The translations under genes and the position numbers were made by a program. From assembly GCF_963675165.1 (NCBI RefSeq), contig NC_087379.1, forward strand, positions 2,298,201-2,362,200: a stretch of DNA of 64,000 bases, written 5' to 3'. The notes under the pieces were generated by a model. That model searched no databases. It was not told the origin of the DNA and saw only the letters and a program-made list of their open reading frames with translations. Shown one piece after another: positions 1 to 64,000 of the stretch. The number at the start of each line of letters is the position of its first letter. Positions within the stretch are counted from its first letter, which is position 1. Source of the stretch: Halichondria panicea (Eukaryota > Porifera > Demospongiae > Suberitida > Halichondriidae).

Positions 1-568
1 GGAAGGGAGGGTAAATAGTTAAGATTTTGTACACTTTTCTCTGCACAAATTGTGCCTAAATTGTATACTAGAGTATGCTTTAGTATACATACTATAATTA
101 TGAAGCTTATGTTCATATAACATAAAAGTGAACTATTACTTTACTACAACTAGGTTGCTACGTGTACATGTACATGTATGACACAAATGTCTATTTGGGT
201 TGAGTTCGGCCCAGGAAGTTATGTGGTCAATAATGTTTATTTATGCTTTATGTGGTGGACGAGTAAGCCAGGTGCTTCTATATGGGAGATGCTAACTTTT
301 AGCTGGTTGGAGCTAATCAGCTCTACAGCATTTAAATAGAAGCGCTATTTAACAAGGAAACCAATGGTATATAAAACTTTACACTTCAGTGAAGTATGAC
401 AAAGTTATGACAACTTTATTTATGACAACTTTATGAAGGTCGAACTCAACACAAATGACTTTAACAGTGTGCAAGAGTCCAGTCAGCGCTATATATATAC
501 CACATGTCACTGTACTTAATCACATGCATGTCACGTGTACCAGCTACCAAGTGTCAGTGTGTACTTAC
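1..568. other. Flank downstream of the last AP3D1 exon found
   Basis: AT-rich DNA containing TACATGTACATGTA runs. I could not recognise the final AP3D1 coding exon (about 25 codons expected by comparison with the family) on the minus strand here. It may be too short to see or lie before position 1. No other gene is supported. Confidence 0.4.
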
Positions 569-3500
569 CTGAGCCTTGAGCAGTATGCAGATGTGGTGGT
601 TGGCAATAGAGGAGCCGTACAAAGAGGCACTCTCATCAATCTTCTCCACTACCATAAGATGGAGGGTCCCTGCAATGGCCGTCAGGGCACTGCTGAAGTC
701 AGGAGTCTGGGAGAACTTGACCTGTGTCAAGTGTGTGTATATGTGTGGTGAGGGGGTATGTGATTGTGTCTACAAAATGAAACCCCTTTTACCGTGCAGT
801 GCTAATTAAGAATCTCCACAAAACTTCTTCTAGACCTCAATTGCTAACATTTTAACCAAAGCATCTGAAATATCTAGTGGTAAACCTCAAAATGCACAAC
901 ACAGTCAACTGTCTCCAACCTGTCTCTATGACCTCGTTAGGTACATTGTACCAACTTACGCTAATAAGAACGCAAAGCAAAGTGTGTGTGTGTGTGTGTG
1001 CTCACCTTAATGGCCTGGGTGTCACAGAGACTGCCCCCTCCCAACCAGTTGGCCAACTGTTGCCTGAGAGATTTCAAAGTAATGATAATGATATTCATGC
1101 TAGAATCACCAGCAATGCTACTGTGCTGTACAACACATCCGGTAGCAATTGTAGTACACACCTGTAGTGAAACCTAGCCCTACAAGTGTCACCCTTTATA
1201 ATAATTATACTGCCAGGTTTATGGGTCCCAAGCCTCCGTGTTTGGACCGGTGTTAGCAGGCCACCTATTTATATATAGCCGCTACTGGTATGCCCAAGGG
1301 CTCTACCCTACAGACAGGTTTCACTGTTTACTGAGTGTGAGGACTCACTGGGAACAAGGCACTGGGCAGATGAATGCTGAGCAGGGGAGCATGATCTTGA
1401 AGTCCAGCTTCTCTCCAGTCGTACCAGTCTCAGACTACAGGGGGGAGGGGGTGATACAATATGTACACTGATAGTGTGATCGAAACACTGTACACCACAC
1501 CAGAGGAGGTACGACAACATCACGTGCATGCGTGGACAATGGAATGTCAATTAACATGCAGCAAAGATGCATGCTGATGATGGGAGGGGCCGTATCTTTA
1601 AACCACACCCACACAACTTTTTGCTGCTATTGATTGACATTCCATTATCTACGCACGTGATGTTGTCGTACCTCCTCTGGTACATGTACCACACACTCAG
1701 TATACTATATAACAATGCCTATGATCTTAGGAAGTTGGAATACACTACTTAGAGCTAAAAATAAATGAGAGCATAAAATATGTGTTTTGGTCAATTTTAA
1801 AGCTGCAAAAACCTTATGCGATTTACTTGTTAAATGCCGCAATTTCAATGGGATTGTAAATAAAGCCAACTAGAGCACTGAAGTGCTAACTCTCGACTGT
1901 TTACTTCAATCAATAAATAGTAGTATGTATGAAGCACGGAAGCTTACTAAGTAGCAAGGCTGACTAAGGAGAAGTAACACGAAATTTCATTGTTCCTGAT
2001 ACAGGATCACTTCAGCTGTAAATACGTACCTCGAAAAGGACGCATGTACAGTGTAGCTACATGTACCAACGTGCAAGTTCAAGCTTCTTACTCAATACTG
2101 TATGAAGTCTAAAAGAAAGGCAATATGCATATGCATGTACAGGTACCCACAATTGAGTTACGAAATAGTAGCTACGTATACCTACCGTATCCAGTACAAA
2201 TGCATACAATACAGTTTCATACTTTGAACCATGTGTACTGACTACCGCTCATACCTTGACCATGTAGGTGGTGGTTCCCCTGAGTTTCTGAGGCATGAGG
2301 AAGCTCTGCACATAGAAGGTGAACTGACACTCGTTGGCTGCCCCGGGAGGTAGCTGGAAGGGTAGCTTCACACTGTCATGGCTGCCAGTACCCATCTGAA
2401 AAGGGGAGAAGACAAACAAACAATACTTCAAAGAGATTCATATTAAACATATTTTTGTTAGGACAACGGACTCCATTTATCAGTAGGTGTAAAGGACGGT
2501 TTAACAATTCCGATCCCCATCACATGTACATGTGTACATCATGACCAAAGGCCACGTAAAGCTTTGACACCTGTCTAAGATACACGCATAGCATCATACA
2601 TGCAGGCTGCATGTGTCACTCACTGGTCTCTCTAGTTTGGTGTTGAGAGAGTCCAACACGTTGAAGTCCAAGGAGACCAGCTGGTGGTCTGTTAGGTTGC
2701 TGCAGGATAGGGGGGGGTTATAGCGGAATGTACATAGGAAAAGTATGGTGTTCAATCGTTGTGTAACAACTCACTGGAAGATTACAGCCACGGTCACCTG
2801 ACCATTGTAGAGCATGTTGGGCCTAGTCTCGTATGTCTGTAAGAGTGGGAGGGGTGAACAGTGTGTCATACTATGCTGGTAATAACCCACCATTTTTATG
2901 TTCTGGTCTTCAGTAAGGAGCTTGAATGAGGAGACAGGCTGAATAGGAAATGGAGGTTTATTGAGCAATAAAAGCACTAAAAACACACATGTAGACACGT
3001 ATTACACAACAATGAATCAGAATAATTTGTAGAATGAGTGATCTCTCTACCTCTTTAGGAGCCTCTATATCTAGTCCCATGAGCTCTGAGCCGGTTGCCA
3101 CGGCAGCAGTGACAGGTTGCTCTTCCTCTCCTTCTTTGTTCCTCCTCTTCTTTCCTTTACTATCCTTTTTGGTCTTCTGTAGTGGCACCAAAAAAGAATT
3201 AACTTTGTCACTATTTTGCACCAACGTGGACACAAGGGTTCAGCTACATTGTACAGTGCATATACATGTACCTTCAGGGGGGCCGAGGGGGGTAATTTGT
3301 CCCCCCTAGGATCAGGCTTAATAGGCATTTGTACTGCTATAATTTGAGCTAAAATTGCACCAGAATCAATCTAAGGCCCTCAAATATCCAATTTTTCCGG
3401 GGGAGCATGCCCCTAGACCCTCCTATAGTTTGACGTGCACTGAAGTATACGCTGCGGGGGGTTTTCCCCCCTGACCCCAAATCCTGGATGCAGCCCTGTG

Positions 3501-6500
3501 TATAACCTGTAAAATAGACTCATTGACAAGTCAAATAAATTAGTGCATAAAACTAGCACCCCAGAGTCTGAGACATAGGTACAGGTACAGGTGTACATAT
3601 AAGGTTGGTTATTAGAGACAATGTACATGTATATACTATTACCTTCTCTCCTTTCTTCCTTCTTTTCTTTCCTGCCTCCTCTGTCGTGTCCTCAGCAGCA
3701 GCTGGGGGTGGTGGTGGCTGTTTGGGTGTGTCTGATTTGGCATCAGAGGACTTATCAGGACCTGAGAGCCAGAAGTCTAGGTCGTTCAACTCTCCTGTGA
3801 GGGTGGGATAGAGAGGAGTGATGAGTACATGCACCACATGACATTGGTACACCCATTTGACACAATATTGTGCATGCAGTTAAAACTTAAAATCTCATAG
3901 TTTTTCTTTTCTAAGTTGGATAGAACACTTCCTTTAGCCAATCAAATTGCAGTATTTATGGCAAACATGATCTAAAGTCATGTAGAATCATTCGCGAAGA
4001 ATTCAGTTGTTCTACATACTTGGAATTGGTAATGAAAACCCATGCACCATAACTTGACAAAACACAGTCATGAGTGTGATTATAGAGTGACTAAGACTTA
4101 CATACTATAGGGTCACTCCGTACAGGTCATACACACAAGCAGCCCCACATACACCAACACAGTCCTTCTCTCGAATATCACTCTTCCTACAGTCTTAGTA
4201 TTGCCATGCACACACACTAACCTTCCTCCTTGCTCTCTCCCACTGGCTCTGGTTGGTCCACAGTGGTGTCCACAGCTGGTGGCTCCTCCTCTACCTCTCC
4301 CACGTCTATCAGAGAGGCCTTCTTGCCGCCCTTCTTCTTCTTTCCTCTTTTCCTGCCTTCATCACCCTCAATCTCATCTTCAGCCATTTCCTGTATAATG
4401 AGATTGTCCTCTCTGAGCAATATGTATACTAGCAGGTGTGAGACTTAAAATTCACAGGAAGTAAGATATTACATTGAATCTATGGAATTATCATTCACCT
4501 TCTTCTTTCTTCTCTTCTTCTCCTTCTTTGAAGGCTATAAAAAATGATAATGGAGATTGAATTTAGTGATTTTATGTACATGTACGTATTTATATGTAAG
4601 CACCCTACAAAAATGTAACAAGCAATTCAATTCAGCACCCACCTCCTCCAGTTTGCCCTCCTCTGTTGTGTCCATTGGTGCCACTACTCTATGGGAGCGC
4701 ACAGGAAGCATTTCATCATCTCTCAGTGGACTGTGGAGTGGGTGGAGAACAAGTACATTCAGCATTGACTATAATTCATTGTACATTTGCATGTACGATA
4801 AATAGTAGCACACAGTCACTCAGGCCTTCATTTTGCAATGAGAGGGCAATATTACAGCTTGAGAAATGAGTGAGCTGTGAGAGGGGAGGGGGAGCCGGCT
4901 ATCTGTGTGCCATTGTACACAAATATCTATACATTCTTAGGCACTATTTGAAGCAGCTTGAACGACGGCCTCTCTCACCTAATGGAACATTGCTTTTAAT
5001 CGCCTGCTGATCGAACACACAAAATGACAGCTTTAAGAAATATTTACGTATGGAACAGAAAGAGTAGACGAAGGTCAATCAGCTTGTAGAATAGCTATAT
5101 GCAAATGCTATGTATACATTGAGTGTTTTTCATTACAACGCAATTTGTCAATTCCCAGGGGGTGATGTGTGACCCTCCCCTAAATTAACCCTGACACCTG
5201 GCCACCATAAAAAGCCTGAATAAAGAGGTACAACAAACAGCTCACTCACGCATCAAGGTTCTGATCCAAGGCATTGAACCGCTCGTCTTTTACGACTGCC
5301 GCCACCGCTCCTTTCTTCTTCTTCTTCTTTCTGTCCTCATCAGAAAGATCCACCCCCTCTGGGAGTTCTTCCACCGCAGTGTCTACTGTCGGCCGGGGGG
5401 CAATCACCTCTTCATCTGAGCTATCCTCTTGTTGACCTTTCTTGCCACGTCTCTTCTTTTTCTTTCTTCTGTCCTTCTTTGAGATAGGAGTCTTCAGTGA
5501 AGGGTCATCTGCAATTAGCAGAACGCACGTAATTATCACAGAGCCAATTAGCAACAAAATGATGGACCAAAATGTAGTATAACACAGTAAGTAAGTACTG
5601 AGTACAGCCATGCACTCCTGGTACAGCAAAGGGATTATTTTTGTAGGATACTTGAGGAATAACTTCTTTTAACATACAGATCTATATCGGAAAGCTTGTA
5701 TGGAGATTTGAGACTTCTTATTCAGTACCAGTATAGTATTGCATACATACTCACCAATGACCAAGGCTACTCCCAGCTCCAGTTTGCTGACGGGGATGTT
5801 GCTGACGTCCATTCTACTGGCCAGTCCAGAAGACTCGTCGGCTCTGGCAGGAGTGGAGGACTTGGACGAGGGCTTCAGATAGTGAGGGTTGCTCATCTGG
5901 TCTTGCAGACGCTGCTCTCGACGCTGGGGGGGGGTGGAGTTAGGGAATTGAAGGGTTACATGTACGTACATGTAGGTGCAGGTAGTTTTCAATACTGATA
6001 GATTAGTTGTACTGTGTGTACATGTACAGGCCTTAATGGCTAACAGTATTCATTATCTCTGCCTTGTTTTACACCTCCAATGCCAAACGTCTCAGCTACA
6101 TGTGTGTAGTCATCATCAGTGGAAAAATAAGACTGTTGAATAATACCCACATATTCAACACACCTTCTCCATCTCCAGCTCTTCCTCTTTCTCCTCCTTA
6201 TTCCTCTTCCGTCTCTTGCCCTTGCTCATGGGACTCTTGTCTCCACCCATTGTCCCCCGTGTGCTGGACGGCTCCAACAAGAAGCCCAGTTCATCCTTGA
6301 ACTCATTATCACTCTCAGGGGGAGGCTCATAGATCCACTTGTCCAGGTCCAGGCTGCACAGAGGTGGGAGGGGGGGGGGGGGAGAGATACAACTCAACAT
6401 ACTTCATGTACTGTAAGTGCTAAACATTATAACTATCAAAATGACATATGTACATGTACAGGGGGAAAGGGGGATATCCCCCCCCCCTAAAATTTGCATT

Positions 6501-9500
6501 CAGGTATTAGATGGGGTCCATAGCTGGCAATTTTACATACTAACAGGGTATTGAAATAACAGTTGACCTTCTTTTCTAGTTACTTTTCTTATCTACTTCA
6601 AAATCCTGTATGACACCCTGATGTATTATCAGCAAAGCCAATCCCTGAATATGAACAGTACATGTACATGTATCCTCTAGAGGACTAACACTAATAAATA
6701 CGTGTGCTGGTTAGAATACACATTACTCACCCCTCGGGTATTGGCACTTTCTTCTGAGCGTTTGAGGCGACTGGCTTGAGGTCCCCTGCAAACAGGCTGA
6801 CCAACTCATCGGCCACGGCTGCTCCCTTGCCCTGCAGCTTGACAATGTACTTCATGAGTTGCAGGATGCAGCATGCTCTCTCCTGGACCTCCAGGTCACC
6901 AGACTGGATGAAGATAGGTAGTCTCTCCACCAGCATGGCACCCACCTCCTCTAGAGCCTCGGAGGTACCCTGAGGGGAGAAAGGAATACAAGGTATTAGC
7001 AAAGCAAGAGTTTGTAATGCAGAAAAAGCACCCACTTTATTATTATTCACTTCTTAAGGTAGTGACTCAGACGCTAGAGAAAGAATTTTAATTGTACAAT
7101 GTAATTCTTTTTGCGGCATACATGTACAGTGTAACATGTACTGTAACAGTACATTAATTCGCACATTAAAGAGTACTACTGTAAATACATGAATACATGA
7201 TGTAAAAGATTTGCGCAACCCGACTAAAGAGGTTCATGATGAGGGACTCACCTCGGCCTCAGCAGTGACCAGGATACTGGAGTACAGCTTGACCAGGTTC
7301 TGCACAAACACGGCTTGGATGTGAGCAGGCAATGCCGTCACCTTGGGGTTGAGTAGAGCATCGAGACTGGCTCTAGGGTCACTCAAATGCTCCGAGAATT
7401 CTCCCACTATCCAGGCAGCTGCGTACAAGACCTCACAGATCCCCTCACTCTGTGTGCTGCCTACAAAGAGGTGGGTATTCTCTAGAATGGTAGCCATTTG
7501 ACGGACAGCAAAGGAGCGGACATCTTTGACACGAATAGTCACGTCCAGCATCTGAGCCGCAATCTGTTTGCCATGACGGGTGCCCTCGAATTTTGTCATC
7601 TCCACAAGCACAGTGATGTACCTGTGTGGTCATGTGATATTATATGATAGTCATGTGATAATGATTATGGGGGGGTCATTCGACTATGAGCATGTGATGG
7701 CTTTATAGCTTACCACTCAAAGTTGGTGATGTACTGGTAGTTGTTGTGTGAACAGATCATGATAATCTTTGACAGCACCTCATCACGATAATCTGCGCAA
7801 GTGAGTAAAAACAAACATCTACAATAAGCTATTGTGGTCAGGTGCATGATCTAATTTATCAGTAAACGTATGATTTCAAAACCCAGAGATAAGGGTGGAC
7901 AGGGTCGGTAGGAATAAAAGGCCAGCAACAAATTATTGTCATCAAACCTGGAATTATAGGTCATACTGAATAGATATCTCATAGCCAGCCCATGCATGCA
8001 ACCACTGATCATTTTACCAGGTATACCATGGCATGCATACACAACCACTCACTGGCACTCTCAGAGGTGTCCATGTGATTGATGAGCTTCTTGACAATCT
8101 CCACAAGGTTCTTCTTGGACACCATTCCAGAGATGAGGTCCAGAGCTCTCAGTCTAATAGAGTCATCGCGATCCTCCAGACACTCAAGGATCAGGTCCCT
8201 GTGGTGGGTAAGGATCATGCATTACACAACTAACAATTGGTCGTGCTCAAAAGTAAAAAGTACATGATTTACTGTAGGTAGCACAAATCCTCTCCTCTTT
8301 ATGTACTGTGGAATTTTGTCAAAATTACTCTTAGACACAGTGCGAAAATTGTTTACAAAGGTCCCTCTTGGGCAGACAAGCAGTGGGTGTCATAAAAATA
8401 CAATGTAGGTGTTGCTGTTTTTTTTTTACGGAGGGTGGCCTGGATATAGTGTAACCATAACTATAACTGAGACGTTGTAACATAACGTGTACAGTCCTAG
8501 CTACTGTACCAGTGTTTCACACAGTCAGTATGAATCGACTTACTTGTGCTGTTGGACTATCTTTGGCTGTGCCTTGAGTATCTTGGCCATGGCCAGGAGG
8601 CCCAGATACTTGAGGTTCTGATCACTATCCTCAATGAACAGTCGCAGCTTGGACACACACAGCTGCACAGTGAGGAGCACAGTGTTAAACATGCACACGT
8701 TACAGCTAGGATTACAATCTACAATCTATATCGAACTATACACCAGTATACACATGTTGTTCAAAAGAAAATGCTGATTTATTGAATACGTAAGTACCGT
8801 ATATCTTCTAATTTATCGGACAGCAAAAAATAATTATTTTGGAAATTGTCCGGGTATAATTGGAACAGATTTTTATAGAGCATGCGAAGTGTCCGGAATA
8901 ATTAGAACAAGCAAGCAGCTGCATGCGAGCTAGCTAAGTTTAATAGAACAAGGTACGACTGAATAGTTGCACTAACTATCTAAAACTAGCTACTCAAAGC
9001 TATCTAACTGCAGCACTCCAAGTCTTACTTGCCGTCTATGAATGGTAACTCAACTTTTCAAGGTATTGTCCGGATATTTAGAACAAATGTAATATTAAAG
9101 TACTGGAGTGTCCGTTGTATTAGAACAACGAAAATTGCCCAAAAGAGTGTCCGGGGTAATTAAAAGTGTCCGATAAATTAGAAGATATACGGTAATTTAT
9201 AACTGGAAAGTTAATAAAAAGCGTCTTATTAGCCTAATAATTTGCCGTTGGTAAACACATACATGTACATGCACAGAATTGAAGCGCAGTAAAATTAATG
9301 ACGCCCACACACTCACTACAGTAAAACACACACTCGGCTCGGATAATAATACTAAACCCTAGCCTCAATCCCAGGCCGCACTGGAGGACTTGTGAAGGAG
9401 GCTAACTAAACCCCTGCACTATTGACCTGTATAGAGGCGGTGTGGTTGGGCAGGCCAGTGATAACAGTGGAGATGCACTCATAGAGCAGAGACATGGCTG

Positions 9501-11561
9501 TAGTGCTATGGATGAGGTTGGTGAGCGGTTCCACTAACTTCTTCCCAAGCCGAGGCTCTAGAGGCATCAGGGCTCCAAACTGACGAGGGGGGGAAGGATG
9601 GAGTCAGTGACACACAGAGTTGTACACAATTATTATGGTGTAGTTAAATTCTATATTCACCTTGTTTCTACCAGGAGTGCATGAATATACTACTCAATAA
9701 TTATACCAAGTCTATTTGTATATATTCTAAAAATGAACCAACTTTGAGGGCCCTTAACATAAATATAGAGCATTCAGTTTCAAAGTGTTCTGTACAAGCT
9801 CTTGGTGTTGGTGTGTTCACATTGAGTCAATGTACACCCACCAGCTTGATGATCTTGATGAGCATCCAGTTGTTGGTGGAGCTGGTCATGAGCTTGAAGA
9901 AGGTGGGGGCCAGAGAGAGGTAGTTGTGAGGGTTCTTACGGGCCAGCTCACAGATCACACTCACAGCAGCCGATTGGACGCCTGTAATTGTACAGTACGT
10001 GTATGTAAAACAGAGGATTCTTCACTAAGGAAACACAATTTAAGTACATTCACTTCATTACTGCGGAAACAACACACTGTAAAGTTCGCACTATGCTAAC
10101 ACAGTGGGTAGGGAGTGCCCCTTGAACTACTCACCAACATCAGGGTCGTCCAGTTTGTCCTTGAGTCGTGGGAAGGCAGGACGGAGGGCATCAGGAAAAG
10201 CCAGGAACACCTGAGACAGGGAAGAGGGAGGGAGGTAAATAATGAACAACTTCATCAAGTATGTAACAAGCAGCAACGTAGCTCAGCTAGGGTCGTTAAT
10301 GGTATAAGCTATTGTACATGGATTGCTCATAAAAGTGCTTGAATATTAATTGTTACCCAAATTGTGGAAGACATTCCCAAGAAACCAGATAGTGATTCAG
10401 TCAGTCTGAGGCACTACAAGACTGTTTCAATAATAGGATGTGTAAACACTACTTTAGAGAGAGGATAGAGGCATTTTCTAGTCAACTTGATCTCCACCCA
10501 CTCACCTTGTACATAACATAGATGGCCTTCTTCTTGAGGAAAGGTCGACTGGAGGACATGAGAGCAAGCACATCGTTAGCCAGGTCCCGAGCCAAGTCAG
10601 GCGTGATGAAGCATGCCAGCCCAGTGAGTGCCAATCCAGCATCGTACTGGTTAGAGGCGGAGATGTCCTTACGAATCATGTTAGTGGTGAGCATGACCAC
10701 ATCAAGATCCTTATGGAAGCACTGGGTGGCACCAAGGTAACCTATCCTCTGTGAGTGTGTGTGTGCGTGCGGAGGAGGGGCTTAACTAACCGACGAACAA
10801 TTTCCAACAAAATCGAGCACGTTGAAATTCGAAGTGGGAATCAAGTCCATAGAAATTGCTCATACTGTACGAACATGTACATGTACACTGTATTAATAAT
10901 GCATGTGTATTTGGGCACAAACTTTGTAAGTGAACTTTGTGGAGCTCATGACTTCAATCATGTTGAACGCTGCCCAACTGATATCGTAGCCCATCATCTG
11001 GAGCTGTAGGGGTTAAAAAATGACTTACACACTGAGACAACGAGAAGGTGACAAGGGAGTTAATGGTACACACATACAAAAACAATAGCCCAGGCAATTG
11101 TTCACATTCTCTCCAACACACTCTACAAGTACATCATGTGACACCATTCAACTCCTTATGGGAAGGCTATGTGCACTGCAATGAATAATAACATCAGCCT
11201 AGCAACACAGTGTTCTCAAGCCACACCTCAAAGCAGCATTGAACATGTGTGTACAGACAAACTGAAACTGGAAATATAAATTAATTACTGTACTGGAAAA
11301 TCAAATTATATTTACTGGGAAAGTTACTGTACATGAGATATGTACAATGAAATCCTTTACATGTAGTAACAGACAACTATGAGGAAATATAATTACATGT
11401 TGGTCATACACTTACGTACAAAAGTAAGATTCAGACCAGATGTAGAACTAACAACTAAACTTACATAGGTGAGCTTTGAGATGGCGTTGGCTTTGACAGA
11501 CATGTCTCCCAGCTTTAGCTCCTTCTTGATGTCAGTCATGGCCTGAGCAATGAAGTGGTGC

Positions 11562-11593
<32 letters not shown>

Positions 11594-11891
11594 CGTATGT
11601 TAGTTTGTGATGATGATACATGATTTCAGTTGATTGAGAACTACATGTATACGTTTCCAATTACAATGCTTTAATGCACGAATGCAACGGCGCCGTGGTA
11701 TATATTCGTGCTCTGCAGCTCTGCATGCACAAGGCAGAACCACAATGTATGCTTCTTAAACCACTGCTCTAACCTACCAAAAGGAGGTGACCCTATATCA
11801 ACATTGACTTGCACACACTCCTAGAGCTCACCTCAGAGCCTTTGTGGGCTCGAATGCCCCTCACTAGGTCACCCAGACTCTTTTCAAACAT
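569..11891 (-). CDS. AP3D1: AP-3 complex subunit delta (C-terminal exon missing from model)
   Basis: Large subunit of the AP-3 adaptor that sorts cargo from endosomes/Golgi to lysosome-related compartments. Twenty-seven exons read in frame (minus order): 11832-11891, 11465-11560, 10923-11003, 10506-10748, 10135-10210, 9842-9981, 9427-9579, 8544-8662, 8053-8198, 7714-7792, 7252-7621, 6731-6969, 6164-6353, 5755-5923, 5250-5508, 4643-4730, 4499-4534, 4222-4390, 3643-3794, 3051-3176, 2891-2938, 2775-2836, 2624-2699, 2255-2395, 1349-1434, 1006-1063, 569-721; 1205 codons in all. The start MFEKSLGDLVRGIR matches the delta N-terminus. Residues about 1-600 are the adaptin helical trunk (ALTGLACFITPDLARDLAND, EGTRHGKQIAAQML), about 600-1010 a Lys/Glu-rich hinge, about 1010-1205 the appendage (KLPFQLPPGAANECQF). 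The hinge is split into many small exons, one of only 12 codons. The last exon ends at a good donor (GTAAGT), so a short final exon must lie below position 569 or outside the window. Family assignment is firm; individual hinge junctions are slightly less so. Confidence 0.95.
1500..1681. repeat. Foldback element in AP3D1 intron
   Basis: A stretch starting CCAGAGGAGGTACGACAACA is repeated in inverted orientation ending TGTTGTCGTACCTCCTCTGG, with arms of about 50 bp continuing through CACGTG and a GGAATGTCAAT segment. The centre holds ATGCATGCTGATG. Non-autonomous inverted-repeat transposon is the likely class; no clear target duplication was seen. Confidence 0.7.
3277..3500. repeat. hAT-like MITE (tentative)
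   Basis: The segment starts CAGGGGGGCCGAGG and ends with the complement of CAGGGCTGCATCCAGGAT, with GGGG/CCCC-rich subterminal regions. CAGGG ends and a G-rich subterminus are usual in small hAT elements. Target duplications are not convincing. It lies in the AP3D1 intron between exons 3051-3176 and 3643-3794. A similar G-rich block with a CACCCTG end occurs near 6457-6622. Confidence 0.35.
8805..9194. mobile_element. MITE, TACCGTATATCTTC terminal-repeat type
   Basis: About 390 bp in the AP3D1 intron between exons 8 and 7. The ends are perfect inverted repeats: TACCGTATATCTTCTAATTT at the left, and its reverse complement ending GAAGATATACGGTA at the right. Inside are several copies of GTCCGG/AGAACAA motifs. 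A second copy in opposite orientation lies at about 49041-49635. No open reading frame, so non-autonomous. Confidence 0.8.
9360..9404. mobile_element. TAGCCTC foldback MITE with 9-bp target duplication
   Basis: A 45-bp element begins TAGCCTCAATCCCAGGCC and ends GAGGCTA. It is flanked on both sides by the same 9 bases, ACTAAACCC (9351-9359 and 9405-9413). It sits about 22 bases into the AP3D1 intron, just past the donor of exon 9427-9579. Confidence 0.85.
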
Positions 11892-12145
11892 CTTTCAAAC
11901 CTCAGCACACAGGTAATAGAGAGTTCAGTTCCTTCTTCTGTTCCTTGGGGTAGAGAAGAGATCTCGATAACGTCACACACACAGCTAGCTAGCTATAGGC
12001 GCTAGGCACATGACAGGTGGGCGGGGCTGATTGCTGTAATCAGTGTTGCAAATCTCTCCAGGAATGATTGATTATTCACGTGTTTTTGCAAGTAGATTTA
12101 CAGTTTGTTTGTGTAGCCAGCAGCAGCTAGCTAGCTATAATCAGT
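11892..12145. promoter_or_regulatory. Shared head-to-head promoter region of AP3D1 and the acyl-CoA synthetase gene
   Basis: The two start codons point away from each other and are 254 bp apart, so both transcription starts and 5' UTRs must fit here or overlap. Visible features are a CACGTG-like run (TTCACGTGTTT), a GGGCGGGG box and TAGCTAGCTA repeats. No TATA box can be assigned with confidence. Confidence 0.5.
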
Positions 12146-18760
<6,615 letters not shown>

Positions 18761-20669
18761 TGCAGTCACTACTAAACCGCATCTTTTCATTATGTGCACT
18801 AATGTAGTTTAACAGACTTTTGGACTATCATCCAGCCTTTGTACCATGTTTGTAATTCGCTGTGATAAATTAATGTTAAAACTTGCTTGATGCATGGTTT
18901 GTCCTATTAATTAATTAACAAGAATGAATGGACCATATATGGGCGGGGGGGGTCATGGCGTCGTTATAGTATTGTGGCCACTATTAATTATAGCTGTAGG
19001 TCTGCATGAGCATGCAGGAGCACATGTGCTCCTGGTCTGAGATAGCAATTAAAGTGAGGGATTTTTATGGATTAATTAAGCTGAAGCTATATAAAATTAT
19101 GCTTAAATCATGAACAGAATTCAGTTTCTTGCACTATATATGCATGGCTGTCTGCATGTCTATCTGTCAATAATCACTATTCAGTACTATAATAGCATGT
19201 GTATATAATGTTCTATTATCTATCTATGGTTCTTCTATTATATCAAACATGTTTTGTGGGTGGGGCTTTCCAGCATACGTCATACTGAGCATGCGCAAAA
19301 ATAATAAATCTCCAAGTGTTTACAAAATGGGGCTAAATTAACCCCCTTGATTTTTTTGTCCCAGAAATGTTTCTTTGGAGGTTGGCACCTATATATGCAA
19401 CAACCTAATCTCATGACAATGAGTAGATCTCCTATCAAGACCTTAATTCTGTATACACCCAGGTATATATACATAAACTATAGCATTTGTGTTGAGAACA
19501 ACACGCAGACACATACACAATATAATTATGTACTGCTTTTATACTGTGCTTCCTTTATGACGTCTATACAGATGCAAAGTAAATATTATTTTACTCCACT
19601 GTAAACAGGAACTATTCCTTATATGGGGATACATGTGACTTCCTACAAGACTCGCAAACCACTTGTATCAGTCTCGTTGGAGTTGCTATTAGGTAAGTTT
19701 CCATGTACAGCTATATAGGTATAGTGTTTTAATTAGCATGAAAACATGCAGTGTCATAGTCACTGTGCATGTATTTCATAACCTAATAATGATTAACTGG
19801 TATCATTTTATGTTTAATTCAAAAAGCGGAAGTGTAAATGATGTTCAGCCAAAAATTACAAGCAGTATAAAATTATAATAGGGCCTATAGCTAGAGGGAG
19901 CACGTATACAGTGCGTGTAATTGTTATAATCACCACTATAGGTATTGTGTGCGCTCTATAATTATAAAATGCACAATAGCTGGTAGCAATGTGAGCTTCC
20001 ACATAATAAGTCTATTGTTGACATTATACCACAAGACCAGTATATCCATGCAAAAATCAAGTTGGTGAAGCTGCCAGTTCATTTTGACCTATATACTTTG
20101 TGGTGAGCATTGACTTAATTGACATGTTAATTAGGCCGTGGATTCAAGTATCTTATAACGTTATAAGAAATTCATGAGCTATAATTATGACCGTATTATA
20201 TTCATAGCCAGGTTCTATATGAGAAAACTGGTCTATTACATTAAAAAGCATTTTCAGTCCTGTGAAACAATCATAACAGCTACCGTAGAAACTGGATTAT
20301 TAGCGCTTACTCGACTATAAAAGCGTATCTTTATTTTAAGCTCATGCTCAACTGCGGGCTTTTTATACTCGAATTGAATTATAGAAAAATATTATACAGC
20401 CCCGGCGTGCACAGTTTCAAGTTGTTTTTTTCATTTGTTCAAGAAAGTAGAAAAGAGCCATGCTTGAGAGCTTGCAACTCCAGTAAGGGACGTCGAATGG
20501 TCAACGCTTGGACCAAGAATGCTCTTGAGTATCTGTAAGAGTCAACGTGTTTCTTCAACTACAATGAAGCTCTTTGATGGCTGTAAAATCCTTGTTCTTT
20601 TCGCAGTCTGCATCATGGATTGAATTGTTGCTAGGGGGAGGTCCTTTTATAGTGCTGCGGTCACGTAGT

Positions 20670-20985
20670 ATATACAGTCTAGAAAGTAGAATACCAAAAA
20701 TGTGTGAGTAGTTGTACTTAAATGTAAATATCTTATGATTGGAACATTTCTAAGAAATTCTGCTGAATGATACCATTGTGTTGGCGAATGAATAAGCTAT
20801 ATCAACATATCCAAAAGTATTTCCATGACTGGGTTTGTGGTGATTACTAAAACAGTAAACAATTGTTATAGTGTGGTAATCGGTTAGGGAGAGAATCAAC
20901 GGTTTCCAGCTAAGGTTTGAATCTTTGTCACAATATCTATAGATAGTTTGGCTATCTTATGAAAGATTCAATGTTGCTTAAATAT
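20670..20985. mobile_element. Partial copy of the inverted-repeat transposon at 48851-50478
   Basis: The first part (GTTGTACTTAAAT, GGAACATTTCTAAGAAATT, GAATGAATAAGCT) matches 48920-49027 directly. The second part (ATCACAATATCTATAGATAG-like stretch, TAATCGGTTAGGG) matches 50190-50345 in reverse. It lacks the elements nested in the longer copy. Confidence 0.55.
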
Positions 20986-21622
20986 CTATAATATATCCTC
21001 CGCTACCACCATGGTTACATACCCCTTGGAGTAACCACAGTAGTGGAGGATATATGGATGCATATCCTCTTCTTAAGTGTGGTATATCCTATACTTGTGT
21101 TCCAAGTTTGTACTATTTCATAACAGTTAAAATTAATAGAAACTTGATTGTAACGATCAAACAGCAAATTTCCAGTGTAAATGTTAATTGAGCCAAAAAT
21201 GACGAGCATTCATTCCCTATAAGGAGTACAGTGCGTGTAATTGTGTTAATCACCACACTAACATAATTATACGGTATAATTACGCACAATAGTCTAAGTG
21301 GTATAGCGCATGTGACTCACATGCATATTTTCACACAATAGTCTATTGTTGACATACAGTATACAGTATGCTATACAGGACAGTGTCCAAGAATCGAGTT
21401 GGTGAAGCTGCTGTTCATTTTAACTGACTTTGTGGTGAGTAAAACCCTAACCTACCTTGACTTGGCATGTTAGGTGGCCTATAATTGTAACTAGCTTAAG
21501 CCTAAAATGATGACATTAACATAAAATTATGGCATACTGTTTAATAAGAAAATTCATGAGCTATAATTTGACTAATATTCATTGTCAGGTTCATTGATCC
21601 ATTAAAAACTTACCATAAAGCT

Positions 21623-21723
21623 TAGCCTCGACCCCAGGCCGATCCGTCCCCAATTGAACGCTAGGTCGCCTGTATTTTTCAACTTCGTTCTATTAAAAAA
21701 AAATCGGCCTGGGACCGAGGCTA
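21623..21723. mobile_element. TAGCCTCG foldback MITE with 9-bp target duplication
   Basis: Begins TAGCCTCGACCCCAGGCCGA and ends TCGGCCTGGGACCGAGGCTA. The same 9 bases, CATAAAGCT, flank it on both sides (21614-21622 and 21724-21732). Total 101 bp, no reading frame. Confidence 0.88.
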
Positions 21724-22997
21724 CATAAAGCTAAGCTATAAAATTTTTCAGAAGATATTACTCTAACCAAAAGTGTACCTAAAAACCAGTAAATCATGTG
21801 AGACCCATAAAGAGATAGTCAGATACCTAAACCATTGAACAATTATGTGATGAAGTCTAGGACCTTAGCTGTACAAGATTACTGTTTTATTACTTTAACC
21901 GATTACCCACTATAACAATTTGCTGTTGTTCTATTAACCACCACAAACACACCACCTTATGTTTCCATGGAAACATTTTTGGGTATATGTTGTAGCTTGG
22001 TCATTCACCAACACATTCGTGGTTGAGCAGTATTTAGTGATTTCGAATTCGTGGATAATATTTTCGTGGTTGCTGCTTGCACTGCAGGTAAAGGTAGGCA
22101 AGGTCGCTTCATTCGTGGGTAAAATATTCATGGTCAGAGCTTCCACGACAAAAACCACAAAAACCATGAATATTTTGCCCCACGAAAATTACCAGCTATA
22201 CGGTAGTGTTTTAATTAGCATGACTGCATGCGCAACTTTATAAACAGTGCCATAGTCACTGTGCATGTATTTTATTGTAAAGAAACAGCAGAAGTGTAAA
22301 TGATGTTCAGCCAAAACTGACAAGCATTAATTTTGGATTAACAATTACACACACTGACTGTGTGTGTGCTCCCTAGGCACCACTAACATAATAGGCATTT
22401 AGTGCGCTCTATAGTCTATATATACAATATAGTCACATTATAAAATGCACAATAGCTGGCAGCACATGTGAGCTTCCACATAATTGTCTATTGTTGACAT
22501 ACAAGATAAGACACATGACACAAACCACAAGACACAATACACAAGACATAAGACAGTGTCCATGCAAGAATCGAGTTGGTGAAGCTGCCAATTAATTTTG
22601 ACTGACTTTATGTTACCTTGACATGGTATGTTATGTGGCCTGTGTATAAGAGCTTATTATGTAAGCCTATACACGATCGTGAACGTTAACATAGCGTACT
22701 GTGTTATAAGAATTCATGAGCTATATTTGACAGTAAATATTCATAGCCAGGATAACAAACTGCATGGTCTATTAAAAAGCATTATAAAATCACAGCCCTG
22801 TGAAAAAACCACAACAGCTTGGTGAAATGCATTCAACAATCATATTTTGAGCTTGAAATTTTCACATGTTTGAGAAATAATAATGCTACTGTATACCTTC
22901 GTATAAAAGCTCATTGTGTTTGTATGCATAACATTTATGAGACTGGGTAATTTCTCCTTCATATGGGGCAAAATGTTTTGTGAATTATTTGCAGACA

Positions 22998-25900
22998 ATG
23001 GCTGCCCCACCATCTGCCCTACCACATTGTAAAGAGCTTGAGAAGGTAAGACACCAAAAAGATATTCAACACTAAAAATTGTGACCACATGCAGAAAGTG
23101 TTCAACGACCCGATTCATGGCCACATCAGACTGCATCCACTTTTGGTGAAGATCATTGACACTCCTCAATTCCAACGCCTTCGCTACATCAAGCAGCTGG
23201 GAGGAAATTGCTTTGTGTACCCAGGAGGCTCACATAGCCGCTTTGAGCACTCTATAGGGTAAGGGGATCGATATTATGAGCTTCATGCCATGGAATATTA
23301 TAGGATGTATACCCTGCATAATTACATGAAGTCATGGTTTCCACATTAATTATACCATTATACAGGGTAGCTCATCTTGCTGGTAAGCTGGTGGAAAAAC
23401 TCCAGCATGATCAGCCTAAGCTCAAAATCACCACCGAAGATGTGCTTTGTGTGAAGATTGCTGGCCTCTGTCATGATCTAGGTATAATAATTATGCCTCG
23501 AGGCGTAGCCGCACGAGGGATACGGATACGGTAAAGCTGACTGTGTGTGTGTCTGTGTGTGTGTCTGTGTGTCTGTTCCAGCTGTAACTGCTCAACGGTT
23601 GCAATGCGACGAAAACTAACAGCTTCTATAGGCTTCTAGCCACGTTCTCTTGGATTTTGATTCGTGGATTAGCAAACTAAAGCTTCTTTCTCGAGTTATG
23701 GCTAGTTTGACTCACATTGAAGGCTGTTGCAGTCTCTTCAGAATCTTTCATAGCATCATCTGTCCGCACAAACTTTCTATTCAACATATGAGTTAGCCTT
23801 GCACTAAAGCGCTAGCTTTTTGTTAGCTACAAGACTCAGAAAATACCTGTTAAAACAGCTAGCTAGCAGTAGCCATTTGTGAAATTGATCTCTTTGGACA
23901 CACCCTTTAATTATTCCTATGAATGTAATGCGCATGCGCGCTCATTCCCCAGATCCAGATCCTCCTGGCAGAATCATATTTTTCTTGAGGGCCTGGTAAG
24001 CCACAAAACACTACTATAGATAACAATATGTATGTACACAAGTCTTTTCTTCTTAAATATTATAATTATACACTGCATGAACTACAGATCCAATTTTCTT
24101 CTTTCTTGAGGTCCTGGTATTAAAGCCACATAATACAACAATAGATGCATGTAATAAGTCTTTTCTTCTCAGTGACTTTATATAAATAAGCTAACTTTAT
24201 GAAATAATTATGCACTTCCGCTTATAATTAATTGAAAACAAAATCTTCTTCTTTGTTGCTTCCTAGATCCTTGAGGTCCTGGTATAAGCAGCCACAAAAC
24301 ACAACAATGATACCATAATTATACAATTGCAAGTCAGTTTTAGACAGATTATTTTATACACTTTTTCCTCTTCTATACTTTCTCTTCTATACTTTTGAGC
24401 GAAAGCAAATCATGGCGAGAGGCATTAGCACAGCGCCAGCTTGAACACTAGTTATTATATAAAAAACATAGATTGCATGAATCATTGTAATACCATGCAG
24501 GTCATGGGCCCTTCTCACATGTTTGGGGTATCAAAGTCATTCCAGGAATGAGGGAAGGAAAACCTGAATGGGAGGTGAGTTAACTTAAAAATGTATGCTT
24601 TTTCAAGCCTTGCTTTATTTTCTTTTACATGTAATAGCATGAGCAAGGGTCGTTAAAGATGTTTGACTATCTCATTGAACAAAATCATCTCATGGAAGAG
24701 TTCAAAAAGTATGACCTGTCTGATAAAACAGATGACATTGTGTTCATTAAGGAGCTGATTGATCCCAAGGAGATGTCTTATCGTGATAAATCGACTGATT
24801 CTGCCAAGCTTATTGAGGATTGGCCACACAAAGGACGAACAGTTGAAAAGAGTTTTCTCTATGAGGTAAATTAACTTTTTAGTGTTAATATTGACGCTTG
24901 ATGGATACATGCATTCTTCCAATAGATTGTTGCAAACAAGAGGAATAAAGTTGATGTGGACAAATGGGACTACTTCAAGAGGGACTGCCACCATCTTGGT
25001 CTCACTTGCGTCTTTGACATTGACAGAGCTATGCAGTTCATTCGTGTTCTCAAGCCAGATGGTGAACGTCTGCAGATCTGCTTCAGGGACAAGGTGCGTA
25101 GTTAATTAATAAAGTAGGAGACGAATCTCGTTTTTGATCTGTTCTTATAGGAGGCAAGGAATATCTTTCAGATGTTTCAGACTCGGGAGTTGCTGCACAG
25201 GCATGTTTATAAGCACAAAACTACCAGACTGATCGAGGATATGCTTGCAAAGGCTCTTATCTTAGCAGACCAGTCTGGACTGTTCACTATTCCAACAGGA
25301 AGGATCGAGTAAGTGAACAGGATGTGTGTTATGTTACTATTAAAAACGGTAGACTCTATATAATTTTATTCCAGCTGTAACTGCTCAACGGCTACAGCTT
25401 CTATATTGGCTTCTAGCCACGTTCTTTTGGCAAATTTGATTCAGTTTACTGTATATCCTTCGTACAGCTACGCCTCGATGCAAAATTATAGTGAGAATCA
25501 GGCGCCTTTCCTATGCATTAGAGAGTTTGTCCGAGCACTTTACCAGAGGTCATTGCACAATATATACGTCAGTGTCAAAACCTCCAACAGGTCAATGCGG
25601 ACGCTTGATTAGCAGCTATGAATTTTTTTGGTTTGCCCCAAGAACGTTGCTATAAAAGAACAAGAAAAAGGGTTGCATTGCACAGCACTATAAATTATTA
25701 TAGTGCAGTCAACTCAGCTTACTATAAGCTCCTTGTCTGGCTAACAATAGCCACATGCAGTTAGGCTGACTAACGCTAGCTATAATGCGTCCTACTGCAT
25801 AGAACGCATACGCTTCTTGTCATTATTTTAATTTTGTCAATCCTTGATCTGATTGGTCTGAGAGCGTGCTAAGTTAGCTAGCCCTCTATTTCTGACTCCA

Positions 25901-26976
25901 CCATTCCATACATCATTATACAATCAATTTGATGTAAATTTGCTATAGTACCCTAAAAACAAGAAAAACCTTCACCCGTTATACTCATTATTGCAGTGAA
26001 AATGGAACCGTTGTTGAGAAAAAAATGTCCGAGTTCACTGACAAGCCGATGTACGGACCAGATGAAGAGCTTTACACCAACTTGACCGATCATGTTTTCC
26101 AGCTGATACTAAGCACTAGTGTCAGTGAAGAAGACAGTAGGGAAAGTGCAAAGAAGCTAAAGGAAGTATGTATTAGTCTAACCAAAAATTACAAGCATGC
26201 ATCAACTATATCTGTAGGCTAAAGATATTCTGGTAAAACTCCAGAAGAGAGAGCTGTACAAGTTCCTAGGAGAAGTTCCTTTGTCGTCAAACCTTGTGAG
26301 AATAATTACGAATTTAAGTATTGTAAGAGAAAATCAGCTGCATATTAATTACCCTGAGGCTCTGCATGAGAACAAAAAAGTAAATAATTTGTGTGCACAT
26401 GTATAGGACACAATATTGCAAGACTTCTTGAAGGATTCAGCTATTACAGAAGAAGACGTTTTCCTTGATGAGGTGTCATTTGATTTTGGTATGAAGGAGA
26501 AGAATCCGTTTGATCACATAATGTTCTTCCCAAAGCACCACGACCAAGATGAAGAGCCAGAGCCTGATTGGATCGAACTAGCAGATGTGTCCAGTTTTCT
26601 CCCTGCAAAATTTAAAGAGATTGTAGTGAGGTTCTACTGCAAAAACGCTGACAAGTTTGATGAAGCCAAAAGGTTTGGGCATTTCACAGTATTTTTTAGC
26701 TTGCTATAACTAACTTCAATTTTGTAGCGTCTTTAAGAAGTGGGCTGAAAAGTATAGGACACAGCTGAGGTCCAAGGTGAATTAATTTTCTATACATGTA
26801 TCATTTGAGCCATTGTTTTCTTTTTCGTACAGGACAAACAAGGTGGTGCCACACCAGATGCCGAGAATGGTCAACAACATGATGAAGAGAAAGATAACCA
26901 AAGTGCCACACCAGATAAGAATGGACCTGGAGAGAAACAATTAGCTGATCCCTCAAGGCGTAAAATCCAGTTCTAA
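22998..26976 (+). CDS. SAMHD1: SAMHD1-like HD-domain dNTP triphosphohydrolase without SAM domain
   Basis: SAMHD1 enzymes hydrolyse dNTPs to nucleosides plus triphosphate and control dNTP pools. Twelve exons: 22998-23045, 23095-23258, 23366-23481, 24501-24574, 24638-24865, 24926-25093, 25151-25308, 25997-26165, 26218-26295, 26407-26672, 26728-26776, 26833-26976; 553 residues. The HD core begins at once ([17 protein letters not shown] from residue 17). Metal-binding residues are visible: His68 in SRFEHS, His107-Asp108 in LCHDLG followed by HGPFSH, and the Asp of KRDCHHLG at about 230. The C-terminal lobe has [12 protein letters not shown], as in the animal family, and the end SRRKIQF resembles the vertebrate tail. 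Sixteen residues replace the usual N-terminal SAM domain of about 110 residues. An upstream SAM exon could have been missed, but an ATG with good context opens exon 1 and none was seen upstream. Confidence 0.93.
23481..23960. repeat. Dispersed repeat family, copy 2, in SAMHD1-like intron 3
   Basis: Contains GTGTGTCTGTGTGTCTGTTC, AGCTTCTATAGGCTTCTAGC, TTGATTCGTGGATTAGCAAA and TTGCACTAAAGCGCTAGCTT. The block from about 23630 to 23880 recurs in reverse at about 59090-59330. Related fragments are at 16379, 25377 and 56465. Confidence 0.65.
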
Positions 26977-27156
26977 CAAAGAACTAAACTACAGAGCGTT
27001 AAATATAATTAATATAGTGAGTGTTAACAATTAGCAATGTTATTTTTATGAGCAAACATTCAGATAGGTCTAGGTCTAGTGATTTAGTAGGCAATTAGAT
27101 CTACATGTATATAATTATATATAGCATGAGAGAACATTTTATATCTAGTCTATACC

Positions 27157-27218
27157 TAGCCTCGACTCAAGGCCGCTTGAAAAAGGCGCCTTTTTCAAGC
27201 GGCCTTGAGTCGAGGCTA
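27157..27218. mobile_element. Perfect 62-bp palindromic TAGCCTCG element with 9-bp target duplication
   Basis: Starts TAGCCTCGACTCAAGGCCGC, is centred on GGCGCC, and mirrors itself exactly to end CGAGGCTA. Both flanks read GTCTATACC (27148-27156 and 27219-27227). It lies about 180 bp past the SAMHD1-like stop codon, so it may fall within the 3' UTR. Confidence 0.92.
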
Positions 27219-29241
27219 GTCTATACCTTATTGATGAATCCAGTGGAAAAATATTGTTGCACAGATTGATAGGCCTCAACTTCACAAGGAAGGTGTAGTT
27301 TGAACCCACTGCAATGGATGTGGAAGGGGGGGGGGCATGGTATCTTACTAAGTGTGCCACTGTTGAGCTGAGTTACCAATTAAGTAATTCTTTGGAAGTC
27401 AGATGGTGAAGAGTCTAGTGTGGCCATAATTAGTATACAATTGGTCTTCAATCCATTAGATGATAGAGAAGTTCTCTTCTATCTATAGTTAGTCAATTGT
27501 GGTCGCTCCCCAAATCCTTGTGGATCATAGTTTTGTGTGTACGTATGTACTAGCTAAAGTTGCTAGCCAAGTAACCGCCTTCACAATTAAGCAGCTAGTC
27601 TCGAATTCCAGCCGGTAGCGTGGGACTGAGAGGGAGAAAACTTCTCTCCCTCTCCCTCACGCTACTAATCAAAATGACAATGATTAATTAAACTTGTACC
27701 AAGCAAGAAAAAACTCTCTCTTGCTTTATACAGGAGCTTTTTAAGAATGCTATCTTCAGTTTGGCCCTATTATATGAGCAAGCTTTATATGTAGGATAGA
27801 TAATAATAATACATACATGGTAACTTTCTTTTGCAAGTCTGCAATTCACTTGTATGTGTATGTGTGCATGTATAAATCTACATAAGCTACTAGCTATAAT
27901 TATTATACATACATTATATCTATTTCCTGCATGCAGGCCTCCTAACATATCCTCAATGCAAGCCGAGTTTTCGCTTTAGTAGAATTAGGCAAACAACTAG
28001 TGTTCGCCTAACCGTTACAAATAGCGGCTGGAAACATTTTCTACCTCCAAACATGCATTTTCCTCTCAGCTTGCCCTGAAATATGAGTAGGTGTTCACCA
28101 CTGTCCACCGCATCCTGACGGATGAGATGAGATGTAAAGCCGGATGTCCCAGGGGATCTGACTCGATAAGCTTCAAGCTTCCTTCAGACCGTCATCAGTC
28201 ATGCACAACAGGAAAAAAAGTGAAAACTTTCGGCCTGGGATCGAGGCTAATCCTGAAGTAAAGTGGGCGTGGGGATGAGGCTATGGCAAAGTGGGGAAAC
28301 TTAAAGAATGGGAAATGATCGACCATGATTGTTGCTAAAAAGGATGTCAAAAGTTCAAAGGCAAAACATTAATGGCTGCTGCAACAGTGTAGCTTTGCAG
28401 CTCTTTTCTCACTCTTGCAGCTAACAGCCTTGCTCCCAGGCCGAAAGAACGGAAGGGAGACCTGGTGTCTATTGTATGTGCTTATTACTATGCCTCAGTT
28501 GGTTTGTGCATGCACAGCGAGGTCTACCTCTTTGCATGTGTGTAGACTGTTGGAGTAAAAGAGAGTATTGTGAGATGGTACCAATTATGAGACAGCTTTT
28601 TTTAAAAGGAGTCCTTTAGCTGTTCTTTCTGCAATTAGTTATAGTAATTGCACTACCTCTTTAGCCTCCCGCTTCACAGCCTCTCCTTTTTCTGTTCTTT
28701 GCCACACAGGTGAATAAGATAAAATACGTTGGAGGAACAAAGAAAAAAAAGACGAATCCTCCAAGAAAAAGGAGAGCTACCTGTACCGTGGATATATGCG
28801 TGTGTATTGTTATTGTACTACCTCGTGCAGTTGTATGTATTCCCTCGGGCTGCGCCCTCTAGGAATACGAACTGCCCTCGGTAGTACAAATCCAATACAC
28901 CCTTGATATCCATGGTACAACTATTACATATACGATATAGCAGAACAATAATCCAAGTTCTTTTCGTAATGCCTTGATTAACAATTGTTGTATACCATAG
29001 AGTTGGTTCAGCAGATCCCCTCGCAAAACCTATGCACATTCAGTTATGTTATATGAGATGCATTATCATATTTTAGTGTCAGAAATGTATATCATTTCTA
29101 CATTAAATTTCAAAGATGCGTTTCATTTAACATGTTTTGCTACTGTGTTTTTACTGTGTGGTTGTAATCAAATACGACTGAGTATTTGCCATATGATTGC
29201 CTAAGCAGAACTGAAGCTCAAACTAACTTGTTAGTGTGTGT

Positions 29242-29328
29242 TACATGCCCTAGGATTGTCTCACAATGATATCCATCTGGGGAATGTGTTGTTCAACACT
29301 CATATGTACCGACTCTGGTGGGCTTAGA
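29242..29328 (+). pseudogene. Relic of a protein-kinase-like catalytic loop
   Basis: The frame reads LHALGLSHNDIHLGNVLF and stops soon after, at TAG. The pattern HxDxxxxN within GLSHNDIHLGNVL is the catalytic loop of eukaryotic-type protein kinases. No DFG segment follows and no exon partners were found, so this looks like a decayed fragment. The match is short and could be chance. Confidence 0.4.
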
Positions 29329-29920
29329 TAGATTATTTTGTTAATGAAAGGTTTGCTTCATTCTGTACCGTTTCACCCAGCTGCATGTATGCACACCACC
29401 GACGACAAACACGTGTTCCACAACTGACGCCTCAAACTGGAACTGAAAGATGACGAAACCTATCACAATAGACAACGGAGTATGAACCACCTTGCATGCA
29501 TCACAGAAAACAAATTCGTAGCCACCCTAATTACTGAAGGGAAGTACGACCACCCGCTTTTGTATGAGATCCCAGAGGACAAAAAGACAATCTATTGGAA
29601 ACTCGACTAGAGGTAGCTTAAGACCTAGCCTCGAGACCATGCAGGCCGATCGGCTAGATCTAGCAACTTAAAGACGTTTAGTAGAAAGAATATATGTACG
29701 AACGAAAGAATTGTTACTGGTAGTTACTGGTAGTTACGTATGTACACATATTTTGTAATTGAACATAGCATTACGTAATTACAGTGTGAAACTACTAATT
29801 ATTCTCACATCCTTTCTTTGCGGATGTGGATTGATTCTAGGGGAAAGGTCGTCTTTAGAAAAACAGAGTAAAGGACTCAGAGAAACAAGAGTAGTTTGAG
29901 TAGTACTGGAGAGCCAGGTG

Positions 29921-32900
29921 ATGTTGTCTGAGCGCTATGAGACTACCTCGGGGGAAGAGAGTGGAGAGGTTGTAGAGGAGGAGAGAAGCGCACTCATTGT
30001 AGAGGTCTGAAAAACAAGTCTATAGCTAGCTAGCTAGTTCAGTTCAGGCAGTTCAGGCTTTATTAATTATGGTACTATATAAATATACCATGGTAGGATG
30101 GTAGGATGGTTTGCAGGTTTACATATTGCTCCCCCTACAGTGTACACACACGTGCGATGACACATTCTCCTTGTGTCTAGTCCAGGTCTACCCCATATTA
30201 TTTATACACACATTTAATATTGTCTACCCCTCACACAACACACACACACACACACACACGGGGGCACAGGAGACGGCCACAGATGGTGAGGTGTACAATG
30301 CCAAAGCGTGCCTGTCAGCCCGGTCATGCAAGCTGTGCCTTGCCATGTCCATCATTGCAATGGCCTTGGTGCTGGCTACTCTCATAGTAGTACTAGGTGA
30401 GCTACCGTTTTCACCCGAATTACCAGGACACTCTATTCTAAGGGACACTTCGGACTTACGTAATTTTTTTCATTCTATATTAAGGAACAACAGGAAATGT
30501 AAATATTTTTAGACGTCCTGATCTAATTAGAACGAAAAGAGCATGTTAGCTCGATAGAGACTCAAAACTCTTAGAAACTCTCTGGATTCTACTCTCTGGC
30601 ACCGTAATATGTCACTGACGGTTGAAGACACCTTTGTAGACATGGAACCCGCGTACACAGCTTCTAAACTGCACGAAAGACATCTTAGCTGGAGACGCTA
30701 GCCTCGGCCTGGAATCGAGGCCGTGTACATACTTAAATGGGGAAATATTCGTTCTAATTACTACGGGACACCCTAATACAAGGGACACTTCGACTTTAAC
30801 GTAATTTTTCTTGCTCTATTCCAAGGGACACTGCAAGCCGTAATTATTTTTTTGTGTCCCGGTAATTCGGGTGAATACGGTACTGGCATTACCATGGGGA
30901 TGCTGTTGTCTGAACAGTGTGTACTATTTGTAATTCATGGCCAGGAAATGGTCTTAATTTCACTGGTTGAATAATGCCATGTAGTTTCCTTCTCCATACA
31001 GTTTCTAACACACACAGTCGTGTATTGCAAATTTGTCCCTTCATTTATACAACCACCCACACCCACACCTCACACACACACACACACACACACAACACAC
31101 ACACAGTGGCTGGTATCAGTGGTCGTGTGGAGAGGTCCTGTAATGGTATCACCCTCGACGATGTGTTCAACAGTGACTTCAGGTACTCCACCTACTCTGG
31201 GAAATGGACAAGTACGTTGTTACTATACCTACAAATATGACACAAAAATGACACAAATATGGGGCTCTTACCAGTTCCACAAGCCAGCTATTGATTGTAT
31301 GAGGTGTTTTGCCAATAGTACAATGCATGGTTGGTACACCACAAGGGCCCGGTAGGAAGTGGTGTGGTGCTGTCTGACTAGGATGTGTGGAGAGGAATCA
31401 CTTTTCATGTGGCTAGCTTTATCCCACTGTTTAATCTTTTGACCACTAGACAGTCGTAGGAATGCAATTCCTTAGATTACATGTACCCTTGTAATATGGT
31501 GTTACGTGTGCAATACTGGATCCACCCCCGACCCCCCCACACACACACAGGCACAGGTCAGTTGGTCCACTTGTCCCACAATCACGGGTTGCTACTATTC
31601 GACCCCACCACCAACCACACCTCAACTGTCATCACCCTAGACGAACTGGTGAGTGTGTCTATCCTTAATTAGTGGCTTCCCTCAGATCAACTGTAACACA
31701 CTTTCAGAGCTTGCTGCAATAACAACAGCTAGAATTGCAGTTTGCAGTTGGTGATCATTTATTTTAAAAAGGATCACATTCATTTGCCAGTATGCTAGAC
31801 ACCTGAGCAAACTATAGTACATGACTGTACACATGCACTGTATCTAACCCCCTCCCTCCAGAACAATATTGCTGCCACCCACGGCAAGGTGACGGACTTT
31901 AAGCTCTGCCCAAAGTTTACCTCTACCAACCAGGAGCTCCTATTGACAGCCAACCGGGAGAAGGTCTACAGACACTCCTCACTGGCCGACTACATCCTCT
32001 ACAGTAACGGGTAGGTCATGTGACAATCACACGCTACTGAACTATGTATTTAGCAAGACCTGTAAAGAAAGTACAATGCATGTGTATAGCATAACTATAT
32101 ACAATGTAGCTCTAATTTGACTTTGCAACTCTAGCCAAACTGTGTTTGCTTACCATTCTCTTACCCTTTTCTGCCTCCAGGGAGGTGTTCAATGTGACGA
32201 GGCCCTCGGGGCTGGAGGGTAGTAAGATCCAGTACGCTGACTGGAGCCCCACTGGACTGCTTATTGTAAGAGCTGCCACAATATATATTAATAGCCTATA
32301 ACATTATTATACCAAAAATACATTCAAAATTATGGTCGCCCTGCATGAATAAGTAAGTCTGTTTAATACTTCATAAACTCTCTACATGTATAGCATGTAG
32401 TTTGTCCTGTGTGAAGCCACCTCATTATAATTACAGCCACTGTTGGTGTAGAACTAACCCTGACTGATTTTTCTGACTAACGACTTACAAGTACCAACGC
32501 CTTATGTTGTGCCAACACACAGGCAATGGTGATAGACTACAATATATACCTCTTTGACACATCATCTCCTTCTTCCGAGCCTGTTACCGTGACAACTGAT
32601 GGCTCCGAGACGGGGCTGTACAATGGCATACCTGACTGGGTCTATGAAGGTGAGTGTAGCATTGAAATTAATTTAATTGCAATGTTGTGTTTAGATCAAT
32701 GATTGCGTTCGGGTTCAGTCTTGTAGAAAGAGCATTGGTTTGATAGGGTGAAAATAATGGGCCCTGTTTTGAAAGCTAACTTTGAGAGTGCTCATAACTT
32801 GAGTGCTCATAACTTGAGTAGGATTGTGTATTTTAATTCACAATTAAAAGGTGTATTTTTTAGCCCTTTGAAATACCTATCGAATCCAAAGTAGTGTAAT

Positions 32901-35033
32901 TATTTTTAAAGTCCATGTAAAGTGAGATACATGATTGTACACGTACTACTGTCTTAACCATTGCATTGCTACACACAGAGGAGGTTCTATCAACGGACTC
33001 TGCCCTCTGGTGGTCACATGATGGGACTGGACTCTTGTACGCCTCGTTCAATGACACACCCGTCAGAGAGTACTCCTTCCCTCAGTACGGGTTGCCTAGC
33101 AACCAGTACACCCACATTGAGTCCATACCCTACCCCAAAGTGAGTGTGCAGTGAAAGATGACAAATTATTTGTCACAGATTTAATCTTTCGACTTCATAC
33201 GTATCTTTAATAATGCTCTCATAAGCAAATCCACGTCTTTAGTTGTGTGCTACTGTACATGTATATCTACGCCCTGTACATGAACAGTAGCAATGCTTTT
33301 GAACTCATCGCTTGTAAACTATTGAACTCTGTACATGTAGTGGCATACCTCATCTTTGCTTACCCTCCCTCCCTTCAGCCTGGCACTCCCAACCCCACTG
33401 TGACTATGTACATGGTCAACATCAGCACTATCAACGATGGACCACCCAGTCTCATCACCATACCCATGCCCTCACTGTGAGTGTCTCTGCATACTTAGTA
33501 TGTAAATTATATTGTACAGTCTACTACCACTATTCTGGACTTTGTTCGGGCAAGTAACAAATTCTTCCTACATGTACATGTATCTATACAGAATGTGTTC
33601 AGTTTGTTCGCCTTCTATTTAGCGATTTGTGTATTCCATAGCCACCATACTACACTACCGCAAGTAATTTGAAATGCCAACCACACTACAGTGGAACCTC
33701 TGTTACAGTATAGGAAAGTTGGCATTCATCAGCCTGATAGAATGTTGTTTTATCTCGAGGAAAGGTTTTGTTTAATGTACTACAATCATGCATTGTACCT
33801 CTTTTCAACTCTTTCTCATCTTCCCCCAGGGACTACTACATGATCTACGCTGGTTGGGTGGAGGGTGGAGATTTCTTTGTGTGCTGGCTTAATCGGGATC
33901 AGAACACCTCCTACTGTTGTACGTACGTAGATAGTGTCTGCACCACCGTCTTCACTGAGACCCATAGCAACGGATGGGTGGAGCTGGTAGGACTAACATG
34001 GCGTGTGTAGTAATTACATACAGTAAGGTGGCGTCTGAACATAGAGTACACACACATGACTAGCTTCCATTCCAGGTCACAAAATCTAATACCACAATAC
34101 TGGAATCAAGGCTAGCACGTGACTTGTACTTGGTTCACAGCTTTCCAGTGTCATTTTTGAAGAGCTTGAATCATTTCCCATCAATAAAATGTTTTGAGTA
34201 TTAATTTTGTTCACATTAATACATGCACTTCCACCCCCCCCCCCAGGTCCAGGCTCCCATTGGTAAACTGGACAGTCAGGGTCAGACCCAATTCATCACC
34301 GTCTACCCGCAGACTGTGGGGGATGATAGCTACCCCCACCTGGCACAGGCTGGACCCACGGGGGAGATGACGTTCCTCACTCCTGCCGCACCCTGGGAGG
34401 TCACGCAGATAGTGGGCGTGGCAGGGGACCACATGTGAGTTGACCAACTAACTGCATCCCTTCCATTTCTTCAGCAATGATAAAATACTTCACCTATAAT
34501 TTTTTAAGTCACAGCACCTGAATTTTAGGAAATTTTACAAACAACTAGAGTTAATTCTTTCAACTCCATTAGCGGCAATAGTCTGACCGCCCACTCTCTC
34601 TATACTAATGTAGCATGATGCATTCATAGAACCAGAAGCTGCTGTAGTGTTATGTAAGGCACTGTTTGTTTGTTTCCCTCCTCTCCAGTCTGTATGTGAC
34701 TACTGAGAAGGGCCCGGGCACTCGCCACGTACACGGCTACAGTCTGACAACCAAGAGCTCCATGTGTCTCACCTGCTCACAAGAAGACTGGGGCATATTA
34801 GACAGTGAGTCACTTACCCTGAGCATAGTAACTGTAATGTTTGTTGTTGAGCATTTGAATAACATGGCTATTAATAAGTAGTAAAAAAAAGACTCCATGG
34901 ATACTACAGTGAGTTCTGGAGGCTCTGTTACAATGTTAGTGCAACAGCTACATTTTTTTAGAGCATTCAATTTCGAACGGAAGACTTTCATGTCAATAAC
35001 TACACCATTATAATTATTATGCCTATTGGGAAG

Positions 35034-35103
<70 letters not shown>

Positions 35104-36950
35104 AGGTCCCAATCCATCATTACCCCAGTCATGTGACTACTTCAGTGTCAGCTGTGACGACACACTCGCTCACTGTCTCCTCACATGCCTCGGACCCTGT
35201 ATTCCCTTCTCACTCTTTGTTACCTTCAATTCGTCGACTCATGCATTCCAGCCAATCAGATTCATGGAGAGGAACGTACATGTTCACGACTCAGTCCGAG
35301 ATCTCTGTCTGCCCAAAATGGAGACCTTTCAAGTGCCGTCTGAGGAGGCGGGTGAGTGGGCACTAAATGGGAAAATGCTCCTCCCCCCTCAGTTTAACGC
35401 CGACAAGAAATACTCTGTCCTCGTGTATGTGTACGGAGGACCAAACAGCCAGACTGTGAGTGGGCGTACACATATCATTGTTATTAGTCTAGTATGCACA
35501 TACTTTTGTGCAGGTAGACTCTCGTACAATGCTGAGCAGTCTAAGTCGTCTCTATTACGTAACACAGCTCAATGTTATTCTGGTCAGTGTGGATGGGCGG
35601 GGGACTGGGCACAGAGGGAGCAAGTGAGTGGGTGTGGCTACTTTTACCTACATGTAGTTCATCTTTTGGTGTCTTGAGTGTTTTAGCCTCTCAAGCAATG
35701 CCTTGTGTTTAATACAAGTATATATTTTGTTGCACTCACACACATAGCTTCAAGTTCTCGGTGTACCGTGACTTGGGTAACTACGAGACGGTGGACCAGC
35801 TGAGGGGAGGGCGGTACCTCAGGGGACTCCCCTATGTTGACGGGAACCACCTCGCCATCATGGGAGCGGTGAGTGCAGTCCGTTAGTTTGTGTAGTGTTA
35901 GGAACACGTACTTTGTTACATTTGTGCATTTGTGTGTAATCAATTTGTGCAGTTTGGTGCTTACAAATTTCTAATGTAAATGCTGTCACTTATTTTTTTA
36001 AAGTTAGTTAGTTTAAGTCTGATTCCGTATGACCTACATGTTACTGTAGTACCAACTATTGGACTAAAGATAACACGTACACACACACGTGTCCTTTCCT
36101 TTGCTAACCCCCCTCCCCCTCCCCCCATGCACACAGTCGTACGGAGGGTACATGGCTGCTAGAGTAGGTAGCAGTGGAGAGGGTGTGTTCAGTACGGCCA
36201 TCTCTCAGGCACCCGTCACTGACTGGAGATATTATGGTGAGCAGAACTATAACTCTACGATATAATACTCTTGTTCTAGGGAGAGCAGCTTTATTTATGA
36301 CACATGTAAATGTACCGCTATAATTAACTAGGACATGATCATTCTGTAGATTCTATCTACACTGAGAGATACATGAACCAACCTCAAAACAACCCAGTGG
36401 GATATGCCGTAAGTTTTGTCATGTGAACATCACATGATGCAAGCTTCAACTATACATTAATTACCCCCCCCCCCCCCCCAGAACTCATCTGTACTGTCCA
36501 GAGCAGCTAAACTAAGTGATGTCCACTTCCTGTTGATACATGGAACCGGAGATGGTAAGGAAATTGTTTTGTGTGCCTCAAACTGCAATAATTCATTGAT
36601 CGATTTCTCTCCATTGTTTGCAGACAATGTTCACTTTCAGCACACTGCTCAACTGGTGGAGGCCCTCACTCAGGCTGATGTACAGTTCAGATTACAGGTC
36701 AATAACTACACGTACATGTAGACTACATTATAATTATGTACTTGCTACAGCCTAGAGTGTACTGTTTCTACGTGTATGTGTGTATGTGTATGTGTATGTG
36801 TATAAACTGACAAATAAAAAAACTAACATGCGTATATCAATTGTCTTACAGATCTACACTGACAAGACCCACAGCATCTCCGGGGGCAACACACAGAGGC
36901 ACCTGTACGAACTCATCTCAGACTTCCTGAGAGTCTCGTTGTATGACTGA
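29921..36950 (+). CDS. DPP4: Dipeptidyl peptidase 4 family (S9B) membrane serine peptidase
   Basis: Type II membrane peptidase predicted to remove N-terminal dipeptides. Twenty exons: 29921-30004, 30270-30396, 31107-31211, 31551-31648, 31862-32010, 32181-32265, 32523-32649, 32979-33139, 33379-33476, 33830-33986, 34247-34434, 34689-34804, 35106-35455, 35514-35623, 35748-35868, 36137-36236, 36350-36408, 36482-36554, 36624-36697, 36852-36950; 826 residues. A short acidic cytoplasmic tail precedes one membrane helix (about 49-71). The beta-propeller carries PDWVYEEEV, with the Glu pair that anchors the substrate N-terminus (about 258-260). The hydrolase domain has the oxyanion Tyr (VYVYGGPNSQT), the nucleophile Ser693 in GASYGG, the acid Asp in HGTGDDNVHF (769-770) and His801 in YTDKTHS. 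The nucleophile Ser is kept, unlike the inactive DPP6/DPP10 group; the usual Trp before it is Ala. The symbol is family-level; FAP/DPP4 orthology is not claimed. Confidence 0.94.
30403..30882. mobile_element. MITE with TACCG ends, directly after a DPP4-like splice donor
   Basis: About 480 bp beginning TACCGTTTTCACCCGAATTA and ending with its near-exact inverse, TAATTCGGGTGAATACGGTA. GGGACACTTCG motifs repeat inside, and a TAGCCTCGGCCTGG foldback piece is nested at about 30700-30722. Its first base is 6 bp past the exon 2/intron boundary (GT at 30397). Confidence 0.8.
35037..35100. repeat. (CA)n microsatellite before exon 13 of the DPP4-like gene
   Basis: A pure CA run of about 60 bp ends at GCACAAG, the acceptor used for the exon starting at 35106. 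Similar shorter CA runs precede exons 2, 3 and 4 of this gene. Confidence 0.9.
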
Positions 36951-37125
36951 CAATCTCATGTTTTAGCACTGTAATGCTTCAAGTTTATAGTTTATAATTC
37001 TATTATATTGTACGTACGTTGTTTTCACAGTGTGTTTTAAATTTCATGTATTGTAAAATCGACATAATTATAAGTTTACATTTAAAGTGGGCGGTGCATG
37101 GGAAAAAATAACACAATAATTATTG

Positions 37126-38054
37126 TTAATCATCACATTCGTCCAAATGACTTAAAACTATTGAAGGTTTAGTTCTGACCTTGGGTTGTTTGTCAGTCCC
37201 GGAAGTCATACCACACCCACTGTCTTTCTTGTTCGATGTAGTTTTCTTCTTCCCCTCACCACCCACCATCGACCCATCACTCTTTTGTTCTTTGCTGCCT
37301 TCAGTCTCATCCTGCAAGCCTGCAGCTGGATTCTTAACTGTGTCCGAGTTAGCCCCTTTTGATCTTGTAGGCTTCTTAAACACAACTTTTTTGTTTCCGA
37401 CATCTTGTGGGTCATCTTTTTCTGGCTGATTTCGTTGTTTTAGTTGATCTAGGAACTGATATGCCACCGTCCTGTTAATCTTCTCGGCTGATAATCCAGA
37501 TAATTGTTCTGTCCCGTCATCTTTCAGGTCGTACTTAGTCCACTTGGACAAGTCTTTCTGAGGTTTGTCGTGACTCCGCCTTCTCGGTTCACATGACTTT
37601 GCATGGTGATGAGGTATCGAGTGTTGGGGAGGTTTGATTCCATTAGGTGTATCGATCTCTTGTGTTGAATGGTTGATTTCATCAGGGCCCGAGCTCGTTC
37701 GTAGACGTTTGGCTGGAGGGGTATAAACTCCATGGGGCCTTTTGAACTTGTCGTCTCCGGGGGAAGTGCTGCAATAAAGATTTTAAGTCCGCACAGAATT
37801 TTATGAATCTATGGTGAATGTATGGTACAGTGAAGGTAGATGCCAGACCATTACTACAGTGCCAATATGCTAAATTGGTACATGTTGCTATACGTACGTA
37901 TGTATGTATAGATCTACATGTATCTATCGACTACAGGAGCTCTGCAAGTTTAATAGTGTATCCCTTACACATTTGCTTCAGGCTTTTCAGGTAGTGCTTT
38001 AAGAGTGTCCAATGCTCCGAAAATGTCGGCAGACCTTTTGTTGAAATCATCCAT
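37126..38054 (-). CDS. TSSC4: TSSC4-like U5 snRNP assembly factor
   Basis: TSSC4 is an intrinsically disordered chaperone of U5 and tri-snRNP assembly in animals. Two exons on the minus strand, 37969-38054 and 37126-37768, give 242 residues (the human protein is about 330). Evidence is the conserved short motifs: FNKRSADIFGALD at the very N-terminus, matching the family's RSxDIFxxLE box; DDKFKRPHGVY; LSKWTKYDL, matching the family's WTKYSL box; then AYQFLDQL and VVFKKPTRSKG. The rest is low-complexity, rich in Lys, Ser and Asp. The start at 38054 is the only ATG giving the motif in frame. The gene is convergent with the peptidase gene, 175 bp between stop codons. The assignment rests on motif order because the family is poorly conserved. 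Confidence 0.8.
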
Positions 38055-38306
38055 TTTTGCATAGGTTTAGATCGGCACATACACAAGTCTCTGCTACCCA
38101 AGAGGGGGTGGGGCTCGTACAAATGTGATAGGGGTTTGACTCGAGATTACAGCTTGCCGGTCCCATTGCCTCGAATCCACGCCGATAATCGGCGTGATTA
38201 TCAGTGGATGGCTACCGTTGTTCCCATAATTCATAAATCTATATGAATGTGTGAGTGACATGTGTGAAGTGTTTGAACAATTCTCCTAAAAAGCTAAGAA
38301 AAGGTG

Positions 38307-41300
38307 ATGAACTGTAAGTTATTAGCAATAGCAAAAATTATTTCTAGACCTTTAATTAATGACATCTCTGTACCTTGCATCCAGCTGTAGTGTTTCAAGT
38401 CTTCCTTTCCCTGGGGCTGATTTTCACTTTTTCTGCAAGCTGTAGCAGAAAGCTAATGGGTCAGTTGTCAGTTGATTGATGAATGTATATGATATATTTA
38501 CGGTGTATATATACCAGCTATACTTCTTCTTTGACGCAGCTAATGCATTGAATAAGAGATGCCTAGCTGAAGGAGAGCCAACTTCCTGTGATTGCCAAGC
38601 ACCTCTCCAGAGAGGCTCAATGGAATGGACAGGCAACAGCTCAGGTTATGTTTGCCCTGGGATCAACACTGGACAAGCCAATCTCATTGTATTTGCATTG
38701 GGAGAAACATGCTCTGCAGAGGGACAAAATGATGTATCATGTGGACCTTACTTTGCAAACATCACCTGCAACGAGAATGGCTACTTATCTGTTCTCTCCT
38801 TTACTGCTAACAGCAATATGAACGGTGGTACGATTCTATGCCAACAAAACCTAACTGGGGCAGAACCTTATCAACAATTCTCCATCAGAGTAGGAGGTAA
38901 TTACAAATCGCTTGAATTGTATACAAATCATTAATTTTATGCAGTTCGACCTTACCCACCGGCCCAAGCCAACCTGACTTTCCCGATGAACAGAAATCTT
39001 CAATTGGACTGGACTCCTCCGGCAAACCCAGTGATTGGTGGAATACGAGGCTACCTGTTGTATTTCTCTCCAGGTTGTGGCACCTGCTCACACTCAGAAT
39101 TAGTCAGTAATACGACCTTCACTGCTCTATGTAATGAATGGCAAGCTAATGGACAGACTTGTGTCTTTGAGGTCAGGACAGTGACAGAAGATTGTGGACT
39201 AGAGAGCCCCCCTCTCAGAAAAATCAGCATTATTGATGGTGAAATCATTGCATTCTGCATAATTATGCTTATAATTATGTCAAATTGCAGATACACGTCC
39301 TACTAACATCAGAGTCTCCATACTTTGCACAGTGGAAGTGGACCCTCGTACAATTCATGTGGAATGGAGTGTAAGCATGCAGCTATAAAAATATAGGTCG
39401 CAATTCCTTATATGTCCCTTAATTAATCCTATCGCTTACAGTTTGCATGGTATTTTTGCTTAGCTAGCCTTTATATAATTATAGGCACATGTTTAGTATA
39501 CCGTAACACATAGCTTCTACGCATACACACAATACACGCAGTACATTCCTCCCCAAGTTATCGATCCCAGTATGCTCCCAGAAGTCCAAGGTTTCACGCT
39601 CATAATATCAGATAACCGAACTGCCCGAAGACTGTTTCTCTCTGGTGCACAAGTTAGGGAACATTCTTTCAACTCCTCATTTCTCCAAGCTGCTAATTTG
39701 ACAGGAAATACCAACCTTATCTGGGTAGTAGCAGAAACAGCAGCTGACAGAATTCCTAGTGAATCAATTCTGTTTTCGGCGACAGGTAAAATACAATGTG
39801 TATAGTAATGCACCTGTATACATATTCCATATAACAACGTGTGAATTTTGGCAAGCATAAAAGCCCGTTCAATTAATAATGAATGTGCTGCGTTAGCTAT
39901 AGCCAGATGAAGTAGATGTATATCTGACCCATTTCCACCACATTTCAATGCAACAAATTTGCTGTAAATCAGCTAAAATTAGTACCTTAAAAACAATTAC
40001 CTGAAATCGCTAAATACTGAGTGCGGCCGGGTATGAAGTTTTGTTAAACATAAATGGAGAGCATAATGATTCATTATCCTCATGATCAAGACAAGAACCG
40101 CAAAATTAGTCATTAGATTCGAGGTAAGGTCGCTTTTAAGCTGAGACTATTTCCTGAAATATAGCCACCTCGCTATTCTGGCCAAGCTGCACTGTCCCAA
40201 GGGTAACTGGATTAACGACAGTCTACTGTAAATAGTAACGTTATAATTAATTAAGAGTTATGAAGTATCAAGCATGAGGGCGAATTGCCTGTATATATTG
40301 AATATTATAATTATTAATTATGGATTCTCATGCTTTATATCTTGAGGACCTCTTACCAAATCATGCCCTGAGGCTACGCGACCATGTAATAAAATAACAC
40401 GGAACGTTACACCCTTGTTTCCTTAACAATGTGCTATTATCCCGCTATTTGCAGATGAGTTGATCACTGGTATTGACCTAAGCCAAATTTTAACTGAGCA
40501 GCAGTGCGTACAAATCTCCATCAACAGCTTCTGTAAAAAGAGTGCAGCTTCCTTTCAAGTTCAACTCAGATTCTCCAGAGGCATTTGTGAGGATAATGCT
40601 GTAGAAACAACCACAAACAATTACACGCTACAGACAAATCACATAACGTGTATTCCTACAGAAAACTATTCGAATTGCTTCTCTGTTGTAGTCTATAATG
40701 ATGGAATGGAAATTGGTGCAAGTGATCAACAGCAGCTAATACTTTCTGAGTGTAACACAAGCTCTATAACTGCCTCTGGAGTCTGGTTTAACTCAACCAT
40801 GGGTCGAGTGTCTCTAGGAGATTCCGTCCCTCACAACACACAGCTGGATATTCACTGTAACCCTTATTGCCGCATGCTTGTCGGAGATAACAACACTCTT
40901 TGTATCAACGGAACTTTTGAGCCAGCTGGTAATGCTCGGTGTGACTGCTCTCCAGGTAATTTCATATTGTGCATGTGTACAGTTGATTCTATTTACCTTC
41001 TCTTTTTGTTACAGATACGGCAGATATTGATAGGTTGTTACTTATTTACTTCTTTGCCTCCATTCCGATGTATATTTGCATCTGTGGTATGATCCTATGC
41101 GGGTGTGGTGTGCACATATACGTATACGGTAGGTGTAACTTGTCATAATCTCATTATCACTTGTTTCACAGTTTATATTATATGCAGAATTTTTTGCGCC
41201 GTTGTTCACTGGTGAATACGATAGCTCGAGAGTGCCCCAATCTAGTACTCCTAATACAAATCGTCCTCGTCCCAAACAGAAGTTGGCCGGATCTAATTGT

Positions 41301-41909
41301 AGCCCCAAACAAAAGAATGTGTCAAGATCCAGAGTTGTACCCTTAACACCGATAATAGAAGAACCTACACCGTTAATAAAACTATCTTCTGCTGATACTG
41401 GTGGTCCTCGTCCCAGACAAAGGAAGGTGTTTGGATCCAAATGTATGCAATTAGAAATACCTATTACTAATCGTCCTCATCTCAAACAAAATAAGTTGTC
41501 CAGATCTGGTTCTGTACCACTAGAAGAATGTAATACTGATGATGGTTCTCCTCCTAAACTACAAAAGACGTTGTCCGTAGAAGTAGAAGTGCATGATACT
41601 GATGACACTTCTCATCGCAACCAAGAGAAGCTGTCTGAATCCATACAGCTAAAAGAAGTAGCTCCTGCTAGTACTGATGATGATCCCCGTCCCAAACAAA
41701 AGAAGCCGTCAGAATCCATACAGCTAAAAGAAGTAGCTCCTGCTAATACTGATGATGATCCTCGTCCTCGTCCTAAACAAAAGAAGTTGTCCAAACCCAG
41801 ACCAAATACTACTCAACCGAAACAAAAGAATTTGTATGAATCCAGATCACCATTGGCAGAAGTACCTAATACTGCTCGTCTCAAGTTGTCTGCATATAGA
41901 AGTGCGTGA
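38307..41909 (+). CDS. Receptor-like membrane protein A (Ig-like, 2x FN3, sushi-like, TM, repeat tail)
   Basis: First of three paralogues; function unknown, likely a cell-surface adhesion or recognition protein. Nine exons: 38307-38313, 38385-38459, 38540-38896, 38945-39238, 39291-39370, 39542-39785, 40455-40955, 41015-41128, 41188-41909; 797 residues. The 7-nt first exon ATGAACT was chosen because it is conserved before GTAAG in all three copies and puts the hydrophobic leader (VFQVFLSLGLIFTFSASC) in frame. Order: signal peptide 1-27; Ig-like 28-146 (SMEWTGNSS ... LSVLSFTANSN, NGGTILC); FN3 147-244 (LDWTPPANPVIGG, YLLYFS); second FN3 245-352, split by an intron; cysteine-rich module 353-519 ending in a sushi-like CNP...CDC part; membrane helix about 525-550; cytoplasmic tail 558-797 with RPRPKQK and VAPANTDDDPRPK repeats. 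More than ten N-glycosylation sequons lie in the ectodomain. Domain calls are by pattern only. Intron 6 is enlarged relative to B and C. Confidence 0.8.
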
Positions 41910-42323
41910 TACTGATAATAATCCTCGTCCCTAACTAGAGACTAGAAGTATGAGCTTAAGACTGTGATTAGTAGTTTATTTATCTAATAACTTTTTGTGA
42001 ATGTCAAAAGATTATTTTAGGAGGAGGACGTCTTATAATTGTTTCACATGTGTCCAGAGATTATTGCTAACCCTCTCTCCAATAAGCTATGGATCTACAC
42101 AGCACACTGTGTCGTTGTGTAATAGAAAACAACAATGTATGTACCTTATGTCTGATGAGGAATGGTGATGCTGCTTCTACTTGTACGCATGCGTTCAGCT
42201 CATGAGATAAATGGACGTGTTGGGGTTTGACTCGAGATTACAGCCTGCTCAACTGTGTGGTGTCATTATGGCATTCCATTATTATTCATTATCCTGAAGT
42301 ATAATTATCTCCTGAGAGAAGTG
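41910..42323. promoter_or_regulatory. Spacer between paralogues A and B, with the B 5' flank
   Basis: The first part is the decayed continuation of the A tail repeat after its stop (GATAATAATCCTCGTCCC). From about 42165 to 42323 the sequence resembles the 5' flank of C (59330-59488): GATGCTGCTTCTACTTGTA, CGCATGCGTTCAGCTCATG, CTCGAGATTACAGCCTGCT, GTGTGGTGTCATT and CATTATCCTGAA. That conservation outside coding sequence suggests a shared promoter, but recent duplication alone could explain it. Confidence 0.45.
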
Positions 42324-45300
42324 ATGAACTGTAAGTCAGCAACAGTAAATTACAATCTAGTCAAGCTTGTGTTTATTTTTTCAGCCCTGTAGCTAGCTGT
42401 TATAGGTCTATAGCAGAGCTATAGCAATTGCCAAGCTTATGTATTAATGGCTGCTCTGTGCTTTGCATCCAGCTGTATTGTTCCAAGTCTTCCTTTCCCT
42501 ACTACTGATTCTCAACCATTTTGCAAGCTGTAGCAGAAAGCTAACAGGTCAGTTGCCAGTTGATTGAATGCCGGGTAAAGACATTTATAATTGAATACCA
42601 TTTCACACACTCAGCTAATGCGAGCTGCCTGGCTGAAGGAGAGTCCATTTCCTGTGATTGCCAAGCACCTCTCCAGAGAGGCTCAATGGAATGGACAGGC
42701 AACAGCTCAAATTTTGTTTGCCCTGGAATCAACACTGGACAAGCCAATCTCATTGTATTTGCATTGGGAGAAACGTGCTCTACAGAGGGACAAAATGGTG
42801 CATCATGTGGACCTTACTTTGCAAACATCACCTGCAATGATAATGGCTACATATCTGTTCTCTCCTTCACTGCTAACAGCAATATGAATGGTGGTACGAT
42901 TCTATGCCAAAAACACCTAACTGGGGCAGAACCTTATCAACAATTCTCCATCAGAGTAGGAGGTAATTATGAAATGTATACCTTAAGGTGACATGATTAT
43001 TTTCACAAGTAGATTTGTTTGCGTTTTCACTGTTTAGCTCATTTTGCTATTATTAAATTCTGCTAAATCCTACTCAAGTTGTGTTATATAGTGTTTCTAC
43101 AAGTGACATTATCTGCGAGTATAAATTTTGCAATTTTACTCTCATTCGCAGAAATAGCAGAAATTAATACTCGCAAAAATATGTCACCTTAAGGTATATA
43201 GTTAATTGACTTTTTATGCAGTTCGACCTTACCCACCGGCCAAAGCCAACCTGACTTTTCCGATGAACAGAAATCTTCGATTGGACTGGACTCCTCCGGC
43301 AAATCCAGTGATTGTTGAACTACGAGGTTACCTGCTGTATTTCTCTCCAGGTTGTGGCACCTGCTCACACTCAGAATTAGTCAGCAATACGACCTTCACT
43401 GCTCTATGTAATGAATGGCAGGCAAATGAACAGACTTGTGTCTTTGAGGTCAGGACAGTGACAGAAGATTGTGGACTAGAGAGCCTTCCTCTCAGAAAAA
43501 TCAGCATTTTTGATGGTGACTTCATTGCATTCTGCATAATTATGCATAATTATATGCCATATTGCAGATACACGTCCTACTAACATCAGAGTTTCCATAC
43601 TTTGCACAGTGGAAGTGGATCCTCGTACAATTCATGTGGAGTGGAGTGTAAGCAAGTATAGTAGACACATGCACATGCACTGACAATTTATAAAGCATTC
43701 CTATTGATATAGCCTTTAACATCGTATCGTTATAGTAGTATAATCAGGAGTAGATACTTATGTTTTGAGCCATTATAGGGCACATCACATGTTCAGTATA
43801 CTATAACACATGGCTTCTACGCATACACACAATACATGCAGTACATTCCTCCCCTAGTTATCCACCCCAGTATGCTCCCAGAAGTCCAAGGTTTCACGCT
43901 CATAATATCAGATAACCGAACCGCTCGAAGACTGTTTCTCCCTGGTGCACAAGTTAGGGAACATTCTTTCAACTCCTCATTTCTCCAAGCTGCTAATTTG
44001 ACAGGAAATGCCAACCTTATCTGGGTAGTAGCAGAAACAGCAGCTGACATAACTCCTAGTGAATCAATTCTGTTCTTGGCGGCAGGTAAAATGCAATCAT
44101 GCATGTATATGAATACAGTATAGTATCCCACTGTTTATTCTTGAATGTGCAGATGAGTTGATCACTGGTATTGACTTAAGCCAAGTGTTAACTGAGCAGT
44201 GCGTACAAATCTCAATCAGCAGTTTCTGTAAAAAGAGTGCAGCTTCCTTTCAAGTTCAACTCAGATTCTCCAGGGGCTTTTGTAAGGATAATGCTGCAGA
44301 AACAACCAAACAAAATTACACGCTACAGGAAAACTACATGACCAGTATTCCTACAGAAAACTTTTCGAATTGCTTCTCTGTTGTAGTCTTTAATGATGGA
44401 ATGGAAATTGGTGCAAGTGATCAACAGCAACTAATACTTTCTGAGTGTAATACAAGCTCTATAAATGCCTCTGGAGTCTGGTTTAACTCAACCATGGGTC
44501 GAGTGTCTCTAGGAGATTCCGTCCTTCACAACACACAGCTGGATATTCACTGTAACCCTGATTGCCGCATGCCTGTCGGAGATAACAACACTCTTTGTGT
44601 CAACGGGACCTTTGAGCCAGCTGGTGATGCTCAGTGTGACTGCTCTCTAGGTAATTAATTTTCATTTATTGCATGTGTACGATAATCAAATTTTGCTTTG
44701 TTACAGATGAGGATAGGTTGTGGCATATTTTCTTCCTTGCCTCCATTCCGTTGCATATATGTCTCATTGGTATACTCCTATTCGTGTGTGGTCTGTACAT
44801 ATACGGTAGGTGTAACTTGTCATTAGTAGTATAAAATTATCACTTGTGTCACATGTGTGTGCATGTGAGTAGTATACACATGATCAGTACACAGCATATT
44901 AGGCCATGCAAAGTCAATTTGTAGCAAATAGCAAGTGGATTGAGGCATTTGATAAAATTAATATTAATTGTCAGTCATAATTATTTCATGGCCAAAAAAC
45001 CATACAAATTTGTGCCTTTAATTTGAGGTCACGTGATATTTAACTTTGTAAAGCTGCCAATTTCCAAGCGCGAGAGCCTAAGAAACTACAAATTGACTTT
45101 GCATGGCCTTAATAATGCTTTTTTATCTGCAGATTTTTTTGAGCCGTTCTTCACTGGTGAATATGATAGCCCGAGAGTGCCCCAATCTAGTACTCCTAAT
45201 ACTAATCGTCCTCGTCCCAAACAGAAGTTGGCCGGATCCAGTCCTAATATTAATGCTAATCGTAGTCCCAAACAAAAGAATTTGTCAGGATCCAGAGCTG

Positions 45301-45890
45301 TACCATCTATACCGCAATTGCAAATGAAACGAACTCCTCCTACTTCTGATGGTCTTCGTCCCGGACAAAGGAAGGTGTCTGGATTCAAATCTTTGAATTT
45401 TGAAGTTCCTGTTACTAATCGTCTTCATCCCAAACAAAAAACATTGTCCGGATCATCTATACAATTAGAAGAATTGTCCGAATCCAGTTCTGTACTACTA
45501 GAAGAATCTAATACTGAATTAGACAATCTTCATCTCAGACAAAGAAATTTATCCACTAGATCTGTACTGTTGGAAGAAGTATCTCCTCCTAATACTGATG
45601 ATTCTCATCCCAAACTAAAGACGTTGTCCGTAGAAGTAGAAGTGTATGATATTGATGATGATCCTCGTCCCAAAGAAGAGAAGCCGTCTGAATCCATACA
45701 GCTAATACAAGTAGCTCCTGCTAATACTGATGATGATCCTCGTCCCAAAGAAGAGAAGCCGTCTGAATCCATACATCTAAAAGAAGTAGCTCCTGCTAAT
45801 ATTGATGATGATCTTCGTTCTCGTCCTAAACAAAAGAAGTTGTCCAAACTCCGACCAAACACTGATCGTCCCAAACAAAAGAAGTTGTAA
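42324..45890 (+). CDS. Receptor-like membrane protein B (paralogue of A and C)
   Basis: Nine exons: 42324-42330, 42473-42547, 42615-42962, 43222-43515, 43568-43647, 43842-44085, 44153-44650, 44707-44805, 45133-45890; 800 residues. Same order as A: signal peptide MNSVLFQVFLSLLLILNH, Ig-like 28-143 (three residues shorter than in A and C near its start), FN3 144-241, FN3 242-349, cysteine-rich/sushi-like 350-515, transmembrane exon 516-548 (SIPLHICLIGILLFVCGLYIY), tail 549-800. The transmembrane exon and the intron before it differ from A and C, which resemble each other there. The tail contains KEEKPSESIQLIQVAPANTD repeats and ends RPKQKKL. No ITIM- or ITAM-like tyrosine motif is visible. Intron 3 carries an insertion absent from C. 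Confidence 0.8.
42977..43198. mobile_element. MITE with TATACCTTAAGGTGACAT ends, unique to paralogue B
   Basis: Left end TATACCTTAAGGTGACAT and right end ATGTCACCTTAAGGTATA are perfect inverses 222 bp apart. The matching intron of C goes straight from GAAATG to a GTTAATTGACTTTTTATGCAG-type acceptor region without it, so it inserted after the duplication or was lost from C. Confidence 0.8.
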
Positions 45891-46070
45891 GTGCTGATAT
45901 ACTGATGATAATCCTGGTCCCAAACTAATGAAGTACATGTAGTAACAACTAGAAGATTGTGATTAGTGATATTTGTAATTATAATTCATTTGTGCGCATG
46001 CCCAGTTCCATCTCCACCGATTAGGGGGCGTTCAGAGATATAATTTGTGGGTGGGGCTCAATGTAAAGAA

Positions 46071-46262
46071 TACCGTATAGCGCGAAATTTCAAGGCACTT
46101 ATATTTCGTGGATTGGCCTCTAAAAGCATTTTCGTCGCACAATGTTCGCGGAATGACTGCTTACCGGAAGCCACGCATTTAAAATCTTGCACGTTTCGTA
46201 GGATTGCTACCAACGAAATCCACGAAAATTAAGCCCCCTCGAAAATTTCGCGCTATACGGTA
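46071..46262. mobile_element. MITE with TACCGTATAGCGCGAAATTT ends
   Basis: 192 bp with inverted ends TACCGTATAGCGCGAAATTT and AAATTTCGCGCTATACGGTA, and GTGGATTGG/ATCCACGAAAAT subterminal inverses. The corresponding sequence downstream of paralogue C lacks it. Related ends (TACCGTATAGCGGG) bound the element at 56129-56463. Confidence 0.85.
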
Positions 46263-46273
46263 GCTACTGCACG

Positions 46274-46345
46274 TGCTGAACTCTGATGTGGAGTACTATA
46301 TAAATATGCGTGTAGTATATATATGAATCGAACATGAAGAAACAG
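46274..46345 (+). pseudogene. Truncated copy of the start of the gene at 63793
   Basis: TGCTGAACTCTGATGTGGAG, TACTATATA, GCGTGTAGTAT and ATGAATCGAACATGAAGAAA are shared with 63725-63803. The copy keeps the ATG (46334) and the codons for Met-Lys-Lys-Gln, then diverges at once and no membrane helix follows. It sits in the same position relative to B as the intact start does relative to C, so the duplicated unit reached into the next gene. Confidence 0.7.
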
Positions 46346-47398
46346 GGGGCATGTGATTCAGTAATGGTGTCCGTTCTGAGAGGTTATTTTCTATTGCTAA
46401 GGCTTTTTGGGGACTAGAAAGCTGCTCGTTATACGGAGTAGAGAGGTGGTCGCTCCTGAGAGGTTGCTAGTCATTGTAGTTTCAATCCGGATCTGAGCGC
46501 CGTTATATAGTGTGTAGTTGCTCTTCGGAGGTGGTTGTTAGGAGGTTCCACTGTAATTATGTTCCAGATCCATCTATACCTGCTATACCTGCCATCCACC
46601 ACATCATCATCCATGCATGTCACTACGCATGGATGGACTGTGTACATTGGCATGCCTGTGCTCAATACATTGTATTAGAAAACATCAATTCATCACAAAA
46701 TTTAATCATCATGATGCATGTAATGTATGTATATATAGGGATCGTCATCACCCCAGTGAAAATTGATATAGAATTGGTGGGGAAAAACTAGACTACAAGT
46801 GAAAAAAGTACATGTGACATGACGTTGTAACGGATTGCAATGGAGTTATGCTCTTGTCTGATTTCTTGTTTCCACGCTTTTTTGTGGGTCTTGATGTAGC
46901 AATCATGTTAAACTGCTACGACTCATTAACTAACAAGAGATATTAAGATAGACGCTGACTCAGCAGGATCGAAAAGGATCGATTTTTTGACTCATAATTA
47001 TGTCTTTATTTTTTTCTGTACTCTTGAGCACTTCCCTGCTTCAATCTCTACAAACGCCCCTGGAGTTAAAGCTTATTAAAAGCTTTCAGGAGTGATCATT
47101 AGCTTCTTTATCTTCAGCAATGACTTCCTGTCGAACATAAAGGCAAAGTTTGGTAGCAGAAGACTTGCCACAGCCTTGAACTGCACGTCATGCTTTTCCT
47201 ATAACATCTGTAGCCTTACAGTGTAGTGTAGGGTGTCGTCTTGGCTTGATACAATAAAGGGCGTAAGAACTCAGTTATCTTTGCATAATACTTCTATGTA
47301 ATGGACTGCAACTTTAGAATACAAAATAGTATACGGTTTATTTTACTGACAGTATCCACAAATACACAGATTACCATCTTTTGGGGTAATGTACGTGC

Positions 47399-47963
47399 AT
47401 GCGCATACAGGCCACTTTTCTCTTCGCGGCCTGGAATCGAAGCGAACCAGAGCTGCAACCTATCACTGGAGAAGCGCTCAGAGGTGCTACTTCTAACTCT
47501 CAGCCAGGCGCAAGACTGGACGTCGCTGCAAATGGGTTCTGGGGAGGACGCTTCCAAAAAACATATCTTGATGTCAGAGTATTCAACCCTTTTGCCCCCT
47601 CCAATTCTCACTCCAACCTTACAGCCTGCTACCGCAAACATGAATTAATAAAGAAACGTGCCTACGAGCAAAGGATAAAAGAAATTGAGAATGCCTCATT
47701 CACTATCTTTCCCACCGGAGGTCTTGCAGTTGAAGTGACTGTTTTTTACAAAGACTTGGCCTCCCTACTTGCAACGAAATGGATCAACTCTACTTCTCCA
47801 CCCTGTCCTGGCTACGCTGCCGCCTAAATTTCTCTTTATACTAAGATCAGCAATCCAGTGCATTCGTGGGACCCGCTCAAGCGCTGGTCAAGCCATGAAG
47901 ACACAGCCCCCTATGGACCTGGCTATGTCAGCTCTTGATCAACTGAACTCAGCATCAACATAG
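47399..47963 (+). mobile_element. Decayed retroelement C-terminal domain
   Basis: The frame gives GARLDVAANGFWGGRFQ, YLDVRVFNPFAPSN, CYRKHELIKKRAYEQRIKEI and FPTGGLAVEVTVFYKDL. It must then shift frame twice to give FSTLSWLRCRLNFSL and LRSAIQCIRGTRSSAG. This domain is familiar from repetitive retroelement proteins of sponges and cnidarians, where it follows a reverse transcriptase; no polymerase motif is present here. Frame breaks near 47800 and 47840 show it is dead. A run of about 15 A at 48049-48063 may be the retroposed 3' end. Confidence 0.6.
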
Positions 47964-48239
47964 TAATTATTTTTCCCCATTATTTTTCCCATTATTTTAT
48001 CTAGCTTTGTATCTCACCCTCTAACCTTCACATGAAGTATTATTGCTCAAAAAAAAAAAAAAAGGCTAGCATAAAAGCTAGTTCCCGGGTAAAGCGTCTG
48101 TTAGGCCACTAAAAGAGAAACACGAGAAATACCGGAAGTGAAATTAAATAATGGGCGTGGCAATAGGAGTGGCGCAGCGAGGTCCAATTTGCTAGCGGGT
48201 TCTGTGCCTGCATGCATGGTGCTGTAATCACTGAACTGA

Positions 48240-48850
48240 ATGCTACTCGGATGCACTACCTTATATAGGGACACTACCACCACATTATCTCCGAACACAT
48301 CAATGGATGCAACATCACCTACCCACCATCTCTCCACAACTCTCAACTCCTCCTCAAACAGCGTCAACTATTCACTCCATTCCACGAAGTCAGGCATATT
48401 GTTTAATGCTAGGAGTGTTGCAAACAAACTACGAGATCTTCACGCAGGAGAAAACATTGATATTATCGCTGTCACAGAAACACACAGATACAAAACTAAT
48501 GGTCCCCAATCATTCTGTCTTCAGGAGAGACAGAAATTGGTAAGGGGGAGGGATTATAATATGCTTCTGGTTCATAACAACATCCCTGCAACAAGGCTCC
48601 ACGACCTTGAAACCAACTGTCAGAGTGAACTCCTATATGGGTGGAAATAAGTTACCCTACACCATCAGCTAAAAGTGCTAGTGAGTCTTCTATCGACCTC
48701 CAAGCTCGTCCAGCATCCACCTAACATTCCTCAGGAACTCTCTATCAACGATTTTTTAATATTCAAATCATGCCCAGTGATCATTGGCGAAGACTTTAAC
48801 ATCCCGTTTATCAATTGGAGACTATACTTGCATCGAATCTATGTGACATA
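48240..48850 (+). mobile_element. LINE-type endonuclease fragment, left half (interrupted)
   Basis: The frame gives ILFNARSVANKLRDLHAGEN and DIIAVTETH, the N-terminal motifs of apurinic-type endonucleases in CR1/L2-like LINEs. A shifted frame then gives CPVIIGEDFNIPFINW, the GDFN motif. The element is split at a TA by a DNA transposon (48851-50478) and resumes at about 50481. Frameshifts make it inactive. No reverse transcriptase was found. Confidence 0.75.
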
Positions 48851-49040
48851 CAGTGCATCCAGTCTATAGAGAGTATATATAGAATACCCAAATAGGTGAG
48901 TATATAATTATATATCAGTTGTACTTAAATATATCTGATCAACATTGGAACATTTCTAAGAAATTGTGCTGATATAATTATAATTATATATATATATATA
49001 CCATTGTATATAGGTGAATGAATAAGCTACCATAATAATT

Positions 49041-49635
49041 ACTAATTTATCGAACACTTCTATAATTATCCCGGACACTCTTTTGGGAAATTTTTATTGT
49101 TCTAATACAACGGACACTCCATGCAGTGCTTTAATATTCCCGACAATACCTTGAAAGTTGAGTTACGGCCGCGGCAAATTTTTTTTACTGAAACTGCAGC
49201 TAAAAATGTCCTTAAAACTGCATCACAAACGATTAACAACCAATAGCTAAGTATATGGCTACTCGTGCAATATGGGATTAATAGCACTCTTAGCCATACT
49301 ATTAATTATATTATATAGGAGCATAATCGGAACACCCATGCATGCATTCTCGGAACATGCAGCCCTCGGGGCTTACGCCCTCGTGCTTCAGTGCAATATA
49401 TTCCATACATCCCTTGTGCCCGTGTTATAACTATAACATACTATAATTATTAGCTATAGTGCAACTATTCAGTCGCTCACTGTTCTATTAAACTTAGCTA
49501 GCTCGCATGCAGCTGCTTGCTTGTTCTAATTATTCCGGACACTTCACATGCTCTGTAAAAATCTGTTCTAATTATACCCAGACAATTTCCAAAATAATAT
49601 TTTTTGCTGTCCGATAAATTAGAAGATATACGGTA
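49041..49635. mobile_element. Reverse-oriented copy of the TACCGTATATCTTC MITE, nested
   Basis: The right end GATAAATTAGAAGATATACGGTA-type terminus matches the ends of the element at 8805-9194. The left end is degraded (ACTAATTTATCGAACAC). Inside are the same GGACACTC, TGTTCTAATA and GAGCTAGC-type blocks in reverse, plus extra sequence around 49170-49440. Confidence 0.65.
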
Positions 49636-49906
49636 TATTCAAAAATACTTCCCCAAAAGTTGTTGTAGTGGGAAATCATTTTAGGTGTAAAATGGGGGTG
49701 ATGGTGTGTAACATCAATTATCTCCGGAATTAAAGTATTTCTGGACAAACTTTTCTTTCAAAAGTTAGACAATTAATTTTATTCAAGCTTACTCGGTGTA
49801 ATTTTTGGACCTTAGCTGTGAGATCTTCTTCAAATCTCTCCTTAACCGAAGCGGCACTAAAAACTAGCAATTATGAGCACTGCGGAGGATGTGTAGATAC
49901 ATTTAA

Positions 49907-50183
49907 GGCCACTCCAAGTGACACTCTGGTTTCTGGTCCTGAAGTTTTTCTAATTGCATGCGGGCGGGCGGCTTTTCTCATTATGTCATTATCAATTTTT
50001 CACCTTATGAATCTCATTATTTTGCAAATGAATATCATTATCACACTATTTTGTACCACATGGACCATTATGCGCATGCGTAGTAGAAATAATGGGATAG
50101 AAATCCAATAATGAGATAGAAATCCAAGAATAAAATCTGATGTGGGCGGTGGACCAGAAACCAGAGTATCACTTGGAGTGGCC
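49907..50183. mobile_element. Harbinger-like MITE with GGCCACTCC ends, nested
   Basis: The left arm GGCCACTCCAAGTGACACTC and the right arm, its inverse ending ACTTGGAGTGGCC, are 277 bp apart and both are bordered by TAA. GGCC ends with a TAA/TTA target fit PIF/Harbinger-type elements. No reading frame. Confidence 0.65.
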
Positions 50184-50480
50184 TAAGCAACATCGAACTT
50201 TCACAAGATAGCCAAACTATATCTATAGATGTTGTGACAAAGTTCCAAACCGGCCTTATAACCGGAAACCTTATAGGCCTTTTCTCCCCCTAACCGATTA
50301 CCCATGCATGGCCACTATATATATATATATAACACTGTTTTATTAATCACCACAGCTTATTCATTTACGTACACAATGGGATCAGTCGACTTTCTCAGAA
50401 ATATTCCATATTTATACTTAAGTACCACTATACTCACACATTAATTTGTGGTATATTCTCTTTAGATTGGATGCACTGTA

Positions 50481-50940
50481 TAGTGAATGACAACTCCGGT
50501 CAGTGCATATTTCTACTCCCTCCACCAAATTGTAACAGCTCCGACAAGACAAAAAAACATACTCGACTTAGTGCTCAACGGCAACATTTCCAGTTATGGT
50601 AACTGAAAGAATCCATGGGAGTGATCACGAAGCTGTATCTTGTCCTAAAATCCACAAGACCCAACATTCCTATGTGTTTTACTTCGAGAGGGGACTTTGT
50701 CAAATTCCAAGGAATGCTGAGAATTATATTCCATGAAATATATGGTTCATTTCCGAGCGATGCCTGGATGAAGTTCAAATACCTGCATGCTGCTGATGTC
50801 AGCGGACTAATGCATCCCTATAAGCTCACTCTCACAAACAAGACGCTCTATACCGGGTTAGCCCAAGAAACGGTACGAGTGATGATGATGATCAGACACA
50901 AGGGCAAGCACCCTGCAGGGCTTACCTAAAAGCAAAAAGA
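50481..50940 (+). mobile_element. LINE-type fragment, right half
   Basis: A frame at about 50545-50595 reads TRQKNILDLVLNGNIS, the end of the same LINE endonuclease domain (the family has R..xILDLVL). A following shifted frame includes RGDFVKFQGML, typical of the linker before the reverse transcriptase. Multiple frame breaks; the polymerase is missing. Confidence 0.65.
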
Positions 50941-51648
50941 ACACGAAACAATCTGCATGGTAGATACAATAACCATAGCAACATCGTGCAAGAATTCTAG
51001 AATAAACTCATGCATATAATTATAGGCACTCTTTTTTATTCGAACACCTAAATTTCATGTGGAACACAATCTGCTTCTCTCAGTATAATTATGCTCTATA
51101 TAGTGCATCGTATACAACTTTAAATTAAATTTTTAACCGTGCTGTTTTAATTCCAATGCATAATTATAATTATTGTGAAACACAGCTAGCTCACAACCTC
51201 ACGTTTTAGCTTAATACTCTTATACTTTATAATTATTGGGAAGTACATGTATATTTATAGGATTATAACTACGTGACTACCTATAAGTACAATTTCTTTT
51301 GGATAACATTGTTCAATAAAATTCAAACAAAATCCTGCATGGCTATATAGCCTATAATTATATACACAGGATCATAGGCTTTTGTTTCACTTCCATGCAG
51401 TGTCACTATTAAGACTAACATGCAATAATATACATGCATGCAGTCTCACAACAAGTATATATACTGATCTCCTTTACATAATTATAATACTATAGCAAAA
51501 CACATTTGTACACTGGAAGTAAGCACTGTCTGTTGAACTTTACCTGGCAGAGCAGTATGACATGCAGCATGCATGGGTCTATAATTGTACATTAACTATA
51601 ATTATAGTTTAATTTTACTACAAAGGCAGTAAAAAACCTGTAAAGCTA

Positions 51649-52055
51649 AATTTCTCTTTTAGTGTGAACCCGCTGGGCCTCACACTAAAAGAGAAATTTT
51701 ACACCAGAAGTGTTTTGCATGTTCAGGCACTGTGTTACACATATCTATATCATTACCACACCATTTTTAAGTACCACAGACGGTCAGAGACCAACAGCAC
51801 CAGTAACAATTTGTACAGCTACATTTTTCTTTTAGTGTGAACTTGCGGACCTCACACTAAAAGAGAAATTTTACACCAGAGGTGTTTTGCATGTTCAGGC
51901 ACTGTGTTACACATATCTACATCATTACCACACCATTTTCAAATACCACAGACGGTCAGAGACCAACAGCATCAGTAACAATTTGTATACAGATACATTT
52001 CTCTTTTAGTGTGAACCTGCAGACCTCACACTAAAAGAGAAATTTACACTTGAGG
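51649..52055. repeat. About 2.3 tandem units of 175 bp, each with a hairpin
   Basis: Three starts, at about 51649, 51823 and 51998, each read TTTCTCTTTTAGTGTGAAC, then about 10 bases later the inverse CACACTAAAAGAGAAAT. Two full units follow with GTGTTTTGCATGTTCAGGCA, CATTACCACACCATTTT and ACCACAGACGGTCAGAGACC; the third is cut after the hairpin. No coding capacity. Confidence 0.85.
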
Positions 52056-52506
52056 GTGTTTTGCACGTTAGCTCTCAAACAGTGTAGTGATGTATAGACC
52101 CATACATGTCATAAACAATTCCTATATATAATTATAATAAAGCTCATGGAAAAACCAGTGACACCATGCACTCCCATTTTTTTGCAGCCTAGCTGAGCTA
52201 CATCTACATCTAGTGATCTAGCTCATGATTGATCCATACTTTACTGACAATGCCAGAGAAAACTTTGGAACTGGAAAGGATTAGCTACAATTTAACCGCT
52301 GGACAGAGTATAGCATCTGATTGTCTAGGACCTTCTTGAGACTGCATGCATGGCGTGCATGCATGTATATGTATGTAAGCTACCCTGCCAGGTACCTAGT
52401 GAGACTAGAAACTCCTTGAACAGAAGTCTAACCAGAATAAAACCAGTCACTGGCAGCATAGATAGCTCTATCTATATATGCTGGTACACTAGTGTTAATG
52501 TGGTAC

Positions 52507-52556
52507 TAGCCTCGAGACCAGGCCGATTAAAATTAATCGGCCTGGATTCGAGGCTA
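52507..52556. mobile_element. TAGCCTCG foldback MITE with 9-bp target duplication
   Basis: 50 bp, beginning TAGCCTCGAGACCAGGCCGA and mirrored to CGAGGCTA. Both flanks are ATGTGGTAC (52498-52506 and 52557-52565). Confidence 0.9.
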
Positions 52557-52653
52557 ATGTGGTACCCGCCAGCAAATTGGACCCCGCTAGGCCACGCCCA
52601 TTATTTAATTTCACTTCCGGTATTTCTCTTTTAGTGTCTTTTAGTTGGCTAGC

Positions 52654-52780
52654 TAGCCTCGTTCCCAGGCCTTACTTTTTCTTGCTGTTGTCACTGTTCA
52701 TCCAGATCCCATGAAAGACATAGTGAGGCAGCAAAGAAAAAATGGGCGTACAGTTAAGAAAAAGTAAGGCCTGGTTTGGG
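52654..52780. mobile_element. TAGCCTCG-family element, one end degraded
   Basis: Starts TAGCCTCGTTCCCAGGCCTT. The inverse AAGGCCTGG returns at the right after AGAAAAAGT, but the final CGAGGCTA is missing (GTTTGGGAAATCGCG instead). No target duplication can be assigned. Confidence 0.6.
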
Positions 52781-53446
52781 AAATCGCGTGATCCACAAGG
52801 ATTTTTATGAACGTGGGCGATATGTAGCCCACAATCATGACGTAAGGTATTCTCCCACGCATTCAGAGTTAATAAGACTGTACTGAGACAACCACCAAGC
52901 TGTGCTGCAAGTCAGATCAGAGAACCAGCATGGCCAGCTCTGGTGGCAGTAGCTACCTGCTATATGATAATGATGACTAAGCTATTCTTGATCTATACTA
53001 TATAGACTATAGCATGTAGAAAGACACAACGTGATAGAATCTGAACACACAATCTAGACTAGTAGATCATCTAGCTAAGCCTAAGGTATAGCTAGCTATA
53101 TAGTGCTTGCAAACTTCCAGTTCCAAGTCCATGTCCAGCTTGCTGCAGGCATCATAGATCTCTGTGTGGGCAGTCCAACATCTCTAGCTTAGCATGCCCA
53201 CGCTCATTTTCACCCTTCTACCACCCTTCTACCCTCACGCGACTTCCCGATACATTTTCCTAACTCTACGTCTATTTTTTTCTTTATTCCTCCAATTAAT
53301 ACCGTATTTTATCTCATTGAACGATTAATACAGTATTTTATCTTATTGAACGATTGTGATAAAGAACAAAAAAAGGAGAGCCTTTGTAGAGGCTAGACTT
53401 GTAATACGCTGGCACAGAGAGATAATTGTTTACAGACTTGTCAGTC

Positions 53447-53596
53447 ATGATCGTCTTCCTTCCCATTGGCTTGTTAATCCGTTTGTGTATCGCTGCCTGC
53501 AACAGTGCCAATGGTGATGGTAACTGCTCTTGTTGTCACAAAGAAGTTGACTTAGAGACTGGACAAGAGACGGACGACCCACTGCTGCAGGCATAA
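53447..53596 (+). CDS. Small open frame, 49 residues, possible terminal exon
   Basis: Opens MIVFLPIGLLIRLCIAACNS, a hydrophobic start, and ends with an acidic LETGQETDDPLLQA tail. A TTTACAG acceptor-like site lies 13 bp before the ATG, so it could be the last exon of a membrane protein. No upstream exon was found, and a chance frame is possible. Confidence 0.2.
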   Translation: MIVFLPIGLLIRLCIAACNSANGDGNCSCCHKEVDLETGQETDDPLLQA

Positions 53597-54047
53597 CAAC
53601 GTGAAAATCTATCGAAACCCCCATTTCAACAGTCTGAATAATCATACATGTATCATCTTTCTATGTGGACTAGTTATGTATACCGTGCGATAATATAATA
53701 GCAAGTTTTATATTGAAGTCTATATCCATTTATATAGATGCAGCCATTCCTTTGTCAGTTTACTAGTGCCTATACTTTTACGTCACGTTTAATTACATTG
53801 AAAGGGGCTGGCCAGGTGACTACGTATACCGCCATGTAACGGCTTATCTTCATCTCTTTCCCCTAGATAGAAAGGGCGTATTTTCCAGTCTATTGAAACT
53901 TAATGTTGGCATCTGGCAATGGCATGCAGTAACTATACATTGTATAAATTCAGCTTATTAATAGAGATTGAAAAATACTTAGCTATCAAGCATTTTGGGG
54001 CCATTAATAATAACAAAGTTGATGTCCTATGATACCCTAAGTCTCGT

Positions 54048-54208
54048 ATTACCAGCCGTTCTCGTTAGTAGCCTATAGGGCTGCATGGTAATATGAGACA
54101 AAATTAGGAATCTCCCTGATTGCATAGAGTATCATGTCTCAGTTTCATATTATTACCATGCAGCCCTATAGGCCCCTCCCAGACTACTAATGAGAACGGC
54201 TGGTAATA
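54048..54208. repeat. Foldback element of about 160 bp
   Basis: The left arm ATTACCAGCCGTTCTCGTTA, continuing to CCTATAGGGCTGCATGGTAA, is inverted at the right and ends ACGGCTGGTAAT. Arms are about 60 bp with small mismatches. No reading frame. Confidence 0.8.
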
Positions 54209-55053
54209 CTTCATACCAAGGATTCCTTGTTAAAAGTGCTTCTATCTACATATACTATTGCATGCTTTAAGTTTAGAGCTGCCTGATATAAAAATAAACA
54301 TTGCACATTCACAACAAAACACACACCGGCTATAAAACAACACACACATTATTATAAGGCTTCAACCAGCTAAAGTTAGCATTTTCCATGTAGAAGTCCC
54401 TAGTACTTATCAACCGCATAAAAGTATAAACGAAGCCATAATTTACCACATATCGGGTCGAACTCAACGCAAATATAGACTTTAATTCTGTAACAGGATG
54501 ACCACACGTGCTGATCGAACCCACAAGTTTGTGGTTAATGGGCAGGGAATGTACCATCATATAGTCCATCCATAGCTATTGTAACAACCTATAAAGTGTC
54601 AATTGATATAATGCATGATTGACTTGTTGTTTGTTTGAATTGTTGAGTAAAAGTATTTACACAATAAATTATAGCTACAATGTTTTAGTAATAAATATAC
54701 TGTGTACAAATTATAATGCATGGTGTCTATAGATTATATAATTATACATGTCATACATATACATATACATGTACGTACGTACGTAGGAGCGGGTGGTTGA
54801 ATGTATGTGCACAAAAATGGGGTGACATTACATCTTAAATTAACAGTTACTAATTATAGGCACACATGCAGAATGAGCTACATCCACGAGTCCTCTTGTG
54901 ATGGCTCCTCTTTCGCTCTCTTTTTCTCTTTTTTTATCCTTTTGCTGCCGGAAAATATGGTTTTTGGTGAATATTAACCTGCATGTACAAAATAAACTGT
55001 GCATGCATGGGTACTGTTACTACTGTACCAGATCAGTCTATACATATATATGT

Positions 55054-55574
55054 ATCAAAACTAAAAAACATTTGCAATGTGAACGTTGCTAGGATTGCCA
55101 GGAAAAGAAAAGCGCGAAAAAGCGAAGAAACAAGAAATTCGGCGAGTGCATAACTCCAATCCGTTACAACTTCATTCACATGTACTGTTTCAATTTTTTG
55201 TTCGTTTTGTGCTTTTCCTGGCCAATCCTTCAGTAATTTTTATCATAATAATTATAATTACATTGTATAGTGAATTTTTTGCAAGCTATATAATGTTTGT
55301 GATGTTTTCCCTTACAGTGTTGAGCAAACATGCAAGTGTTGGATGTGTGGGTGGATGATTGTGAATTCAGTTATTCGCCATTCATTTTTACCCAACTTGT
55401 ATTTTGATTCTAAAATCATTATCAACAGTAGGCCACTCGGCTGTACATGTTCATGGCGTTGTAACGGATTGGAGTTATGCACTCGCCGAATTTCTTGTTT
55501 CTTCGCTTTTTCGCGCTTTTCTTTTCCTGGCAATCCTAGCAACGTTCACATTGCAAATGTTTTTTAGTTTTGAT
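55054..55574. mobile_element. Foldback element with long (about 120 bp) inverted repeats
   Basis: The left arm starts ATCAAAACTAAAAAACATTT and includes GAACGTTGCTAGGATTGCCA; the right arm is its inverse. The two arms encode the same spurious frame start (MLGLPGKEKREKAKKQEIRR) on opposite strands. The core of about 260 bp has no clear frame. A damaged single arm lies near 46823. Confidence 0.8.
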
Positions 55575-56128
55575 TCCCTTTCTTTTTTCATTACAGTAGT
55601 ACATTAATGATAAGATAAATGTGACGTTGATTAATTTGTCATCGTCCTGTAATCTTGTTGAAGATAATAATTATATAAGTGGTCGTTGGACAGAAGTATA
55701 TTATACTCTTCAATAATGAAAGTGAAATACCTGAAGAGGAACATCAAGAAGCAAGAGAAGTTCAAGAAGAGAAGACAGGACTGGAATAAACATTATTATT
55801 TTATTCAGCATCTATGTGATAAAATGACAGCCATGTTTATACTATACAGTGGCGTAGGAAGCACGGGTGCTCAGGGTGCTGGAGCACCCCCTTATCTCAA
55901 GCTACCTTACCTACTTGCTCCATGAAGTTCAGAGCAGCTAGCTAGAAGTCCAGCTAGTAGCTAGCTATTAGTTACTAAGCTAGCTATACTAGCATAGTTA
56001 CGTACACAGTACAAAGGTCAGCTAGATGAACCACATCGTAGATATCTCTTATAAAGAGCAAGCACATTGCGAATCTGCAACAAGTAAGTCTCCTCTCATT
56101 ATGCCTTGGTGCGCATGCGCAAGCGAGG

Positions 56129-56463
56129 TACCGTATAGCGGGTATATTTCGAGGGTATAAATTTTCGCAGATGGACCATTACAAAGGATTTCGCGGATTT
56201 TATTTTCGTGGTCTGAGTTCCAGCCTTTTGGCGCATGCGCACATCAACATGTAGCTGTTACCACCACACCGTTAGCCTCGAATCCAGGCCTAGCCTATAA
56301 CGGTGAGGCACCTCTTATTGTCGATAGGTGTGGTCAATAATACTGAACACGCCTACTATTCAATAAAGATATAAATTTTCGTGGGTATAAATTTTCGCGG
56401 TAGAGGCTCAATCCGCGAAAACCGCGAACATTTATACCCTCAAAATATACCCGCTATACGGTA
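56129..56463. mobile_element. MITE with TACCGTATAGCGGG ends
   Basis: The left end TACCGTATAGCGGGTATATT is inverted at the right to CCCGCTATACGGTA, with TTTCGAGGGTATAAATTTTC-type subterminal inverses. A TAGCCTCGAATCCAGGCC piece is nested at about 56274. Adjacent to it on the right is a dispersed-repeat copy (56465). Confidence 0.8.
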
Positions 56464-56464
56464 T

Positions 56465-57000
56465 ACGGTAGTGTGTTTGTGTGTCTGTGTGTGTGTGTGT
56501 CTGTGTAGACTGCTACAGCTGCTCAAGGATGAATCAAGTGCAAGTAAGAGTTTCTATAGGCTTCTAGTCATGTTTACTTGGATTCTAATTCGTGGATTTG
56601 CAAAATAATGCTTCATTCTCGAGTTATGCCTAGTTTTGCTTACTTGGAATGCCATTGCAGTTTTTTTAGAAGAGCACGTAGCCAAACTTGTTTACCGAGT
56701 GTTGCTACTCTACTTAGTAGTTAGCTCTGCACTAGAACGCTAGCTATTGGTAGCTGCAAGAGTGAGAAGAGAGCTGCAAGGCTCTGCTGATGGCAGCCAT
56801 TAATTTTAGACTTGAACTTTTGGCATCGATCGTTTTAACAACAATCATGGTCGATCATTACCCACTCTCTGAGTTTTTGCATGCAGCAAAATTTAATTGT
56901 TTTGCATAAAAGCTATTAGTAGCAGCTTTATGTTATGTAGCTTTGACATCTCCACCGAGGCATCAGCACCTGCGGTGCTTTCATTTTTGACATTAATGGT
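56465..57000. repeat. Dispersed repeat family, longest copy
   Basis: Contains the full series of blocks seen in part elsewhere: GTGTGTCTGTGTAGACTGCT, AGGCTTCTAGTCATG, AATTCGTGGATTTGCAAAAT, GGCATCGATCGTTTTAACAA and GAGGCATCAGCACCTGCGGT. Useful as the reference copy for 16379, 23481, 28300 and 59090. Confidence 0.65.
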
Positions 57001-57352
57001 AGCCATGAACAGCTACTAAAGAGGGTAGCTAGACTATAGATCAAGTGTAATTGGATCCTAAATAGACATGCTGTAGTTAAAACGTTCGTTTTCTTCACTG
57101 CGAAGATTAAAACGTTCCTCCGAAGTACAATGACACATGCAATGCAATTTTTTTTATTGTATATTCATACCCACTTAACAGATTCTATAGATTTAAAGTA
57201 TATAGCATAAAAATTTTGATACTGATAATTTTATACCAAATTTGCTCAGAATTAATCTCCGGGAATGTAGAGTGCCAAAATTTTCCTGGGGCAAGCCCCC
57301 GGACCCCCAGATTTGTAAAGCACCCTTACAAAAACATCTTCCTACTCCTCTG

Positions 57353-57727
57353 CTATATACTGTAGATGTACTTCCAAGTGCAAAAGCATGGAGGCCTATG
57401 GCTATGGTATATCCAGTCAATGCATATGTCTAGCATAAATAGCATACCTGAAGTGAGAGAGAATGGAGAGCTGAGCTGAAGAAAGGAGGCTTGTGTTATC
57501 GATGTCAAAGCCACGCCCACCTCATAAGTTGCCATATGCGCTGCCAGAGGAGGTTGGACACGATCACGTGCACCACTTTTTTTGCTGAGCTGGCACAAAA
57601 ATTGACAAATGAGTTCTATGTAAACTTTTAGCTGGTGTTGCACGGTCATTAGAGACTGAAGGCAAACTTTATGTGCCTCGCTGGCTTCTTTTGATATAAA
57701 ACTTTCATTAACCAACCCGATCCCCAC
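57353..57727 (-). CDS. Unrecognised 124-residue open frame
   Basis: Opens MGIGLVNESFISKEASEAHK and ends CTWKYIYSI-stop. I recognise no domain. It lies in repeat-rich DNA, partly over a G-rich MITE-like block (57240-57330), and no splice partners were found. Chance frame is the likelier explanation. Confidence 0.15.
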   Translation of the reverse strand: MGIGLVNESFISKEASEAHKVCLQSLMTVQHQLKVYIELICQFLCQLSKKSGARDRVQPPLAAHMATYEVGVALTSITQASFLQLSSPFSLTSGMLFMLDICIDWIYHSHRPPCFCTWKYIYSI

Positions 57728-59089
57728 CGATCCCCTTTATTCTGGCGAGTTATCAGTGCATACAGTGTTTACTAGATTCTTGACAGCCAGTACAATGCAA
57801 GCTTCATACAGCACTGCTAAACTATACTCTACCCTATAGTCTAGCTAATCTTGGTCCAGCCAGACAACAGACACAGCTAGTCCGGTGTTACAAGTCAGTA
57901 AAGCAAGAGTATCCATAACTTTTTTATTACAGTTATTCGGTATCTATGGTAACGTGAGCAGAGACCTTAGGAATGTCACATGATTGATGACGCGTGGCCA
58001 ACCTCCTCTGTGTTGCTGTGGCGGAATTGCGTAGGTAAGAAAAGTAGAGCCTGAGAGGTCATTTGCCTCTTGGAAGCGAACGCAATTCTGAGAAAAACGC
58101 CCATGGTCCGGATTCTAGTCGACTAGAGGCTGTATCTAGAATCTTCTGAAGATGTCTGTACAAGGAGGAAATGCTTTTCAAGAAAGTTACTTACTTACTT
58201 ACTTACTAACTTACTTAGTCAGTCAGACAAAACGCTGTGAAATATGAAAATAGTGCAATTTTTCAAATATCAATAGTAATGCATGAGAATATTCATTGAC
58301 TATAATTTCACACATTTAGACAGATAAAAGGCTAACTAAGCTATCTGTCAACTCAGTTTCTTGCTGTGGCCCTTTCCTGCAGAAATAGAGCAGTCTAAAC
58401 ACGAGTCAAAATTTGCAATTTCCACAATACATGTACCTGGTACAACAATCAAATTTGTGGATTTTGCACAAAATTTGTGATCTATATCACATCTTTCAAA
58501 CAAGATACATATACTCTTGGCTCTATTGAGGTGAGGGCTTATTCAATGTTGTACTACTGTATTAAAGTACGCACGAACTCTTGATTTGTTTTAGTTATAA
58601 ATAGTTGATGAGATATATATGGTGGTAGAACTCGTGCGCATCTTTGTTATGTCAGAACAATTATAGTTGTACTTTTTATTGCAGAAACTCTATGATGATG
58701 GTGGAGTCAGTGGATCCCGTCGGACATTAATTAAACCCCCTCATCGACAGTTCACTGTTTCTATCACCACACACCCTGCATGTTTAACGTTTAAGTTATA
58801 AATTATCTCTTACAAATTTGCCTTCATGATTGTGTTGCGTTGCAGCTACTTGTACGTCAAAAAGTGATTCAGCATTGATACACGCACACATAGCATAGCA
58901 GTTATTTGCAGAGTCCTGAAGGGACAATTATAATAAGGAACTTCTTCTTTATATAGCTCAGGCTAAGTGGCTCATCATTAGCCACTTAGCCTCAGTACAA
59001 CCACTGCACTATCCTGGAAGGGCAGCTAATTCATGAAGAGTATTGAGTCAATTCGCGAACTTTGACCTAGGCTAACCTTCTGGATTTAA

Positions 59090-59330
59090 CGCCACTAGCT
59101 AGCTAGCTGTTTTAACAGATATTTTCTAACTCTTGTAGCTAACAAAAAGCTAGCACTTTAGTGCAAGGCTAACTCGAATAGAAAGTTTGTGCGGAATAGA
59201 TGATGCTATGAAAGATTCTGAAGAGACTGCAACAGCCTTCAATGTGAGTCAAACTAGCCATAAAACTCGAGAAAGATGCTAATCCACGAATCAAAATCCA
59301 AGAGAACATGGCTAGAAGCCGTTGCGATGC
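59090..59330. repeat. Dispersed repeat family, reverse copy
   Basis: Reads as the reverse complement of about 23630-23885: TAGCTAACAAAAAGCTAGCA, AGTGCAAGGCTAACTCGAAT, AGATTCTGAAGAGACTGCAA and CGAATCAAAATCCAAGAGAA. It abuts the 5' flank of paralogue C. Confidence 0.7.
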
Positions 59331-59488
59331 TGCTTCTACTTGTAATTGTGCGCATGCGTTCAGCTCATGCCTTTTAATTGTTGCGTGTCTCGAGATTACA
59401 GCCTGCTTCAAACGTGTGGTGTCATTGTGGCTCTTCTGCCTTCCTGATCATTATCCTGAACTTAGAAATATATCTCCCGAGAGAAGTG

Positions 59489-62400
59489 ATGAACTGTAAG
59501 TCGAGTCAGCAATAGTAAATTAGTCAGCTTGTGTTAATTTTTTCAGCCCTGTAGCTAGCTGTTATAGGTACCAACTGCTTGTATGTATTAATCAATGGCT
59601 GCTCTATATGCTTTGCATCCAGCTGTATTGTTCCAAGTCTTCATTTCCCTACTATTGATTCTCAACCATTTTGCAAGCTGTAGCAGAAAGCTAACAGGTC
59701 AGTTGCCAGTTGATTGAATGTATATGCTGGGTAAAAGACATAATTGAATACCAGTTAATTGTTTTACTCACTCAGCTAATGCATTGAATGAGAGCTGCCT
59801 GGCTGAAGGAGAGCCAACTTTCTGTGATTGCCAAGCACCTCTCCAGAGAGGCTCAATGGAATGGACAGGCAACAGCTCAACTTTTGTTTGCCCTGGGAGC
59901 AACACTGGACAAGCCAATCTCATTGTATTTGCATTGGGAGAAACGTGTTCTGCAAAGGGACAAAATGATGCATCATGTGGACCTTACTTCGCAAATATCA
60001 CCTGCAATGATAATGGCTACTTATCTGTTCTCTCCTTCACTGCCAACAGCAATATGAATGGTGGTACGATTCTATGCCAACAAAACCTAACTGGGGCAGA
60101 ACCTTATCAACAATTCTTCATCAGAGTAGGAGGTAATTATGAAATGTGTAAGCTTATACACACAGTTAATTGACTTTTTATGCAGTTCGACCTTACCCAC
60201 CGGCCAAAGCCAACTTGACTTTTCCGATGATCAGAAATCTTCGATTGGACTGGACTCCTCCGGCAAACCCAGTGATTGGTGGAATACGAGGCTACCTGCT
60301 GTATTTCTCTCCAGATTGTGGCACCTGCTCACACTCAGAATTAGTCAGCAATACGACCTTCACTGCTCTATGTAATGAATGGCAGGCAAATGGACAGACT
60401 TGTGTCTTTGAGGTCAGGACAGTGACAGAGGATTGTGGACTGGAGAGCCCTCTTCTCAGAAAAATCAGCATTTTTGATGGTGACTTCATTGCATTCTGCA
60501 TATGCATATATTTATGTCAAATTGCAGGTACACGTCCTACTAACATCAGAGTCTCCATACTTTGCACAGTGGAAGTGGATCCTCGTACAATTCATGTGGA
60601 ATGGAGTGTAAGCAAGTAGTAGACACATGCACATGCACTGACAATTTATAAAGCATTCCTATTGATATATATAGCCTTTAACATCGTATCGTTATAGTAG
60701 TATAATCAGGAGTAGATACTTATGTTTTGAGCCATTATAGGGCACATCACATGTTCAGTATACTATAACACATGGCTTCTACGCATACACACTACATGCA
60801 GTACATTCCTCCCCAAGTTATCCACCCCACAACGCTCCCAGAAGTCCAAGGTTTCACGCTCATAATATCAGATAACCGAACTGCTCGAAGACTGCTTCTC
60901 CCTGGTGCACAAGTTAGGGAACATTCTTTCAACTCCTCATTTCTCCAAGCTGCCAATTTGACAGGAAATGCTAACCTTATCTGGGTAATAGCAGACACAG
61001 CAGCTGACAGAATTCCTAGTGAATCAATTCTGTTTATGGCGGCAGGTAAAATACAATCATGCATGCATATATGAATACATGTATACTGTCATGCATGCAG
61101 TAATAATAATTATAGTATCCCACTGTTTATCTTGAATGTGCAGATGAGTTGATCACTGGTATTGACTTAAGCCAAGTGTTAACTGAGCAGTGCGTACAAA
61201 TCTCAATAAACAGTTTCTGCAAAAAGAGTGCAGCTTCCTTTCAAGTTCAACTCAGATTCTCCAGGGGCATTTGTGAGGATAATGCTGTAGAAACAACCAC
61301 AAACAATTACACGCTACAGACAAACTACATGACGTGTATTCCTACAGAAAACTATACAAATTGCTTCTCTGTTGTAGTCTTTAATGGTGGAATGGAAATT
61401 GGTGCAAGTGATCAACAGCAGCTAATACTTTCTGAGTGTAACACAAGCTCTATAACTGCCTCTGGAGTCTGGTTTAATTCAACCATGGGTCGAGTGTCTA
61501 TTGGACATTCCGTCCCTCACAACGCACAGCTGGATATTCACTGTAACCCTTATTGCCGCATGCTTGTCGGAGATAACAACACTCTTTGTGTCAACGGAAC
61601 TTTTGAGCCAGCTGGTAATGCTCGGTGTGACTGCTCTCCAGGTAATTTCATATTGTGCATGTGTATACAGTTGATTCTATTTATACCTTCTCTTTTTGTT
61701 ACAGATGAGGATAAGTTGTTACGTATTTACTTCTTTGCCTCCATTCCGATGTATATTTGCCTCTGTGGTATGATCCTATGCTGTTGTGGTGTGCACATAT
61801 ACGGTAGGTGTAACTTGTACTATTTCACTTGTTTCACAGTGCATCGTAATACACATTGCAGACTTCATGCTGAGTATATTTTTATTATTACTATCTACAG
61901 AAGTTTTTGTATGGTTGTTCACTGGTGAATTTACTACCCCGAGATATGCTGAATATGGTAACGAGGAAGCGCCCCCATCTAGTAATCCTACTACTTATCG
62001 TCCTCGTCCCAAACAGAAATTGGCCGGATCCAGTCCTAATATTGATGCTCATCGTAGTCTCAAACAAAGGAATTTGTCAAGATCCAGATCTGTACAATCT
62101 ATACCGCACATGAAACTAACTCCTCCTACTCCTGATGGTCCTCGTCCCGGACAAATAAGGAAGGTGTCTGGATCCAAATCTGTGCATCTTGAAGTACCTG
62201 GTACTAATCGTCTTCGTCCCAAACAAAAAACATTGTCCGGATCCAGCTCTATACAATTAGAAGAATTGTCCGATTCCAGTTCTGTACTACTAGAAGAATT
62301 AGACAATCTTCATCTCAGACAAAGAAATTTGTCCGCTAGATCTGTACTGTTGGAAGAAGTATCTCCTCCTAATACTGATGATTCTCATCCCAAACTAAAG

Positions 62401-63411
62401 ACGTTGTCCGTAGAAGTAGAAGTGTATGATACTGATGATGATCCTCGTCCCAAAGAAGAGAAGCCGCCTGAATCCATACAGCTAATACAAGTAGCTCCTG
62501 CTAATATTGATGATGATCCTCGTCCCAAAGAAGAAAAGTTGTCTGAATCCATACAGCTAGCTCCGGCTAATACTAATGATAATCCTTGTTCCGAAGAAGA
62601 GACTCTGCCGTCTGAATCCATACAGTTAAAAGAAGTAGCTCCTGCTAATATTGATGATGATCCTCGTCCTCGTCCTAAACAAAAGAAATTGTCCAAACCC
62701 CGACCAAACGTTAATACTACTCATCCCAAACAAAAGAAGTTGTCCGTACATAGAAGTGCTGATACTGATGATGATCCTCGTTCCAAAGAAGAGAAGCCAT
62801 CTGAATCCATACTGCTAATACAAGTAGCTCCTGCTAATACTGAAGATGATCCTCGTCCCAAAGAAGAGAAGCTAATACAAGTAGCTCCTGCTAATACTGA
62901 TGATGATCCTCGTCCCGAAGAAGAGACTCTACCGTCGGAATCCCTAAAAAAAGTAGCTCCTGCTATTACTGAAGATGATCCTCGTTCCAAAGAAGAGAAG
63001 CCATCTGAATCCATACAGCTAATACAAGTAGCTCCTGCTAATACTGAAGATGATCCTCGTCCCAAAGAAGAGAAGCCGTCTGAATCCATACTGCTAATAC
63101 AAGTAGCTCCTGCTAATACTGAAGATGATCCTCATCCCAAAGAAGAGAAGCTAATACAAGTAGCTCCTGCTAATACTGATGATGATCCTCGTCCCGAAGA
63201 AGATACTCTACCGTCGGAATCCCTAAAAGAAGTAGCTCCTGCTATTACTGAAGATGATCCTCGTTCCAAAGAAGAGAAGCCATCTGAATCCATACAGCTA
63301 AAAGAAGTAGCTCCTGCTAATACTGATGATGATCCTCGTCCTCGTCCTAAACAAAAGAAGTTGTCCAAACCCCGACCAAAAACTGATCGCCCCAAACAAA
63401 AGAAGTTGTAA
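59489..63411 (+). CDS. Receptor-like membrane protein C (longest cytoplasmic tail)
   Basis: Nine exons: 59489-59495, 59623-59697, 59776-60132, 60186-60479, 60528-60607, 60802-61045, 61144-61641, 61705-61803, 61901-63411; 1054 residues. Order: signal peptide 1-27; Ig-like 28-146; FN3 147-244; FN3 245-352; cysteine-rich and sushi-like 353-518; transmembrane exon 519-551 (SIPMYICLCGMILCCCGVHI); tail 552-1054. The tail is twice as long as in A and B because of repeats of the type DDDPRPKEEKPSESIQLIQ followed by VAPANT. It opens EVFVWLFTGEF and ends RPKQKKL. Every domain-bearing exon group starts and ends in phase 1. Alternative start: an ATG at 59595 is also in frame with the leader in this copy only, which would give a longer N-terminus without the mini-exon. 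Function is unknown. Confidence 0.8.
62802..63291 (+). repeat. 279-bp higher-order repeat inside the paralogue C tail exon
   Basis: The block beginning TGAATCCATACTGCTAATAC at 62802 starts again at 63081, and the following order of sub-repeats (KEEKLIQ, EEETLPSES, AITEDDPRSKEEK) recurs at the same spacing to about 63291. The period of 279 bp is 93 codons, so the frame is kept. Each block consists of four units of about 20-25 codons, themselves repeats of the DDDPRP motif. Confidence 0.9.
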
Positions 63412-63792
63412 GTGCTGATACTGATGATGATCCTCTCCCAAACAAAAGAAGTAGTAACAACTAGTGATTAGTGATAATTATGGAATTTATAATTATGGAA
63501 ATCAAAATACATTTGTGTGCATGCCCAGTTCTAGCCTCGATCCCAGGCCGCACTTCCCGCTAGGGAAGAGGCTAGACCAGTTCCATCTCCACAGATTAGG
63601 GGGCGTTCAAAGAGGCATACATAAAACTTGTAAGCGGGGCTCAATGTAGCATATCTAATAGCTAGCTAGCCGGCCTGTACTGTACTACTACTGTAGCTAG
63701 TCGAGTGTGCATGTGATGCATATGCTGAACTCTGATGTGGAGTACTATATATATGCGTGTAGTATCTAGATGTGAAGGTATATGAATCGAAC
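63412..63792. promoter_or_regulatory. Spacer between paralogue C and the next gene
   Basis: Begins with non-coding remains of the tail repeat, then ATGCCCAGTTC with a foldback insertion, then GATTAGGGGGCGTTC and GGGGCTCAATGTA, all shared with the flank of B at 45895-46070. The last 70 bp (TGCTGAACTCTGATGTGGAG to the ATG) is probably the promoter or 5' UTR of the gene at 63793. Confidence 0.5.
63532..63574. mobile_element. TAGCCTCG foldback MITE, with empty site visible downstream of B
   Basis: 43 bp from TAGCCTCGATCCCAGGCC to GAGGCTA. Flanks GCCCAGTTC (63523-63531) and GACCAGTTC (63575-63583) match at 8 of 9 bases. Downstream of B the same context reads GCCCAGTTCCATCTCC with a single copy, the pre-insertion state. 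Confidence 0.88.
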
Positions 63793-64000
63793 ATGAAGAA
63801 ACAGCACTGTACATTGATATCAGTATTGCTCCTGTGTGTGGTGGTCCTCTTAGCTTGGAAGGTCTGGACCACAATCACCCTGGAAATAGAGATCTATACA
63901 CAGGTTGAGGCTCAGATAGCAACAATTGCTAACACTCTATCCAAATGCAAAGCATTCCAAGATCGAAACGATCACTCACAACACAATTCCGGATTGAACG
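63793..64000 (+). CDS. N-terminus of a membrane-anchored protein, cut by the window end
   Basis: An ATG at 63793 opens a frame that stays open for 69 codons to the window end. Residues 1-4 are MKKQ, then a strongly hydrophobic segment (LISVLLLCVVVLLAWKVWTT) that is either a signal peptide or a type II membrane anchor, then a polar, helical-looking stretch (EIEIYTQVEAQIATIANTLS). The Trp-rich end and lack of a clear cleavage site favour an anchor. The start context ATCGAACATGAAG is conserved in the truncated copy after B. The family is not recognised. Confidence 0.55.
   Translation, partial: MKKQHCTLISVLLLCVVVLLAWKVWTTITLEIEIYTQVEAQIATIANTLSKCKAFQDRNDHSQHNSGLN

Follow-up and report, generated by a model that had tools for sequence, protein, structure and literature searches.

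What is to be made of three neighbouring genes that encode much the same ectodomain and end in tails of very different length? They lie in a 64-kb stretch of DNA, the whole of which is here called the window, and the ends of the span 38307–63411 coincide with the modelled start codon of the first, A, and the stop codon of the third, C (Table 1). In our view the three probably arose by recent tandem duplication in branch M of a large receptor family, as single-pass surface receptors whose serine-rich repeat tail is peculiar to them and which stand apart from the pairing and the tyrosine motifs found among their relatives. If the DNA is that of a sponge, the family would supply named genes for probing self/non-self recognition at the root of the animal tree. 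The trio offers a naturally occurring example of one ectodomain joined to a cytoplasmic tail that is new and growing.

How sound are the genes? That there are three paralogues of nine exons, as a sequence-only reading had proposed, is borne out: GT and AG bound 24 of the 24 introns, the intron phases (1,1,1,1,0,1,1,1) are common to all three models, and the 2.4–3.2 kb of modelled coding sequence is without stop or frame break in A, B and C alike. This counts against the trio, or at least A and B, being decaying copies on the way to becoming pseudogenes, an explanation that we consider very unlikely even though several features favour it. The candidate first exon is a putative micro-exon of 7 nt (ATGAACT). 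C has a second in-frame start, and a relative at 2.820 Mb of contig C3 starts at the corresponding place, but in A and B, read by eye, that place lacks an in-frame ATG, which leaves their starts dependent on the putative micro-exon. At C3 2.832 Mb a sister copy is already interrupted by stops and frame breaks, and dN/dS in the membrane exon and tail of the trio is near or above 1, without significance.

Comparison of the copies with one another weighs further against decay. Across signal peptide and ectodomain their identity is 0.885 (A–B), 0.909 (A–C) and 0.893 (B–C), so that the closeness remarked on by eye stands and the ‘near-identity’ does not; dS between copies is ~0.1, as fits the local expansion that had been suggested. 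For exons 2–8 dN/dS is 0.58, 0.40 and 0.64 in the three pairs (p 0.009, 2e-5 and 0.051), i.e., below 1 clearly for A–B and A–C, and at the borderline for B–C. Gaps in the tail alignment are multiples of three in 24 of 26 cases, against 16 of 50 in introns 2–8 (Fisher p 4e-7), and the two exceptions, of 11 and 301, together make 312. The in-frame indels and the dN/dS below 1 in exons 2–8 support protein coding. For the tails dN/dS is 0.98–1.62, none different from 1: their reading frame shows constraint but their amino acids do not, and they may serve simply as spacers. In no ectodomain exon of the trio does dN/dS exceed 1. Local shifts in identity between copies suggest gene conversion.

Table 1. 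Genes A, B and C and their modules in the window
Feature	Position	Strand	Description	Basis
Gene A	38307-41909	+	nine exons, 797 aa	modelled GT-AG introns, same phases
Gene A, exons 1-9	38307-38313, 38385-38459, 38540-38896, 38945-39238, 39291-39370, 39542-39785, 40455-40955, 41015-41128, 41188-41909	+		
Gene B	42324-45890	+	nine exons, 800 aa	modelled
Gene B, exons 1-9	42324-42330, 42473-42547, 42615-42962, 43222-43515, 43568-43647, 43842-44085, 44153-44650, 44707-44805, 45133-45890	+		
Gene C	59489-63411	+	nine exons, 1054 aa; alternative in-frame start 59595	
Gene C, exons 1-9	59489-59495, 59623-59697, 59776-60132, 60186-60479, 60528-60607, 60802-61045, 61144-61641, 61705-61803, 61901-63411	+		
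Exon 3	C 59776-60132; A 38540-38896; B 42615-42962	+	Cys-rich Ig-like module	12-member alignment, weak PDB Ig matches
Exon 4	C 60186-60479; A 38945-39238; B 43222-43515	+	first FN3 module	17-member profile
Exons 5+6	C 60528-61045; A 39291-39785; B 43568-44085	+	possible second FN3-like module, phase-0 intron inside	position and length only
Exon 7	C 61144-61641; A 40455-40955; B 44153-44650	+	Cys-rich module of ~100 aa, then Sushi/CCP-like	12-member profile, relatives
Exon 8	C 61705-61803; A 41015-41128; B 44707-44805	+	single transmembrane helix	hydropathy
Exon 9 of A	41188-41909	+	repeat tail, 239 whole codons	5 anchors
Exon 9 of B	45133-45890	+	repeat tail, 251 whole codons	9 anchors
Exon 9 of C	61901-63411	+	repeat tail, 502 whole codons	18 anchors

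Of what are the ectodomains built? The layout is signal peptide, Ig-like, FN3, FN3-like, Cys-rich plus Sushi, membrane helix and tail, with 14–15 N-glycosylation sequons and 24–25 Cys per ectodomain. By hydropathy each protein has one hydrophobic segment apart from the signal peptide, in agreement with the one helix, and the single-pass layout, already proposed. A Pfam scan of residues 1–771 of C yields nothing at E up to 1, and so the domains were reached through relatives. For exon 4 a profile of 17 homologues matches fibronectin in the PDB at E 9.5e-8, and other FN3 proteins too, which places it among FN3 modules; taken alone, the trio's exon reaches Pfam fn3 at E 0.018, and relatives L023 and L025 at E 3e-4 to 6e-4, all below cut-off. 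The end of exon 7 belongs with Sushi/CCP, both by its profile, which matches complement factor H (E 8e-5, profile positions 111–157), and by relatives L024, L025 and L031, where Pfam Sushi is above cut-off; Pfam gives no Sushi in the frames of L012, L019, L030 and L032, nor in the trio alone. While FN3 and Sushi are thus upheld, the Ig module of the sequence-only reading is plausible but weak: the PDB matches of the exon-3 profile are headed mostly by Ig chains, but partially aligned and at best at E 0.006, and 0 of 12 exon-3 members match a Pfam Ig family. Exons 5 and 6 have no Pfam match, and SRCR is absent from the Pfam scans done.

Adhesion proteins often contain Ig, FN3 or Sushi modules, and many adhesion and matrix proteins (fibronectin, neogenin, tenascin, contactin) are found among the best 60 PDB matches of exon 4, alongside titin. 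Might the trio then be adhesion or anchoring proteins, with an ectodomain that grips matrix or neighbouring cells, a long charged tail that ties it to the cell cortex, and no part in recognition or immunity? The lack of any ectodomain exon with dN/dS above 1 would suit this, as would the lack of tyrosine motifs in exon 9 described below, and we consider it possible though rather doubtful. What weighs against it is the company that the trio keeps. The family, counted after merging by hand, occupies 52 places in the 131-Mb genome, on C1, C3, C8 and C9, and its size and clustering, along with the pairs, the broken copy and the local shifts in identity, recall recognition families more than housekeeping adhesion genes.

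The sequences place A, B and C inside branch M as copies made recently in tandem, a young offshoot of this large family. The exon-4 tree groups the trio with the C3 2.820 Mb gene (97/92), and these with four C8 genes (98/98). It included only one partner from a second receptor lineage, P; the exon-3 tree placed the P partners, with all nine M rows in one group (95/95) and all five paired P rows in another (96/95), and so strengthened the pairing result. The C8 0.809 gene is inside M by exon 3 and outside it by exon 4. At five of the seven other M loci M faces P head-to-head, with 544–740 bp between their exons 3 and, at four of the five pairs, ~285–430 bp between candidate start codons. Between M and P partners the exon-3 trees show partial agreement, and the pair thus seems to have been duplicated as one unit. 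For the trio no P exon is found within the 64-kb window at E 1e-3, so that two receptor families side by side, of the Botryllus FF/FcoR type, are a feature of those M loci and not of the trio. The 52-place family, its mostly head-to-head M/P lineage and the odd-one-out tail had all been missed by the sequence-only reading.

Do the relatives have the means to signal? In 17 of their tails, cut by eye from open frames rather than taken from spliced models and with near-copies counted separately, there are 11 ITIM-type motifs, spread over seven tails (shuffles give 1.83; p 2e-4), together with 20 YxxPhi (shuffles give 7.39); such ITIM-type motifs are a further point against adhesion pure and simple. 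The ITIM-bearing tails are five of seven for C1, one of five for M, none of three for paired P, one of one for other P and none of one for C9. Of the five paired P tails three were read: all three lack a full ITIM, and YxxPhi occurs in two of them; among four paired M tails one has an ITIM (C8 0.874), one a tyrosine outside any motif and two none. On these counts a rule of silent M and signalling P was rejected, and tyrosine signalling within the M/P pairs themselves is poorly supported.

Of the tails read, those of the trio stand apart from the rest. With one intron-split codon added to the whole codons of each, the lengths agree with the ~240, 252 and 503 codons first given. The unit is a degenerate tandem repeat of ~25 aa, serine-rich and charged; genome-wide at E 1e-3 the tail of B matches A, B and C only, and Pfam offers no family for exon 9 of A and none below E 4.8 for that of C. 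Among the nine tyrosines of the trio's exon 9 none is in an ITIM ([SILV]xYxx[ILV]) and none in YxxPhi; PxxP occurs once or twice per tail. A receptor tyrosine kinase was also considered and rejected, since Pfam, run on all three tails in full and up to E 10, matched no kinase, and each modelled gene stops with exon 9, without a kinase domain after the membrane helix. SH3-, 14-3-3- and AGC-kinase-like motifs were looked for by eye, and nothing is claimed of them. Could an M ectodomain that has neither tyrosine motif nor P partner be a decoy, a non-signalling member of a paired receptor system that competes for the ligand of its signalling relatives? That seems quite unlikely, as the tail stays in frame and lengthens rather than being lost, and at C3 2.820 Mb the sister gene likewise has a tail free of tyrosine, so that motif loss may predate the trio.

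If A, B and C are, as we favour, receptors of branch M with a tail of their own, the partner bound by the ectodomain, itself rich in glycosylation sites, would sit on another cell, on a microbe or in the matrix. Some family members would relay the signal through ITIM- or YxxPhi-type tyrosine motifs, and M is mostly encoded back to back with a P receptor, probably on one shared promoter. The trio appears to have departed from that arrangement, and its probably disordered tail, serine-rich, charged and enlarged by 25-aa units, would most likely be an arm for multi-site phosphorylation and docking, toward the cortex or Ser/Thr kinases. A bolder version, tentative and in our estimate unlikely, takes the whole as a paired-receptor recognition system arranged in the manner of FF/FcoR, in which M and P, with ectodomains of Ig-like, FN3 and Sushi type, were duplicated head-to-head on shared promoters, part of the family signals by ITIM and some places lie beside Calx-beta genes; the trio would then be an escaped, fast-evolving branch that swapped tyrosine signalling for a growing serine-repeat tail.

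What known systems are comparable? The activating and inhibitory paired receptors of vertebrates have related ectodomains, different tails, ITIM-type motifs and tandem copies, and are likened here by description; the present family differs by having FN3 and Sushi modules and by its head-to-head pairing. In Botryllus schlosseri the fuhc locus has many loci of fester (FF) and fester co-receptors (FcoR) in neighbouring pairs of two receptor families; FcoR is single-pass with Ig plus Sushi, fester has three membrane helices and no known signalling motif, and ITIM and YxxI/L/V are present in one family of the pairs (PMC12065747). The likeness is one of layout, in the many loci, single-pass proteins with Sushi and a candidate Ig module, paired lineages and ITIM-type motifs; here, however, FN3 intervenes between Ig-like and Sushi, M and P are head-to-head, and motifs are not cleanly divided between partners. 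Hydractinia Alr is likewise a clustered single-pass family, with many pseudogene-like copies and low identity within the family (PMC11067881), and ITIM/ITAM motifs are reported for its candidate genes (PMC12065747); it is again alike in layout. For Alr an Ig relation is confirmed by AlphaFold and allele matching is known (PMC11067881), while the Sushi module and repeat tails set the present family apart. Sponges express Ig, FN3 and Sushi domain genes, some of which shift on microbial challenge, and their repertoires are given as domain counts, often with SRCR, in contrast to the SRCR-free scans here; in the portions of that literature available, no Ig-FN3-Sushi-TM family is described and no receptor family with ITIM-type tails and head-to-head pairs is named, in accord with the earlier judgement that this architecture is not a described one (PMC6208332, PMC4772301, PMC12723187).

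Lastly, a listed Calx-beta match lies no more than 50 kb from nine of the 52 places, where rotation gives 1.39 (p 0.02), with the distance picked post hoc, C5 and other contigs without a receptor place excluded, and a list of 150 scored from 645 candidates to which one match below the Pfam cut-off was added. Calx-beta is a domain of sponge aggregation factors, and the linkage is a lead only.

The three genes are real, and their models are good except for the first exon. Gene modelling gives three nine-exon genes on the plus strand, A, B and C, whose products of 797, 800 and 1054 amino acids each have a signal peptide and one membrane helix. All 24 of 24 introns are GT-AG and their phases, 1,1,1,1,0,1,1,1, are identical across the trio. 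The three nine-exon paralogues and the single helix per protein described in the sequence-only reading are borne out. The extracellular modules lie in exons with phase-1 introns on both sides, a pattern termed 'class 1-1' that is described for shuffled extracellular modules in animals (PMC8001218), and the sole phase-0 split falls inside a possible second FN3-like module (exons 5 and 6). For exons 2-8, tested against 1, dN/dS is 0.58 for A-B (p 0.009), 0.40 for A-C (p 2e-5) and 0.64 for B-C (p 0.051). Synonymous divergence of only 0.09-0.12 makes the three young duplicates, in keeping with the local expansion that had been proposed. The weak point is at the 5' end, where the models of A and B depend on a first exon of 7 nt, ATGAACT; in C an in-frame ATG lies upstream of the modelled exon 2, at the place where a sister gene at 2.820 Mb of contig C3 also starts, and reading by eye found no in-frame ATG at the matching place in A or B.

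What are the modules? On their own the trio sequences gave no match above the Pfam cut-off. With E up to 1 as the limit, an exon 4 profile built from relatives matched 159 PDB sequences, fibronectin at E 9.5e-8 and titin and others at still lower E among them, and by this profile exon 4 is an FN3 module. Pfam Sushi is above cut-off in three stretches holding relatives (L024, L025, L031) and absent from the frames of four others (L012, L019, L030, L032), the end of exon 7 being assigned as Sushi-like via the former. Aligned members share an Ig-like Cys, Trp, Cys pattern in exon 3, which is a putative Ig-like module with thin statistical support. Exons 5 and 6 and the opening 100 aa of exon 7 carry no domain assignment. 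Of the Ig/FN3/sushi-like ectodomain first proposed, the FN3 and Sushi-like parts stand, both through relatives; the Ig part is statistically thin.

The trio belongs to a sizeable family, whose members are probably recognition receptors. Searching the genome (131 Mb, 39 contigs) with trio exons 4, 3 and 7 and exons of three relatives gave, when merged by hand, 52 places, some of which may be fragments or two exons from one gene, the search counts being lower bounds for large families. Within the window no other members were found: C exon peptides of at least 20 aa (all but exon 1), searched at E up to 0.1, hit A, B and C and nothing else.

Lineages here are groups on unrooted trees of 21 sequences. 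In the exon-4 tree the trio groups with the C3 2.820 Mb gene (support 97/92), and these with four C8 genes form branch M (98/98), the C8 0.809 gene lying outside on a very long branch; the exon-3 tree places all 9 of 9 M rows, that gene included, in one group (95/95). The same tree puts the 5 of 5 paired genes of a second receptor lineage, P, in another group (96/95) and the 5 remaining P genes in a third (94/90). On C3 2.82-2.83 Mb and C8, M on the minus strand faces P on the plus strand at 5 of the 7 loci that lie beyond the window (5 of 8 if the genes at 0.767 and 0.773 Mb are taken separately rather than as one). The two exons 3 of a pair are separated by 740, 725, 544, 630 and 643 bp, and in the four pairs with both seen the candidate start codons are some 285, 368, 400-420 and 430 bp apart. 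The exon-3 tree joins the M gene at C8 0.874 to that at 0.910 as sisters (98/97), and likewise the P partner of the former, at 0.875, to that of the latter, at 0.911 (100/97), matching relations that are expected under duplication of the pair as a unit. Not all copies are intact: a broken M copy, sister to the trio, has stops and frame breaks, though the P gene facing it is open in exons 3 and 4, and in the P gene at C3 2.8216 the frame from the candidate start diverges from that of its near-copy. The trio has no P partner within the window, where P-lineage exons 3 and 4 gave no match of their own at E up to 1e-3.

The trio tails, encoded by exon 9, consist mostly of copies of a degenerate unit, some 25 aa long, whose core resembles RPKQKKLS or RPKEEKPSES and whose anchors number 5 in A, 9 in B and 18 in C by one regular expression; 75-bp DNA repeats are present in all three, and a genome search with the B tail at E 1e-3 finds nothing outside the trio. 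Alignment gaps are divisible by three in 24 of 26 cases in the tails versus 16 of 50 in introns 2-8 (p 4e-7), and among the trio dN/dS does not differ from 1 in the tail (0.98-1.62), so that the reading frame is kept while the sequence drifts; nor does it differ from 1 in the membrane exon (1.29-3.42). None of the exon 9 tyrosines (3 in A, 2 in B, 4 in C) lies in an ITIM or YxxPhi motif. Tails of 17 relatives, delimited by eye within open frames, contain 11 ITIM-type motifs, in 7 of the tails (shuffled mean 1.83, p 2e-4), and 20 YxxPhi (shuffled mean 7.39, p 2e-4), p values that are optimistic since near-copies are counted separately. Tails with ITIM number 5 of 7 on C1, 1 of 5 in M, 0 of 3 in paired P, 1 of 1 in other P and 0 of 1 on C9.

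Botryllus fester genes adjoin, and are co-expressed with, a cognate co-receptor of Ig, Sushi, Ig, Ig, helix and a tail that can carry ITIM or hemITAM (PMC12065747), and Hydractinia Alr is a clustered Ig-related gene family (PMC11067881). The likeness to the Botryllus system is one of layout, and we claim membership of no known system for it. Studies of sponges describe Ig, FN3 and Sushi genes, part of them responding to microbial challenge (PMC6208332), SRCR joined with Ig and FN3 (PMC4772301) and domain counts in an Antarctic species (PMC12723187), and invertebrate IgSF is reviewed in PMC11999971. No described family with the trio's layout was found in the literature, most subscription papers being outside the search, so absence is unproven.

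At 348 sites two of the three copies are alike, and the permutation p is 2e-4, the test floor, for each of three segments (see table), with sites taken as independent and the result depending on intron alignment. These identity shifts point to gene conversion or nested duplication as their likely source.

Coordinates of features (window positions unless a contig is named)
Feature	Position	Remark
Window in genome	C3:2298201-2362200	
Trio	38307-63411	plus strand
ATG of C	59595	in frame
Segment in C	60615-61205	B and C alike at 79/96 sites, 47/47 in intron 5
Segment in C	61269-61927	A and C alike at 76/117 sites, 14/15 in intron 7
Segment in C	61782-61961	A and B alike at 30/64 sites
Intron 3 of B	42963-43221	259 bp
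Tandem repeat between B and C	51639-52069	172 bp, 2.5 copies
Long (AC)n repeat	~13100-13760	appears as H/T and V/C open frames and GC-skew dip
Family places	C1 7.8-12.9 Mb; C8 0.75-0.92 Mb; C3 2.34 and 2.82-2.83 Mb; C9	
Broken M copy (L010)	C3:2831198-2833099	minus strand
Calx-beta exons among or beside receptor genes	C1 7.76-7.98 Mb; C3 2.810-2.834 Mb (L009 1709-1963)	
Calx-beta match	C6:2382998-2383231	inside 10,065-codon open frame
Calx-beta array	C2:272025-277757	

Intron 3 is 48 bp in A and 53 bp in C, and the insert in that of B, whose ends by eye resemble inverted repeats, is perhaps a small transposon. Among the matches listed, 9 of 52 receptor places are within 50 kb of Calx-beta (rotation mean 1.39, p 0.02, a comparison chosen post hoc). 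The C2 stretch holds, again among the matches listed, 12 Calx-beta matches of closely similar scores, 11 of the 12 spaced about 406 bp apart as a regular coding tandem array.
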